DNA of 64,000 bases. It comes from Gammaproteobacteria bacterium. GTDB taxonomy: Bacteria; Pseudomonadota; Gammaproteobacteria; Pseudomonadales; Azotimanducaceae. Made by a program: the position numbers and the translations under genes. The stretch's first letter is position 1. Each line of letters starts with the position of its first letter. Under the pieces are notes generated by a model. The model was not told the origin of the DNA, made no database searches, and saw only the letters and a program-made list of their open reading frames with translations. The DNA lies in NCBI GenBank assembly GCA_026705345.1, contig JAPPAV010000077.1, forward strand, positions 62,001-126,000, given 5' to 3'. This document shows positions 1 to 64,000 of this stretch, one piece after another.

Positions 1-608
1 CGCATCAGCGAATGCCGAGCGATGTAGGTCAGGATGTAGCGGTTGGCGCAGGGTTGCGGCGGGAACAGGCGGAACCGCTCCGCGGCGACTTCGCGGCTCG
101 GGTAGACCTTGGCGCGCCCGCCGCCCATCACCGGGCCTTCGACGGGAAGGGGTTCGTCGGGAGGGCGCATGCCGGAGTCAACGAGCACCAGGGCGCCGAA
201 ACGTTCGGGGAACAGGTTCGCGGCCTTGGTGGCCATGACGCCGCCGAAGCTGTGGGCGACGACCACGACGTCGTTGCCGAAGCCGGCGTCGTCGCAGACG
301 CCGACGATCTCTGAGGCGTAGGTCTCGGCATCGTAGGCGTAGCGGTAGTCGGAGTCGCCCATGCCGGTGAGGTCCATCGCCGCGATGCGGTATTCATCGA
401 GAAGCTGCGGGGCGATGAAGTCCCACCATCGGGAGTGGGCGTTCATCCCGTGGATCAGGAGCATGGGGGCTTTGCCCGCTTTTCCCCAGGTCCGGTAGAA
501 CACGTCGCACTCTTCCACTTCGACGGTGTGTTCCTCGGCTTCGGTTTCCACGGCGTGCCAGAACCAGCCCGGAATCTCGTCCTCGCCGCCCTTGTCCCAG
601 CGCGCCAC
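1..608 (-). CDS. alpha/beta hydrolase, 3' end cut by window edge
   Basis: Reading the minus strand from a GTG at 606-608 gives an alpha/beta-hydrolase-fold protein that runs off the left edge. An AAGGAGG Shine-Dalgarno sequence lies five bases before this GTG and decides the start. The oxyanion region LLIHGMNAHSRWWDFIAP and the nucleophile elbow VVVAHSFGGVMA are visible; the acid and histidine would be partly beyond the edge. The substrate cannot be told from sequence; the fold includes esterases, haloalkane dehalogenases, epoxide hydrolases and C-C bond hydrolases. Confidence 0.8.
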   Translation of the reverse strand, partial: MARWDKGGEDEIPGWFWHAVETEAEEHTVEVEECDVFYRTWGKAGKAPMLLIHGMNAHSRWWDFIAPQLLDEYRIAAMDLTGMGDSDYRYAYDAETYASEIVGVCDDAGFGNDVVVVAHSFGGVMATKAANLFPERFGALVLVDSGMRPPDEPLPVEGPVMGGGRAKVYPSREVAAERFRLFPPQPCANRYILTYIARHSLM

Positions 609-1017
609 CCTGCCTCCTTGGTCCCCTTGCGGAGCGGTCAGGGTACCAGCGTCGTGTTTCGATTTGCGTTCAAGTGCTCGTCAGTCGCACAATGAAGGTT
701 CCTTAGTCCGCTGTGGTCCGCGTTCGTGGACCCATCGAGGAGCGTTGTCGTGGCAAACAAATTGATCACGCAAAGCGCACCGCCAAGAGCGACTGTGGGA
801 ATAATCGGCTGGTCGATACTCCGGCATCCATCAGCCGCGCCGAGCCGCTTCACGGCGGACACCTGCGGAAGACCGGGCAGCGCGTCTCGCGAGTACGCGA
901 GCCGTCCGCTGGCCGTTCCCTCTCTCACGCGCGACTTGCCTTGCTTGGCGAGCCCGCCCGCATGTGACCGCCGCGAGGCGAGATAACCATGTCGGGTCAC
1001 GTTGTGAGAGCCTCACC
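609..1017. other. intergenic region between divergent genes, no convincing gene
   Basis: This 409-base stretch separates the leftward hydrolase from the rightward DUF349 gene, so it should hold both promoters. Open frames cross it on both strands, but none has a ribosome binding site or a recognisable protein. I see no tRNA-like fold, no strong promoter match and none of the palindromes found elsewhere in the window. Confidence 0.5.
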
Positions 1018-3390
1018 ATGTTACGCAAGCTGTTCAGTCGCAAACCGCGTCTCGACGCGGACGATCCTGCCGTCAGGACCGCCGCCCTCGCCGATCTGGG
1101 GGACGGAGATCAAGCGACGTTTGCCCGCGTATTCCGTGACGATGCCGACCGGGACGTTCGCCTCAAGGCACTGGAGCGCCTGACCCGCCCCGACATCGTC
1201 TTCGAGGGCTTGGGCGATGACGAAGTCGCCGAGGAGGCTCTTGGTCGGCTTCTCAGCCTGATCGACGACGACACGCCGGAGACCATTCGCACTCATCCGG
1301 CGGTCCAGCACGCGATACTGGCAACCGCCGAGACGGTTGAGGCGGCGCTGGCGATCGCGCCGCGCATGGCGGACGCCGGTGCATTCGCGGCTGCGTTGGC
1401 CGAAAACCCACGCGCCCAGGTCCGGCAAGCCCTCGCCGAGGCTACCTGGGATCCGGCGGCCCTGACCGAGATGGAGAAGATCACGCGCCGCCGGGACAAG
1501 TCCGTGCATCGCGTGGCGCGGGAACGTCTCGCCGTACTACGCGCCGCGTCCCAGCGCCGCGACGAGGAGGACACGCAGACCGAGACGATCCTCGCCGCCG
1601 CGGTGGCACTCGAAGGGGAAGACCCGCACTACGAAGCTCGGCGCGACGCCATAGAAAGAGATTGGACCAACCACCTCGTTGCCATGGAAGAGACCGACCA
1701 AGAGCTTGCGAGGTTCAGTGTCGTGTCGCGCGATCTCAATGCCACACGTCGTCGTTTTCCGGCACGGCGGCAGCCGGCGCAGGGTCACCACCCGGAGGTC
1801 GAGGTGGATTTCGGTGCGCTGGTCACCCGCGCCGAGTCACTTCTCGCAGCCGTCACCGACTCGCTCCAGCCCGGCACCGACGACAAGCTGTCCCTCGACG
1901 ATGCAAAACAATCCGTCGACAACCTCGCCGCCGAATGGAGCGCGGGTGCCGACGCCAAGCGGCCCGGCGAAGAACTGAGCGAGCGATTCCGCGAGCTGAT
2001 GGCGTCGGTGGCGGCTCGAACGCAGGACCGCGAGCGGGCGGAAGGCTTATCGCCGAAAGCCAAGGAACTCCTGGCGCGGGACATACCCGATCCCGAACAT
2101 CCACGTTTCGAGTCGTTCGAGGCGGCCATGCGGGAGCTGCGGCGGCAACGCGATGAGGTCGACCGCCTGCTCGGACGCTTTGCCTGGCCGGACGATGTGC
2201 CCGAACTCGAGGAAATCGCGGCCCTGAAACAGCGCCAGCGCGACCTCGCCACGGTGGCGGAACAGTCCGAGACGCAAGCCGATGCCATGCTGGACCAGGT
2301 GCAACCTCAGATCGCCGAGTTGAGGCAGAGCATCGAGGACGGTGCCGTTCACGATGCGGTGGAACGTGAACGTCGGCTTCGGGACCTCTTGAAGGGGCTG
2401 CCCCGGGCGAAGGCGCAGCCGTTCGGTTCCGACCTCGCCGAACTCGGTGCTCGGGTGCGGGAGTTGCGCGAGTGGCGAACCTACGCTCAAGCGCCCCAGC
2501 GCGAATCCCTGTGCCAGCAAGTCGAGGAACTTGCCGCCAACCCCCTCGAACCACACGATCAGATGCAAGCGGTGAAGTCCCTTCGCGATCAATGGAACCG
2601 ACTCGGCCCAGCGGATACTCGCCGCGACCGGGATCTGCGTCGCCGATTCGATCGCGCCGCCGAACAGGCATTCGAACCGTGCCGCACCTACTTCAAGGAA
2701 CAGGCCGAGCGACGGGCCTTCAACCTGGAGCAGCGCCAGGCCATCGTCGCGGCCCTCGAGGGGTTCCTCGAGAACAACGACTGGGACAACGCCGACTGGC
2801 GCGGCGTGGAACGAATTCTCCGCCAGGCGCGCAACGAGTGGCGCGAATACCACCCCGTCGATCGCAAGGCGGGTCGGCAGTTGACGAACCGGTTCGAGGA
2901 GCTTGCCAGTGCGATCCATGCCCAGCTCAAACAGGAGTGGGACCGGAACATCGAGAAGAAGGAGGCCATCGTCGCCGATGCCATAGCCATCCGCGAATCC
3001 GGCGATCGCGTCACCGACCAGGCCGAGTCCATGAAGGGACTGCAACGCCGCTGGAAGACCGTTGGTCCCTTGCCGAGACGTGCCGACCAGAGACTTTGGA
3101 AACAGTTCCGGGAACAGTGCGACCAAGTGTTCGAGGCCCGCGCGGTCGTGCTCGACCGGCATTCCCAACGCCGCCAGGTCGTCTCAGACGCCGACGCGTT
3201 GATCACCGAGTTGGAACGGCGACTGGAAATCGATCCCTCCCTGGACCGGAACATGATTGCGGACTACGAGCACAAACTGCATGCCCTAGGCATGCTGCCG
3301 AAGGATGTCGAGCGCCGGGCGGACGAAGTCTTGAGGGACGCCGACCGCATCGTCGTCGCCCGCCAAGCGGAGAACGCGTCCGAGGAGTGA
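1018..3390 (+). CDS. DUF349 domain-containing protein
   Basis: A 790-residue, highly charged and largely helical protein. The N-terminal part (about residues 15-180) has short HEAT-like alpha-helical units of the DDPAVRTAALADL kind. The rest carries repeated DUF349 units, recognisable by L(R/K)xxWxxxG followed by a long charged helix (for example SLRDQWNRLGPADTRRDRDL and LQRRWKTVGPLPRRADQRLW). DUF349 proteins occur widely in Proteobacteria and have no established biochemical function. I chose the ATG at 1018 because the protein then begins MLRKLFSRKP, a common N-terminus for this family; the open frame itself extends further upstream. It ends convergently with the phoQ-like gene. Confidence 0.85.
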   Translation: MLRKLFSRKPRLDADDPAVRTAALADLGDGDQATFARVFRDDADRDVRLKALERLTRPDIVFEGLGDDEVAEEALGRLLSLIDDDTPETIRTHPAVQHAILATAETVEAALAIAPRMADAGAFAAALAENPRAQVRQALAEATWDPAALTEMEKITRRRDKSVHRVARERLAVLRAASQRRDEEDTQTETILAAAVALEGEDPHYEARRDAIERDWTNHLVAMEETDQELARFSVVSRDLNATRRRFPARRQPAQGHHPEVEVDFGALVTRAESLLAAVTDSLQPGTDDKLSLDDAKQSVDNLAAEWSAGADAKRPGEELSERFRELMASVAARTQDRERAEGLSPKAKELLARDIPDPEHPRFESFEAAMRELRRQRDEVDRLLGRFAWPDDVPELEEIAALKQRQRDLATVAEQSETQADAMLDQVQPQIAELRQSIEDGAVHDAVERERRLRDLLKGLPRAKAQPFGSDLAELGARVRELREWRTYAQAPQRESLCQQVEELAANPLEPHDQMQAVKSLRDQWNRLGPADTRRDRDLRRRFDRAAEQAFEPCRTYFKEQAERRAFNLEQRQAIVAALEGFLENNDWDNADWRGVERILRQARNEWREYHPVDRKAGRQLTNRFEELASAIHAQLKQEWDRNIEKKEAIVADAIAIRESGDRVTDQAESMKGLQRRWKTVGPLPRRADQRLWKQFREQCDQVFEARAVVLDRHSQRRQVVSDADALITELERRLEIDPSLDRNMIADYEHKLHALGMLPKDVERRADEVLRDADRIVVARQAENASEE

Positions 3391-3419
3391 CCTCGGGGTC
3401 GGGCCCGGATCGAGGGCCA

Positions 3420-3441
3420 CGAGAATGCGCGAGCATTCTCG
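3420..3441. terminator. perfect hairpin between convergent genes
   Basis: CGAGAATGC (3420-3428) and GCATTCTCG (3433-3441) form a perfect 9-bp stem around a GCGA tetraloop. It lies between the end of the DUF349 gene and the end of the phoQ-like gene. There is no T-tract, so intrinsic termination is uncertain; it could stabilise 3' ends. The stem resembles the GAGAATCCGC hairpin at 62457. Confidence 0.5.
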
Positions 3442-3463
3442 AAACGTGCCCGCAGGGCGCGCC

Positions 3464-3491
3464 GGGACGGGACAAGCCCGTCCCCTACGGG
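3464..3491. repeat. palindromic element, type 1, at the end of the phoQ-like gene
   Basis: Stem GGGACGGG (3464-3471), loop ACAAG, stem CCCGTCCC (3477-3484), flank CTACGGG (3485-3491). Read on the minus strand, the flank supplies the final Pro codon and the TAG stop of the phoQ-like gene. No T-tract follows the stem. Confidence 0.85.
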
Positions 3492-4888
3492 CGGTCCCGA
3501 CCGGGCAGTTCGAGACGGATGAGCGCGCCACCGAGTTCGCTGTCACCGAGTTCCAAGGTGCCTTGGTAGACCTCGGCTAGTTCGAGCGCGACTGCAAGGC
3601 CGATGCCGTGCCCCGCGCTCTCGGTGTCCGCTCTTGCTCCCCTTCTCAGCACGCGTCGACGGTCGACCGGCGCGATGCCGTTGCCGTCGTCCTCGATCAG
3701 GATCGCCACGGTGCCGTTTGCCCCACGTGCCGAGATCCGCACGCGCTTCTTCGTGTACTTGAATGCGTTCTCGATGACGTTGCCGAGCATTTCCAGCAGG
3801 TCGCGTTCATCCACGCGCACCGCAAGCGGGGCGTCGACAAGCTCGAGGTCGACCGCTTTTTCGGCGTAGGCGCGCTCCAAGGCGCGGCTGATCCGGGCGG
3901 CGACGGGGGACACGGGCACCGCCTCTGCGGGCATGACCGTTCGTACCGCCGCAGCCCGTGAGAGTTGATGCGTGACCGTGGTTTCCATGCGCTCGACCTG
4001 GTCGTTCATGACGCTGGCACTGGATCCGTTGATCTCCCGCATAGCGTTCTTCATTACGGCGAGCGGGGTCTTCAGGCTGTGCGCCAAGTCGTCCATCGCA
4101 CGTCGATACCGGTCGCGGTTGGCCTTCTCGTAGGCGATGAAGCGGTTGAGATTGCGGGCAAGTCCCGACAACTCGCGGGGATAGTCGTCCCCGATGTCGC
4201 TCCGTCGACCCGCCTCCAGGCTGCGCAGTCGGGAAGCCATGCGCCGTACCGGCGCGAGTCCCCAACGCACGGCTGCGAGTTGAATGACCACGAAGCCGAT
4301 GGCCACGCTCATCAAGCCGATGGTGGTCTTGCGACGGAACTCCAGCACCTGCGCCCGGAAAGGTGCTCGGTCCACAAGCACCCAGAACGTGAGTTCCGCA
4401 CCGTCGAGGTCTTCCCAGATCACCGTGTACGCCATGACGAACCGGGACGGAGTTGTGTTCGCGACCTCGAAGACAAATTCGCCCGGTGCCGGCCGTCGAC
4501 CCAAGGGCGATTGCTCGCCGATGTCGCCGGCGCTGACCACAATCGAAGGAGAACGCCAGACGACGCCGTCCCGGGCGCGTTCAACGTAGGCGTAAAGGCC
4601 GGAGTCAGGTTGCGCCAGACGCGGCTCGCCCAACTCGTTTCCAAACACGAGCTCGTTGGCCTCGTCGTCGGCAGCGTTCAGCAAACCGTACGTGACGGCG
4701 CGGAGTTGCTCTTCTGCGCCTGCCCGCACCGAAGCCTTGAACGAGTTATTCTGGAACCATCCCACGGCACCTAGACAGATTCCAAGGACCAGAGCGGTGA
4801 TCAACAACAGCCGGGCTTGAAGTCCGAGAATTCGGCGAAACACGCCGCCGCCGGAGGCGCCTTCGATCGCGCCGTCGTCCGGCATCAT
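3485..4888 (-). CDS. phoQ: PhoQ-like sensor histidine kinase
   Basis: Inner-membrane two-component sensor of 467 residues. A cytoplasmic N-terminus leads to TM1 (about 26-45), a periplasmic sensor domain, and TM2 (about 189-208) followed by a HAMP-like stretch. The phosphoacceptor segment DDLAHSLKTPLAV (His 270) is the form seen in PhoQ rather than the usual HELRTPL. The N box (NVIENAFKYTKK), G1 (DDGNGI) and G2 (GHGIGLAV) follow. It lies 55 bases downstream of its regulator. The frame is open further upstream, but starting there would overlap the regulator gene heavily, so I chose the ATG pair at 4885-4888. The TAG stop is supplied by a palindromic repeat. The signal sensed (Mg2+, peptides or other) is not shown by the sequence. 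Confidence 0.85.
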   Translation of the reverse strand: MMPDDGAIEGASGGGVFRRILGLQARLLLITALVLGICLGAVGWFQNNSFKASVRAGAEEQLRAVTYGLLNAADDEANELVFGNELGEPRLAQPDSGLYAYVERARDGVVWRSPSIVVSAGDIGEQSPLGRRPAPGEFVFEVANTTPSRFVMAYTVIWEDLDGAELTFWVLVDRAPFRAQVLEFRRKTTIGLMSVAIGFVVIQLAAVRWGLAPVRRMASRLRSLEAGRRSDIGDDYPRELSGLARNLNRFIAYEKANRDRYRRAMDDLAHSLKTPLAVMKNAMREINGSSASVMNDQVERMETTVTHQLSRAAAVRTVMPAEAVPVSPVAARISRALERAYAEKAVDLELVDAPLAVRVDERDLLEMLGNVIENAFKYTKKRVRISARGANGTVAILIEDDGNGIAPVDRRRVLRRGARADTESAGHGIGLAVALELAEVYQGTLELGDSELGGALIRLELPGRDRP

Positions 4889-4943
4889 CGGCTCGCAATG
4901 TCCATCTGGCGATGGTGCCACCGCACGCGACGGGACGCGACTG

Positions 4944-5624
4944 TCAGGCCTGGGGGTCCAAGGCGAACCGGTACCCCTGGCCTCTAACCGTCCTGATGGG
5001 TTTAAGGCTGCCCGCCGGATCCAGCTTGCGGCGTAGTCGACCGACGAATACCTCGATGACATTGCTGTCGCGGTCGAAGTCCTGCTCGTACAGGTGCTCG
5101 GTGAGTTCGGCCTTAGACACGACGCGGGATGGATTCAACGCCAGAAACTCCAGCAGGCGGTACTCGAAGGCGGTGAGTTCCACCAATGCACCTTCGATAC
5201 GCACCTCCTTGCTCGATGTGTCAAGTTTCATGGGGCCGTGTTCGATTACCGACGAGGCAAAACCAGCTGCTCGACGAATAAGCACCTTCAAGCGGGCCAA
5301 GAGTTCCTCCATGTGGAATGGCTTGGTGAGGTAGTCGTCGGCGCCCGCTTCGAGCCCACCCACCTTGTCCCGCCAATCGCTTCGCGCGGTGAGGATGAGC
5401 ACAGGCACGGCGTTGCTTTCCCGGCGCAGCGTCTTGATCAGTTCGATGCCCGTGAGTTTCGGCAACCCCAGGTCGATGACGGCGACGTCGTAGTCGTACT
5501 CGCGGGCGTAGTACAACCCTTCCTCGCCATCGGTGGCCATGTCCACCACGAAGTCGTTCTCGCGCAGGAACTTGTCCACCTGCGCGGCCAGTAGGACCTC
5601 GTCCTCGACGATCAGGAGTCGCAT
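4944..5624 (-). CDS. phoP: PhoP-like OmpR-family response regulator
   Basis: Response regulator of 226 residues. The receiver domain has the acidic pocket near residues 7-8, phosphoacceptor Asp51 (VAVIDLGLP), Thr80 and Lys101 (TKPF). The C-terminal winged-helix DNA-binding domain ends RTVRGQGYRFALDPQA. The segment LTARSDWRDKVGGLEAGADD closely follows PhoP. A GCGAGG sequence precedes the ATG. It lies 21 bases after the PepSY gene and before the sensor kinase, so the three are probably one operon. Confidence 0.9.
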   Translation of the reverse strand: MRLLIVEDEVLLAAQVDKFLRENDFVVDMATDGEEGLYYAREYDYDVAVIDLGLPKLTGIELIKTLRRESNAVPVLILTARSDWRDKVGGLEAGADDYLTKPFHMEELLARLKVLIRRAAGFASSVIEHGPMKLDTSSKEVRIEGALVELTAFEYRLLEFLALNPSRVVSKAELTEHLYEQDFDRDSNVIEVFVGRLRRKLDPAGSLKPIRTVRGQGYRFALDPQA

Positions 5625-5645
5625 GTCGCCACCTCGCGCCGGGAG

Positions 5646-6047
5646 TCAGAACTCGGCATTCTCGTGAATGCGGCCGCGGCGATCGACGAACACGGTCTTG
5701 ACCCGCCCATCGACGTCCACGCGAACCCGATAGCCGTCTTTCTTGCGAGGGGCAAGCCCCTCGCGCTCCCCGGCTGAGGGCTCCTTCGCACGTGCCCGTT
5801 CCGGCCGAGCCGTCGCCGCGGCGGCGGAGACCACGCGGCCGCCGTACGCCTGGCGGACGATGGCCGTGGCATCCTTGAGCGAGACTTGGGACCGCTTTGC
5901 GGGTTCCTCTTTCGGAACGCGTTTCCGATCCGACGGTTGTTCGTCCGCCGGCGGTTTGGTCTGCTCGGTTCGCTCTCCGGGTGCTTCGCCAGCGTAGCCG
6001 GCAGCGGAACCCAACGCGAACACCGCGACAAGGGCGAATCTACGCAT
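5646..6047 (-). CDS. periplasmic PepSY-domain protein carrying an inserted palindrome
   Basis: Small exported protein of 133 residues. MRRFALVAVFALGSAAGYAG is a signal peptide, which sets the ATG at 6047. A charged linker follows, then a PepSY-like domain (SLKDATAIVRQAYGGRVVSA ... YRVRVDVDGRVKTVFVDRRG). PepSY proteins are thought to regulate peptidases or act as sensory accessories, and they often sit beside PhoP/PhoQ-type systems as here. About residues 90-101 (EPSAGEREGLAPR) are encoded by a palindromic element inserted between the two halves of the PepSY fold; the same peptide occurs in ZipA in this window. The insert keeps the frame. Confidence 0.75.
   Translation of the reverse strand: MRRFALVAVFALGSAAGYAGEAPGERTEQTKPPADEQPSDRKRVPKEEPAKRSQVSLKDATAIVRQAYGGRVVSAAAATARPERARAKEPSAGEREGLAPRKKDGYRVRVDVDGRVKTVFVDRRGRIHENAEF
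5745..5780. repeat. palindromic element, type 4, inside the PepSY gene
   Basis: Stem GCGAGGGG (5745-5752), loop CAAG, stem CCCCTCGC (5757-5764), then the tail GCTCCCCGGCTGAGGG. The same stem, loop and nearly the same tail occur at 14916 inside zipA and, with a more diverged tail, at 50883 inside queG. The insert is in frame with the host gene. Confidence 0.85.
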
Positions 6048-6126
6048 AGCCAACCGCGGCGGGTTGCCGCCGCGCCTTCTCCTGACGCCATGCCATTCTA
6101 CTCCCAGTCCGACCCGGTCCCTCGGC

Positions 6127-6636
6127 TCACGCCGGGCCGACCGTGACCCGCACACGGACATGGTCGCCGGGCCGCTGGCGCATTCGGGCCTGGTAGCTCT
6201 GGCCGGCGTACTCGTAGGTGACGAGATACCCGGTGACCTCCCGGCGGTACGTGGTCTCGTCGACGACCTCGCAGACCTGGCGTCTTACCCGCCGGTTCGA
6301 CACGACGCGGCGTTCTCCGTCCCTCTGGATGTCGGCCGCGATGCTGCCGCCAAGCAGGGCACCTACGACCGCACCCACCTGCTTGTTGCGCTTCTTGTGA
6401 CCCATCGCGTTGCCGATGGCGCCGCCGATCAGGGCGCCGACCAAGGGAGTGGTTGCGCTTCGCGTTACCACCCGCTCGGGTACGTCCTCGAACCAGCAGT
6501 GCTCCTTCGGCTCCACGTGCGCCACGGTTTCGACGATCGGCTCGACGTTGGTCACCGGGGCGTCGGCGTAGCGAACGTCGCCCAGGGCGTTGGCGGAAAC
6601 GAGGGCGGCGCCGAACATCAGATTCTGTTTCCACAT
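6127..6636 (-). CDS. glycine-zipper 2TM domain envelope protein
   Basis: Exported protein of 169 residues. A hydrophobic N-terminus (MWKQNLMFGAALVSANALG) looks like a signal peptide and supports the ATG at 6636. The central segment PLVGALIGGAIGNAMG ... VGAVVGALLGGSIAADI is a glycine-zipper pair typical of outer-membrane-associated proteins of the SlyB/17-kDa antigen type. The C-terminal half (RRQVCEVVDETTYRREVTGY) is a small beta-rich domain common in this family. No lipobox cysteine is visible. The function is unknown; related proteins affect envelope integrity. Confidence 0.75.
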   Translation of the reverse strand: MWKQNLMFGAALVSANALGDVRYADAPVTNVEPIVETVAHVEPKEHCWFEDVPERVVTRSATTPLVGALIGGAIGNAMGHKKRNKQVGAVVGALLGGSIAADIQRDGERRVVSNRRVRRQVCEVVDETTYRREVTGYLVTYEYAGQSYQARMRQRPGDHVRVRVTVGPA

Positions 6637-6722
6637 GGCGGAACTCCGTTGACGTTGATCAGAAAACACGCGCGGAGTATCGGGGCGTGGAACTGAACGA
6701 AGTCTGAACAACGTCTCCGCGG

Positions 6723-7604
6723 CTAGCGACGCGAGGGGGTCGTGCGAAACCGCAACCCCGACACGCGATGGTCGTCATCGAGTTCCACGACGACATCGGC
6801 CGTCGACGGCAACATCCCCAACATGCGCCGGGTGATGCGCTCGTAGTGCGCCACGAACCGATTCACTTCGGCCGAACTCAACCTTTGATCCCGGGGTCGT
6901 TCGCCCTCCTGTTGCAGACGCCAGCGGCGGACCGCGGCGAGACCGGGCACCTTGAGGAAGACCAGTGTCTCGAGATCGTCGTTCAGCTTGGCATACGGAC
7001 CGGCAAGCACGGCCTCGACATGGCGACGCCACCGCCCGTCCCCATCGTGTTCCCGTTCCAGCGCATTGATTGGTTCGTCAATGGGCAACCCGGCGACTGG
7101 CGCACCCACGCACCAGCCCTCCAGCACCACCACGTCAACGCCTCCATCGATCCTCGCGAAGCCCGAGCGAGTGTCCTTACCCTTGTCGAAACACGGCACC
7201 TCGACCAGGCCCGGTTGGCGGAGTGCCGCCATCGCATCGCGAAGCCGCTCCACGGCGTGGGTACCCGGCGGGCCCCGTGTGGCCAGGAGCGGGTGTACGG
7301 TCTCGGCAAGCCGAAGCCGTTCCTCCTTCGTCAGGTAGAAGTCGTCGATGGATAGAACCTCGACACGCGTGCCGAAGACCGTTCCGGCTTCGGTGATCAG
7401 GCGGCCAAGCGTGGATTTGCCAACGCCTTGGCCTCCACCGATCCCCGCGGTCGCCACGCCTCGTCGGCACCAATCGTCGACCAGCAAGGCCGCCAGTTGC
7501 CGATAGTCGTCGGGTGCCTCGGCATCCAGGTGCCGGTAGCAACGCCGCACCGCCTCGCTTGGCACCACCCCAGCCAGCCCGGCAATCCGCATTGGCGCCG
7601 TCAC
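6723..7604 (-). CDS. P-loop kinase of the plant-type D-glycerate 3-kinase family
   Basis: Cytoplasmic ATP-dependent kinase of about 293 residues. The Walker A motif GIGGGQGVGKST lies near residue 55, followed by LSIDDFYLTKEER and LATRGPPGTHAVER, and VVLEGWCVGAPV as the Walker B-like strand. This arrangement matches the GLYK family, which phosphorylates D-glycerate to 3-phosphoglycerate in plants; the bacterial members are less well tested and resemble uridine kinase and pantothenate kinase. The start may be GTG at 7604 or ATG at 7592; neither has a clear ribosome binding site. Confidence 0.75.
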   Translation of the reverse strand: MTAPMRIAGLAGVVPSEAVRRCYRHLDAEAPDDYRQLAALLVDDWCRRGVATAGIGGGQGVGKSTLGRLITEAGTVFGTRVEVLSIDDFYLTKEERLRLAETVHPLLATRGPPGTHAVERLRDAMAALRQPGLVEVPCFDKGKDTRSGFARIDGGVDVVVLEGWCVGAPVAGLPIDEPINALEREHDGDGRWRRHVEAVLAGPYAKLNDDLETLVFLKVPGLAAVRRWRLQQEGERPRDQRLSSAEVNRFVAHYERITRRMLGMLPSTADVVVELDDDHRVSGLRFRTTPSRR

Positions 7605-7716
7605 GGCGTTAACATCGTCGGAGCAACCTGGCAGCGGTCACGAGTTCCCTCGTCGATCGCTGTGATTGATCGTTCGCGCCACGGTCAAAACAGATAGACG
7701 TCAATCGGGAGAGACC

Positions 7717-8343
7717 ATGAATCCTATCGCAACCTACCTCTCTACGTGGCGGCGGATGCCGCCCGTAAGGGTCTACGACACGACGCTCGACCGGCTCAAA
7801 CCATTGGACGGTGTTCCGCCGCTCTTGCTGAGGTTGATCCTCGCGCCCGTGATGATCCAGGCCGGCTGGATGAAGGCCACCGGATTCAGCGGAACCGTCT
7901 ACTGGTTCGGGAATTCCTTGGGGCTGCCGTTGCCCGAGTTGATGGCTTTCCTTGCGACAGCCGCCGAACTTGTGGGCGGCATCATGCTCCTTGCCGGGTT
8001 GGCTACCCGTCTCGTGGCGGTGCCGCTGATGATCACCATGCTGGTGGCCGCCCTCACGGTACATTGGGAGAACGGCTGGTTGGTCCTGTCCGATGCGTCG
8101 AGTTGGCTGGCCAACGACCGGATCGCGGAGGCGGTGCCACGCAAGGCCCAGATCATTTCCATCCTCAAGGAGCATGGCGACTACCGGTGGCTGACAGGTC
8201 GCGGCTCGGTGACGATTCTAAACAATGGCATCGAATTCGCCGCGATGTACTTCGTGATGCTGCTGTCGCTGTTTTTTACCGGCGGCGGGAGGTACACCAG
8301 CATCGACTACTGGCTCGGGAGAGTGGCCAAGAGGTCAGTCTAA
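7717..8343 (+). CDS. DoxX family membrane protein
   Basis: Integral membrane protein of 208 residues with four predicted hydrophobic segments (about 36-55, 75-95, 97-112 and 180-198). DoxX features include LLRLILAPVMIQAGWMKATG near the first helix and FLATAAELVGGIMLLAGLAT in the second. An extra hydrophilic stretch, DASSWLANDRIAEAVPRKAQ, sits between helices 3 and 4, longer than in minimal DoxX proteins. DoxX relatives have been linked to quinone or thiol redox complexes, but the role here is open. The sequence GGGAGAG precedes the ATG. A tandem palindrome follows the stop. Confidence 0.75.
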   Translation: MNPIATYLSTWRRMPPVRVYDTTLDRLKPLDGVPPLLLRLILAPVMIQAGWMKATGFSGTVYWFGNSLGLPLPELMAFLATAAELVGGIMLLAGLATRLVAVPLMITMLVAALTVHWENGWLVLSDASSWLANDRIAEAVPRKAQIISILKEHGDYRWLTGRGSVTILNNGIEFAAMYFVMLLSLFFTGGGRYTSIDYWLGRVAKRSV

Positions 8344-8345
8344 GC

Positions 8346-8390
8346 GGGACGGGACAAGCCCGGGCGGGACGGGACAAGCCCGTCCCCTAC
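8346..8390. repeat. type 1 palindromic element with a 20-bp partial tandem copy
   Basis: A complete element (GGGACGGG 8366-8373, loop ACAAG, CCCGTCCC 8379-8386, CTAC) is preceded by a truncated copy beginning at 8346 that stops after CCCG. The period is 20 bp. It lies between the convergent doxX-like and dinG-like genes and could act on either transcript. Confidence 0.8.
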
Positions 8391-8402
8391 TGACGCCGAG
8401 GT

Positions 8403-10493
8403 CTAGAGCTCCAACCGGTACGGCGGCAGCGCCGCGAGGAGCGACTCGCCGTACCGGCGCGTGGCAATACGCCGGTCGAGCAGGGTGATTCGCCCCTGGT
8501 CGGACTCGTTGCGAATCAGCCGGCCGCACGCCTGCACGAGCCGCAGGGAGGCATCCGGCAGGGATAGCTCCATGAACGGATTGCGGTTCTGGTTCACGAG
8601 CCATTCGGCGACCGCCTGGTCGACGGGATCGTCCGGCACGGCGAAGGGAATTCGTGCCATGATGACGTGGCGGCAGTAGTCGCCCGGCAGGTCGACGCCC
8701 TCGGCAAAGCTCGCGAGCCCGAACAAGTAGCTCGGCTGGCCTTGGTCGATCGCCTGGGTGTGATCTCGAATTAGACGCTGCTTCGACGCCTCTCCCTGCA
8801 GCCGGCAGTCTGACCGCAGTTCCTCAGGCAGCGACTCCACCACGGCATTGAACTGCCACCACGAGTTGAACAAGACCAGCGCGCTCTGTTCGAGCAGCAG
8901 GAGATCGGGCAGCAACGAAGCGATTTCTTCCGTGTGTTCCTGGGAATCCGACGGCTCGGCGCGCATACGCGGCACAGAGAACGTCGCAACGCGCTCGAAG
9001 TCGAACGGACTGGCTATCCGCGACTCCCGAACCGAACCGGCCAGCCCGGCGCTTTCCCGAAACCGGTCGAAGGTGCCCAGCGCGCAGAGCGTAGCCGACG
9101 TGGCGAGAGCGGCGTGGCAGCTAGACCACAACGTGTCGTCCAGAATCTCGCCGGGCATGAGGGGAACGCTGGTGAGTTCGATCTCTTCGCGGTGTTCTTC
9201 CACGCTCCGGGTGACCCACCGGGCCGCGGAGGCGGATGAACTGTTCCCGTAGTCGCTGAACAAGGCTTCGGCACCGGCAGCGCGACCGGCCAACTGGCCG
9301 ATGGTCGGGCGCCACGACTCCGCTTGTTCGGCATTCGGCCAGTCCAGGTTTCCCTCGACGACGTCTTCGAGGTCATTGCCCAACTCGTCGAGAATCGCGG
9401 CGACACCGCCAAACGACCTGCCGAGCGGTTCCGCGGCTTCGGCGAGCGGTTCCGGAACCTCGCCAAGCGGGAAACGGTGGGTCTCGGTGTCCGCATCGCG
9501 CGGCTCGAAGGCCAAGTCGCCGACAATGGTCCCCACGGCAGCGAGTAGATCCTCCGCCCCGCCGGCCTCTTCCGCCAGCCGTTCCCGGGCGCGATGCACT
9601 TCGCGGGGCGCCTTGAAGCGCCTCGCCATCGTCTCGATGCTCGACGAGACCTGCTTCAGCCAGTCGGCGCAGCCGCGCAACGCCGCGTGGGCGGTGAACT
9701 GGTCCCGTGTCTTGTCGGGCAGGTGATGGGCTTCATCGAGGATGAAGATGGTTTCCGAGGGGTCGGGCAGCACGACGCCGCCGCCGATGCGCAGGTCGGT
9801 CAGCACCAGGTCATGATTGGCGACGACGACATCCGCGTCGGCGACATCGGCACGCGCTCGGAACACGGGGCATTGGTGGTAGTACTTGCAGCGCCGGCCG
9901 TGGCAACCGGCGCGGTCGTTGGTGACGGGCGTCCATGCCTTCGTTGACACACCGTCCGCCCAGTTGTCGAGATCGCCGTCCCAGGTTCCGGTGTCGAACG
10001 CTGTCTCGAGCCGTCGGTAGATCGCCAGATGGTCGGCCTCCGGGGGGCCGAAGAGGCGGTCGCGCTCCGGATCGTAGGCAAGCCGGTCGTCGAGGCGCTT
10101 CAGGCAGACGTACCGACCTCGCCCCTTGGCAATCGTGAAGCTGAAGTCGAGGTCTGCATGGGCCTTGAGGTCGGGCAGGTCCCGAAGCGCCACCTGCTCC
10201 TGCAGCGCCACGGTCGCGGTGGAAATGACAACACGCTTGTCCCGGGCCTTCGCGATGGGGATGGCGGCGAGGCAGTAGGCCGCCGTTTTTCCCGTACCCG
10301 TGCCGGCTTCCACGACGCACAGTCGATCATCCTCGGTCAGGCCCCGGGCGATGTCGGCGATCATCTGCCGCTGACCGCGGCGAGCCTTGAACCCGCGGTG
10401 CCCGAGCCAAGTCGAATAGGCGTTCTGGATCGTCGCCTTCAACTCGTCGGTCAATACACTCGCGGGTGCGTCCGGCAAATCCGCCTCGCCCAT
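8403..10493 (-). CDS. dinG: ATP-dependent DNA helicase, DinG/YoaA (XPD-like) family
   Basis: Superfamily 2 5'-3' DNA helicase of about 696 residues. Walker A is EAGTGTGKT (62-70) and the DEAH box is ILDEAHHLPD (251-260). Four cysteines at about 130, 197, 202 and 208 are placed like the Fe-S cluster ligands of DinG/XPD. C-terminal motif VI is recognisable as LVQACGRLIRNESDQG. Length matches DinG (about 700). DinG resolves R-loops and other structures; the YoaA paralogue has a related repair role, and I cannot separate the two with certainty. The ATG at 10493 aligns with the usual DinG N-terminus; a TTG at 10562 would extend it. Confidence 0.88.
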   Translation of the reverse strand: MGEADLPDAPASVLTDELKATIQNAYSTWLGHRGFKARRGQRQMIADIARGLTEDDRLCVVEAGTGTGKTAAYCLAAIPIAKARDKRVVISTATVALQEQVALRDLPDLKAHADLDFSFTIAKGRGRYVCLKRLDDRLAYDPERDRLFGPPEADHLAIYRRLETAFDTGTWDGDLDNWADGVSTKAWTPVTNDRAGCHGRRCKYYHQCPVFRARADVADADVVVANHDLVLTDLRIGGGVVLPDPSETIFILDEAHHLPDKTRDQFTAHAALRGCADWLKQVSSSIETMARRFKAPREVHRARERLAEEAGGAEDLLAAVGTIVGDLAFEPRDADTETHRFPLGEVPEPLAEAAEPLGRSFGGVAAILDELGNDLEDVVEGNLDWPNAEQAESWRPTIGQLAGRAAGAEALFSDYGNSSSASAARWVTRSVEEHREEIELTSVPLMPGEILDDTLWSSCHAALATSATLCALGTFDRFRESAGLAGSVRESRIASPFDFERVATFSVPRMRAEPSDSQEHTEEIASLLPDLLLLEQSALVLFNSWWQFNAVVESLPEELRSDCRLQGEASKQRLIRDHTQAIDQGQPSYLFGLASFAEGVDLPGDYCRHVIMARIPFAVPDDPVDQAVAEWLVNQNRNPFMELSLPDASLRLVQACGRLIRNESDQGRITLLDRRIATRRYGESLLAALPPYRLEL

Positions 10494-10645
10494 GAAAAAC
10501 GCCACCGAGACAGTAACCCAATTGACGCGGGCGCGTCGCAACTTGACCTCCGCCAGCGTCAATGTCGCACATCCAATCAGGAGCCTTGCCTACACTACAA
10601 CGCTCGACTCGCACACCGGTATCGGCGGACTGCTACACTGCCCGG

Positions 10646-11746
10646 ATGAGCAGAGTGATCGTCTTTTTCGCCCTTGTGCTGCTGGCGACCCCGGTGACCG
10701 GCGGGGAGCCCGAGGGGCTTGGGGCTCGCACAGGGGACATCGCGCCCGGCTTCTCAATGGCCGTCTACACCGACGAGGTGCCGAACGCCCGGCAGATGGC
10801 CGAGACGGAATCCGGGATCTTGTTCGTGGGAACCCGGCGAGCGGGGCGGCTGTATGCCGTCGTTCCCAATCTGGATGGCGCGCCGGAGGTCGTTACCTTC
10901 GCCAAGGGCCTCACGATGCCGAGCGGGTTGGCGTTGTTGGGCGACGACCTCTACGTCGCGGCCCTCGACCGCGTCCTCCGCTATCCCGAAATCGAAACCA
11001 ACCTCCGGCAATCGCCCAAGCCCGAAGTCGTCACCGACGCCCTACCCGACAAGTATCACCACGGGTGGAAGTACCTGTCCGTCGGACCGGATGGTTTCCT
11101 GTATGTGCCCGTTGGCGCGCCGTGCAACATCTGCGAGTCGGCGGACGAGCGCTTCGCCAGCATCCTGCGCATGAATCCCCGAACCGGCGAAACTACCGTC
11201 TATGCCCACGGTGTCCGCAATTCGGTCGGCATGGCATGGCACCCCGACACCAACGAACTGTGGTTCACGGACAACGGTCGGGACATGATGGGCGACGACA
11301 TCCCGCCGGAGGAAGTAAACCGCGTCACCGACGCCGGCGCCCACTACGGCTATCCGTATATCCACGGAGCCGCGATCCGCGATCCCGAATTCGGAAAGGA
11401 TCACGATCCCGCGGACTACGTCCCGCCGGAGGTCGAGATACAAGCCCACGCGGCGGCAATCGGCATGGATTTCTACACCGGCCGCGAGTTCGGTTCCGAC
11501 TACGCGGGTGCACTGTTCATCGCCGAGCACGGCTCGTGGAACCGTTCCTCCAAGGTGGGCTACCGGGTCAGCGTGGTGCAATTCGTGGAGGACAAACCGG
11601 TCTATTCACCTTTCGTCGACATCTGGCTCGAGGGACAGAGGGCGTCCGGGCGTCCCGCCGATGTCTTGGCGGCACGCGACGGGACGTTGCTGATTTCCGA
11701 TGACCAGGGTGGCCGAATCTACCGCGTCACGCGGAAATCGGAATAG
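10646..11746 (+). CDS. periplasmic PQQ-type sugar (sorbosone) dehydrogenase family protein
   Basis: Exported six-bladed beta-propeller of 366 residues beginning with a signal peptide (MSRVIVFFALVLLATPVTGG). Family marks are GILFVGTRRAGRLYAVV, KYHHGWKYLSVGPDGFLYV, HGVRNSVGMAWHP and ELWFTDNGRDMMGDD, as in soluble glucose/sorbosone dehydrogenases. One CNIC pair occurs near residue 157. The physiological sugar is unknown, and no PQQ synthesis gene is present in this window. It is divergent from the dinG-like gene and convergent with the transglycosylase gene. Confidence 0.82.
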   Translation: MSRVIVFFALVLLATPVTGGEPEGLGARTGDIAPGFSMAVYTDEVPNARQMAETESGILFVGTRRAGRLYAVVPNLDGAPEVVTFAKGLTMPSGLALLGDDLYVAALDRVLRYPEIETNLRQSPKPEVVTDALPDKYHHGWKYLSVGPDGFLYVPVGAPCNICESADERFASILRMNPRTGETTVYAHGVRNSVGMAWHPDTNELWFTDNGRDMMGDDIPPEEVNRVTDAGAHYGYPYIHGAAIRDPEFGKDHDPADYVPPEVEIQAHAAAIGMDFYTGREFGSDYAGALFIAEHGSWNRSSKVGYRVSVVQFVEDKPVYSPFVDIWLEGQRASGRPADVLAARDGTLLISDDQGGRIYRVTRKSE

Positions 11747-11755
11747 CTGCACGCT

Positions 11756-14447
<2,692 letters not shown>

Positions 14448-15458
14448 TTACGCTCTCAAGAGCAGTCGCCGATGGTCACGTATGCGTTGGCGACAGTGCT
14501 CGATGGTTTGCGCGCTCATGTCGCTCATGCCCTCGTCCTTCAACTCCGCATCCAGCGCGATCGCGAGATCCTGCGCGACGTCGAGCATGTCCTCGAATGC
14601 CGGGCCGGGATCCCGGACCTCGCCGAGGTTGAGCAACAACACGACGCCCGGGGTCTCCAAGGCAGCCGGTCGGGAAATGTCGAATGTGCCCGGCTCGACA
14701 CCGTTCGCCACGGAGTACCAGGGTCCGCCGCAACGTGGGTCCGTCTTCTTGAAGACCCGGTCGGCATCGCACTTCAGCCCGTGGGTGACAAACGTCTTCA
14801 AGAGTGTCTCGCCATCGAGCTGCCGACCCGGCCTCGCAAACACCCAGACGACGATGATCTCGTCGAGGGACTCCGGGACGTTGGATTCATGCCGGGGCTC
14901 TTCGGGCTCTCCCCAGCGAGGGGCAAGCCCCTCGCGCTCCCCCGCTGAAGGCGCCAGCGGCGTGAATTCGAGGAACTCGGGACGCATCGCCCGGGGCACC
15001 GTGGGTTCCGTTCGCTTGCCGGCGATCTCGATCCGCCGACCCCTGCGCAAGCCCTCGGGATCCTCGTCGGCCAGCGGCGGTGCATCCGTAGATTCGACGA
15101 CGGGCGTCTCGTCGGGGCTCGACTCCGCCGCAGCCAAGGACGGGGACTCCGTGCCGGTGGTGCCCGCGGTCGTTTCGACCGATGCGGTCGTTGGCTCCAT
15201 CAACACCGGCGGCCCCGGTTCTTCATCGGCAGCGGATTCCTCGACCACCGGGTCGCCGACCAGTTCGGCTTGGGCGTCCTCGCTCCACAGAATCTCCGCG
15301 CTGTCTTCGGCCTCCATGTCGAGGGCGTCCGGCTCCGCGTCCACCCCGTCCGCATGCGGCACTCGCCGATTGGCACGCCACGCAGAGACGAGTGCGTGAA
15401 GCAGAACCAGGCAGATCAGCAATCCGCCGCCAATAAGGACGTAGCTCTTCATGTCCAT
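14448..15458 (-). CDS. zipA: cell division protein ZipA
   Basis: Inner-membrane FtsZ anchor of the divisome, 336 residues. A single N-terminal TM (YVLIGGGLLICLVLLHALVS) is followed by an acidic, Pro/Thr/Glu-rich linker (about 30-185) and a C-terminal FtsZ-binding domain (about 190-330, starting DEIIVVWVFARPG). The linker contains PSAGEREGLAPR at about residues 170-181, encoded by the same palindrome that interrupts the PepSY gene, so insertion into a flexible linker is probably tolerated. The gene starts 16 bases after smc. Confidence 0.92.
   Translation of the reverse strand: MDMKSYVLIGGGLLICLVLLHALVSAWRANRRVPHADGVDAEPDALDMEAEDSAEILWSEDAQAELVGDPVVEESAADEEPGPPVLMEPTTASVETTAGTTGTESPSLAAAESSPDETPVVESTDAPPLADEDPEGLRRGRRIEIAGKRTEPTVPRAMRPEFLEFTPLAPSAGEREGLAPRWGEPEEPRHESNVPESLDEIIVVWVFARPGRQLDGETLLKTFVTHGLKCDADRVFKKTDPRCGGPWYSVANGVEPGTFDISRPAALETPGVVLLLNLGEVRDPGPAFEDMLDVAQDLAIALDAELKDEGMSDMSAQTIEHCRQRIRDHRRLLLRA
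14916..14951. repeat. palindromic element, type 4, inside the zipA linker
   Basis: Stem GCGAGGGG (14916-14923), loop CAAG, stem CCCCTCGC (14928-14935), tail GCTCCCCCGCTGAAGG. It differs from the copy at 5745 by two changes in the tail and has the same orientation relative to its host gene. Confidence 0.85.
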
Positions 15459-15474
15459 ATGAGAACCCTCAACG

Positions 15475-18400
15475 CTAACCGGCTGCCATTCGGGCAGCCC
15501 CTTCCATGTCCACAGATACGAGCCGCGATATCCCGGCCTCCTGCATCGTCACGCCGAGCAGGTGGTCCGCCATCTCGATGGTTTGTTTGTTGTGTGTGAT
15601 CACGACGAATTGCACGTCGTCCGACATTTCGCGAATGAGCTCGCCGAACCGGACGACGTTGGTGTCGTCCAAGGGCGCGTCTACCTCGTCCAGGAGGCAG
15701 ACAGGGCTCGGATTGAGTTGGAAGATGGAGAAGATGAGCGCCACGGCGGCCATCGCCTTCTCGCCCCCCGAGAGTTGGTGGATCGTGGGGTGTTTGCCTG
15801 GCGGGCGGGCCATTAGCGCCACGCCGGTGTCCAGCCAATCGTCCCCCGTCTGCACTAGGCGCGCGCTGCCGCCGCCGAAGATCCTCGGGAACAACCCATG
15901 CAAGTTCTCGTTGACCCGCTCGAAGGTGTCCTTGAACCGGGTCCGCGTATCCCGATCGATCCGTCGGATGGCATTCCTGAGCGTGGCGAGAGCCGTTTCC
16001 AGGTCCTCGCGTTGGACATCGAGATTGTGCTTTTCCTCCGACCTCTCCTCGAACTCGTCGATCGCCGCCAAGTTGATCGGTCCCAATCGCGTAATCCTTG
16101 CCCGTAGTCGCTCCAAGGAACCGATCCAGGCGTCTTGTGTCGCGTCCGCCGACAGGCCGCGTTGCGCATCGACCAAGTCAACGCCCGTTTCGGCGAGTTG
16201 AGCGCGCTCGTTGTCCCGGTTGGCGACCAGCCGTTCCCGTTCGACGCGCGCTTCCTCCAAGAGACCTCGCACTGACTCGACCGCGGCATCCGCATCGGCG
16301 CGCCGCACGGTCGCCGCCCGGAGTTCGACGTCAACTTCCTCCACCCGGCGTCGCAGCTCGGCGAGCCGGCTTTCGAGATCGCGCCGCTCGGCTGACTTTC
16401 GGCGCAAGTCGTTCCGCTGACCGGGGATCACCGACTCGATTTCGGCTATGCCCGCGCGCAGTTCCGTCATGCGGGCATCGAAGTCGCGACGTTGGTCAAG
16501 CAGACGCTGTCGAGCGGTCTCGCTGGCCGTGAGGGATGCCCTCATCCCCTGGTATTCGCCGCGCAACGCATGCACGGCATCCCGCGCTTCAAGGGCATCC
16601 TGGCGCACCCGCTCGAGTTCGCCGGCCTCGCGATCGCGGGTCTCGCGCAGGGCTTGGCCCTCCGAGTGCAGGTTCTCGGCGGCTTCGACGAGTCCGGTGA
16701 GCCGGTCGCGGTAATCCGCGAGCAGTTTCGTCTCGTCTTCGATCTGGGATTGAATCTCGTCACGCTCGGCCGCGTTCCGACGCGCCCGGGCATCCGCTTC
16801 CTCCATCCGCACTTGGCGCACATCGTGCTCCAGGGTTACCCGGGACAACTCCTCGGCATGATCTGTGTGTCGAGTCTGGACCGTCTCGCGTTCCTCTTCG
16901 AGAACAAGCAGTCTTTCGCGGGTCTCCTCCAGACGCTTGTCCCGCTCCTCGAACCGGGCGTCGGCTTCCTTGCAAGCGGTTTCGAGGCTTTCGATTTCCC
17001 GCGCCCGTGCGACTACGCCACCGTCTTGATCGCTTTCGGCCCCGACCCGAATCCAGTCGGAACCCAGCCAAACGCCGGTCTTGGTGACAATGCTTTGACC
17101 CGGGCCAAGTGCCGAGCGGTGCGTCAGGGCATCGTCGATCGAATCCGCCGCGAATACGCCATCGAGCAGGGACCCCACGGCGTTGTCCACGAAGGCGGCG
17201 AGCGGCGGCAGCAACCACTTCGAAGACGATGACGGCCCGGCTTCGTACAGCGTTACTCCACCCCCTTCCAGCCTCGCGAGGTCGTTGGCCAAAAAGCCGG
17301 TGTCGTCGACCGCGACGGCATCAGCGAAGTCGCCCAGCACGGCCTCGACGGCCGACTCCCATCCTGGCGATACCGCGAGACGCTCGCCGAGCCGCGGCGC
17401 GTCGCCGAGGTCGTGTTCGCGGAGCCAACGCCCGCTCTCCGAGAGGTCCGGTGTCTTGCCGACGGCGGCGCGTTGCACCGCCACGAGACTGGCCAACTCG
17501 CCCCGTAGTCGCTGCGCCTCGCTTCGGGCATCGTCGCGCGCGCGTTCCCGAAGGGATCGTTCCTCGCGAGTATCGGCAAGCGCATCGGTATTGGCAGCAA
17601 GGTCGACTCGGAGCGCGTCGACCCGACGGGCGGCATCCTCGATCTGCCGTGCCAAGCGTTCGACCCCCGCATCCACCACGCTACCGGGTTCCGCCTCCAA
17701 CGCACCGGCCCGTGCGCGCAGGCTCTGCAGTACCTTCTCGCCGTGTTCGACTCGGCTTTGCTTGACCTCGGTCTCGCGATTGTTGTCGCCGACGCGGTCC
17801 GCATGATCCGCACTGGCGCGCTGGCTCTGACGCACGCGTTCTTCGACATCCGCCAGCCGAGCGGCGGCGGCTCGATCATCGGCTTCGCTGTCCGCCAGCC
17901 GGGGTGCCTTGGCAGCGAGTTTCGCGTTGAGATCCTCGATACGCGCCGAGTCCGCGTCGAGTTGCTCCTTGGTTTCCCCATGCCGCGCTGTCAGATCCTT
18001 GAGATCCCGTTGGTACTGCGCCAGCCTCTGGGTGTTGTATTCGATGCCCTGTTCGAGACGCGCGGCATCGGCGCCCGTGCCATGCCACCGGCCCTGCACC
18101 TCGCCAAACTCCTTGCCGAGCTCAGCCTGGGCGGACCGGTTGCGTTCGAGCGCCGCATCGAGGTCCGAACGCTCCGAGAGCGCGCGTTCATGCTCGGCCT
18201 CCAAGGTGCCGATGTGCGACTCCTTGCCGGTCAACTCGGCGCCGATCGCCCCGAGCCGCAGGGCGTGCAGTTGTGCAGCGAGTCGCCGTTCCTCGTCCTT
18301 GAACTCCCGGTAGCGCTCGGCAGCCCTCGCCTGGCGTTTGAGGTGCGCCAGGTGGCGACCGAGTTCGTCTGTCCGCTCGGTGAGTCGCTCGAGATTGTCA

Positions 18401-18978
18401 ACGGCGTGCTTGATCCGATTCTGGGTCTCTCGCCGCCGCTCGCGATACTTCGATATGCCCGCCGCTTCCTCGAGGTAGGCGCGGAGTTCCTCGGGCTTGG
18501 CCACCACCAATTGGGAGACCATGCCCTGTTCGATGATCGAGTAGCTGCGGGATCCGATTCCGGTCCCCAGGAAGACATCGACCACGTCGCGGCGGCGGCA
18601 GCGCGTGCCGTTCAGGTAGTAGGCGGATTGGGCGTCCCGGGTGAGTTCCCGACGCACGGCGATTTCCGAGTAGGTGGCGAACCGGCCCTGGGCGAATTCG
18701 CCGCCCGCGCGGCCGTCGCCGTTGTCGAAAACCAGTTCGACGGATGCCAGGGTGGTGGGTTGACGGGCCTCCGATCCGACGAAGATGACGTCGGTGAGGG
18801 CTTCGCCGCGCAGTTGCCGCGCCGAACTCTCGCCGAGAACCCAGCGCACGGCATCGATGATGTTGGATTTTCCGCAGCCGTTCGGACCGACTACGGCGCA
18901 ACGGTTGCCCGGGAAGGTGACGGTCGTGGGGTCAACGAAAGACTTGAACCCGGCGAGCTTGATTTCCTTAAGGCGCAT
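15475..18978 (-). CDS. smc: chromosome segregation protein SMC
   Basis: Condensin ATPase of 1167 residues that organises and segregates the chromosome. The N-terminal head has Walker A GPNGCGKSNIIDAVRWVLGE; very long heptad-rich coiled coils flank a hinge near residues 510-650; the C-terminal head has signature motif LSGGEKAMAAVALIFSIF and Walker B VCLLDEVDAPLDD. The kleisin partners scpA/scpB are not in the window. Many enteric relatives use MukBEF instead, so presence of SMC argues against Enterobacterales. A promoter candidate lies at 19015-19043. Confidence 0.97.
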   Translation of the reverse strand: MRLKEIKLAGFKSFVDPTTVTFPGNRCAVVGPNGCGKSNIIDAVRWVLGESSARQLRGEALTDVIFVGSEARQPTTLASVELVFDNGDGRAGGEFAQGRFATYSEIAVRRELTRDAQSAYYLNGTRCRRRDVVDVFLGTGIGSRSYSIIEQGMVSQLVVAKPEELRAYLEEAAGISKYRERRRETQNRIKHAVDNLERLTERTDELGRHLAHLKRQARAAERYREFKDEERRLAAQLHALRLGAIGAELTGKESHIGTLEAEHERALSERSDLDAALERNRSAQAELGKEFGEVQGRWHGTGADAARLEQGIEYNTQRLAQYQRDLKDLTARHGETKEQLDADSARIEDLNAKLAAKAPRLADSEADDRAAAARLADVEERVRQSQRASADHADRVGDNNRETEVKQSRVEHGEKVLQSLRARAGALEAEPGSVVDAGVERLARQIEDAARRVDALRVDLAANTDALADTREERSLRERARDDARSEAQRLRGELASLVAVQRAAVGKTPDLSESGRWLREHDLGDAPRLGERLAVSPGWESAVEAVLGDFADAVAVDDTGFLANDLARLEGGGVTLYEAGPSSSSKWLLPPLAAFVDNAVGSLLDGVFAADSIDDALTHRSALGPGQSIVTKTGVWLGSDWIRVGAESDQDGGVVARAREIESLETACKEADARFEERDKRLEETRERLLVLEEERETVQTRHTDHAEELSRVTLEHDVRQVRMEEADARARRNAAERDEIQSQIEDETKLLADYRDRLTGLVEAAENLHSEGQALRETRDREAGELERVRQDALEARDAVHALRGEYQGMRASLTASETARQRLLDQRRDFDARMTELRAGIAEIESVIPGQRNDLRRKSAERRDLESRLAELRRRVEEVDVELRAATVRRADADAAVESVRGLLEEARVERERLVANRDNERAQLAETGVDLVDAQRGLSADATQDAWIGSLERLRARITRLGPINLAAIDEFEERSEEKHNLDVQREDLETALATLRNAIRRIDRDTRTRFKDTFERVNENLHGLFPRIFGGGSARLVQTGDDWLDTGVALMARPPGKHPTIHQLSGGEKAMAAVALIFSIFQLNPSPVCLLDEVDAPLDDTNVVRFGELIREMSDDVQFVVITHNKQTIEMADHLLGVTMQEAGISRLVSVDMEGAARMAAG

Positions 18979-19014
18979 TCAAGTAACGACAGTCCTTTGT
19001 CGCGCACATGCCGA

Positions 19015-19043
19015 AGTGTAACGAAATCGCTGCGCATTGCCAG
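19015..19043 (-). promoter_or_regulatory. candidate sigma-70 promoter for smc-zipA-ligA
   Basis: On the minus strand CTGGCA (-35, 4/6) is separated by 17 bases from TACACT (-10, 4/6). Predicted transcription would start near 19008, about 30 bases before the smc ATG and just after the ccm terminator. Confidence 0.45.
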
Positions 19044-19044
19044 T

Positions 19045-19078
19045 AAAAAAACGGTAGTGGTCCACGAGGCCTCTACCG
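19045..19078 (-). terminator. intrinsic terminator after ccmE
   Basis: On the minus strand CGGTAG (19073-19078) pairs with CTACCG (19052-19057), with further GG/CC pairing inside, and is followed at once by seven T (19045-19051). It ends the ccmABCDE transcript before smc. It is the clearest intrinsic terminator in the window. Confidence 0.75.
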
Positions 19079-19135
19079 AAAAAACGAACGGCGAAGCACG
19101 CACCGGGCGGCGGCGGTCTAGAGCGCAGGCTCGGG

Positions 19136-19603
19136 CTAGCTCGGTTCGATGCCCGCTGCCTTCGCGCTGCCGGCAAGGTCGGCGGCTTCGGCCATGTCCT
19201 GAAGCTCGTGTGGCACGTAGTTCTCATCGTGCTTGGCGAGCACTTCGTGGGCATCGAAGAGGCCGTCCTCGGTGAGTTGACCCCGCACCATGATGCCTTT
19301 GCCTTCCTTGAACAGATCCGGTAGCAACCCGACGTAGCGGACATCGAACTCGTGGCCACCGTGGTCGGTGATCGAAAAGGCCACGCCGAGGCCCTCCCGG
19401 TCGTGGGCGACGCTACCCTCGACCACCATGCCACCCGCACGGATGTCCACACCGACGGGTGCTTCGCCGTTCGTCACCCGGGCCGGTTCGTAGAACAGAT
19501 CGACATTTTCCTGCAACGCGAGCAAGGCGAGGGACAGCGTAGCCGTCGCGCCGACGACGACGAACAACACGACGGCGAGCCGCCGTTGGCGGAGCTTTCT
19601 CAC
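19136..19603 (-). CDS. ccmE: cytochrome c maturation heme chaperone CcmE
   Basis: Membrane-anchored periplasmic protein of 155 residues that binds heme covalently and passes it to the CcmF/H ligase. A short cytoplasmic tail and one TM (about 9-30) precede an OB-fold domain. The heme-binding motif HDENY is present (His125, Tyr129). The start is a GTG at 19603 with a GGAGGAGG ribosome binding site, and GTG overlaps the ccmD stop (GTGA). It is the last gene of the ccm operon here. Confidence 0.93.
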   Translation of the reverse strand: MRKLRQRRLAVVLFVVVGATATLSLALLALQENVDLFYEPARVTNGEAPVGVDIRAGGMVVEGSVAHDREGLGVAFSITDHGGHEFDVRYVGLLPDLFKEGKGIMVRGQLTEDGLFDAHEVLAKHDENYVPHELQDMAEAADLAGSAKAAGIEPS

Positions 19604-19755
19604 TGTCCTCCTCCGAGCCGCTTCTTGAGGCGCCGTATCGTAGCGCGTAGCGATACCAGCGGCCAGACTCCGAGCCCGACGAGGGCGGCGAAACTCAAGC
19701 CGTAGGCGCTCCAGACATAGACGCCGTGACCACCCATTTCGAGCAATTCCGTCAC
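19600..19755 (-). CDS. ccmD: heme exporter protein CcmD
   Basis: Tiny single-TM protein of 51 residues that helps release holo-CcmE from the CcmABC complex. The segment EMGGHGVYVWSAYGLSFA followed by a basic tail (RRLKKR) matches the family. I chose the GTG at 19755 rather than the internal ATG at 19737 because CcmD proteins have residues before the MGGxxxxVW helix and because GTG overlaps the ccmC stop as GTGA, as at the other junctions. Confidence 0.85.
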   Translation of the reverse strand: MTELLEMGGHGVYVWSAYGLSFAALVGLGVWPLVSLRATIRRLKKRLGGGQ

Positions 19756-20498
19756 GATTTCGAAATCCAATCGCGCAACCACTGGGTGCCGGCCTCCCGC
19801 TCGACGATGCGCGCGCGCAGCGCGGCAATCACCACGCCGGCGACAAAGCAGTAGAACCCCAGGACATTGACCGCCAAGGGAACAAGGAACACGGGGGCGA
19901 TCGCCGGCTTTTCGCCGATCACGATGCTCGGCGGCTGGTGGAGCGTCGTGAACCACTCCACGGAGTACTTGATGATGGGAATATTGATGACGCCGACGAG
20001 CGCCAACAGGGCCACCGCCCGGGATGCCCGGTCTTCCCGCCCGATCGCTTGGCGCAACGCGACCAGGCCGAAGAACAGGAAAGCCAGCAACAAGGTCGAT
20101 ACCGTGCGAGCGTCCCAAACCCATCCGGTACCCCAGGTCGGAATACCCCAGATGATGCCAGTCGCCAACGCCAGAACCGTGACCACGAATCCGATCGGCG
20201 CCGCCGCCTGGATCAGCATGTCGGCCATCTTCATCCGCCAGACCAGGAACACGAATCCCGCGATCGCGATGGCCACGTAGATGGCCTCGGCCAGGTGGGC
20301 CGCAGGCGCGTGGATGAACAGGATGCGAACGCTGTTGCCCTGCAAACGCTCCGGTGGCACGAACCCCAATCCCCAGGTCGACCCCACCACGATGAGCAAT
20401 GCCCCGAAGACATACAGGCCGACCACCCACGACCGGGCACCGGTGAAGAACCACCGCGGCGAGCCGGTCTTATGGAAAGTGGTCTTGATCCATCCCAT
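19752..20498 (-). CDS. ccmC: heme exporter protein CcmC
   Basis: Six-TM inner-membrane protein of 248 residues that loads heme onto CcmE. The tryptophan-rich motif WGTGWVWDARTVS and conserved histidines in HAPAAHLA and TTLHQP are present. The ATG at 20498 gives MGWIKTTFHK; the frame is open much further upstream, but the ccmB coding region occupies that DNA. A 92-base gap separates it from ccmB, the only real gap in the operon. Confidence 0.93.
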   Translation of the reverse strand: MGWIKTTFHKTGSPRWFFTGARSWVVGLYVFGALLIVVGSTWGLGFVPPERLQGNSVRILFIHAPAAHLAEAIYVAIAIAGFVFLVWRMKMADMLIQAAAPIGFVVTVLALATGIIWGIPTWGTGWVWDARTVSTLLLAFLFFGLVALRQAIGREDRASRAVALLALVGVINIPIIKYSVEWFTTLHQPPSIVIGEKPAIAPVFLVPLAVNVLGFYCFVAGVVIAALRARIVEREAGTQWLRDWISKS

Positions 20499-20590
20499 GG
20501 GTCGGGCCGAAGTTGTCGCCGCCACGCGAATCGTGCCGAGGCGACTGCGCAGATTGTAACTTCCCGTCGGCGATGCCGCGTGTCGAGGAA

Positions 20591-21241
20591 TCAGTACTCC
20601 TGGCTGATCGCGAGCGCCTTGCCCACCGCGAACGGCGCCGCGGTGACGCTCGCCGCCAGCAATGCTGCGAGCGCCAGAAGTTGGAAGGCGACCGGATCGC
20701 CGAGCATGGCGGCCGTGCTCGCGCTGGCGCCGAAGATCAGAACCGGAACATAGAAAGGCAGAACCAGGATGGCGACCAGCAGGCCGCCGCGCCCGGTCGC
20801 GACCGTCAGCGCCGAGCCGATGGCACCCAAGAGGGTCAGCGCCGGGGTGCCGATGCACAAGGTCAACATCAGCACCCAAACCCCGGTGGTCGTTCCGGTG
20901 AGCATGACTGCCGCCACCGGGCTCAAGACCGCAACCGGCAAGCCGGACAGCGCCCAATGCGCGGCAAGTTTCCCCATGACGGCGGGGAATAGCGGTTGGG
21001 CGTGGATCAGCAACTGCTCCAGCGTCCCGTCATCGTGGTCGCGCCGAAACACCCCTTCCACGGCCAGCACGTTGGCGAACAACGCGAGCACCCAGATGAT
21101 CCCCGGGGCGAGTGCCGCACCGGCACCGAGGCCGAGCAGAACCGATGCAAGCACGAAGAACGCGAGCGGGTTCGCGGCGTCGGAGCGGCTGCGAACGGCG
21201 ACTAGGAGATCGCGCCGGAACTGTGCGAAGAAGAGCCTCAT
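20591..21241 (-). CDS. ccmB: heme exporter protein CcmB
   Basis: Permease subunit of the CcmABCD complex, 216 residues with about six TM segments. The N-terminus FAQFRRDLLVAVRSRSDAAN and the motif RRDHDDGTLEQLLIHAQPL are typical. The ATG overlaps the ccmA stop as ATGA, so translation is coupled to the ATPase. Confidence 0.93.
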   Translation of the reverse strand: MRLFFAQFRRDLLVAVRSRSDAANPLAFFVLASVLLGLGAGAALAPGIIWVLALFANVLAVEGVFRRDHDDGTLEQLLIHAQPLFPAVMGKLAAHWALSGLPVAVLSPVAAVMLTGTTTGVWVLMLTLCIGTPALTLLGAIGSALTVATGRGGLLVAILVLPFYVPVLIFGASASTAAMLGDPVAFQLLALAALLAASVTAAPFAVGKALAISQEY

Positions 21242-21831
21242 GAACCGAGCGTCACCGTGCGCGTCACTTCCGGCGCGGTCGGCAACGTCTGGTGGGTTGC
21301 ACAGACCGCAGCGCCACCGATAGCACGATGCCGGGCAAGCAGATTGCCGACCAGGTCACGACCGTCGTCGTCCAGGGCGGTGAGCGGCTCGTCCAGAATC
21401 CAAAGCGGCGCAGCCGAGACCAGCAGCCGGGCCAGCGACACCCGCCGTTGCTGTCCCGCCGACAGCGAGTCGCAAACGTCGTGACGGGCATCGTCAAGCC
21501 CGACGCGGCCGAGCGCCCCCTCGATGGATCCGTCGTCTGCGTTCGAGTCCGTGATGCCGGCGAGCCAGCGTAGATTCTCGATCGGCGTCATCCGCCCGCA
21601 AATGCCCGACCGGTGGCCAACGTAGAGACCGTCGACGGGGCGACGGACATCGCCCGCATCCGGTTCGTGCAAACCGACTAGGCAACGCAGCAACGTACTC
21701 TTTCCGCTACCGTTCGGCCCTCGGATCTCGACGAGGTCGCCCGCCCGCGCACTAAACGACAATTCGTCGAACAACACCCGATCACCAACGGTGCAACGGA
21801 TGTTCTCGGCAACGAGCAGGTCGTGTTCCAC
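21238..21831 (-). CDS. ccmA: heme exporter ATP-binding protein CcmA
   Basis: ABC ATPase of 197 residues driving release of holo-CcmE. Walker A GPNGSGKST, signature LSAGQQRRVSLARLL and Walker B LWILDEPLTALDDDG are present. I chose GTG at 21831 (VEHDLLVAENIRC), which gives the usual family length. A longer reading frame exists but its N-terminal part runs through a palindromic element (peptide GRDKPVPYG), which is unlikely to be protein. Confidence 0.92.
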   Translation of the reverse strand: MEHDLLVAENIRCTVGDRVLFDELSFSARAGDLVEIRGPNGSGKSTLLRCLVGLHEPDAGDVRRPVDGLYVGHRSGICGRMTPIENLRWLAGITDSNADDGSIEGALGRVGLDDARHDVCDSLSAGQQRRVSLARLLVSAAPLWILDEPLTALDDDGRDLVGNLLARHRAIGGAAVCATHQTLPTAPEVTRTVTLGS

Positions 21832-21859
21832 CAGATTCGCTCTTCCAAGGACAACGGGA

Positions 21860-21886
21860 CCGTAGGGGACGGGCTTGTCCCGTCCC
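21860..21886. repeat. palindromic element, type 1, between ccmA and the sigma factor gene
   Basis: CCGTAG flank (21860-21865), stem GGGACGGG (21866-21873), loop CTTGT, stem CCCGTCCC (21879-21886). It lies in the divergent promoter region, in the opposite orientation to the copy at 3464. Confidence 0.85.
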
Positions 21887-21974
21887 GAAGCCAGTCGCGG
21901 GGCTTGCAGTAAACGCCAAACGCCGATTCCACGTCTATAGTGTCGAGGTACCCAAGCCGACACCGGGGCACCGA

Positions 21975-22556
21975 TTGAGCGACCGCGCACTCGACATACC
22001 CGGGCAGTTGTTGGTCCGGGCGAGAGACGACGACAACGCGCTTTCCGACCTCATCGACGCGGCCGCCCCGGTTGTCCACCGGTGGGCATTGGTGCAGACC
22101 GGCGACGCGGTGGAAGCCGACGACGTGACACAAGAGGTGCTGATACGCATGATTCGCAACCTCGACACCCTGCCGGAACCGCCCCGCTTTGCCGGGTGGC
22201 TGTACACCGTGACCCGGAACGCCGCCGCCGACCGCTTTCGGTCACGTTCGCGCCAGCGCACCGCCGCCGACTCTGAGGACATCCTCGAAGGGGCAGTCTC
22301 CGACATCTCGAACCCGGCGGACGATGTCGAGCGGGTCGAACTTGGCAACGTGATGCGGTCGGCGTTCGACCAGCTGCCCAGTCGCCAGCGTGAAGTGTTC
22401 GATCTCGTCGAGTTGCAGGGGATCCCGGCCACCGAGGCGGCCGACATACTCGGCATCCGGGCGACCAGCGTCCGCGGGAATCTCTTCAAGGCGCGACGCA
22501 ACCTTCGCCGACGGATCCTGACGGTGTGGCCCGACGTCGAGGAGGACTGGCAATGA
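21975..22556 (+). CDS. ECF (extracytoplasmic function) sigma-70 factor
   Basis: RNA polymerase sigma factor of 193 residues. Region 2 (DDVTQEVLIRMIRNLDTLP, then RFAGWLYTVTRNAAADRFR) and region 4 (LPSRQREVFDLVELQGIPAT ... VRGNLFKARRNLRRRI) are clear; region 3 is lacking, as in ECF factors. The start is a TTG. The stop overlaps the next gene's ATG (ATGA), so sigma and anti-sigma are coupled. The regulon is unknown; autoregulation is usual for this class. Confidence 0.9.
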   Translation: MSDRALDIPGQLLVRARDDDNALSDLIDAAAPVVHRWALVQTGDAVEADDVTQEVLIRMIRNLDTLPEPPRFAGWLYTVTRNAAADRFRSRSRQRTAADSEDILEGAVSDISNPADDVERVELGNVMRSAFDQLPSRQREVFDLVELQGIPATEAADILGIRATSVRGNLFKARRNLRRRILTVWPDVEEDWQ

Positions 22557-23131
22557 GCGCCCGGGAGCATCCCGTGGAGACGTTATTGACGGCGGAGTTG
22601 GACGAACTGGCCGGGGAAGCCGACACGGAGTTGGGTCGACACGTTCGCGACTGCCCGCATCTCTCGGCAGCGGCGCGGAAGATCTTGGCGGCGAACGCCG
22701 CGCTCAACGCCTCGCTGGCCGAAGGACGTGTTTTCCGCGGCGACTCGCTAATCGCCCGGGCACGCTCCGGGGAAACGACATCCACGGTTGGCCGGGCCCG
22801 TTGGCGTCCAAGAGTGCCCGCCGTGCCGGCTGCCTGGCGGTGGGTGCCTGCGGCAGCCGCCGTCGGCGCCTTGGCGATTGCGGCGATCCTGCTGGGAGTA
22901 ATCGGAAGCGAGGAGCCGTTGCCCGGTCCCGCATGGGATCCCGACCCGATGACGCCCGAGTACGCCGCCCAGCCGCTGCTCGTCGATGCCCCCGGCTACA
23001 ACGTCGCGGTCATCCCGACGGCGAATCCCGATATCACGATTTTCTGGTTTTCTAAGGAGAACGATGATGCGCAAAGAGTGGATCCGGTTCACGACGGTCC
23101 CATTGCTATTGGTCGTGGCAACGGCCTGTGA
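22553..23131 (+). CDS. single-pass anti-sigma factor
   Basis: Protein of 192 residues directly coupled to the ECF sigma gene. The cytoplasmic N-terminus holds HVRDCPH, which resembles the HxxxCxxC zinc anti-sigma motif but with His in place of the last Cys. A TM segment (WVPAAAAVGALAIAAILLGV, about 105-123) leads to a periplasmic tail with AVIPTANPDITIFWF. Context and topology support membrane sequestration of the sigma factor. The last 22 codons overlap the next gene in another frame. Confidence 0.75.
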   Translation: MSAREHPVETLLTAELDELAGEADTELGRHVRDCPHLSAAARKILAANAALNASLAEGRVFRGDSLIARARSGETTSTVGRARWRPRVPAVPAAWRWVPAAAAVGALAIAAILLGVIGSEEPLPGPAWDPDPMTPEYAAQPLLVDAPGYNVAVIPTANPDITIFWFSKENDDAQRVDPVHDGPIAIGRGNGL

Positions 23132-23774
23132 CCTCGGCACGCAGTTGGAGGTGCGGACCTTCCAGGTCGAGGCCGCGGACGAGGCCCAACTAGCGAGTGT
23201 CGGCATCCTAATCCAGCCATACGTCTACAAGGAGCGGCCCGATGCGCCGGGATCCATGGCGATCGCGGCGGGTGCGATCACGGTACGGGAAACGCCGGAC
23301 AACCTCGACCAGATTGCCAGGGTCCTCGCGGAACTTGACCTTTCGACAACGCCGACACCTTCGTTCCGTCTGCAATTCCAGCTCGTCGAAGCCAATGGGG
23401 GGTCGGAGTCCGACCCCGTGATCGCCGACGTGGTTGAGGAGCTGCGCAAGACCCTCCGATTCGACGGCTACTCCCTAGTCGGCGAGGCACAGATAGCCGT
23501 GAAGCCCGATGCCATGTTCGACCAGGTACTACAGACAGCCGAGAACGAGTACCACATCAACGGCACCTTGGACGAGTACCGATCCGGCTATGTGCTGAGG
23601 GTTCGTCTCGATCGCCCGCGTTCGAGAACGCAGGGAAACACCACCACCCACTTCAGATCAGCCGCTCTGGCAACCAACGTCGGCATTCGACCGAACCAGA
23701 CCCTAGTGCTTGGATCGATTTCCATCGAGGACTCGGCAGTCCTATTCGCCGTGGTCAGGCTGATCGAAGTCTGA
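23064..23774 (+). CDS. secretin-derived lipoprotein of the ECF sigma unit
   Basis: Lipoprotein of 236 residues. The N-terminus [22 protein letters not shown] ends in a lipobox (Cys22). The mature part has a secretin N-domain-like unit ([20 protein letters not shown]) and later a piece like the secretin beta region ([20 protein letters not shown]), but it is far too short for a gated channel. AAGGAG lies four bases before the first ATG and seven before the second. The gene overlaps the anti-sigma gene by 68 bases, which suggests co-expression. A role as envelope sensor or secretin accessory is inference. Confidence 0.65.
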
Positions 23775-24590
23775 CCCGTTCCGGGTGAGGTCTCGCGTCG
23801 GCATCAACTCAACGCGACGCCGCAAGCTCTCGAAATCGACCAGTGCGCCATCGCCCAAATGGCTCGGCACCACGTGGCGCATGGCCCGGGCGATGTTGTC
23901 CACCCGCCCCGGCTGGATGGCGTCCCATTCCGCGAGCATCCGCTTGATGATCGGCCGTTCCAGGTTTTCCTGGGAACCGCACAGGTTGCAGGGAATGATC
24001 GGATGTTCCCGGTACTTCGACCAACGCTCGATGTCCCGTTCTCGGACGTAGTAGAGCGGCCGGATCACCACGTGGTCGCCGTCGTCGGAGACGAGTTTCG
24101 GCGGCATGGATTTCAACCGGCCACCGTGGAACATATTGAGGAACAACGTCTCCACGGCATCGTCCGCGTGGTGGCCCAGCGCGATCTTGGTGGCGCCGAT
24201 CCGCCGGGCGAAGCTGTAAAGCACGCCCCGGCGTAGGCGCGAGCAGACCGGGCAGTAGGTCTTGCCCTCGGGGGTCAGCGCCTTGACGATCGAGTAGGTG
24301 TCCTCTTCGACGATGTGGTATTCGATGCCGAGCGTGTCCAGGTAGTCCGGCAGCACGTGGGCGGGGAAGTTCGGCTGCTTCTGGTCGAGATTGACGGCCA
24401 CCACCTCGAACGAGACCGGCGCGTTGCGTTTCAAGGACAGCAGCATGTCAAGCAGCGTGTAGGAATCCTTGCCGCCGGACAGACAGGCCATGATCCGGTC
24501 GCCGTCCTCGATCATCGCGTAGTCGGCCACCGCCTTCCCGGCCAAGCGCCGGAGCTTCTTGCCCAGCTTGTTGGCCTGAGCGCTGGCCAT
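23742..24590 (-). CDS. ttcA: tRNA 2-thiocytidine(32) biosynthesis protein TtcA
   Basis: Fe-S dependent PP-loop enzyme of 282 residues that thiolates cytidine 32 of certain tRNAs. The ATP-binding PP-loop SGGKDS is at 38-43, and the cysteine pair CPVC (113, 116) lies mid-protein. CNLC near 201-204 supplies further cysteines. [19 protein letters not shown] is highly family-specific. The ATG directly abuts the stop of the ybbP-like gene, so it is probably the third gene of that operon. Its 3' end overlaps the convergent lipoprotein gene by 33 bases. Confidence 0.95.
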
Positions 24591-27092
24591 CTAGACCTCC
24601 CGCAGGACCGTCGCGGGCGGGGAGCTCACCAGCTTGCGGGTGCCGAGGTAGCCGACGGTCGCGATCATGGCCATGCCGATAGCCGGTCCTGTTGCCCAAA
24701 GCCAGAAGTGCATGCTTGTCGGCAATTCGAAGATTTCCCGGTTGAGGGTGAACACGGTGATTTCCGCGCCGATCACGGCGACGATCCCCGCGAACAGCCC
24801 CAGGATGGCGAACTCCGTCACCAGGGCACCCTGGATCAGGGGGCGGGATCCGCCCAGTGCACGCAGCAGGGCATGTTCGCGCAGGCGCTGGTCCCGACTC
24901 GAGCCGATGGAGGCGATCAGCACCAGCGCACCCGCTCCGAGCACCAGGTAGAGCACGAGTTCCACGGTCTGGGTGACCCGGTCGATGATGGTGCGCACCT
25001 GGTTGATGATCTCGTCCACCTCGATCAAGGTAATCGTGGGGTGGGCCGATAGCAGCTCGTTCAGGAACGGCTTCTCCTCACGCGACAGGTGGAAGCTTGT
25101 CATGAAGGTCGCCGGGTATTCGTCGAGGGTGCCCGGCGAGAAGATGATGAAGAAATTGGGCTGCAGACTGTCCCACTCCACGCTGCGCAGGTTGGTGACG
25201 GGAACCGTGAGGGGCAGCCCGCCGATGTCGAGGGTGAGGGTATCGCCCACCGAAACACCGATGGAACTCGCGTATTCGTCCTCCAAGGACGCGGCGGGTT
25301 CCCGGGTTCCGTCCGCAGGCCACCATTCGCCCGCGACGACGACGTTGTTGTCGGGCAAGTCCGCCGAAAACGTGAGGTTGCGTTCCGAGCGAATGCCGGG
25401 TCCGGGGCGCGGTCCGACGCGCCGTCGCCATTCCCTGGCCGGCACGTCGTTCACGGCATTGATGCGGCCGCGAATCATCGGAAACAGTGCGCCGTCGTAA
25501 TCTGTGCGGTCAGTCAGCAAACGCTGCACGGCTTCCGCCTCCGTCGGCATGACATTCATCAGGAAGTGGTTGGGCGTGCTCTGTGGAATCTCCGCCTGCC
25601 AGTCCTCCACGAGCGCCGTGCGGACTAGGAGCATCACCAAGAGGAGCATGATCGCGAAACCGAAGATCACGATCTGGGCGACGTTCTCCCGGTAGCGGCG
25701 CTGCAGACCGGCGAGCGCAAGCCGCCAGGTGCTGCCGGCCTGCATGCCGATTACCCGTCCGCCCCGGAGCAGGATCAAGGCAAGGATCGCGAAGGTACCG
25801 CCTGTCACCACGGCTCCGACCAGGGCCGCCACGGTAAGAATGACGCTGCCGCTGTGCCAGATGAGGAGTGCGAGACTGCCTGCCGCCGCGAAGGAGTAGG
25901 TCACGAACGGACCCACACCGGTGCCGAGATCTCGGCGTATGACGCGCATCGGCGAGATCTTCCTCAGTCCGAGGAGCGGAGGCAATGCGAATGCCAACAG
26001 GCAGATGAACCCCGTGATCGAACCGACGACCAGGGGTCGCAACCCCGGCAGGGGCAGGGTGGGCGGCAGCAGGTCGCCCAGCGCCGCGATGATGCCGAGA
26101 TGGACCACGCCCCCGAGCGCCAAGCCCAGCAAGGTGCCAACGACCCCGATCACCAGCAACACGCCCAGGTAGCCCCACTGGATCTCCCGCGGCGTCGCGC
26201 CCAGCGTCTTCAGGACGCCGACGTGGTCGAAGTGGCGGCGCGCATACCGGTTGGCCGCCAACGCCACGGCAATGCCGGCCAGAAGCACCGCCAACAGTCC
26301 GCCCAGCAGCAGGAAACTCTCGGCCCGGTCGATGGCCCGGGCGATGGACGCGTTGGCGTCCCGGATGCTGCGCCAACGGTAGTTCGGGGCCAGATCCTCG
26401 CGGATCGCGTCGTAAAGGGCCCGCAGTCCGGTGTCTTCGCCCGCCAGCATCAAGCTATAGCCGATGCGACTGCCCGGCTGCACAACCTGCGTTGCAGGGA
26501 TGTCCTCCACGCGCATCAGGAGACGCGGGCCAAAGTTCATGAAGCTTGTACCGCCGCGATCCGGTTCCCCGGTAAGCACCGCGGTGACGGTGAAATCCGC
26601 GTACCCGACAGCGACCCGATCCCCTACCTCGACACCGAGAGACGGAAACAGCCGCGAGTCCATCCACACCTCGCCGATGCCGGGTACGTCCGACGCCGGC
26701 TCGCCCCGAGCGAACGGCTCGGTCGCGACGCGGGCCGTGCCGCGCAACGGATAGCCCGGTGCCACGGCCTTGACGCTTGCCAACTGGTTGCGGTCGGACC
26801 CGGATGCGTCGGCAAACACCATCGAGTTGAAGGTGATGACGTCCGCGTACTTGAGCCCTTCCTGCCTCGCTAGCTCCCGGAATCGATCGGGAATCTCCCG
26901 GGAACCGCCGATGACCCGGTCCGCGCCTAGGAAGCTCGTCGACTCCTCCACGATGGCGCGCTGCAGCCGATCCACGAAGAGCGTGATCGCCGACACCGAG
27001 CCGACCGCCACCAGGAGCGCGGCGATCAACAGGCGCAACTCGCCTGCACGCCAGTCGCGCATCGCGAACTTGACGGCAAGCGACGGCGTCAC
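24591..27092 (-). CDS. ybbP: YbbP-like ABC transporter permease (FtsX domains)
   Basis: Inner-membrane permease of about 833 residues. A TM near the N-terminus (LRLLIAALLVAVGSVSAITL) is followed by a large periplasmic domain, several central helices, a second periplasmic domain and a C-terminal FtsX block with four TMs. This is the MacB-like architecture of YbbP proteins, thought to extract or move lipophilic molecules across the envelope without being a classical importer. The start is a GTG that overlaps the ybbA stop (GTGA). Confidence 0.88.
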   Translation of the reverse strand: MTPSLAVKFAMRDWRAGELRLLIAALLVAVGSVSAITLFVDRLQRAIVEESTSFLGADRVIGGSREIPDRFRELARQEGLKYADVITFNSMVFADASGSDRNQLASVKAVAPGYPLRGTARVATEPFARGEPASDVPGIGEVWMDSRLFPSLGVEVGDRVAVGYADFTVTAVLTGEPDRGGTSFMNFGPRLLMRVEDIPATQVVQPGSRIGYSLMLAGEDTGLRALYDAIREDLAPNYRWRSIRDANASIARAIDRAESFLLLGGLLAVLLAGIAVALAANRYARRHFDHVGVLKTLGATPREIQWGYLGVLLVIGVVGTLLGLALGGVVHLGIIAALGDLLPPTLPLPGLRPLVVGSITGFICLLAFALPPLLGLRKISPMRVIRRDLGTGVGPFVTYSFAAAGSLALLIWHSGSVILTVAALVGAVVTGGTFAILALILLRGGRVIGMQAGSTWRLALAGLQRRYRENVAQIVIFGFAIMLLLVMLLVRTALVEDWQAEIPQSTPNHFLMNVMPTEAEAVQRLLTDRTDYDGALFPMIRGRINAVNDVPAREWRRRVGPRPGPGIRSERNLTFSADLPDNNVVVAGEWWPADGTREPAASLEDEYASSIGVSVGDTLTLDIGGLPLTVPVTNLRSVEWDSLQPNFFIIFSPGTLDEYPATFMTSFHLSREEKPFLNELLSAHPTITLIEVDEIINQVRTIIDRVTQTVELVLYLVLGAGALVLIASIGSSRDQRLREHALLRALGGSRPLIQGALVTEFAILGLFAGIVAVIGAEITVFTLNREIFELPTSMHFWLWATGPAIGMAMIATVGYLGTRKLVSSPPATVLREV

Positions 27093-27772
27093 GGTGGGGA
27101 GTCCTTGACGACCCGTCCGGCCTCCAGGGTCACGGTGCGCCCGCAACGCGTCGCCAGCGCGGCGTCGTGCGTCACCAGGACCAGCGTCGTCCCGACCTCG
27201 CGGTTGAGATCGAAGATGAGATCCGCGATCCGGGCACCCGTATGGGTATCGAGATTGCCGGTGGGCTCGTCCGCGAACAGCACCTTCGGGCCCGACGCGA
27301 ACGCCCTCGCGATGGCCACCCGTTGTTGTTCGCCGCCGGAAAGCTGCCGGGGATAGTGGGTCGTCCGCGCCGACAGTCCGACCCGGTCCAGGAATTCGCG
27401 GGCATCCTCTTTCGCTTGCTTGTCGCCTCGAAGCTCCAGTGGAAGCATGACGTTCTCTAGCGCGGTCAGGCTGTCGATCAGCTGGAAGGTCTGGAACACG
27501 AACCCCACCGAACGGGCCCGGACCTTGGCACGCTGCTCCTCCCCCAAGGCGGTGATCTCGGCACCGTCGAGCCAGACGTCACCCACCGTCGGCAGGTCGA
27601 GCCCCGCGAGAATGCCGAGGAGCGTCGTCTTGCCGGACCCGGACTCGCCGACCACGGCGACTTGACCCCCGGCATCCAAATCGAGATCGATGCCACCGAG
27701 GATCGTCAGCTCTCCCTCGGCTGTCGGGACGCGCTTGACCAGGCCCTTGGCGCGCAGAATGGATGTCGGCAT
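27089..27772 (-). CDS. ybbA: YbbA-like ABC transporter ATP-binding protein
   Basis: ATPase of 227 residues of the LolD/MacB class that pairs with the YbbP-like permease. Walker A GESGSGKTT, Q-loop FVFQTFQLIDSLTALENVML, signature LSGGEQQRVAIARAFA and Walker B VLFADEPTGNLD are present. The ATG at 27772 gives the usual N-terminus; longer readings add unrelated residues. It is divergent from tesA, the arrangement found in E. coli. Confidence 0.92.
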   Translation of the reverse strand: MPTSILRAKGLVKRVPTAEGELTILGGIDLDLDAGGQVAVVGESGSGKTTLLGILAGLDLPTVGDVWLDGAEITALGEEQRAKVRARSVGFVFQTFQLIDSLTALENVMLPLELRGDKQAKEDAREFLDRVGLSARTTHYPRQLSGGEQQRVAIARAFASGPKVLFADEPTGNLDTHTGARIADLIFDLNREVGTTLVLVTHDAALATRCGRTVTLEAGRVVKDSPP

Positions 27773-27975
27773 ACGTGTCGTCCGAACGATTGGTTGTCGG
27801 GCTTGACGCGGCGGACCATCGCCGCTCCCTTCGCCGGCCACAATTCGAAGGTCCGGCACACCCGAGTAGAGACGTTTTGGTGACGGGCGACATTATCAGC
27901 GCACCTGCGGGGATTCAAATGGCGCTTCCTCCGCACCCCTTGACCCGCTTCGACGACTGCCGTAAGTGTGTCCGG

Positions 27976-28626
27976 ATGAACCGGTTCCTCGATCGAGCCC
28001 TCGTCTGCGCCATGATGGCCGCAGCCCTTTGCCTTGCGGCCGACGACGCCGAAACGACGGTGAAGACGACCGTTCTGGTCATCGGCGACAGCTTGAGCGC
28101 CGGCTACGGGCTTCGCGGCGAAAAGTCCTGGGTGGACCTGCTCCAAGAACGGCTGGGCTCAGACTACCAAGTTCCCAATGCCAGCGTCAGCGGCGACACC
28201 ACCGGCGGCGGCCTCGCGCGGATCGGCAAGACGCTGGCCGCCCACAAGCCGGACATCGTGATCATCGAACTCGGCGGCAACGACGGGCTTCGCGGTTTGC
28301 CCATCGAGACGATCCGCGACAACCTGACGGCGATGGCCGAGGCGGTGATAGCCGCGGAGGCCCAACCGGTACTCGCCGGCATGCTCATGCCGCCGAACCT
28401 CGGGCCCCGCTACACCGAGGCCTTCCAGCAGGTCTACGAAGAAGTGGCCGAAGCCACCGGCGCCGCCCTGGTGCCGTTCCTGCTCGAGGGCGTGGCACTC
28501 TCCGAAGAGGGACTGATGCAGGACGACGGCGTGCACCCCACCGCGGCGGCGCAGGGACGACTACTGGACAACGTCTGGACGGTGTTGGCGCCTCTCGTAG
28601 CGAAGCAGCAAGGGACCGCTCGCTAA
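27976..28626 (+). CDS. tesA: periplasmic GDSL esterase/lysophospholipase TesA
   Basis: Exported multifunctional esterase (thioesterase I, protease I, lysophospholipase L1) of 216 residues. A signal peptide (MNRFLDRALVCAMMAAALCLA) precedes the SGNH-fold: block I VIGDSLSAGYG with the nucleophile Ser, block III GGNDGLRG, and the Asp-His dyad DGVHP near the end. The divergent ybbA neighbour is conserved with E. coli. It likely acts on acyl esters or lysophospholipids in the periplasm. Confidence 0.92.
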   Translation: MNRFLDRALVCAMMAAALCLAADDAETTVKTTVLVIGDSLSAGYGLRGEKSWVDLLQERLGSDYQVPNASVSGDTTGGGLARIGKTLAAHKPDIVIIELGGNDGLRGLPIETIRDNLTAMAEAVIAAEAQPVLAGMLMPPNLGPRYTEAFQQVYEEVAEATGAALVPFLLEGVALSEEGLMQDDGVHPTAAAQGRLLDNVWTVLAPLVAKQQGTAR

Positions 28627-28948
28627 GAGACTTTGGCCGTCGGCACATCGGCTGCCAAACCTCGCTACGCCATGGCTTGCGCCGTTACCCCTAGGCAGCC
28701 CTGCACCATACTTGCGTTTTATAGGTAGAACTACCTATCATCGATCCTGGCTAGTCGTCGTTACACCCGCGCTTTCGCAGCGGTGTCACCACGACATCAT
28801 CGTCGGGTCGAAGTAGTGCATGCCGCGTTGATCAACCGGATATTTCAGCGATTTCTTACGCGAACCACGGGCAGTCTCGCTCAACGTCCACGCCTGCGCC
28901 GCCTTAAGGTTTGGAGCCTCTTCAATTCAACGTTAAGGAGCTAGTGAA
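28627..28948. other. lower-GC leader region before the glycine-rich peptide gene
   Basis: This 322-base stretch has no convincing gene. It holds a perfect 18-bp palindrome between promoter-like hexamers (28712-28741), an imperfect ACACC...GGTGT stem-loop near 28764-28788, and an AAGGAG ribosome binding site at 28935-28940. The base composition falls visibly below that of the tesA gene to the left. Confidence 0.6.
28712..28741 (+). promoter_or_regulatory. candidate promoter with operator palindrome in its spacer
   Basis: TTGCGT (28712-28717) and TATCAT (28736-28741) are spaced by 18 bases. The perfect palindrome ATAGGTAG AA CTACCTAT (28721-28738) fills the spacer and touches the -10 box. A dyad between -35 and -10 with a long spacer is the layout used by MerR-type regulators, but no such regulator gene is nearby. 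It would drive the peptide and protease genes with a leader of about 200 bases. Confidence 0.4.
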
Positions 28949-29338
28949 ATGAAGATCAAGAAGCATGTGTTGGCGTGGGGACTGGTGGTTGGACTGGCCG
29001 GGTTCTCGACCGCTACAGCGGGCGACCGGCCCGAAGTCGGTAACGCAAAGGTCGGTCTCGTCGTCGCGAACGTAATAGCGGATACGGCGGCTGGCCAAGC
29101 GGGCCTCCAGGCTGGTGGGGCCGCCGTGGGTGGCGTGCTTGGCGAAACAGCCGGGCGCGCAGCTGGAGAAGCTACACGACAAGGGATCCGAAACGGAGCT
29201 GCTGGTGTTGCAAGGGCCGTCGGACATGGTGCGGCCCGCCGGCTGGCCGTCTCCGTGGGCGCCCGGGTGGGTGCCGCCATTGGTACTGCAGGCGGCCCGG
29301 TTGGAATGTTTGCCGGCGCTGCCATCGGGGCGCTCTAG
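28949..29338 (+). CDS. secreted glycine-zipper peptide, unknown function
   Basis: Small protein of 129 residues. MKIKKHVLAWGLVVGLAGFS then TATA is a signal peptide with likely cleavage after TATA. The mature part of about 105 residues is very rich in Gly and Ala with repeated GxxxG steps (GGAAVGGVLGETAGRAAGEA and GARVGAAIGTAGGPVGMFAG), suggesting amphipathic helices that pack in membranes. Such zippers occur in class II bacteriocins and in membrane-disrupting peptides, but also in harmless envelope proteins. AAGGAG sits eight bases before the ATG. It is followed 28 bases later by an M48 membrane protease. I do not recognise the family. Confidence 0.65.
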   Translation: MKIKKHVLAWGLVVGLAGFSTATAGDRPEVGNAKVGLVVANVIADTAAGQAGLQAGGAAVGGVLGETAGRAAGEATRQGIRNGAAGVARAVGHGAARRLAVSVGARVGAAIGTAGGPVGMFAGAAIGAL

Positions 29339-29366
29339 ACCTATACCTCACCGACGCGAGGTCGTG

Positions 29367-30506
29367 ATGCCGATTCTCACCGTCGCCTTAGGCAGTCTGG
29401 CGATAGCAGTTCCCATACTTGCCTACGCGAGACTACGGGGGGACGGTGGGAATGTCGGGAAGGTTCTGTTTGTCTTTGCCGTATTGAGCTCGTTCTTGTT
29501 CGGATGCGGCATCGCGCTATCGGCTCTATCGGGCGTACTTCATTTGTTCGAGACCTACGGTGTGCCTACTGTGCGTAGCCATTGGTTATCCATCGCTCTT
29601 GGTGGTGCCCTCGCCGGCGTCATTGTGCACGCGACGCTACGAATACTGTTCTACCGACTAGCGGAGCTCTCAGCGCACTGGGCTTTACGAAAACCGAGAA
29701 TCAAGGAACAGAAGTTGGTCCACCAATTGCGATCGACGGTTTGGGAAATCGTCGGGTTCGCGCTTGCGTTCGCCATTATGTTTCTCATCGCAGATTCTGC
29801 AAACTGGATTGGCCGGATGTGGCCATGGCTGCTGTTGCCGATCTTCGCAGCAACTGTCCCGCTTTACGAGACGCTAATCCTGCCTTGGCTTCGTTTTCTA
29901 GGCGCACCGAAGCTCACAGGGCGGAATCTGAGCGACATCGACGAATGGCTGGCCGACCTTTGCGCCAACCGGCAGATTCCCTCATTCCGCATTAGGGTAC
30001 AGGAGGGCAACTTGGCCAACGCGTTCACCATAGGGGGGTTGTTTCGGCATTTGATTGTTATCGGTGGTGGCCTGATCGATGGCATGACAACGAGCCAGAT
30101 CAAGGCAGTTGTCGCTCACGAGATAGCGCATGTCATTAGGCGCGACGTGCTGCGCCTTCTTCTTCCTATGGCAGTTGCATCAGGTACCTGCTGGCTATTC
30201 TGCGTCTGGCACTACGCAAACCCCTTGTTCGCGGCAAACACGGTGCCCGGGATTCTGGCTGGTTGCGCCATCGCTGGACTGAGCGCTGTCACATTCATGA
30301 TCGCAGTTCCTAGTTATTTCATGCGAAGGATGGAATACCGCGCCGATCTCCTGGCCGTGGAGCTAATTGGTGACGGCGAAGCACTCGTTGACGCGCTGCG
30401 AGCGCTTGCAGCCTTAAACGAAGAGCCGATAAGGCAGGGCTACTGGTCACACCCATCCACACACAACCGGATTAGGGCGATTCAACGTTCAAACGCCACA
30501 GTTTAG
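29367..30506 (+). CDS. M48-family membrane metalloprotease
   Basis: Polytopic protein of 379 residues. Five N-terminal hydrophobic segments (about 1-20, 33-56, 72-92, 128-142, 152-166) precede the catalytic domain. The zinc motif HEIAH is at 251-255, the third ligand is likely Glu323 in RMEYRAD, and SHPSTHNRI (361-369) is the usual M48 C-terminal mark. Two more TMs lie between (about 263-281 and 296-315), as in HtpX/BlaR-like enzymes. GCGAGG lies five bases before the ATG. It shares the low-GC island with the glycine-rich peptide, so it may process the peptide, protect against it, or do neither. Its stop overlaps the convergent trhO stop. Confidence 0.8.
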   Translation: MPILTVALGSLAIAVPILAYARLRGDGGNVGKVLFVFAVLSSFLFGCGIALSALSGVLHLFETYGVPTVRSHWLSIALGGALAGVIVHATLRILFYRLAELSAHWALRKPRIKEQKLVHQLRSTVWEIVGFALAFAIMFLIADSANWIGRMWPWLLLPIFAATVPLYETLILPWLRFLGAPKLTGRNLSDIDEWLADLCANRQIPSFRIRVQEGNLANAFTIGGLFRHLIVIGGGLIDGMTTSQIKAVVAHEIAHVIRRDVLRLLLPMAVASGTCWLFCVWHYANPLFAANTVPGILAGCAIAGLSAVTFMIAVPSYFMRRMEYRADLLAVELIGDGEALVDALRALAALNEEPIRQGYWSHPSTHNRIRAIQRSNATV

Positions 30507-31381
30507 GTCTGCGCGTCGTCGAGGCTGTCCCTACATGTCCGGCAGACCGAGGCAGTTGCAGACGCACGCGAGTTGACCCCTATCAACACAGGTTTACTGC
30601 AAGCGGGACAGAGCGCGAAGCCACCCTGGTCCAGACTTACGGTAACGGAAACGCGCTCGTCGAAGACGAAGCACTCACCTTCGAACGCGTTGGATCCGGC
30701 GTCGGTTTCGGCGAGGTACTTGAGAATCCCGCCGTCGAGTTGATAGACGTCCTTGAAACCCTCGGCGAGCAGAAACGCCGAGGCTTTCTCGCATCGGATG
30801 CCACCCGTGCAGAACAGGGCGATGGGCCGACGTTGATCGGTCCCATATTCTCGGGTCACGAAGTCCCGGAAGTCTCGGAAGTTGCCCGTCGCCGCACGCG
30901 TGGCGCCCCGGAAGGTGCCGACCTCGGACTCGTAGTCGTTGCGGACGTCAAGGACGAGCGCTTCCGGATCGGCGAGCAGCTCGTTCCAAGCGGCTGCCGA
31001 GACGTGTTTGCCGACCGGCGTCGACGGTGTGAGCGGCAGGTCGAAGGTGACAATCTCCGGGCGTATGCGCACCCTCAGTCGCCGAAAAACCGGGTTGCCG
31101 GGGGCAGCCGATGACCACTTCACGTCGACGCCCGGGAAGTGGCGGTCGACGACGGCCTCGAGATCGCCACGGCGGCCGGCCAAGGTGGCGTTGACGCCCT
31201 CCGTAGCAAGCACGACCGTGCCGCGCAGCGAACGTCCGGTACAAGACATTTCGATGGCCTCGCGCAGCCCGTGGATGTCGTCGACGGGGTGAAAGCGATA
31301 GAACGAGGCGACCGAAAGCCCCTGGCCGGCATCCGCCACGGTGCTACCCGATGGGGTCGCGCTGGGTCCGCTCCGCGCCAT
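30503..31381 (-). CDS. trhO: tRNA uridine(34) hydroxylase TrhO (rhodanese-like, YceA)
   Basis: Uses oxygen to make 5-hydroxyuridine at wobble position 34. The 292-residue protein has an N-terminal acylphosphatase-like domain (ASFYRFHPVDDIHGLREAIE) and a rhodanese domain with active Cys in FCTGGIRCEKASAFLLAEGF. A C-terminal region with CPAC and CRTC pairs probably binds zinc. The ATG at 31381 lies inside the end of bolA with GGGGAGGGG in front; a GTG at 31339, just after bolA, is the alternative. Confidence 0.88.
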   Translation of the reverse strand: MARSGPSATPSGSTVADAGQGLSVASFYRFHPVDDIHGLREAIEMSCTGRSLRGTVVLATEGVNATLAGRRGDLEAVVDRHFPGVDVKWSSAAPGNPVFRRLRVRIRPEIVTFDLPLTPSTPVGKHVSAAAWNELLADPEALVLDVRNDYESEVGTFRGATRAATGNFRDFRDFVTREYGTDQRRPIALFCTGGIRCEKASAFLLAEGFKDVYQLDGGILKYLAETDAGSNAFEGECFVFDERVSVTVSLDQGGFALCPACSKPVLIGVNSRASATASVCRTCRDSLDDAQT

Positions 31382-31685
31382 CCCCTCCCCGGCAGGGCGG
31401 CGACATCGGGGCATTGCCGAAGCGCTTGTGCCAATCGGCCGCGGTGTAGGTGTGGATCGCAAGCGCATGCACACCGCCCGCGAGTTCGTCGGCCAAGGTC
31501 TCGTTGACGCGCCGGTGACGGTTGATGAGTCGTTCCCCTTCGAACTTCTCCGAGACGATCACCACCTTGAAATGCGTCTCGGATCCATCCGGCACGTTGT
31601 GGTTGCCGCTTTCGTTGGCGACTTCCAAGTGCGCCGGGTCGAATACGTCCGTGAGTTTTTCCTCGATGCGATCCTTAACCATCAT
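31344..31685 (-). CDS. bolA: BolA family protein
   Basis: Small protein of 113 residues with the KH-like BolA fold. MVKDRIEEKL, GNHNVPDGSETHFKVVIVSE, RLINRHRRVNETL and VHALAIHTYTAADW match BolA closely, including the SPPCRGG tail. BolA proteins partner monothiol glutaredoxins in Fe-S trafficking and affect morphology under stress. The stop overlaps the likely trhO start. An AGGG sequence precedes a pair of ATG codons (31682 and 31685). Confidence 0.93.
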   Translation of the reverse strand: MMVKDRIEEKLTDVFDPAHLEVANESGNHNVPDGSETHFKVVIVSEKFEGERLINRHRRVNETLADELAGGVHALAIHTYTAADWHKRFGNAPMSPPCRGGDGAERTQRDPIG

Positions 31686-31713
31686 TGGCCCTCCGTTGGT
31701 CTATCAGCGCGAA

Positions 31714-32427
31714 TCAGCAACGGATCAGGACAACCGTGACATTGTCCGAACCGCCCGCGTCGTTGGCCGCCTTTACCAGGCGATCCGCAGTCTCGCCCAA
31801 ATCTGACGCCTCGGCGAGGTGGCGTGCGATTTCGTCGTCTTCGAGGTGCTCTGTCAAGCCGTCGCTGCAAAGCAGCAGCAGGTCGCCGTCCTCGAGGTCC
31901 AGAGCCCCGATGTCGGGACGCAACGTCGGCTCCGCGCCGATGGCGCGGGTGACGACGTGTCGGTCCCGGGCGATGCGTGCCTGGGCGGGCGAAATCAGCC
32001 CGGCGTCCACCCGGCGTTGGACGACGCTGTGGTCCCTGGTGAGGCTCGTCAGTTCAACACGGCGATAACGGTAGACCCGCGAGTCGCCGACATGGGCGAC
32101 GTAGCCCCTAGCGCCATTCACGACGGTGACGACTAGGGTGGTCGACATGCCCCGGTACGCGGAGATGGCGCTCGATAGCCCGAATACCCGTTCGTTGGCG
32201 ATTTCCAGAGCCCGGCGCAGGTGTTCCCCGGTCAATGGCTCCTCCATGGCAACGCCAGCCAGGTATTCGACGGCGGTCTCGACGGCGATCTCGGCCGCAA
32301 CACCGCCCGCCCGGGGCATGGACACACCGTCCGCGACCACGGCCAAACCCAGGTCTTCGCGCAGGGCGAAGGCGTCCTGGTTTTCATGGCGAACCCGCCC
32401 CGTATCCGTCCTGCCGGCTGCACGCAT
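31714..32427 (-). CDS. PP2C-family serine/threonine phosphatase
   Basis: Mn/Mg-dependent protein phosphatase of 237 residues. Motifs are GRVRHENQDAF (first metal Asp), VVADGVSM in place of the usual ADGMGG, YVAHVGDSRVYRYR, LTRDHSVVQ, LLLCSDGLTEHL and GGSDNVTVVLIRC. The catalytic Asp residues are kept. I chose the ATG at 32427; an upstream GTG (32451) would add eight residues. No cognate kinase is in the window, and partners are unknown. Confidence 0.88.
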   Translation of the reverse strand: MRAAGRTDTGRVRHENQDAFALREDLGLAVVADGVSMPRAGGVAAEIAVETAVEYLAGVAMEEPLTGEHLRRALEIANERVFGLSSAISAYRGMSTTLVVTVVNGARGYVAHVGDSRVYRYRRVELTSLTRDHSVVQRRVDAGLISPAQARIARDRHVVTRAIGAEPTLRPDIGALDLEDGDLLLLCSDGLTEHLEDDEIARHLAEASDLGETADRLVKAANDAGGSDNVTVVLIRC

Positions 32428-32548
32428 GGGATCAAGTGTAGCGCGAGCCACCTACCCGGGATTTGCCGACGCCCTGCGCGCTCGCGACGTTCGGCCAACA
32501 AGGGTCTCAGCGTGTAGAATCGGGAGACGAGTCAGGAGGCACACAATC

Positions 32549-33319
32549 ATGTTGGCCGTCATCTCGCCCGCAAAATCCCTCGATTTCGAGACCCGTCCGA
32601 CAACCCGCAAGTCGACGATGCCCGACTTCGTTGACGACGCGGCTATCCTCATCGGCGATCTCGTCAAGCTCGCACCCGGCGAGGTCTCGGACCTCATGGG
32701 TATCAGCCAGAAGCTAGGCGAACTGAACTGCAATCGCTACAACGAATGGCGCAGGGACGCGAACGGCGGCAAGCAGGCGGCGCTGGCATTCACTGGCGAT
32801 GTCTACATGGGTCTTGGAGCCTGGGATTTCACCGAACGGGAGTTGACCTCCCTGCAGCGCCGGGTGCGCATCCTGTCCGGCTTGTACGGGCTGTTGAGAC
32901 CGCTCGACAAGATCCATCCCTACCGATTGGAAATGGGCACGGCCTTCGTCAACAAGCGGGGGCCGGACCTCTACTCGTTCTGGGGGCAGAAGGTCACCGA
33001 TACGCTGAACAGCGAACTCGAAGGCCACCGCAACAGGACGCTGGTCAACCTGGCCTCCAACGAATACTGGCGAGTTGTGAACGCCGACCGACTCCAGGCG
33101 CGGGTGTTGAACACGCGATTCCTCGACACCAAGAACGGCGAGGTGAAGTTCATCAGCTTCTTTGCGAAGAAGGCCCGCGGCCTGATGGCGGCCTACATCG
33201 CGAAGAACAACGTCGAGACGATCAAGGCGTTGAAGGCTTTCGACTACGAAGGCTACCGGTTCAGCGACGAACGTTCGAGCACAGACGAACTGGTGTACGT
33301 GCGCGCGGAACGCGACTGA
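32549..33319 (+). CDS. yaaA: peroxide stress protein YaaA
   Basis: Protein of 256 residues in the YaaA (DUF328) family, which limits intracellular iron during peroxide stress and binds DNA. MLAVISPAKSLDFETRP, AFTGDVYMGLGAWDF, LSGLYGLLRPLDKIHPYRLE and FWGQKVTDTLN are diagnostic. AGGAGG lies about ten bases upstream of the ATG. A TAGAAT -10-like box at 32515 is present without a good -35. Confidence 0.93.
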   Translation: MLAVISPAKSLDFETRPTTRKSTMPDFVDDAAILIGDLVKLAPGEVSDLMGISQKLGELNCNRYNEWRRDANGGKQAALAFTGDVYMGLGAWDFTERELTSLQRRVRILSGLYGLLRPLDKIHPYRLEMGTAFVNKRGPDLYSFWGQKVTDTLNSELEGHRNRTLVNLASNEYWRVVNADRLQARVLNTRFLDTKNGEVKFISFFAKKARGLMAAYIAKNNVETIKALKAFDYEGYRFSDERSSTDELVYVRAERD

Positions 33320-33362
33320 CGAAGGACCGCGGCGGGACTCGAAACCTCGCTGGATTCGCCAC

Positions 33363-33390
33363 GGGACGCCACAAGGGCGTCCCCGACGGG
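33363..33390. repeat. palindromic element, type 2, near the end of terC
   Basis: Stem GGGACGCC (33363-33370), loop ACAAG, stem GGCGTCCC (33376-33383), flank CGACGGG. The stem differs from type 1 on both arms so that pairing is kept. It lies between the convergent yaaA and terC genes, eight bases from the terC stop. Confidence 0.85.
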
Positions 33391-33397
33391 CCCGCAT

Positions 33398-34165
33398 TCA
33401 AGACACGGGCTTCGCCTCAATCTGGATCAAATCGCCAAGCTGTGCCTTGCGCAGTTTGACCTTGCTGCGCTTGCTGGCGCCGATGTTCAGCAACTGGACG
33501 CCGAACGCGAACGCCATCGAAAAGTAGATGTAGCCCTTCGGCACGTGGATGTCGAGGCCCTCGGTGACCAGTGCGAAGCCGATCAGCACCAGGAAGGCGA
33601 GCGCGAGCATCTTGACTGTCGGGTTTCCCTCCACGAACGCACTCACCGGGCCCGCCGCGACCATCATCACGATCACGGCCGCCACGATGGCGGCGACCAT
33701 CACCGGCAGGTCGTCCACCAGCCCCACCGCCGTGATCACCGAGTCGAGGGAGAACACGACGTCGATCAGGGCGATCTGGACGAGCACACCGGCGAAACCC
33801 GCCGAGCGTACCTGTCGCGATGTGGACTCCTCGATTTCCAGCGAGTTGTGAATCTCCCGGGTCGCCTTGGCGATCAGGAACGCGCCACCACCGAGCAGGA
33901 TGAGATCTCGACCCGAGATCCCTTCTCCGAACACCGCGAAGAGGTCGCTCGTCAAACCCATCATCCAGGACAGCGACAGCAGCAGGCCGATGCGCATGCC
34001 CATGGCGAGCAGCAACCCGATGAACCGGGCCCGGGGTCGCTGCTTCTCGGGCAATCTGCCGGTAAGCACGCTGATGAAGACGATGTTGTCGATGCCAAGG
34101 ACGATCTCCAGCGCCGCGAGAGTCGCGAACGCCAACCAGATCTCGGGATTGGCCAGGTATTCCAC
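33398..34165 (-). CDS. TerC family integral membrane protein
   Basis: Membrane protein of 255 residues with about seven TM segments. LEIVLGIDNIVFISVLTGRL and IALIDVVFSLDSVITAVGLV contain the paired acidic residues of TerC proteins, which are implicated in tellurite resistance and, more generally, metal (Mn2+) export. The start is a GTG with only a weak ribosome binding site (GGGAA). Confidence 0.9.
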   Translation of the reverse strand: MEYLANPEIWLAFATLAALEIVLGIDNIVFISVLTGRLPEKQRPRARFIGLLLAMGMRIGLLLSLSWMMGLTSDLFAVFGEGISGRDLILLGGGAFLIAKATREIHNSLEIEESTSRQVRSAGFAGVLVQIALIDVVFSLDSVITAVGLVDDLPVMVAAIVAAVIVMMVAAGPVSAFVEGNPTVKMLALAFLVLIGFALVTEGLDIHVPKGYIYFSMAFAFGVQLLNIGASKRSKVKLRKAQLGDLIQIEAKPVS

Positions 34166-34277
34166 GGATGTTCCCCGATCATGGGTGACCGTTCATTGAA
34201 ACACTTTTCCCTGTCACCGTGGCCCGAGCGATTGCGGGTATCATCGTGCTCGTTCGCAACGACTTAAGAACACGACG

Positions 34278-34577
34278 ATGTCCGTACCCACCGACGAAAC
34301 CGCCCAAGCCATCGAGGCCGCCGTTTTTCGGCGCCTGGTCCAGCACCTCGATGAGAACACGGAGGTCCAGAACATCGACCTCATGAATCTCGCGGGCTTC
34401 TGCCGCAACTGCCTGTCCAAGTGGTACGTTGCGGCCGCCGAAGATGAGGGCGTGGACGTCGACTACGAGGCCGCCCGGGAACGCGTCTACGGCATGCCCT
34501 ACAGCGAGTGGAAGTCCCGCTACCAGGCCGAAGCAAGTCCCGAACAGTTGGCAGCGTTCGACAAACAGCGCCCGTAG
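34278..34577 (+). CDS. DUF1244 protein
   Basis: Small protein of 99 residues. The core RRLVQHLDENTEVQNIDLMN then LAGFCRNCLSKWYVAAA and MPYSEWKSRYQ defines DUF1244, found across Proteobacteria. The conserved CRNC pair suggests a metal or redox role that has not been shown. The protein ends in Pro followed by a TAG that belongs to a palindromic element. Confidence 0.88.
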   Translation: MSVPTDETAQAIEAAVFRRLVQHLDENTEVQNIDLMNLAGFCRNCLSKWYVAAAEDEGVDVDYEAARERVYGMPYSEWKSRYQAEASPEQLAAFDKQRP

Positions 34578-34598
34578 GGGACGGGCTTGTCCCGTCCC
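34572..34598. repeat. palindromic element, type 1, supplying the DUF1244 stop
   Basis: CCGTAG (34572-34577) gives the last Pro codon and the stop; the stem GGGACGGG (34578-34585), loop CTTGT and stem CCCGTCCC (34591-34598) follow directly. Confidence 0.88.
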
Positions 34599-34625
34599 GT
34601 TCCTGCCAGCAGTGCAATCAGGTGC

Positions 34626-34670
34626 GGGCGACCGCGCGCCCTTCGGGCGCGTTAGGGTCGCCCCTACGGG
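34626..34670. repeat. palindromic element, type 3, long-loop form
   Basis: Stem GGGCGACC (34626-34633) and GGTCGCCC (34656-34663), flank CTACGGG. The loop of 22 bases holds its own hairpin (GCGCCC TTC GGGCGC core), unlike the ACAAG loop of the copy at 40672. A fragment CGTAGGGGAC follows at 34682. Confidence 0.75.
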
Positions 34671-34740
34671 CCTGGAACACGCGTAGGGGACAGTCGTAGA
34701 TGAACCCAATGGCCTTCGGGTCGGCCCTCCGGCGTTGGTG

Positions 34741-37464
34741 TCAATGCGCTGTCCACATGGTCGGCCGGTTCGCCAGCGTTGCCTGCGCGGCAGCTACTCG
34801 GGCCACGGGCACCCGTAGCGGCGAACAGCTAACGTAGTCGAGCCCGGCCTGTTCGCAGAACGCGATGGAGGCCGGATCGCCGCCGTGTTCGCCGCAGATT
34901 CCGATCTTCAAATCGGGACGCGTCGAACGCCCCAACCGGACGGCTTCGGTGATCAGGCGGCCGACTCCGGATTCGTCGATGCGGGCGAAGGGATTGGCGG
35001 CGTAGATCTCCTTCTCGACATAGCGGTCGAAGAACCCGCCCATGTCGTCGCGCGACAGGCCAAGGGTCATCTGCGTGAGATCGTTGGTCCCGAAGCTGAA
35101 GAACTCCGCCTCCCGGGCGATCTCGTCCGCCGTCAACGCGGCACGGGGAACCTCGATCATCGTGCCGACCTGGTAGTCCACCTTCGTACCGGTGCGTTGG
35201 GCCACTTCCGCGGCAACTCCGTGGACGATCGCCGCCTGATCAGCCAACTCCTCGCGGAAGCCCACCAGCGGCACCATGATCTCCGGCTGTACGGGTGTCC
35301 CCTTGTTCCTCGCCGCGACGGCCGCTTCGAAGATCGCCCGGGCCTGCGTCTCCGTGATCTCCGGGTAGAGAATGCCCAGCCGGCAGCCGCGCCAGCCGAG
35401 CATTGGATTCACCTCGGTGAGGTTGCGTACGCGTTCCTCCACGAGGCTCGCCGGCACGCCGAGCTTCACGGCTAGGGCACGGCGAACCTCGGGTTCCGCG
35501 GGCAGGAATTCGTGCAACGGCGGGTCGAGCAGGCGGATGGTAACCGGCCGTCCCGCCATCGCGACGAAGAGATTCACGAAATCGTCGCGCTGGTAGGGAA
35601 GCAGTTTCGCGAGTGCGGTACGACGTTCGGCCTCGTCGCCGGCGAGGATCATCTGCCGCATCGCGTCGATGCGGTCCGACTCGAAGAACATGTGCTCCGT
35701 CCGGCACAAGCCGATGCCCTCGGCACCGTAGCCGACCGAGTCCTGCGCCATAGCCGGGGTGTCCGCGTTGGCGCGGACGGCGATGCGTCGATGGGTGTCG
35801 GCCCAGGCCATGACCGTCTGGTAGAGCCGGTACCAAGTGCTGTCCTCCGGGTCCATGTCGCCGCCTAGAACACGGCGCACTTCCGAGGGCGAAGTGGCGA
35901 TTTCTCCGGCGTAGACCGCGCCCGTGGTTCCGTCGAGCGAAATGGCGTCGCCCGCTCGAAGGATCCGGCCCGCCGTCGCCAATGTTCCTTCGGCGTAGTC
36001 GATGACGACATCCGACGCTCCGCAAACGCACACTTTGCCAAGCTGGCGTGCCACCAGTGCTGCGTGGGACGAGACGCCGCCCCGGGTGGTCAGGATTCCT
36101 TCCGCGGCGAGCATGCCCTTCAAGTCTTCGGGGCTGGTCTTGGTTCGGCACAGGATCAGCCGCTCGCCTTGACTCGCCAGCCTGTCCGCGTCTTCCGGCG
36201 TGAATACGATCCGGCCGGTTGCAGCACCAGGTCCAGCGGGCAGTCCCTTGGCAACGGGTGATGCGTTGCCCAGGGCGCGCGCCTCGAAAGTCGGCGCGAG
36301 CAGTGAATCGATCGAGTCCGCCGGGATTCGCATGAGCGCCGCCGCCTCGTCCAGCAAACCCTCGGCATGCATATCCACCGCGATGCGCACCGCGGCCAGA
36401 CCGGTGCGTTTGCCGCTTCGTGTTTGCAGCAGGTAGAGCCGCCCGTCGTCGACCGTGAATTCGAAGTCCTGCATGTCGCGGAAGTGCTCTTCCAACGTGT
36501 CCCGCACGGACTGCAGTTGGGCATGGATCCGCGGAATGTCCGTGGCGAGTTCCTCGAGGGGTTTGGGTGTGCGGACACCGGCGACCACGTCCTCGCCCTG
36601 GGCATTCAGGAGGTACTCGCCGTAGAGGGCCTTCGCCCCGTTTGCCGGATCCCGGGTAAAGGCCACGCCGGTGGCGCTATCGCCGCGGCGGTTGCCGAAC
36701 ACCATGGCCTGGACGTTGACGGCGGTCCCCCAGGAGCGCGGGATCCCGTAACGCTGGCGGTAGAGGACGGCGCGTTCGTTGGACCACGACCCGAACACGG
36801 CGCCGATTGCACCCCAGAGCTGCTCGTGAACGTCCTGCGGGAATTGCCTGCCGAGCCGGGTGGCGACGAGTTCCTTGTAACCGGCCACCAACCGGACGAG
36901 CAACTGCGCATCGAGATCCGCGTCTTCGTCGACCCCCGCATCCTGTTTCAGGGCGTTGAGCATTTCCTCGAACGGATCCGGTGTGGACTCGGACTCCGGG
37001 CCAACGCCGAGCACGATGCCTGCGTACATGTGAATGAACCGCCGAAAGCAGTCGTGGGCGAAACGCGCATCGCCCGTCGTCGAGGCCAGGCCTTGTACGG
37101 TCTCGTCGTTGAGACCGAGGTTCAGGATCGTATCCATCATTCCCGGCATCGACTCTCGGGCGCCGGAACGCACAGATACCAGGAGCGGGTCCGCAGGGTC
37201 GCCGAAGCGCTTGCCCTGGGCCCTCTCCACGACGGTCAACTGCTCGCGGACCGCGTCGGCGAATCCGGGCGGGTAGTCCCCATCGCGTTCGTAGTGCCAA
37301 GCGCAGACCTCCGTGGAGATGGTGAAACCCGGCGGCACGGGCAGTCCTATGCGGGCCATCTCGGCGAGATTCGCGCCCTTGCCGCCGAGCAGGTCCCTCA
37401 TGCTGGCGTTGCCGTCGGTGTGCTCGCCGAATGCGAACACGTACTGAGTTGGCTCGTTCGCCAT
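34741..37464 (-). CDS. ppdK: pyruvate, phosphate dikinase
   Basis: Interconverts pyruvate + ATP + Pi and PEP + AMP + PPi, giving a reversible glycolysis/gluconeogenesis step. The 907-residue protein has the N-terminal ATP-grasp domain ([39 protein letters not shown]), the swivelling phosphohistidine domain ([15 protein letters not shown], His near residue 468) and the C-terminal PEP/pyruvate TIM barrel ([44 protein letters not shown]). The ATG at 37464 gives the standard N-terminus. No neighbouring PDRP regulator is seen. Confidence 0.97.
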
Positions 37465-37606
37465 GCTTCGAAAACGTCTTCGACCCGAGAACGGATTTAC
37501 GGTATCACGATCCCAACGAGTGATCCTTTTCGGGTATCTTTCGACGCCGTCTTCGCAGTTCAGCGGCCCTTGCCGCACCCCCCAACGACACCCTAGGAGT
37601 TTGCTC

Positions 37607-37993
37607 GTGCCCAATTTCAGCTACAACGGAACCATCACTCTGTCATCGTCGGTCAAGGATCTCGACGCGTCCATCGCCTGGTTCAAGGACATCCTCGGTT
37701 TCGAGGAGGAATTCAAGGTGGCCGAAGCCGGCTGGGCGGAGGTATCAAGTCCCGCCGAAGGCGTTAGCATCGGCCTGGACCAGACCGGCGCGGACGTGGG
37801 AGGCTCCGGGGGGTCGATACCGGTATTCGGCGTCGTGGACATCGACGCGGCCCGCGCGGAACTGGAAGCCAAGGGCGTCGAGTTCGCGGGAGACACGGTC
37901 GAGTTGCCCGGCATGGTCAAGCTCGCGACATTCTTCGATCCCGACGGCAACCGCTACATGTTTGCCCAGTCGCTGGTCGAAGGGGCCGCGTAG
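37607..37993 (+). CDS. VOC (glyoxalase/bleomycin resistance) superfamily protein
   Basis: Protein of 128 residues with two beta-alpha-beta-beta-beta units. [20 protein letters not shown] starts the first and [20 protein letters not shown] the second; [13 protein letters not shown] is the usual closing strand. VOC enzymes use metal to act on diverse small molecules; the substrate is unknown. The start is a GTG with GGAG eight bases upstream. The stop lies in CGTAGGGGCGAC, a half copy of a type 3 element edge. Confidence 0.85.
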
Positions 37994-38006
37994 GGGCGAC
38001 GGCAAC

Positions 38007-38034
38007 GGGACGCCACAAGGGCGTCCCCTACGGG
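38007..38034. repeat. palindromic element, type 2, supplying the folE2 stop
   Basis: Stem GGGACGCC (38007-38014), loop ACAAG, stem GGCGTCCC (38020-38027), flank CTACGGG. On the minus strand the flank is the Pro codon and TAG stop of folE2. Confidence 0.88.
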
Positions 38035-38957
38035 ATGGGCGAATAGCCCCCAAGGACGCCTTTCGCGAAGACGCTGACCGCGTCGTGTGCGTGAAGGCTT
38101 TCGTGGTGTTCCACCCGGACATGGAAGTCCAGGAGCGAAGGATTGCCGTCGAGAACGGACTTGAGACGACGGCCGGCGTCTTCGCAGAACATGAGGTTGG
38201 CGGCGTTCAGGCGCGCGAATTCCTGCTCGTCCTCCCGTTTCACCGCAGTCTGGACAGGGGTCGACAGCGCGTCCTCCACGTCGGAGACCAGGGCGGTGAT
38301 CGGAAACGTCGGCAACGTGTCGTCGAGTCGTAGCCGGGCCCGGGCAATGCTGCGCTGGCCGTGCGGCGTACCGGCGATCGCCTCCTCGGTGCCCAGCCAG
38401 GCCTTGACGTCGGCCGCGCCGACAGGTCCGTTTTCCCCGAAGTCGCGCTCGAACTGCTCCTGTATGAGCTGGCGAGCGAGTGCCGCCGACGCCGGACAGG
38501 TGCTCGAGTACCACACGCCCAGGTCCATTTCGATGCTCACCTCGCCGTTAACTGACGAGCCCCGTATGGCGACCGGGTAGCTGTTCCATCCCGAGTTGTC
38601 CGACACCAGCGAGCGTCGGCGCAGGAAGTAGTCGAAGGCGAACTCGATGAACGCATGGCCCGAGAGATCCCGATGGGAAACCAGCATCGACTTCAAGAGC
38701 AACTTCAGTCCCGCCGGGGTCAGGGGTCGTGTCGCCGCATGCTCGTCCAGAATGAGGTACAGGCGCGACATGTGAATGCCCTTGGCCTCGGCGTTGGCGA
38801 GATCGACGTACAACTGAACCCGCGCTTCCACGCGGTGCTCGTCCTCGCCGTCGCGCAGCTCGATGGGCTGGCGAATGTCACCCATGCCGACCCAGTCGAG
38901 CGTCCCGGAGTGCTCACCGTCTCGGCTCGCGACATCGGGTAGGTGGGATTCTCTCAA
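38028..38957 (-). CDS. folE2: GTP cyclohydrolase FolE2 (type IB)
   Basis: Converts GTP to 7,8-dihydroneopterin triphosphate, first step of folate and queuosine-type precursor synthesis. The type IB enzyme works with metals other than zinc. LPDVASRDGEHSGTLDWVGM, KGIHMSRLYLILDE, YSSTCPASAALARQL and VRVEHHESLHAHDAV fit the family; the Cys of STCPAS is the expected metal ligand. I chose TTG at 38957 because GGAG lies just before it. The protein ends in Pro-TAG supplied by a palindrome. Confidence 0.93.
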   Translation of the reverse strand: MRESHLPDVASRDGEHSGTLDWVGMGDIRQPIELRDGEDEHRVEARVQLYVDLANAEAKGIHMSRLYLILDEHAATRPLTPAGLKLLLKSMLVSHRDLSGHAFIEFAFDYFLRRRSLVSDNSGWNSYPVAIRGSSVNGEVSIEMDLGVWYSSTCPASAALARQLIQEQFERDFGENGPVGAADVKAWLGTEEAIAGTPHGQRSIARARLRLDDTLPTFPITALVSDVEDALSTPVQTAVKREDEQEFARLNAANLMFCEDAGRRLKSVLDGNPSLLDFHVRVEHHESLHAHDAVSVFAKGVLGGYSPIP

Positions 38958-39022
38958 CTTGCTCCTACTCCTCAAAGGAAATCACTCGACCGCCCCGCGG
39001 CCGAGGCGCGGTTTGCGAGCAC

Positions 39023-39049
39023 GGGACGGGACAAGCCCGTCCCCTACGG
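39023..39049. repeat. palindromic element, type 1, upstream of folE2
   Basis: Stem GGGACGGG (39023-39030), loop ACAAG, stem CCCGTCCC (39036-39043), flank CTACGG. It lies between the Trm112-like gene and folE2, both on the minus strand. Confidence 0.85.
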
Positions 39050-39083
39050 CCATGCGATTCAACGGGTTGTCCAAGGCAGTCTA

Positions 39084-39284
39084 TCACCGGCCTTCACGCA
39101 GGGTTTCTCTCTCTTCGGCGCTGAGCTCGCGGGCTTCCTCTGCGATCAGGACGGGGATGCCGTCGCGGATCGTGTACGACAAACCACTCGCTGAGCACCA
39201 CAGTTCCTCGGTCGCCGGCCGGTAGACGAGCGGTGCTTTGCTGACCGGGCAGACCAGCAGCTCGAGGAGGTTGCGATTGAACAT
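39084..39284 (-). CDS. Trm112 family zinc-ribbon-like protein
   Basis: Small protein of 66 residues: LLELLVCPVSKAPLVYRPAT, then ELWCSASGLSYTIRDGIPVL. This is the bacterial Trm112/YcaR fold, which in eukaryotes activates methyltransferases; the bacterial role is less clear. One of the usual CxxC cysteines is replaced (CPVS), so zinc binding may be weak or absent. It starts eight bases after the purA stop with GAGG in front of the ATG. Confidence 0.85.
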   Translation of the reverse strand: MFNRNLLELLVCPVSKAPLVYRPATEELWCSASGLSYTIRDGIPVLIAEEARELSAEERETLREGR

Positions 39285-39292
39285 TCTCGTCC

Positions 39293-40612
<1,320 letters not shown>

Positions 40613-40671
40613 CTAAGGACGACCCTCGCCGTTGGGTCCTAGTGAACCGTTTCCGGGCGCTGAGGTCGAAC

Positions 40672-40699
40672 GGGCGACCACAAGGGTCGCCCCTACGGG
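40672..40699. repeat. palindromic element, type 3, supplying the hflC stop
   Basis: Stem GGGCGACC (40672-40679), loop ACAAG, stem GGTCGCCC (40685-40692), flank CTACGGG. On the minus strand the flank encodes the final Pro and TAG of hflC. Confidence 0.88.
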
Positions 40700-41565
40700 A
40701 GTTCGCCCGATTGGAGATACCGGAAGAAGTCGCTCTCCGGATCCAGAATGAGCGTATCGTCCTTGTCGCTGAACGACTCCGCAAAGGCCGTCATGCGACG
40801 GGTGAAGGCGTAGAACTCCCGGTCCTGGTCGAAGGCCTCGGCGTAGATCTTGGTCCTCTGGGCGTCGCCGTCGCCGCGGATCTCCTCCGCTTCCCGGTAG
40901 GCCTCCGCGGTGATGACGGTCACTTGCTTATCGGCGTCCGCCCTACGGGCGATCGCCAGCTCCTCGCCGTCGGCACGGTACTGATTCGCCTCGATCTCTC
41001 GGGCCGAGTTCATGCGTTGGTGGACCGCGTCCTCGACCTCGGTCGGCAGGTCGATTTGCTTCACCCGAACGTCGATCACCTCGATGCCCATCTCGTCCAT
41101 CATCTCCTCGTTGAGCAGGGCTCTCAGGTCGGCCATGAACTGGTCGCGCTCGCCGGAGACGACATCGTACTGCGGGCGTCGGCTGATCTCGTTCCTCAAA
41201 CCCTCGTTGACCCGTTCGAGAAGCCGGTTGCTTCCTATCGCCACGTCGCCCGAGGCGCTGCGGTAGAAACTCGCCACGTCGCCGATGCGCCACTTGGCGA
41301 AGGAGTCCACTTCGAGCGGCTTCTGCTCGATCGTCAGGTAGCGTCTCGTCGGCGCTTCGACGGTCAGCACCCGGGCGTCGAACTTCCTCACCTGCTCCGC
41401 GACGGGAATCTTGAAGTGAAGGCCCGGCGCGATGTCCGCGTTGGCGAACTCCCCGAACCTGAGTTTCACCGCCCGCTCGGTCTCCTTCACCACGTAGACG
41501 GCGTTGGATAGCAGCAACACGGCCACCAAAGCGCCGACGACGATCAATAGGGTTTTTAGTTTCAC
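40693..41565 (-). CDS. hflC: protease modulator HflC
   Basis: SPFH/prohibitin-type membrane protein of 290 residues that forms a complex with HflK around FtsH. One TM (TLLIVVGALVAVLLLSNAVY) is followed by the SPFH domain and a coiled coil with the HflC mark ADADKQVTVITAEAYREAEE. The start is a GTG at 41565 preceded by GGAGGAGG. It begins 22 bases after hflK. It ends Pro-TAG provided by a palindrome. Confidence 0.95.
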   Translation of the reverse strand: MKLKTLLIVVGALVAVLLLSNAVYVVKETERAVKLRFGEFANADIAPGLHFKIPVAEQVRKFDARVLTVEAPTRRYLTIEQKPLEVDSFAKWRIGDVASFYRSASGDVAIGSNRLLERVNEGLRNEISRRPQYDVVSGERDQFMADLRALLNEEMMDEMGIEVIDVRVKQIDLPTEVEDAVHQRMNSAREIEANQYRADGEELAIARRADADKQVTVITAEAYREAEEIRGDGDAQRTKIYAEAFDQDREFYAFTRRMTAFAESFSDKDDTLILDPESDFFRYLQSGELP

Positions 41566-41587
41566 TTGGTAATCCTCCTCCGATCCA

Positions 41588-42667
41588 TCAGCGGCGCGTG
41601 GGTTGGCCAGCGTCGCTGGCAGCGGCACCCGTGACGACATTGCGCAGTTCGTCGAACCCCGCACCCTTGTCCAGCGGCAGCACCATGATGTTGTCGTCGC
41701 CGACGTCGACAACGACCTTGGAGACGTTCTTTAGCACCGACTCCCAGGCATCGACGTACAAACGGTCCCGAGTCACTTCGGGCGCCAGTTTGTATTCGGC
41801 CAAGAGCTTCAGGAAGCGCTGTGCTTCGCCCGTGGCCTCGGCGATCACCCGCTCCCGGTACGCTTCGGCTTCCTGAACCGCCCTGGCCGCATCGCCCCGC
41901 GCCGTGGGGACGACACTCGCGGTATAGGCGTCCGCGTCGTTCACGGCACGGTCCCTGTCCTCCTTGGCCTTCTGGACATCGTCGAACGCCGCCTGAACCG
42001 GGTCCGGCGGCGCGCTGTCGTCGATGTTGACCGTCACGACCTGAATGCCTGCCCCGTAGATGTCGAGATAGGTCTGGATGCGTTGCTCCACCTCCTGGCC
42101 CAGCGCCACGCGGCCCTCGGTGAGCACGGGTTCCATCTGGGATCCGCCGACGACGTGCCGGAGCGCACTCTCCGTCGCATCCACCAGCGACGCTTCGGGG
42201 TTGTTGACCTTGGTCACGAAGTCGATCGGGTCGAAACGTTTGTATTGCACGGTCAGGTTGACGGAAACGATGTTGTCGTCTTCGGTAAGCATCTCCGCCT
42301 GGTGGCTGTGGGACTCCACGCGGGTGATGTTCACCCGCACGAGTTCGTCGATCAGCGGCGGGCGCCAGTTGATGCCCGGCTGCTTGGCCTCGGGAAGCAC
42401 CTTGCCGAAGCGGAAGATCACGCCCCGCTCCTGCTCGTCGAGTTGGTAGACGCCCCATACGCCGTAGGCGACGACCAGTACAACCAGGCCGATCCCGACG
42501 GACCGCCAGTTGAAGCCCGTCTTGCCGCCGGACGAACCACCGCGACCGCCGAAAAGCTGAGAGAGCCTCGCCTGGAACTTGCGAAACGCTTCGTCGAGAT
42601 CCGGCGGCGCTTGGCCACCGCCCCGGCTCCATGGGTCGTCGTTGCGACCGGGATCGTTCCAAGCCAT
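41588..42667 (-). CDS. hflK: FtsH protease activity modulator HflK
   Basis: Partner of HflC, 359 residues. The N-terminus MAWNDPGRNDDPWSRGGGQA is the Gly/Asn/Trp-rich HflK signature, followed by one TM (SVGIGLVVLVVAYGVWGVY) and an SPFH domain (DEQERGVIFRFGKVLPEAKQ). The coiled coil DDVQKAKEDRDRAVNDADAY is typical. The complex controls FtsH degradation of membrane proteins. Confidence 0.96.
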   Translation of the reverse strand: MAWNDPGRNDDPWSRGGGQAPPDLDEAFRKFQARLSQLFGGRGGSSGGKTGFNWRSVGIGLVVLVVAYGVWGVYQLDEQERGVIFRFGKVLPEAKQPGINWRPPLIDELVRVNITRVESHSHQAEMLTEDDNIVSVNLTVQYKRFDPIDFVTKVNNPEASLVDATESALRHVVGGSQMEPVLTEGRVALGQEVEQRIQTYLDIYGAGIQVVTVNIDDSAPPDPVQAAFDDVQKAKEDRDRAVNDADAYTASVVPTARGDAARAVQEAEAYRERVIAEATGEAQRFLKLLAEYKLAPEVTRDRLYVDAWESVLKNVSKVVVDVGDDNIMVLPLDKGAGFDELRNVVTGAAASDAGQPTRR

Positions 42668-42726
42668 GTTCGTCCTCGGGGTCAGGCAAAGAACGCTGAT
42701 TCTAGCCCGGACTCCCCACAAAATCG

Positions 42727-44178
42727 CTAGTTGAATCGCCACGGGCCAACGGCGCCAAAAAATCTTCGCGCAAGCGCTCGGCGTTTGGCCCCAGCCCCCA
42801 CCCCCTGGAACTCTGCGCCACCAACGGCGCTAGCGCGCCGTTTCTGCGGCGCAGACTGCCAGGTGCCCCAGCCCGGCTTCGTCAAGTCGGGCCGGTCGAG
42901 CCGTACCGCGACGGTCATGGTGCCTTGCGCATCCACCGTTTCGTCTTCCACCTCGCCATTCCGGTACAGCCACGCCCGCAAAGCACCATCGCCTGCGGGC
43001 ACGCGGACCTTGGTGGTCACCGTGTCGAGTCCCAAGGCGCTCCAGATCGCTTCGCGCAGTTCGTCGAGTCCGGCACCGGTGAGGGCGCTCGCCGCAAGGC
43101 GCGTCTGACCGCCGGCGGGGACCCAAGGCGTCGCATCACTCACAAGCCGGTCGATCTTGTTCCAGACTTCCAAGGTGGGTATCGATGCGGCACCGATCTC
43201 GGCGAGTACCGCGACGACCTCGTCGCGCAGCGACTCGGCATCGTCGGCGGATGCATCGATGACGTGGAGCACGAGGTCGGCTTCCGCGACCTCTTCGAGG
43301 GTCGCCTTGAAAGCCTCGACCAAGGTCACCGGCAGGTTGCGGATAAACCCCACCGTGTCCGACACGACGACATCCCGGGCCGTGTCCTCGAGACGTCGGG
43401 TGGTCGGATCCAGGGTGGCGAAAAGCCGGTTCTCGGCGGGAGCACGGCTACCGGTCAGGGCGTTGAACAAGGTCGACTTGCCGGCGTTGGTGTAGCCCGC
43501 GAGGGCAACCGTCGGAATCCTCGAACGCAGTCGACGACGCCGGCTTTGAGCGCGTCGCTTGCGGACCCGCTCGAGCCGCGTTCGAACCTGGCGCACGTTG
43601 ACGGCGAGCATGCGCTGGTCCATTTCGAGCTGCGTCTCGCCGGCACCGCGCTGGGCACCGCCGCCGATACGGCCTCCGGCACCGCGACCGCCCGCACCAC
43701 CAACCCCGGTCTGCCGATCCAAGTGGGTCCAACCCCGGATCAGGCGGGTCTGGGCGTGGGTGAGTTGCGCAAGTTGTACTTGAAGATGGCCTTCGTGGGT
43801 GCGGGCCCGGTCCGCGAAGATATGCAAAATGAGCTCGGTGCGGGTCATGACACGGCACTCGAGCCGTTCTTCGAGGTTCCGTTGCTGGGCCGGCGTCAAC
43901 TCGTGGTTGAACACGACCAGCGTGGACGCTGTCGACGCGACGACCGATGCCAGTTCATCGAGCTTTCCGGTGCCGACAAACCAGCGGGGATGCGGTTTGT
44001 CCCGGCGGGCCGACACCAATGCAGCACACACTAGATCCGCCGAGCGGACGAGTTCCCGAAACTCGTCGCGGAGCGCGTCGCCGTCGTCGGACCGTTCCTC
44101 GGCGGGGGTCGCCCAAGTCGCGAAACGAACGTCGACCAATGTCGCCAGATCGCCGGGTACGGGTCGTTCAAACAACAT
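42727..44178 (-). CDS. hflX: GTPase HflX
   Basis: Ribosome-splitting GTPase of 483 residues. An N-terminal HflX domain contains NHELTPAQQRNLEERLECRV and a glycine-rich linker (GGAGGRGAGGRIGGG). The G domain has G1 GYTNAGKSTLFN, G3 DTVGFIRNLP and G4 NKID. It is about 55 residues longer than the E. coli protein, with the excess in a C-terminal tail rich in Arg and Ala. It follows hfq with a 195-base gap containing a palindrome. Confidence 0.95.
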   Translation of the reverse strand: MLFERPVPGDLATLVDVRFATWATPAEERSDDGDALRDEFRELVRSADLVCAALVSARRDKPHPRWFVGTGKLDELASVVASTASTLVVFNHELTPAQQRNLEERLECRVMTRTELILHIFADRARTHEGHLQVQLAQLTHAQTRLIRGWTHLDRQTGVGGAGGRGAGGRIGGGAQRGAGETQLEMDQRMLAVNVRQVRTRLERVRKRRAQSRRRRLRSRIPTVALAGYTNAGKSTLFNALTGSRAPAENRLFATLDPTTRRLEDTARDVVVSDTVGFIRNLPVTLVEAFKATLEEVAEADLVLHVIDASADDAESLRDEVVAVLAEIGAASIPTLEVWNKIDRLVSDATPWVPAGGQTRLAASALTGAGLDELREAIWSALGLDTVTTKVRVPAGDGALRAWLYRNGEVEDETVDAQGTMTVAVRLDRPDLTKPGWGTWQSAPQKRRASAVGGAEFQGVGAGAKRRALARRFFGAVGPWRFN

Positions 44179-44338
44179 CGATCTAATCCTCGACTAAGCC
44201 GGGTGTGGCGAAACGTGCTTCGCGAGTTCCCGCCCCGGTCCGGGATGGACAAGCAAGGAACAAGACGGTCGAAACTGCAGGTGTCGGCGCGACGCCGGGG
44301 TCCAACGGCCGACCAGTCGCCCGGACGGGCACGGTAGC

Positions 44339-44380
44339 GGCGACCGCGCCCTTAAGGCAAGTTGGGGTCGCCCCTAGGGG
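44339..44380. repeat. palindromic element, type 3 long-loop form, supplying the hfq stop
   Basis: Stem GGCGACC (44339-44345) and GGTCGCC (44366-44372) with a 20-base loop, flank CCTAGGGG. On the minus strand the flank gives the TAG stop of hfq after a Pro codon. It lies inside the hfq-hflX operon, so it does not act as a full terminator if the two genes are co-transcribed. Confidence 0.75.
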
Positions 44381-44634
44381 TCGGACTCGTCGGCTGATTC
44401 CCGAGCCCCGGAGCGGTCGGCCGGCAGGCGAACGTTGCGCGACGGAACCACTGTCGAGATCGCGTGCTTGTAGACCATTTGACTGACCGAATTGCGGAGC
44501 ACGACGACGAACTGGTCGAACGACTCGATCTGACCCTGCAGCTTGATCCCGTTCACCAGGTAGACGGACACCGGCGTCCGGTCCCTTCTCAATGCGTTGA
44601 GATAGGGATCTTGCAGCGATTGCCCTTTAGACAT
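44374..44634 (-). CDS. hfq: RNA chaperone Hfq
   Basis: Sm-like hexameric protein of 86 residues that pairs small RNAs with mRNAs. [20 protein letters not shown] (Sm1) and [13 protein letters not shown] (Sm2 with YKHA) are conserved. The C-terminal tail is short and acidic (RESADESDP), shorter than in E. coli. The stop comes from a palindrome. Confidence 0.97.
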
Positions 44635-44810
44635 GCTGGATTCCTCGTGCGTCGGCGTCTGGCGTCAAGGTACGCCTTCGTCGGTTCCAACCTTTCTCGC
44701 CCTACTGCGAACGCCGCTGAATCCTGCCGTCGCCTTGCGACGCTCGCGGTCGCGCACAGCCTGCGCCCTTCTGCACACGTCTTTATATATGCACACACTA
44801 TGCCGTCGCA

Positions 44811-45749
44811 TCAGAGGTTTTGCAAGACGACGCCCACCGCCGTCGGGGCGTCGACGGCCTTGCCGGCAAGGCCGTCCCAGCCCCTTAGCCAAGTCAACTG
44901 TCGCTTTGCGATCTGGCGGGTCGCAGCGCGGATGCGTTCGACCATCGCGTCGTGGCCGTAGTCGCCGTCGAGGTGCCGCCACACCTGCCGGTAGCCCACG
45001 GCGCGCATCGCCGGTGTCTCGATCGACAAGGCAGGATCGTCGCGCAACGCCCCGACCTCGTCCACCAAACCGCGCCGGAGCATTTCGTCCAGACGACTCG
45101 CGATGCGCTGATGGAGAGACGAGCGATCCGCCGGCTCGATGGCGACCTCGACGAGCCGGCATCCCAAGCGCTGCTGTGCCGACTGGGCAGTCCTCGACCA
45201 CCAGAATCCCAGCGGTCGACCGGTCAGTTCGAGGACCTCCAGGGCGCGCTGAATTCGTTGGCCGTTGTAGGGGTCTATCCGGGCCGCGCCCTCGGGATCG
45301 CGTCGGGCCAGTTCGCCGTGCAATGCCGGCCACCCCAGCCTTGCGGCGCGTGCCGCAAGTTCGTGCCGCAGCGCCGGATCGGCCCCTGGCAGCCGGTGCA
45401 ATCCCGCCTTGAACGCCCGAAAGTAGAGCATCGTGCCACCCACCAGCACCGGTGTCCGCCCGGCGTCCAGGGAGCAACGCACCGCCTCATCGGCGTCGGC
45501 GACGAAATGTGCCGCCGAATAGGTGTCGACGGGATCGCGGATATCCACCAGCGCATGGGGGTAGCGTGCCAGCACCTCGGCCGTCGGTTTCGCGGTGCCG
45601 ATGTCCATCTTTCGGTACACCATCGCCGAGTCGACGCTGATGAGATCGACGACGGCCGCGTCCGCGATGCCGAGGGCCGCGTCCGTCTTTCCAGCTGCCG
45701 TCGGACCCATCAACGCCACCACCGCCGGCGCCGAACGGTTGTCAGTCAT
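44811..45749 (-). CDS. miaA: tRNA dimethylallyltransferase MiaA
   Basis: Prenylates A37 of tRNAs reading UNN codons. The 312-residue protein has the P-loop GPTAAGKTDAALGIA, the DSAMVYRKMDIGTAKP motif and PYNGQRIQRALEVLELTGRP. It starts nine bases after the mutL stop, in the mutL-miaA-hfq order common in Gammaproteobacteria. A 176-base gap before hfq holds an AT-rich TATATA stretch (about 44785) that may be part of an hfq promoter. Confidence 0.96.
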   Translation of the reverse strand: MTDNRSAPAVVALMGPTAAGKTDAALGIADAAVVDLISVDSAMVYRKMDIGTAKPTAEVLARYPHALVDIRDPVDTYSAAHFVADADEAVRCSLDAGRTPVLVGGTMLYFRAFKAGLHRLPGADPALRHELAARAARLGWPALHGELARRDPEGAARIDPYNGQRIQRALEVLELTGRPLGFWWSRTAQSAQQRLGCRLVEVAIEPADRSSLHQRIASRLDEMLRRGLVDEVGALRDDPALSIETPAMRAVGYRQVWRHLDGDYGHDAMVERIRAATRQIAKRQLTWLRGWDGLAGKAVDAPTAVGVVLQNL

Positions 45750-45758
45750 GGCGTGAAG

Positions 45759-47525
45759 TCACTGGCCGCGCAGGAACAGCCGGTCAAGCGCCTCCAAGGG
45801 CTGGACTACGAAGGTCGGCCGACCGTGGTTGCATTGGCCCGCGTTTTCGGTCGTCTCCATGTCCCTTAGGAGCGCGTTCATCTCGGGAAGCGACAACCGA
45901 CGGTTGGCGCGTATCGACGCGTGGCAGGCGGTTCCCGCAAGCAGCCGTTCCTGGCGTTCCACTAGCACATCCGAACTCCCGAATGCCGCGAAATCGGCAA
46001 GGACATCCCGGGCAAGCTGTTCGATGTCGGTGTCGAAGAGCAGGGCGGGAACCTCGCGCACGACGACGCTGGCCGGCCCGTTGCGTTCCATGACCATGCC
46101 CAACTCTTGGAGTTCGCCCGTTCGTGCCTCGATGAGATCCGCGTCCGTTGTCGAGACATCGAGGGCCAACGGCACCAGGAGGCGCTGGCGGTCCACCGCG
46201 CCCCCCAAAAGTTGGGTCTTCAGCCGCTCGTAGGTGATGCGCTCATGGGCAGCATGCATGTCCACGATGACGAGTCCTTGTTCGTTCTCGGCGAGGATGT
46301 AGATACCGTGGATTTGGGCGACGGCATAGCCCAAAGGGGGTGTCCCGGTCGACGAGTCCGGGAGTTGCCCGCCGTCGCGCAGTTCGAGGGCCGCGTCCTG
46401 CTCGTGGAACAACCTGGCGAGACTCGCCGCGTCGCCGTGCCGCCCCTCACCGTACTGGAACGGGAAGGTTCGCTGTCCCTCTGCGGCTGATTCGTCGGGT
46501 CGGGCTCCCGCGCCAGCCGTCACGGACGCACCTGGCCGCACGTCTCGCAATGCCCGCGACAGTTTTCCGAACATGAAGTCGTGAACATCGCGGGAGTCGC
46601 GGAAACGCACTTCGCTCTTGGTCGGATGCACGTTGACGTCCACCATCGACGGATCGAGGGTCAGGAACAGCACGAACACCGGGTGGCGACCGTGGAACAG
46701 CACATCCCGGTAGGCCTGGCGGACCGCGTGTCCGGCAAGCCGATCCTGGACACCGCGACCGTTGACGAAGAACCGCTGTCGCGTCGGCCTGCTGTCCGAG
46801 TACGTCGGCAGCCCGATCCAACCACTGAGTCGCATGTCGCCGCCCGACTCGTCGATCACCGTGGACTCGGCAAGGAATCGTTCCCCGAACACGGCGCCCA
46901 CCCGGTCGGCGTTCGAACCCGGCATCAACCGGTCGAGGGTACGTGCCCCCGCGGTCAGTTCGAACAACACGCCCGGATTGGCGAGTGCGAGACGCCGATA
47001 CGCGTCCTGCACATGGGCCGACTCCGTGCGTTCGGTCTTCAGGAACTTGCGCCGGGCCGGGGTGTTGTAGAAGAGATCCGTGACCTCCACCGTGGTTCCC
47101 GGTGGATGCGCCGCCGGTCGGTGGGCGAGTCGTTCGCCCCCGGCGACTTCCAGGCACCACGCGCCGTCCGCGTCCTTCAAGCGCGACGTGATGGCAAGCC
47201 GCGCTACGGACGCCACGCTGGCAAGTGCTTCTCCCCTGAATCCCAATGTCGCGATCTCGCCGAGATCTGCCGCCGCCGCGATCTTGCTCGTGGCATGTCG
47301 GGCCACCGCAAGAATCATGTCGTCGGGATGGATGCCCCGGCCGTCGTCGCGCACGCGGATCCGCTTCACACCCGCCTGATCGATGTCGACCCGGATGGAC
47401 GACGCCTCGGCGTCGAGGCTGTTTTCCACAAGCTCCTTGACGATGGACGCGGGCCGCTCCACGACCTCGCCGGCGGCGATCTGGTTCGCGATGAACTCGC
47501 TAAGTGGCCGTATGCGTCCGCTCAA
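45759..47525 (-). CDS. mutL: DNA mismatch repair protein MutL
   Basis: Mismatch repair matchmaker of 588 residues. The GHKL ATPase has VENSLDAEASSIRVDIDQAG, DDGRGI and GFRGEALASVASV. The C-terminal domain carries DMHAAHERITYE, close to the DQHA(x)2E(x)4E endonuclease motif, plus CHASIRA and QCNHGRPT metal-site motifs. These suggest an endonuclease-type MutL as in organisms without MutH. The start is a TTG that overlaps the amiB stop (TTGA). Confidence 0.94.
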   Translation of the reverse strand: MSGRIRPLSEFIANQIAAGEVVERPASIVKELVENSLDAEASSIRVDIDQAGVKRIRVRDDGRGIHPDDMILAVARHATSKIAAAADLGEIATLGFRGEALASVASVARLAITSRLKDADGAWCLEVAGGERLAHRPAAHPPGTTVEVTDLFYNTPARRKFLKTERTESAHVQDAYRRLALANPGVLFELTAGARTLDRLMPGSNADRVGAVFGERFLAESTVIDESGGDMRLSGWIGLPTYSDSRPTRQRFFVNGRGVQDRLAGHAVRQAYRDVLFHGRHPVFVLFLTLDPSMVDVNVHPTKSEVRFRDSRDVHDFMFGKLSRALRDVRPGASVTAGAGARPDESAAEGQRTFPFQYGEGRHGDAASLARLFHEQDAALELRDGGQLPDSSTGTPPLGYAVAQIHGIYILAENEQGLVIVDMHAAHERITYERLKTQLLGGAVDRQRLLVPLALDVSTTDADLIEARTGELQELGMVMERNGPASVVVREVPALLFDTDIEQLARDVLADFAAFGSSDVLVERQERLLAGTACHASIRANRRLSLPEMNALLRDMETTENAGQCNHGRPTFVVQPLEALDRLFLRGQ

Positions 47526-48922
47526 CTGCCGCTTGCCTTGCCGAAGGGAATGAACAGCACCTGCCCGACGAGTATGCGATTACTCGATGCGATGTTGTTG
47601 CGCATCAGCAAGAGCCGCGTCGAGGTTCCGTAGCGTTCGGCGATCTCGGAGAGCGTGTCGCCGCGCTTCACGACGTAGCGCACCGTGCCGGATTCCACCA
47701 TCGACGCCAGCAGCGTACCTTCCGGCGCGTTCATGCTGGCGTAGTCCCGGATTCCACCAGCAATCGCCCGGGCGAGCCGTCGCTGATGGGCCGGATCGGT
47801 CAACTGGCGTGCCTCGCGGGGATTCGAGAGGTAGCCCGTTTCGACGAGAATCGAGGGCAGGCTGGGCGACTTCAGAACCTGGAAAGCCTTCTCGTGGAGT
47901 CGCTTCTTGCGCAACGGGACGGTGCCCGCGAGTGCACCGAGCACGGCCTCACCCAGTTCCACGCTGGCGTTGCGCTTCGAGTCCATCGACAGGTCGACCA
48001 TGATGCGAGCAACGGACTCGGGTACGTCATGCAGCGACACCGCACCGAACCCGCCGTCGACCCCGGAGCCGTTTTCGCGATCCGCCAGCAACTTCGCCGT
48101 TTCCATTGCCGCTCCGCGCAGCGACAGTACGAACACTTCTGCCCCGTACACGCTCTTCATCCTGAACGCATTGGCGTGGATGGAAACGAACATGTCGGCA
48201 CGAGCCCGATGCGCGATCTCGAAGCGCCGACGCAGATCCACGAAATAGTCGCCATCGCGAATCAGCACCCCGCGAAACCCCGGCATCCCGTCCAGCGCCC
48301 GTTTCAGTTCCCGGGAGATTGCGAGTACGACGTTCTTCTCGTACACGCCCCCGACACCGACGGTGCCGGGGTGCCTGCCACCGTGGCCCGGATCAACCGC
48401 CACAATGACGTCCTGGTCGCGTTGCGGAGGACTCGCTTCAGTCGCAGGCTCGTCTTCACCGTCCGCCGGGTAGAGGTCGATGACCAGTCGGTGCCCGTAG
48501 GGCGCGATGGGACCGAGGACCTGTTCCCTGTGGTCGGCGCGGCGGGCGAGGTCCAGGACAACCCGGTAGTTGGTCCGCTGCCGCGGCGATGAACGGATGC
48601 GACGAACCATTCGACTGTCCGGGGAACCCGGCGAAAGCCCTCTAGCGGGCCGTGTGTCGAACAGATCGACGACGACCCGGTCGGGGTTGTCGAGCCTGAA
48701 CACCTTGAAGGACGCGACCTCTTCGGTCGTCAGCACCACCCGGGTCGAGTCCGGCCCGTCGCGGAGACGAATGCCTTCTAGCTGGTTCGCCCCCGCAGCC
48801 GGGGTCGATGCGATAGTCGCGGCGACCGCCAAGACAGCACGGTAGCGGAATGCACGCCAATGTCGGGGGAACCCCTCAATGGCGGAAGTCGATTTCGATG
48901 CGCCTGCCCAATCCCTCGACAC
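47522..48922 (-). CDS. amiB: N-acetylmuramoyl-L-alanine amidase AmiB
   Basis: Periplasmic zinc amidase that splits septal peptidoglycan, about 466 residues. After an export signal (RYRAVLAVAATIASTPAAGA) comes an AMIN domain (residues about 45-140), the catalytic amidase_3 domain (VAVDPGHGGRHPGTVG, MFVSIHANAF, LVETGYLSN) and a C-terminal LysM (YVVKRGDTLSEIAERYG). No ATG fits the start. GGAGG lies nine bases before GTG 48922 (six before TTG 48925), so I place the start there, which overlaps tsaE by 47 bases. Confidence 0.9.
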   Translation of the reverse strand: MSRDWAGASKSTSAIEGFPRHWRAFRYRAVLAVAATIASTPAAGANQLEGIRLRDGPDSTRVVLTTEEVASFKVFRLDNPDRVVVDLFDTRPARGLSPGSPDSRMVRRIRSSPRQRTNYRVVLDLARRADHREQVLGPIAPYGHRLVIDLYPADGEDEPATEASPPQRDQDVIVAVDPGHGGRHPGTVGVGGVYEKNVVLAISRELKRALDGMPGFRGVLIRDGDYFVDLRRRFEIAHRARADMFVSIHANAFRMKSVYGAEVFVLSLRGAAMETAKLLADRENGSGVDGGFGAVSLHDVPESVARIMVDLSMDSKRNASVELGEAVLGALAGTVPLRKKRLHEKAFQVLKSPSLPSILVETGYLSNPREARQLTDPAHQRRLARAIAGGIRDYASMNAPEGTLLASMVESGTVRYVVKRGDTLSEIAERYGTSTRLLLMRNNIASSNRILVGQVLFIPFGKASGS

Positions 48923-49292
48923 CAAGCCGAACCTCCATGTCCGCCCGCGGGAGCCGGTCGCCAGCATTGGCGGGCCACTCGACGAGTTTCACCGCCTGCT
49001 CGCCCATCAAGTCGTCGATGCCGATGTAGCCCAGCTCCCGGGGATCGACGATCCGATAGAAGTCGAAATGATAAACCCTGAGGGAACCAATCTCATAGCT
49101 TTCGAGCAACGTGTAGGTGGGACTCTTCACCGCGCCTTCGAACCCAAGTGCACGAAGGTACCCCCGCACGAGCGTGGTCTTGCCCACACCGAGGTCACCC
49201 TGCAGAAAAACCAACTCCGACGACAACGCGAGCTCCACCAAGCGCGCGCCAAAGGCAAGCGTCGCCGCCTCGTCAGGAAGATGGGCGTTCAC
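48876..49292 (-). CDS. tsaE: tRNA threonylcarbamoyladenosine biosynthesis ATPase TsaE
   Basis: P-loop ATPase of 138 residues acting with TsaB/TsaD to make t6A37. The Walker A LQGDLGVGKTTLVRGYLRAL, followed by SPTYTLLESYE, YHFDFYRI and LVEWPANAGDRL, is characteristic. The start is GTG overlapping the nnr stop (GTGA). Confidence 0.95.
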   Translation of the reverse strand: MNAHLPDEAATLAFGARLVELALSSELVFLQGDLGVGKTTLVRGYLRALGFEGAVKSPTYTLLESYEIGSLRVYHFDFYRIVDPRELGYIGIDDLMGEQAVKLVEWPANAGDRLPRADMEVRLGVEGLGRRIEIDFRH

Positions 49293-50764
49293 GCGGTAAG
49301 CCGTAGCGCACCGATGAGATCGCCGGCGATCAACGATCCGGCGTGGCCGGCCCGTGCTTCGTCTCCGGCCCGGGCGTGCAGCCAGACACCCAGTTCCGCC
49401 GCCGCGAGCGGTTCCAAGCCACGGGCCAGCAAGGCCCCGACGATGCCGGTCAGGACATCGCCGCTACCCGCGGTCGCCATCCCGGGATTGCCGCCCAGAC
49501 AGACCGAGGCGACGGCGCCTTCCATCGCAATCAGGGTTCCCGCGCCTTTCAAGACCGCGATTGCACCCGAGAGGTTTCCCTTGCTAAGCCGTGCCGCAGC
49601 TTCGGGTCGGTTCGACTGGATCCACGTTGTTGTTTCACCGAGAAGACGGCCTGCCTCGCCGGGATGTGGGGTCACAATCGTCGCCGGCGGCAAGCCGACG
49701 CTCCTATCCGCAACGATATTCAAGCCGTCGGCATCCACGACCATCGGCTTGCCCGCATCGGCGACTGTTCTCAGCAAGCCGTTGCCCCAGTCGCTACGGC
49801 CTAATCCGGGCCCCACCGCGATGGCGGATGCGCGCTCCACCAGATCGGCGATGTCCTTGGGGTCCTCCACCCCCCGAACCATTAGTTCGGGCCGCCGCGC
49901 CAAGATCGCCGCCCGGTTCTCGCTACGCGTGGCAATGGTGACGAGACCTGCACCCGTCCGCAGCGCGGCCTCCCCGGCCAGCAGGACGGCACCCCCCATG
50001 TCCGTCTCGCCTCCCACCACCAGCAACCGCCCGAAGTCCCCCTTGTGGGCACCGGGTCGGCGAGCGAGCGTGGCGAGTCCGGCTCCGTCCATCACCCGGA
50101 CCCCGGGTCTGTCGAAAACTGCCTCCGGCAGATCGAGGTCGTCGAGGAGCAACTCGCCCACGAAGTCCACTGCATCACCGGTCACCAGCCCGAGTTTGGC
50201 CGCGACAAAGGTTACCGTGACATCTGCGCGTACCGGATGTGCCGTCAATAGGCCACCGTTCTCCGCGTCGACCCCACTCGGGAGGTCGAGAGCCAAGACC
50301 GGCTTGCCGGCGGCGTTAATCCTATCGACGGCTGTCTGATAGGGAAGCCGCACCGCGCCCTGCGCGCCCGTGCCGAGCAACGCGTCGACGACCACATCGC
50401 CGCCGACACTCCAGCCATCCAGCTGTTGCTCGAACCGCCCACCGAGACGAGCCTCGGCGAAACGACAAGCCTGCATCGCTTCTCCGGCGAGCTTGCCGGG
50501 GTCGCCGACCGGTATCAGTTGCACATCGAACCCCGCATCCTTGGCGCAACCCGCGACGACATAGCCATCGCCCGCGTTGTTCCCCGAACCGCAGATGATC
50601 GAGAGGATGCGGGCGTCCGGCCAACGCGAACGGAGTACGTCGAATGCCGCCCGGCCGGCACGGTGCATCAGGCGGACACCCGGAATCGAGAACTCGTTGA
50701 TGGCGCGCCGGTCGAAGGCGCGGACCTCCGATGCCGAGAAGACGTTCCGTGTCGGCTGGCGCAT
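49289..50764 (-). CDS. nnr: bifunctional NAD(P)H-hydrate repair enzyme
   Basis: Repairs damaged NAD(P)H. The N-terminal epimerase domain (NnrE) has ICGSGNNAGDGYVVAG and ALDLPSGVDAENG; the C-terminal dehydratase (NnrD) has GLVTIATRS, VVDADGLNIVAD, TPHPGEAGRLLG and TAGSGDVLTGIVGALLA. With the ATG at 50764 the protein is 491 residues. An AAAGGAG lies 18 bases before the ATG, too far to be ideal; an upstream GTG at 50803 is possible. It starts the nnr-tsaE-amiB-mutL-miaA run and is divergent from queG. Confidence 0.94.
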   Translation of the reverse strand: MRQPTRNVFSASEVRAFDRRAINEFSIPGVRLMHRAGRAAFDVLRSRWPDARILSIICGSGNNAGDGYVVAGCAKDAGFDVQLIPVGDPGKLAGEAMQACRFAEARLGGRFEQQLDGWSVGGDVVVDALLGTGAQGAVRLPYQTAVDRINAAGKPVLALDLPSGVDAENGGLLTAHPVRADVTVTFVAAKLGLVTGDAVDFVGELLLDDLDLPEAVFDRPGVRVMDGAGLATLARRPGAHKGDFGRLLVVGGETDMGGAVLLAGEAALRTGAGLVTIATRSENRAAILARRPELMVRGVEDPKDIADLVERASAIAVGPGLGRSDWGNGLLRTVADAGKPMVVDADGLNIVADRSVGLPPATIVTPHPGEAGRLLGETTTWIQSNRPEAAARLSKGNLSGAIAVLKGAGTLIAMEGAVASVCLGGNPGMATAGSGDVLTGIVGALLARGLEPLAAAELGVWLHARAGDEARAGHAGSLIAGDLIGALRLTA

Positions 50765-50827
50765 ACGTTCGAATCGATCGACTCCTTTCGTGGGAACATA
50801 CACGAAACCGGTAGCATCGTATTTCCG

Positions 50828-51955
50828 ATGGCGACCAAACCCGCAGCCCCGCAGCTGCGACCCGACTTACCGTCCCTTCCTGGCGAGGGGCAAGCCCCTC
50901 GCGCCACCTCGCTGAAGACACTTGCCCGCGACATCGAGCGATGGGCGGGAGAACTGGGTTTTCAGGACGTCGGCATCGCCGACACCGAACTAGCGAACTA
51001 TGCGCCCGCGTTCCGCACCTGGCTCGAACAGCGGCTTTACGGGGACATGGGCTATCTTGCGCGCAACGTCGACAAACGCCTCGAACCGGATCGGCTGCAC
51101 CCGGGCACAATCCGCGTCATCTCGGCCCGCATGGACTACCTGGGCACGCCGCCGCCCGCGGCAACGGACCTTCCCGCCAACGACGGGTCCGCCTACATCG
51201 CACGCTACGCCCACGGACGCGACTACCACAAGACCGTGCGACGTCGCTTGGCGCGGCTTGCGGCGCGCATCGACTCCAGCACGGGCGGGCGGTTTCGGGC
51301 GTTCACCGACTCGGCACCTGTCCTCGAGAAACCGCTCGGCGAAAAATCCGGGCTTGGCTGGATCGGCAAGAACACGTTGCTGCTAAGCGAAGAGGCGGGC
51401 TCGTGGTTTTTCCTGGGCGAGATCTACACCGACCTGCCGTTGCCCGTGACGCCAAGGCGGCCGCAACCGGGCTGCGGCACCTGCCGCGCCTGCATGACCG
51501 TCTGTCCGACCGATGCCATCATCGGACCCCGCAAGCTCGATGCGAGGCGCTGCATCTCGTACCTGACCATCGAGCACAAGGGAACGATTCCGGTCGAATT
51601 CCGCGAAGCGATCGGCAACCGCGTGTTCGGCTGCGACGATTGCCAGATCGTCTGCCCCTGGAACCGGTTCGCGCGACGGTCCCCGGAAGCCGAGTTCGCA
51701 CCGCGGCACGGTCTCGACCACGCCACCCTCGTCGACCTGCTCGGCTGGGACGAAACCACGTTCCTAGCGCGGACCCAGGGAATGGCGCTCCGCCGGGTCA
51801 ACTACGAACAGTGGGTCCGCAACCTCGCCGTCGCCGCCGGCAACGCACCCCCAGATCCGGCGATTGTCGCAGCCCTGAAGCGCCGGCAAGAATCCGCAAG
51901 CGCCATGGTGCGCGAGCACATCGACTGGGCCCTGGCGCGCCAATGCGCGCCCTGA
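50828..51955 (+). CDS. queG: epoxyqueuosine reductase QueG with a palindrome in its 5' coding region
   Basis: Cobalamin- and Fe-S-dependent enzyme that makes queuosine from epoxyqueuosine in tRNA, 375 residues. Core features are ELGFQDVGIADTEL, SGLGWIGKNTLLLSEEAGSW, two 4Fe-4S motifs (CGTCRACMTVCPT and CDDCQIVCPW) and ALRRVNYEQWVRNLAVAAG. Residues about 19-26 (GEGQAPRA) are encoded by a type 4 palindrome placed between the ATG and the first family residues, so the extra N-terminus is probably not functional. It is divergent from nnr. Confidence 0.95.
   Translation: MATKPAAPQLRPDLPSLPGEGQAPRATSLKTLARDIERWAGELGFQDVGIADTELANYAPAFRTWLEQRLYGDMGYLARNVDKRLEPDRLHPGTIRVISARMDYLGTPPPAATDLPANDGSAYIARYAHGRDYHKTVRRRLARLAARIDSSTGGRFRAFTDSAPVLEKPLGEKSGLGWIGKNTLLLSEEAGSWFFLGEIYTDLPLPVTPRRPQPGCGTCRACMTVCPTDAIIGPRKLDARRCISYLTIEHKGTIPVEFREAIGNRVFGCDDCQIVCPWNRFARRSPEAEFAPRHGLDHATLVDLLGWDETTFLARTQGMALRRVNYEQWVRNLAVAAGNAPPDPAIVAALKRRQESASAMVREHIDWALARQCAP
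50883..50917. repeat. palindromic element, type 4, in the queG 5' region
   Basis: Stem GCGAGGGG (50883-50890), loop CAAG, stem CCCCTCGC (50895-50902), then a diverged tail GCCACCTCGCTGAAG. Here the host gene reads the opposite strand of the element compared with zipA and the PepSY gene. Confidence 0.8.
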
Positions 51956-52054
51956 CGGGCGCGTTGGAAGTTCGCTGGCGCGAACTTCGGAGAGGTAGTC
52001 TCAACAAGCCGCCTAGCCATGTCAGAGCCCAGCGCAGTCGCGGTCTGCGATGGC

Positions 52055-52079
52055 GGGACGCCACAAGGGCGTCCCCTAC
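52055..52079. repeat. palindromic element, type 2, supplying the orn stop
   Basis: Stem GGGACGCC (52055-52062), loop ACAAG, stem GGCGTCCC (52068-52075), then CTAC. The CTA is the TAG stop of orn on the minus strand. It lies between convergent queG and orn. Confidence 0.88.
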
Positions 52080-52618
52080 AAGGCGAAGAAGGCGTCCCGG
52101 TAGTGCTTGAGTTCCGCCACCGACTCACGGATGTCGTCCAGTGCCCGGTGGGTGTTGCGCTTCTTGAAACGATCCACCAGTTCGGGCTTCCACCGGCGAG
52201 CCAGTTCCTTGACGGTCGACACATCGACGATGCGGTAGTGCAGCCAATCCTCCAGGGAGGGCATGTACCGTTTCAGGAAACGCCGGTCCTGCCATACCGT
52301 ATTCCCACAAAGGGGCGCCACGTGTCTCTCCGCGTACCGCTGAACGAAAGCAAGCGTTAGCGCTTGTGCTTCGGTGACGTTGACCGGGGACCTGAGTACG
52401 CGTTCGACCAAGCCCGACGCCGTGTGATGTTCGACGTTCCACGCGTCCATGCCAGCCAAGTGCTCCTCCGCCTGGTGTATGGCCAGAACGGGACCCTCGG
52501 CGATGACGGTCAGATCGTTGTTCGTGACCAGGGAGGCGATTTCGAGAATCACATCGACGTCGGGGTCGAGGCCGGTCATCTCCATGTCGATCCAAACTAG
52601 AACGCCTGGGGTGTCCAT
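52076..52618 (-). CDS. orn: oligoribonuclease Orn
   Basis: DnaQ-fold 3'-5' exonuclease of 180 residues that finishes RNA decay by cutting dinucleotides, including pGp[21 protein letters not shown] holds the DxE of Exo I, and [17 protein letters not shown] and [14 protein letters not shown] are the other motifs. The ATG at 52618 gives the usual length (E. coli 181). The stop is within a palindrome. Confidence 0.97.
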
Positions 52619-52715
52619 TGACCAAGCCGCACAGGTGCAAAGGTCAAGAATAGCGGTGCCTGCCTGCACCGCCAACCGCGTATCATCCGCGCCTTGCCAT
52701 CAGCCACCACCGCCC

Positions 52716-53552
52716 ATGGGACCCAGCGTAATCACCGCCGCCGAACTGGCGGACCGTCTAGCGAACCGGGAACGGGACAAGCCGAAGCCGCTCGTCGCCC
52801 AGGTGACGTCGCCGGAGGCGTACGCCGCCGGTCACGTTCCCGGCGCGGTTCATGTCGGGCCCGGCGACTTGGTATCGGGAATTCCGCCCGCCACCGGGCG
52901 CCTGCCGAACGGCGACGCACTGACCACCCTGTTTCGGCGCATCGGCTACACCCACGGTACCGAGGTGGTCACACTCGACGACGAAGGGGGCGGCTGGGCG
53001 GGCCGCCTGGCCTGGACCCTGGACATCATCGGCAACCGGACTTGGCGCTACCTCGACGGCGGACTGGCTGCCTGGGTGGCGGCCGGTCTCCCCATCGACC
53101 GGGCGCCCGTCGACGTAACCCCCTCCGACGTGGAAATCACCGTCGACACCGGACCAATCGCCGAAGCCGAGGACATAATCCCACGCCTTCAAGATCGGGA
53201 TCTGGTGATCTGGGACTGCCGCTCGGCAGGCGAGTTCGCGGGCCACCGCCGCGCGGCGGTCCGCGTGGGCCACATCCCCGGCGCGGTCAACCTCGATTGG
53301 CTCGAGGTGATGGACGGCGAACGCAATCTGTGCCTAGTTGAGGATCTCGAGGCGTTGCTGGCCAAGAAAGGCATCGTGCCCGAACGCGACGTGATCACCC
53401 ACTGCCAAACGCACCACCGATCCGGACTAACCTACATGGCAGCCCGCTTGCTGGGGTTTCCCCGAATCCGTGCCTACCACGGTTCCTGGTCCGAGTGGGG
53501 CAACCGGATGGATACGCCCGTGCAGACCGGACCGGGCTCGACCCGACCCTAA
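52716..53552 (+). CDS. two-domain sulfurtransferase (rhodanese, SseA-like)
   Basis: Protein of 278 residues with two rhodanese domains. The first (about 10-130) lacks a catalytic Cys at the expected loop; the second (about 145-270) has the active-site loop THCQTHHRSGLTYMAARLL with Cys. This is the architecture of thiosulfate or mercaptopyruvate sulfurtransferases. The loop sequence does not match classical CRKGV or CGSGVT types, so the sulfur donor is uncertain. It lies 24 bases before psd, likely in the same transcript. Confidence 0.85.
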   Translation: MGPSVITAAELADRLANRERDKPKPLVAQVTSPEAYAAGHVPGAVHVGPGDLVSGIPPATGRLPNGDALTTLFRRIGYTHGTEVVTLDDEGGGWAGRLAWTLDIIGNRTWRYLDGGLAAWVAAGLPIDRAPVDVTPSDVEITVDTGPIAEAEDIIPRLQDRDLVIWDCRSAGEFAGHRRAAVRVGHIPGAVNLDWLEVMDGERNLCLVEDLEALLAKKGIVPERDVITHCQTHHRSGLTYMAARLLGFPRIRAYHGSWSEWGNRMDTPVQTGPGSTRP

Positions 53553-53576
53553 CCTCTCCAAGCCGCGGCCATCCCG

Positions 53577-54410
53577 GTGCATCCGTTCGCAGCCTTGCAG
53601 CACGTCGTCCCGCAGCACGGCCTGTCGCGCCTTCTCGGGGCATTCGCCGCCTCCGGGAACGGCGTCGTGAAGCGGTTGCTGATCAACGCGTTCAAGTCCG
53701 CCTATCGCATCGACATGACGGAGTTCGAAGGCGATTCAGCGGCCGATTTCACGAGCTTCAACGACTTCTTCACGCGAGGGCTGCTCGCCGGTTCGCGTCC
53801 CATGCCGGACGATCCCGGACGGGTGGTCAGCCCCGCGGACGGCACGGTCAGCCAAGCCGGCGCCATCGCGGCCGGGCGTCTCATGCAGGCCAAGGGCCGC
53901 GAGTACGCCGTCGCCGAACTGCTCGGCGGCACCGACTTCGCCGCCGAGTTCGCCAATGGCTCGTTCGTGACGATCTATCTGGCACCTCACAACTACCATC
54001 GGTTTCACGCGCCTTGTTCGGGACGCCTCTTGCAAAGCATCGAGATTCCCGGGCGACTGTTCTCCGTCAACGGCGTCACGGAACGACACGTGAAGCGGGT
54101 GTTCGCCCGCAACGAGCGGCTGGTGCTGCGTATCGGGGCCTCGTTCGGCGACTACGCCATGGTGTTGGTCGGCGCGATGATCGTGGCCAGCATCCGGGTT
54201 GCCTGGCCCGGTCCGAAATCGCCCTACCGGCGGCAGACTTCCCGCAACCCGCCGGATGTCGTGTTCGAGCGTGGCGACGAGGTCGGCGCGTTCCTCTTGG
54301 GGTCGACGGTCATCGTCCTGTTCCCAGGCGGCGCAGTAGATCTCGCGAACGCCGTCGCACCCGGGTTGCCGTTACGCGTGGGCACGACGATCGGTACCCT
54401 CGTCCACTAA
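53577..54410 (+). CDS. psd: phosphatidylserine decarboxylase
   Basis: Makes phosphatidylethanolamine from phosphatidylserine at the inner membrane, 277 residues. The pyruvoyl-forming cleavage site LGST is at residues 241-244 (Ser243), and FNDFFTRGL, SPADGTVSQAG, YLAPHNYHRFHAP and VNGVTERHV are family motifs. The start is a GTG. It converges with epmA, seven bases between stops; psd and epmA are also neighbours in enterics. Confidence 0.96.
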   Translation: MHPFAALQHVVPQHGLSRLLGAFAASGNGVVKRLLINAFKSAYRIDMTEFEGDSAADFTSFNDFFTRGLLAGSRPMPDDPGRVVSPADGTVSQAGAIAAGRLMQAKGREYAVAELLGGTDFAAEFANGSFVTIYLAPHNYHRFHAPCSGRLLQSIEIPGRLFSVNGVTERHVKRVFARNERLVLRIGASFGDYAMVLVGAMIVASIRVAWPGPKSPYRRQTSRNPPDVVFERGDEVGAFLLGSTVIVLFPGGAVDLANAVAPGLPLRVGTTIGTLVH

Positions 54411-54417
54411 CGAACTC

Positions 54418-55377
54418 TCACGCCGTCTTCCAGTCGAAAGCCATCGCCTCGCGGACGCCCGCCGCACCCAGGCGCAGCGCCACAAGACGATCGAAACCAA
54501 CGGCGACGCCCGCACATTCCGGTAGGCCGTGGCGGTGCGCCGCCAACAGACGCCGGTCGGCATCGACTTGGCGGCCGCCGGCGGCGCGCCGACGCCGGTT
54601 GTCGGCTGCCATGCGGTCTTCGAGTTCATCGGCATCGCAGAGTTCATGGTAGCCGTTGGCGACCTCGACGCCGTTGACAACCAACTCGAACCGCGCCGCG
54701 GTACCGGCAGATCCGACTCGTGCAAGGGCGGCGAGTCGCCTTGGGAAGTCCGTGACGAATAGACGTCGTATCCGGGCCGACGCGATGGCCTCCGCGAGCA
54801 GAAGATCGAGCGCCTCCTCGATGCCCGCACCGCAGTCGAGACCCAGATCACGCGCGGCCTCGAGGCACGCGGCGTCGTCCGCTGCGTTCGGGTCGACGCG
54901 GAATCGGCTGCCGATGAGATGGGCGTAGGTCTGTGTTTCGTAGGCAGCGGGTCCGAGCAGCACGTTCACGAGATCGGCGACTTCATCCATCATCCTCGGC
55001 GCGTCGAAGCCCCGGCGATACCACTCCAGCATCGTGAACTCCGGGTTGTGCCAGCGACCCTGTTCGCCGGCACGGAAAACGGGACCGATCTGGTAGATCG
55101 ACGGTGCCCCCGCGGCCAGCAGCCGTTTCATGTGGTACTCCGGCGAGGTCTGCAAATACGGCCCCCGCGCACCGGGCAGGTCTGCTCGCATGCTCTCGAG
55201 CGCCGGATCGGTGACCGTGGCGGCGCCGAGTGCCGGGGTCTGCACTTCCACCACGCCCCGACCGGCGAAGAACTCGCGGGTTGCCCGAAGCATCCCGGCG
55301 CGGGTCCGCAGTGCATCGATGGTGCTGGAAGGGCGCCAATCAGCCGGGGTGCGCGATCCGATGTTGGCCGACGACAT
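54418..55377 (-). CDS. epmA: EF-P lysine aminoacyltransferase EpmA (PoxA/GenX)
   Basis: Class II lysyl-tRNA synthetase-like enzyme of 319 residues that attaches (R)-beta-lysine to Lys34 of EF-P. It lacks an anticodon-binding domain. Motif 2 appears as IYQIGPVFRAGEQGRWHNPE followed by FTMLEWYRRGFD, and motif 3 as GVAVGFDRLVALRLG. The ATG overlaps the efp stop (TGATG), so enzyme and substrate are translationally coupled. Confidence 0.95.
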   Translation of the reverse strand: MSSANIGSRTPADWRPSSTIDALRTRAGMLRATREFFAGRGVVEVQTPALGAATVTDPALESMRADLPGARGPYLQTSPEYHMKRLLAAGAPSIYQIGPVFRAGEQGRWHNPEFTMLEWYRRGFDAPRMMDEVADLVNVLLGPAAYETQTYAHLIGSRFRVDPNAADDAACLEAARDLGLDCGAGIEEALDLLLAEAIASARIRRLFVTDFPRRLAALARVGSAGTAARFELVVNGVEVANGYHELCDADELEDRMAADNRRRRAAGGRQVDADRRLLAAHRHGLPECAGVAVGFDRLVALRLGAAGVREAMAFDWKTA

Positions 55378-55949
55378 CAGCCCTTGACGCGGCTGACGTA
55401 CTCGCCGGTTCGCGTGTCGATCCTCAGCACATCGCCGATCTCGACAAAGAGCGGCACCTTGATCGTGGCACCGGTCCCCAGCGTCGCCGGCTTCGTACCC
55501 CCCTGGGCGGTGTCGCCGCGGATGCCGGGATCGGTTTCCTTGACAGCCAGTTCGACGAAATTCGGCGCGACCACGGAGATCGGCTCGTCGTTCCATAGCG
55601 TGACGTTGCACACCTCCTGGCCCAGGAGCCAGCTCTTGGCTTCGCTGACCACCGTGGATGACGCCGCTTTCTGCTCGAAGCTGCCGTCGGTGTTCATGAA
55701 ATGCCAAAACTCCCCGTCGGAGTAGAGGAACTCCATCTGGGTCTCGAGCACATCCGCGGCCTCAAGGGACTCCCCGCTGCGATAGGTTCGCTCCCAAACG
55801 CGGCCGGTCTTGAGGTTGCGGAGCCTGACCCGGGTGAATGCCTGACCCTTGCCCGGTTTCACGAACTCGCTAGCAAGAATCGAACAGGGGTCGCTTTCGA
55901 GCAGCACCTTCAGTCCGGGCCGAAATTCGTTGGTAGAATAGGTTGCCAC
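55377..55949 (-). CDS. efp: translation elongation factor P
   Basis: Rescues ribosomes stalled at polyproline. The 190-residue protein has three beta-barrel domains. The modified lysine is Lys34 in [16 protein letters not shown]. The GTG at 55949 is preceded by AAGGAG ten bases upstream and puts the lysine at position 34 as in E. coli. It is divergent from epmB and coupled to epmA. Confidence 0.97.
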
Positions 55950-56011
55950 GCCGGTCAATCTCCTTGAACACACCTCCCGGGCCCGCGTTTCGCCGATCCA
56001 GGAAACGACGA

Positions 56012-57052
56012 ATGATACCCGTCAAATCCACCTCGACAACCGAGGCCGAGCCCGCGCGCAGCCAGTTGCTCCGAGAAGGGCGATCGTGGCAACGCGAGCT
56101 GCTCGAGGCGGTGACCGATGTCGATGAACTGCTTCGGCTCGTCGCCCTCGATCCGTCGGACATCCGGACCGCAGTAGAACCTTCAGCCGACTTTCCGCTG
56201 CGCGTGCCGCGTCCCTATATCGCCCGCATGGGGCGGGGCGATCCGGACGACCCGTTACTACGCCAAGTGCTTCCCACTTCACGCGAGACCGAGCCGGCGA
56301 TCGGCTACGGGTTCGATCCGCTCGGCGAGGCGGCCGCCGTCGTCGACGCCGGAATCCTAAGGAAGTACGACGGGAGAGCACTGGTCATCGCGACGGGTTC
56401 CTGTGCCGTCCACTGCCGCTACTGCTTCCGCCGGCACTTCCCGTACGCGGACCATCGCCAAGACAGGCGCTTCGAATCAATCGCGGCGTTGCGTCGGGAT
56501 TCCACGATCCGGGAAGTCATCCTGTCTGGCGGCGATCCCCTGATGCTCACCGACGCCCACCTCGCGCGCCTCCTTGCCGAGTTGGGTTCGATCGATCACG
56601 TGGCGAGGATACGGATCCATACGCGCGTCCCGGTGGTCATTCCCCAGCGCGTGACGCCGGCGTTGACAGAGACCCTGGCCAACCTCCCGCAACGCGTGGT
56701 CGTCGTCCTGCACTTCAACCATCCCAACGAAATCGACCGGGATTGCGCCACGTCGCTAACGGGTCTCCGCCGCTTCACGCTGCTCAACCAGAGCGTGCTG
56801 CTGCGTGGCGTCAACGACGACGCCCACACCCTGGTCGAGTTGTCGGAGCGCCTGTTCGGCGCGGGCTTACTGCCCTACTACCTCCACATGCCGGACGCGG
56901 TGGCCGGTACCGCCCACTTCGACGTCTCCCAACGACGCGCCGTCGCGTTGCATCGTCAGATCCAAGCGCGGCTGCCCGGCTATCTAGTGCCGCGGCTAGT
57001 GCGCGAGGTCCCCGGCGGCAACGCGAAGGAACTCGTCATAGACGACGGGTAG
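56012..57052 (+). CDS. epmB: EF-P beta-lysylation protein EpmB (lysine 2,3-aminomutase)
   Basis: Radical SAM and PLP enzyme that turns L-lysine into (R)-beta-lysine for EF-P. The 346-residue protein has the CxxxCxxC cluster motif (Cys131, 135, 138 in [17 protein letters not shown]), [11 protein letters not shown] and [15 protein letters not shown] precedes the ATG at 56012. Its divergence from efp-epmA places all three steps together. Confidence 0.96.
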
Positions 57053-57056
57053 GAAC

Positions 57057-58235
57057 GTGCGGCGATTCCTGAAGGCGAACGCGGCCACGCTGGGCGCGGT
57101 CGGCGGCTACGTCATCGCCGTGGGAGTCGCCTTCACCAGCATTGGCGTATTGGACGCCGAACGCAGCGCCAGCGCGATGTCCCGGTACGGCATCGCGGTG
57201 GCGGAGGACCTTGCCTTTCACGCGGTCGAACCGCTGCTGCGCCGGGACCGCATTCAGCTGGGTCTCTTGACCAACCGCCTCGCGTCGCGTCCGGAGGTGC
57301 GCCTCATCACCATCCGAACCGCGGACGAACGGCTGTTCGTCGTCGCGGGCCGCGCGACGACGGAAACGGCGCAGGGCTACAACCGACCCGTCATGGTGGA
57401 GGATACGGTGGCCGGCGACGTGACGGTGACCCTCAACCCCGAGAGTTTCGTGCTGTCGGTCACGGACATGCTCAGCCAGTCCTGGCAATTCGTACTCGCC
57501 GGCTTGGCCGCCGCCATCTTCCTGTCCCACTTCGGCAGCCGCCTGGGTTCGTCGCAAACAACGGCGCCAGGTTCGAACCGCGTGTCCCGCGACGTTCCTC
57601 CGCCGGCGTTCGTGGTCGTGGCCAACCTGCCCCTTCGATCCGCGTCCCAGTCCACCGAGCGCGAAAGACTGCTAGCGCGCGGCATGGCGGTCGGGCGAAG
57701 GATAGCGAACCTGTATGCCGGCCATTCCGCCGCGTTGCCCGGATCGGGAGTCGTGGTCGTGTTCCCCGTTTCGGGATCAACCGACCGGTGCTTCGAAGTC
57801 GTTTGCGCCGCGTTGCTGATGCGTCGCCTGCTGTCCGAGAAAGAGACACCCGTGACGGATGGCGATGGCGCGGCACCGGACGATGTCTCCGACGACGCGC
57901 CGGGGGCATTCCGGTACGGGATCGACTTCTGCGAAGCTGGCCCCGTCATTCACGGCGATACCGTCAAGCCATCGGCGGTATCCAACGTGGTGCTGCTCGC
58001 CTCCCTGGCCGGTGCCCGCGAGCTGGTACTCGGCCAAGCCGCCTACGAAACCCTGGATCGACCCGACCGCGTCGAACTCGAGCAACTGCGAAACCCCGCG
58101 ACCGAGGCACTGTCGTCGGGCGTCGCCATGCCCTGCGGCAAGATCCAACGTGTCGCCCGCGACTACGACGCCCTGATCGCGCGCCAAGCTGAAGTCATCG
58201 CCATTGCCTCGGATCGGAACGCCCGTACGATCTGA
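57057..58235 (+). CDS. membrane protein with cyclase-like C-terminal domain (AhpA/YtjB-like)
   Basis: Protein of 392 residues. TM1 (about 9-31), a periplasmic segment (about 35-140) and TM2 (about 144-160) resemble the SMP/YtjB/AhpA family. The cytoplasmic part (about 180-380) has the outline of a class III nucleotide cyclase fold: AFVVVANLPLRS, PGSGVVVVFP and RYGIDFCEAGPVIHGD with NVVLLASLAG. The metal-binding Asp pair expected in active cyclases is not seen, so it is probably catalytically inactive. The start is GTG four bases after the epmB stop, so co-expression is likely. Function unknown. Confidence 0.6.
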   Translation: MRRFLKANAATLGAVGGYVIAVGVAFTSIGVLDAERSASAMSRYGIAVAEDLAFHAVEPLLRRDRIQLGLLTNRLASRPEVRLITIRTADERLFVVAGRATTETAQGYNRPVMVEDTVAGDVTVTLNPESFVLSVTDMLSQSWQFVLAGLAAAIFLSHFGSRLGSSQTTAPGSNRVSRDVPPPAFVVVANLPLRSASQSTERERLLARGMAVGRRIANLYAGHSAALPGSGVVVVFPVSGSTDRCFEVVCAALLMRRLLSEKETPVTDGDGAAPDDVSDDAPGAFRYGIDFCEAGPVIHGDTVKPSAVSNVVLLASLAGARELVLGQAAYETLDRPDRVELEQLRNPATEALSSGVAMPCGKIQRVARDYDALIARQAEVIAIASDRNARTI

Positions 58236-58261
58236 TCACGGATTTCAACGGGAGCGAATGG

Positions 58262-60517
58262 TCACTCGATCGATATGCTGTCCACCCGCTGAAGGCCGCG
58301 TGGCAACAAGGTACCGCGTTGGGCCCGGGATCCGAGGTAGTTCGTCAAGTCCCTGAACCTCACCGTCGTGTGCCTGCCGCCCGCCCGGACGACGAGCCGG
58401 TTTCGCTCGCCCAAGGCGGCCACCGCGACAACGCGTTCTTCACCGGCCTTAAACACCCTAGGAGGTATGTTGATGAGTTTCTGTCCCTTGCCGCGCGTCA
58501 GCAGGGGAACGTCCGCGATGGGAAACGCCAGCAGGCGCCCGGCGCTGGTGACCGCGGCAACATGCGATGCGTCGGTGAAGGCGACCGGGGACAGCGCGGT
58601 GGCGCCCTGGGGCACGTTCAACACCAACTTGCCGCTTCGCGTCCGGCTGAGCGTCTCGCCGAGTGTCGTCAAGAAGCCGTACCCCGCGCTGGACGCCACC
58701 AAGAGCCGCAGGGTCACCTCGCCCATTGCCAAGCCGACGAAACGTGCCCCCTCGGGCGGCTTGAGGCGGCCGGAGAGGGGTTCCCCCTGACCTCGGGCCG
58801 TTGGCAACGTGTGCGGCGCAACGAAATAAGCCCGTCCGGTGGAGTCGAAGAACACGCAGGGATCGCTGGTCTTGCCCCGGGCGGCGGCAGCGAAACCGTC
58901 CCCGGTCCGATACGACAGGTCGCCCGGATCGATGTCGTGTCCCTTGGCGGCCCGTACCCAACCCTTCTCCGAGAGAACCACCGTCACCGGTTCCGCCGAT
59001 ACGAGGTCCGCTTCGGAGTACGCTCTGGCCTCGGCGACGTTCGCTAGGTCCGTTCGCCGGGCGTCGCCGTACTTCTCCGCATCGACCGCGATCTCCTTCT
59101 TGATGAGGGTTCGCAACCGGGCCCGGGAGGCAAGGGTCCGCTCAAGGTCTCCGGCTTCCGCCAGTAGATCGCGCTTCTCCTCTTGGAGCTTGGTTTCCTC
59201 GAGCCTTGCGAGTTGCCGCAACCGGAGGTCGAGAATCGCGGTCGCCTGTTCGTCGGAGAGTTCGAACTTGGCCACGAGCTTTGGCTTGGCGTCGTCTTCC
59301 TCCCGGATGATCCGGATGACCTCGTCAATGTTGACATGGGCGACGAGCAGTCCTTCCACCACGTGCAGGCGGCGGCGGATTCGCTCGAGGCGGAACGTGA
59401 GCCGTCGGCGCACGGTCTCCGTTCGGAACTTGAGCCACTCCGCGAGCATGCGCTTGAGATCGAGCACCTTCGGCCGGTGGTCCAGGGCGATGACGTTGAA
59501 GTTCAGTCGGTAGTTGCGTTCCAAGTCGGTGGTCGCAAAGAGGTGGCTCATCAAGCGCTCGACGTCGACCCGGTTCGAGCGCGGTGTCAACACAAGGCGG
59601 GTCGGATTCTCGTGGTCGGACTCGTCCCGAAGGTCCGTCAGCATCGGCAGTTTCTTGGCCTGCATCTGGGCTGCGATCTGCTCCAGGACCTTCGACGGCG
59701 ACACTTGGTAGGGCAGCCCGGTTATCACCACATCGCCGTTTTCGCGCACATAACGGGCCCGGGCACGAACGGAACCTCGACCGGTTTCGTACGCGGCACG
59801 TATCTCTTCTTCGGGCGTCGTGACGAGGGCGTCGGTGGGGAAGTCAGGCCCCCGGACGTACGCCATGAGATCGGCAGTGGTCGCCGACGGTGTCTCGATC
59901 AGGTGGATGCAGGCGCGGGCCACCTCCCCGAGGTTGTGGGGCGGGATATCGGTGGCCATGCCCACGGCGATGCCCGTCGAACCGTTCAAGAGCACCATCG
60001 GCAGGCGGGCCGGAAGCAACGCCGGTTCCGACAGCACGCCGTCGAAATTGGGAACGGTGTCCACGGTACCTTGGCCGAGTTCGTCGAGCAGCAACTCGGA
60101 GACCGCCGCGAGCCGTGCCTCCGTGTAGCGCAATGCCGCGAACGACTTGGGATCGTCCGGCGCACCCCAATTGCCCTGGCCATCGACGAGCGGGTAGCGG
60201 GTCGAGAACGGTTGCGCCAGGAGCACCATGGCCTCGTAGCAGGCCGACTCGCCGTGCGGATGGAATTTGCCCAGCACGTCGCCGATGGTTCGCGCCGACT
60301 TGACGTACTTGGCCGTCGCCGTGAGACCGAGTTCGGACATGGCGTAGACGATTCGCCGCTGAACCGGTTTGAGACCGTCGCCGACGTGCGGCAGGGCGCG
60401 GTCGTTGATGACATACATCGAGTAGTCGAGGTAGGCGCGTTCCGTGTAGGTGCGCAGCGGCAGGCCCTCCTGGCCTTCGTCCGATGCCGGACTGTGCCCG
60501 TTCGACTCGATGTCCAT
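58262..60517 (-). CDS. parC: DNA topoisomerase IV subunit A
   Basis: Decatenates daughter chromosomes with ParE. The 751-residue protein has the winged-helix and tower domains and a C-terminal beta-pinwheel. The active Tyr is in [11 protein letters not shown] (Tyr131). The quinolone region reads [13 protein letters not shown] (Ser91, Glu95), with Glu in place of the Asp usually preceding the Ser. The ATG at 60517 starts 14 bases after parE. The order cpdA-parE-parC is conserved with relatives. Confidence 0.96.
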
Positions 60518-60531
60518 TTTCCTACGGACTC

Positions 60532-62514
<1,983 letters not shown>

Positions 62515-62518
<4 letters not shown>

Positions 62519-63300
62519 CGGTTGGCCCGGTCGCTGAAGTCCAGGTTGAGTTCGTAGTCGTCCACACGCCGGACGGTCGTTTCGATCGACCCATCCCGAT
62601 CCAGCGTCAGCCAGCGGTATCCCGGCTTCGCCGTGTCGATGCCGAAGGTCGGCGAGTCGTCGGAGAACTGGAAGCAAGTGGAGGGCGTGCCGAAGATCGG
62701 CGGCCCGGGATCCGCTTCGACCTCCTGGTGGATGTGACCGAAGACGTAGCCGCGGACGTCGGCGGCTCTCAACACGTCCAAGAGATCGTCACCGTTGTCG
62801 ATTCGGTGAACATCGAGCCAGGAGCAACCGATAACCACCGGGCAGTGGTGGCCGGCGACGAGGGCGCGCTGCCGGGTGTCGCAGCCATGCAACGTGGCCC
62901 GCAAGCGCGACAGTTCCGAGGCGTGCACAGTCCCCCCAACGACATCGTCCTCATGGGTGTCCACACCGGCGAGCCGCCAACCGGCGAACTCGAGATCCTC
63001 GGTCGGGAGGGTGCGAGACAACGTGACGCCATGATCGTGGTTGCCCGGAACACACAGGAGCGGTCCGCTGTAGTAACGGGCAAGCGTCGTCAGGAAGAGT
63101 TCGTAGGTTGCAGCGGAGGGCAGCTGGGCAATGTCGCCGGTCGCCAGCACGGCGTCCGGCGTTCGTTCGGTGCAGGCCGCATCGAGAACCGCCGCCAGAC
63201 TGTCGGCGGTGCATACCCCAAGGAGGGTCGCGTCAGGCGATGGCAGTAGGTGGCAATCCGTTACCTGCAGGACGTGAAGCCTATCCCTGTCTTCCGTCAT
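62515..63300 (-). CDS. cpdA: 3',5'-cyclic AMP phosphodiesterase CpdA
   Basis: Calcineurin-like metallophosphoesterase of 261 residues that hydrolyses cAMP. The metal ligands are in order: TDCHL, GDIAQ, PGNHDH, GHHCP and GHIHQ. Position between yqiB and parE agrees with E. coli (yqiB-cpdA-yqiA-parE), with yqiA missing here. Confidence 0.93.
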
Positions 63301-63309
63301 ATGACCCTA

Positions 63310-63753
63310 CTAGCCGATCATGACCTGCTCTTGATGTGCAACGCCGTGTCGCAGGCAGGCGTTTAGGAACTCCGCGAGGAACCGATTGACCTGGGCCTTC
63401 TCGTCGGGTTGACGCATCTCGGGGTTGGGGTAGTCGTAGACGGCCTGGAATCGACGTTGGCCCTGGAACTCGATGACCTCGGCAGTGCGCGCGTCGTGGT
63501 ATACGCGAATCTTGATCCGCATGCCGCCGATGCTGCGTACGCTCGCCGGAAGATCAAGTGCCAACACCGTCGTGTATCGGCTCCGATAGGTCACCTCGAA
63601 TGTCACGGTCAATGCTGCCCCATGGGGAAACATCCGAAACTCGCGCCGGTCCGTTTCCCTCAAGTCGGGCAGGAGCCGAGTCAGGCGACGGTAGTTGCAG
63701 TCGCACTCTTCGAGGTGTGCACGAAGGTCGATGTTGTACGGCCGCCGCTTCAT
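63310..63753 (-). CDS. yqiB: DUF1249 protein (YqiB family)
   Basis: Protein of 147 residues: ECDCNYRRLTRLLPDLRE near the N-terminus, TVTFEVTYRSRYTTVLALDL, and AVYDYPNPEMRQPDEKAQVN then RFLAEFL near the C-terminus. This is the YqiB (DUF1249) family, always near cpdA and of unknown role. It starts the yqiB-cpdA-parE-parC run and ends nine bases before cpdA. Confidence 0.92.
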   Translation of the reverse strand: MKRRPYNIDLRAHLEECDCNYRRLTRLLPDLRETDRREFRMFPHGAALTVTFEVTYRSRYTTVLALDLPASVRSIGGMRIKIRVYHDARTAEVIEFQGQRRFQAVYDYPNPEMRQPDEKAQVNRFLAEFLNACLRHGVAHQEQVMIG

Positions 63754-63966
63754 GCTCTTGTGGCTGACTCTTGCCGCTCTGTTAACGATTCTAACCGGGG
63801 TTTCGTCTCAATGGCACCGGCTTGATGTCGCAACGACGGAAAGTGGCTGTACCACCGTAGAAACCCCCACCGAAGGCGTCCCCGGCAGACATCGCCGGCT
63901 GATCATTTTGTTAGACTCACGCGCCGCCGTTAAGTGTCGGCCGGTTACCAAGCTGAAGGAATCACC
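63754..63966. other. divergent promoter region at the right edge
   Basis: This region of 213 bases separates yqiB from the gene starting at 63967. An open frame from 63752 encodes a signal-like stretch (MLLWLTLAALLTILTGVSSQ), but its ATG overlaps the yqiB start on the other strand and I see no support for it. No clear promoter is visible. Confidence 0.4.
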
Positions 63967-64000
63967 ATGAGAATCACGCGCTCTGGTCCACTCGACCCAA
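63967..64000 (+). CDS. start of an unidentified gene cut by window edge
   Basis: AAGGA lies seven bases before the ATG at 63967, and the frame (MRITRSGPLDP) stays open to the edge. Only eleven codons are visible, so no function can be given. It is divergent from yqiB. Confidence 0.45.
   Translation, partial: MRITRSGPLDP

Follow-up and report, generated by a model that had tools for sequence, protein, structure and literature searches.

Forty-five-base-pair palindromic units inside gammaproteobacterial protein genes: a probable family of small mobile elements

How does the same short palindrome come to lie inside three unrelated genes of one bacterial genome? The 20-mer GCGAGGGGCAAGCCCCTCGC occurs exactly at positions 5745-5764, 14916-14935 and 50883-50902 of the window, the whole 64,000-nt stretch analysed here (assembly GCA_026705345.1, contig JAPPAV010000077.1, positions 62,001 to 126,000), just as an initial annotation had claimed. 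This is far above chance: dinucleotide shuffles predict 0.02 matches at up to three mismatches, and six were found, counting both strands of the three sites. All three copies are in genes, whereas all eight exact copies of other REP palindromes in the window, used as a control, are intergenic. Two further REP types are present, GGGACGGGACAAGCCCGTCCC (either strand) and GGGACGCCACAAGGGCGTCCC, at window positions 3464, 8366, 39023, 21866, 34578, 33363, 38007 and 52055, all intergenic. A further repeat, CGCGCCCTTCGGGCGCGTTAGGGTCGCCCCTACGGG, spans 34635-34670 and 44345-44380, with its copies 83% alike.

The first copy (5737-5783, plus strand) consists of TCTTTCTT on the left, the palindrome, and a tail running to GGGCTC. 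Its host is a gene for a small PepSY-like protein of 133 aa (5646-6047, minus strand), where the minus-strand reading PSAGEREGLAPRKK gives residues 90-103 when the protein is started at 6047. The second copy (14904-14954, plus strand) has GGGCTCTCCCCA, the palindrome and the tail, and reads APSAGEREGLAPRW on the minus strand; it is in zipA (14448-15458, minus strand), which adjoins smc, and precedes the ZipA_C domain (residues 201-325). The third copy (50871-50921, plus strand), with a worn tail, reads LPGEGQAPRATSLK on the plus strand and is in queG (50828-51955, plus strand), in an N-terminal extension ahead of the QueG model start at residue 36. The zipA and queG identities proposed earlier agree with a ZipA_C match of 101 bits and a TIGR00276 match of 442 bits from residue 36 onward, and the two sites, a linker and an N-terminal extension, are of the kinds that it named. 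The peptides claimed, PSAGEREGLAPR in the PepSY-like and ZipA proteins and GEGQAPRA in QueG, were likewise found. The window copy of the PepSY-like protein scores only 12.7 bits (E 0.17) against the PepSY model. Of the insertion-free orthologues, that of genome G010 scores 21.7 bits, short of the cut-off of 24, and that of G001 passes it with 24.1 bits, so the protein is probably named correctly, with the insertion inside the domain. The initial annotation had found this position surprising. It is indeed within the domain, but in a loop whose length varies between orthologues, and is therefore less surprising than it looked.

What is the element itself? GCGAGGGGCAAGCCCCTCGC is a 9-bp inverted repeat around AA that folds into an 8-bp stem with a CAAG loop, matching the stem-CAAG-stem described at the outset. 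The accompanying tail, GCTCCCC(G/C)GCTGA(G/A)GG, can be read plainly in the first two copies but is worn in the third (GCCACCTCGCTGAAG). A feature missed at first is that the palindrome is the core of a 45-bp (15-codon) unit that forms arrays. The unit is composed of GGGCTCTTTCTT, GCGAGGGGCNNGCCCCTCGC and GCTCCCCGGCTGA, includes a conserved 25-nt spacer, and is open in five of six frames in its consensus form. In a profile over 145 arrays, the stem is flanked by TTTCTT on the left and GCTCCCC on the right. The right end is sharp, conservation ending after GGGCTC (GCTGARGGCTC), and the left end fades; the first units of arrays are often cut or worn on their left side. A different hairpin (like CCGCCGCTTCGCGGCGGGGG) is joined to the same tail, GCTCCCCGGCTGARGGCTC, at several loci (L089 4430, L115 3428-3539, L129 2096-2162, L097 677 and L153 5495), and the L115 copy is inside a helicase gene. 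The tail, being joined to two different hairpins, may be the recognised part.

The element is far more widespread than the window suggests. A genome-wide search for the stem, as the initial annotation had recommended, found 39 separate sites in the source genome with two mismatches or fewer (16 exact, 20 with one mismatch and 3 with two). Many are 45 bp apart in head-to-tail arrays, with one array of 46-bp units. The stem is present in 13 of 16 genomes of the genus, at 0 to 149 copies per genome, G013 being one of those with none. Within the family, a stricter 34-base pattern occurs in 7 of a sample of 61 genomes, representing 3 of 37 genera. A scan of GTDB contigs found at least 112 loci; by their record titles, the matches listed are Gammaproteobacteria or Pseudomonadales MAGs, and one is Candidatus Azophilus lithoversatilis. 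The COS, RHO, CAR, IRC and SB bins are presumably of sponge origin. Genomes carrying the element are gammaproteobacterial and 3-6 Mb in size. Two records are single 4.3-Mb chromosomes (OY282455 and OY282460), and OY282460 has three consecutive units inside a called gene (L056), so the arrays are not solely a product of fragmented assembly. Arrays also stand at contig starts (G000:C26, G000:C45, L067, L079 and L119), and the zipA and rpoB genes of G008 are cut in arrays; draft genomes therefore probably undercount copies. An ordinary local minisatellite was rejected because the units are dispersed over unrelated genes rather than confined to one locus. The exact 34-base pattern had no match in viral_contigs and a 90-nt double unit had none among plasmids, and a virus or plasmid was rejected as the vehicle on that basis.

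Are these stretches insertions? For all three window genes, orthologues without the residues indicate a clean in-frame insertion, as predicted. The refuting condition set at the outset, orthologues that share the residues at the same positions, was applied within the genus and did not overturn this reading. The PepSY-like gene has a match in 15 of 16 genomes; the 14 residues are missing from all nine aligned orthologues, and the locus is a net 42 bp shorter in G010, G008, G006 and G004. For queG, G000 has one unit, G008 has two (45 bp more) and G011 has none (net 55); G010 has units at a contig start in this region, and G004 has a stem in the same stretch. The history of zipA, which has a match in all 16 genomes, is richer. 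Two of the ten proteins displayed (G000 and G010) have the window site, downstream of a GKRTEPTVPR motif; five have no unit, and three have units only elsewhere in the linker. Specifically, the unit in G008 (cut at a contig end) is well upstream of the motif, and G007 and G009 have two and four units (one of the four degenerate), nearer upstream, differing by exactly 90 bp. The window site is empty in G008 (net 45 bp), G006 (48) and G004 (42). These alignments point to insertion at two separate sites in zipA and probably a third.

A further host, outside the window, is rpoB. In G004, RNA polymerase beta has 30 extra residues, equal to two units, that are absent from G006, with 98% identity between the two genomes ahead of the insert and 97% beyond it. 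None of the other 12 aligned genomes has the units; the G008 contig ends inside a unit at the same spot, and G002 is cut before it. Similar filled and empty alleles are found at other loci, with differences of 45 bp (L043/L297, L085/L230, L149/L269 and L023/L111), 135 bp (three units, L012/L087) and 270 bp (six units, L154/L273). Unit number differs by 45 or 90 bp in the zipA pair G007/G009, the queG pair G000/G008, and L054/L147, L121/L136 and L135/L289. Some differences are not whole units (63 bp for L005/L058 and 54 bp for L004/L095). Judged from sequence comparison, the insertions are derived. An additional 15-aa stretch, sometimes repeated, is predicted in host proteins that include a cell-division protein and, in a relative, RNA polymerase.

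Is the reading frame protected? Among 177 distinct arrays, 138 have both flanks, and 31 of these have a counterpart scored empty. Each array was assigned a position by the genes called on its array-free counterpart, "internal" meaning more than 10 residues inside a gene. The net length is a multiple of three for 14 of 15 internal arrays, a set not wholly independent since window 14916 and L065:6704 are one site, versus 8 of 16 arrays that are intergenic or at gene ends (Fisher p 0.015). All 14 are open in one frame on both sides. Six of their nets are exact multiples of 45 and two are 42; the remaining six (15, 21, 24, 33, 39 and 99) are affected by additional indels or by a worn copy, for example L101 versus the window. 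The exception, L072 (2936-3186), has six 43-bp units with a net of 259 that put the gene called on its relative L270 out of frame; the units are open through three frames in turn.

Unit spacing is consistent with this, with a caveat. Among the matches listed, spacings are multiples of three in 37 of 37 cases in genes and 26 of 42 between genes, or, by array, in 25 of 25 in genes, 5 of 5 at edges and 13 of 19 between genes, several intergenic arrays having units of 39-47 bp; the in-gene counts are partly circular because genes were called with our own codon-bias script, which favours frame-keeping arrays and is less prone to call genes across frame-breaking ones. The missing stop-making frame in deep-internal arrays was rejected as a sign of purging for a similar reason, as the caller would end the ORF there. 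Hence, the frame argument rests on the pairs classified on an array-free relative.

The gene context of the arrays was also tabulated. Among the matches listed (at least 112 loci), there are 126 arrays, 75 in genes, 45 intergenic and 6 at edges, with gene context weak for the 32 within 150 bp of a locus end. Arrays are rarer in genes than chance (75 of 126 among these matches, versus 91% of the DNA called coding), yet still frequent in them. In the same matches, 48 of the 75 in-gene arrays are within 30 residues of a gene end, versus 18.7 expected, an excess that may be due in part to wrong start calls. The other 27 are deep-internal. Twenty of their hosts were scanned against Pfam (E 1e-5), and 18 had a match. 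Some arrays fall between domains: one separates the lipoyl and E3-binding domains in the E2 acyltransferase of a 2-oxoacid dehydrogenase, one stands between the two domains of apolipoprotein N-acyltransferase, and one, in a large helicase, follows the DEAD domain and precedes the C-terminal helicase domain. Of the 20 hosts, at least 6 have the array within one Pfam match rather than a linker. Arrays inside domains include those in RNA polymerase beta (RNA polymerase domain 6), a sigma-54 activator (sigma-54 AAA), a TonB receptor (TonB barrel) and aspartate aminotransferase (matched domain), as well as DUF4892 and Uma2 matches. Such sites are presumably surface loops. Further deep-internal hosts are glycinamide ribonucleotide synthetase, a CcmH/CycH protein, an ABC exporter and a DsbD N-terminal domain protein.

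What mechanism could produce this pattern? We consider it probable that the units are a family of small non-autonomous mobile palindromic elements with a fixed right end and a variable left end, whose frame-breaking copies have been removed. The fixed right end, the variable left end and the likeness at junctions suggest copying that starts at one end and may stop anywhere. New copies would be written, at least partly, at sites with short GGCTC/GAGCC likeness, without target duplication, either by template switching primed at microhomology or by an enzyme acting in trans; selection would then purge copies that break a reading frame. In the cleanest pairs, L043/L297 (45 bp) and L140/L294 (42 bp), roughly one unit has been gained, with no target duplication. 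At least four of the six bases of GGGCTC are present just before the right junction in the empty site of 8 of 23 pairs, versus 6% of background positions; six pairs count after dropping L115 (an existing array) and the repeated site (window 14916, the same as L065). These two cleanest pairs show no microhomology, and in some other pairs GGCTC-like bases stand at each end. The units are best regarded as selfish or neutral DNA that lengthens proteins as a by-product. A bolder version, which we put forward tentatively and would not bet on, is that a translatable 45-bp palindrome moves without its own transposase by copy choice at microhomology and grows in frame in essential genes such as rpoB. 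If this is true, it would steadily lengthen the proteins of a whole genus, which gain neutral raw material for new linkers.

The strongest alternative is that the unit is a REP whose mover is a RAYT (Y1 HUH) transposase, as for the GTAG REP families. The hairpin core and insertion without target duplication fit single-strand transposition, and a Y1_Tnp match is present in 10 of 16 genomes, with at least one in each of the five richest in copies (G009, G007, G000, G008 and G010). However, the exact inner stem was found at 0 of 19 Y1_Tnp loci, several of which are at contig ends with flanks partly missing, and a RAYT was rejected as the simple answer. Two RAYT-like loci (L031 and L155) are instead flanked by another REP, GGGACGGGCTTGTCCCGTCCC, and the unit has neither a GTAG or CGTC tag nor a fixed left end in the 145-array profile. 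Moreover, no Y1_Tnp match was found in four genomes that have the stem (G006, G011 and the single-contig G014 and G015), although a mover may have been lost there since each has only 2 to 6 copies. A Y1 transposase as the dedicated mover is therefore unlikely. As a separate observation, GGGACGGGACAAGCCCGTCCC also flanks the RAYT-like gene at G000:C29 (L031 1372-2019).

Could the peptide be what is selected? A 15-residue repeat might be useful as a flexible charged linker, and be kept and amplified by selection. Among the matches listed, the 27 deep-internal arrays use the frames EPSAGEREG, QPGSARG, SRGARG, RGASPSR and CEGQAPR in 14, 5, 2, 6 and 0 cases, and 13 of 26 against equal use of five frames gives a binomial p of 0.0006. 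The codon phases of GAGCC/GGCTC sites in open frames supply 521, 364, 129, 274 and 176 sites in the same order (1464 in total), and frame use tracks this supply in rank, save that the first frame is used more and the last less. The repeated hits on zipA and the excess of EPSAGEREG-APRKK over supply (14 of 27 listed arrays versus 521 of 1464 sites) speak for a useful peptide. Yet much of this frame's commonness is explained by the codon phase of GAGCC sites. Three other frames, encoding unrelated peptides, are used as well, close relatives manage without units, and arrays are intergenic too. A peptide benefit is not required for the frame use, some remaining preference may exist, and a selected module seems to us quite improbable.

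A function of the hairpin as nucleic acid (mRNA stability, termination or protein binding), with gene insertion incidental, is very unlikely. The hairpin is stable (-15.7 kcal/mol for 20 nt) and 45 of the 126 arrays among the matches listed are intergenic, but no Rfam match was found in the window at gathering scores, and covariation over 259 units is slight (89 broken pairs against 3 double compensating changes and 19 G-U pairs), recent copying leaving little variation to read. Lastly, chance hairpins are not rare in a G+C-rich genome, but the idea that the residues are ancestral or convergent low-complexity sequence has almost no chance of being right, given relatives that lack the stretch between flanks 85-98% identical, and it is refuted for the PepSY-like gene, zipA and rpoB.

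What do these palindromic units in protein genes add to what is known? The best-known cases of selfish DNA inside functioning genes come from Rickettsia and Wolbachia, which are intracellular and have small genomes. Here, insertion, in-frame growth and tolerance can be counted directly in hosts whose function is not easily spared (rpoB and zipA), because there are up to 149 copies, filled and empty alleles above 90% identity, and whole-unit differences in zipA between sisters. No report of the 45-bp element was found in the open-licence literature searched, where exact sequence strings also had no match.

Four known systems invite comparison, each as described in passages of the papers cited. 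First, RPE/WPE palindromes occupy intergenic DNA and also unrelated protein genes, where they keep the frame (PMC2229807, PMC4224334), WPE-like inserts being described in addA, addB and priA (PMC4224334). The resemblance to Rickettsia elements seen by the initial annotation holds for behaviour, namely in-frame insertion into unrelated genes whose orthologues lack it, with no claim of sequence kinship. It does not extend to length (a 45-bp unit with a 20-bp palindrome, versus terminal inverted repeats and 105-146 bp for RPEs, the length as given in the passages of PMC2229807), to head-to-tail growth, which here reaches six units (L154), or to the host group, here Gammaproteobacteria. Second, CGTC REPs have stems of 8-9 bp and loops of 4-5 nt, and some are inside ORFs; REPs within ORFs are known from several species, and in Thauera and R. 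conorii intragenic REP clusters account for 43 to 82 encoded residues (passages of PMC3733652). The hairpin described here, 8 bp plus CAAG, is within that range. However, head-to-head dimers predominate in GTAG/CGTC REPs (same source), whereas these arrays run head to tail, with no opposite-strand pair within 130 bp among the 126 arrays in the matches listed, and the stem ends without a GTAG or CGTC tag. GTAG REPs further differ in that the 45-bp unit has a 25-nt spacer and no Y1 transposase gene beside it. Third, PARCELs are translated tandem coding repeats with dyad symmetry, which is a likeness; they encode 25-residue amphipathic domains in ORFs of unassigned function (as described in part of PMC2996958), whereas this unit encodes 15 residues and is also in conserved housekeeping genes. 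Fourth, bacterial MITEs (Correia/NEMIS, ERIC and YPAL) are non-autonomous small repeats of roughly 100-200 bp, some fused to genes in frame, with target duplication marked for four of seven families in the portion of PMC2229807 that covers them; the 45-bp unit is shorter, and its two cleanest pairs lack a target duplication. What is distinct here is a 45-bp codon-compatible unit, its head-to-tail growth inside genes, differences in unit number between sisters, and rpoB as a host.
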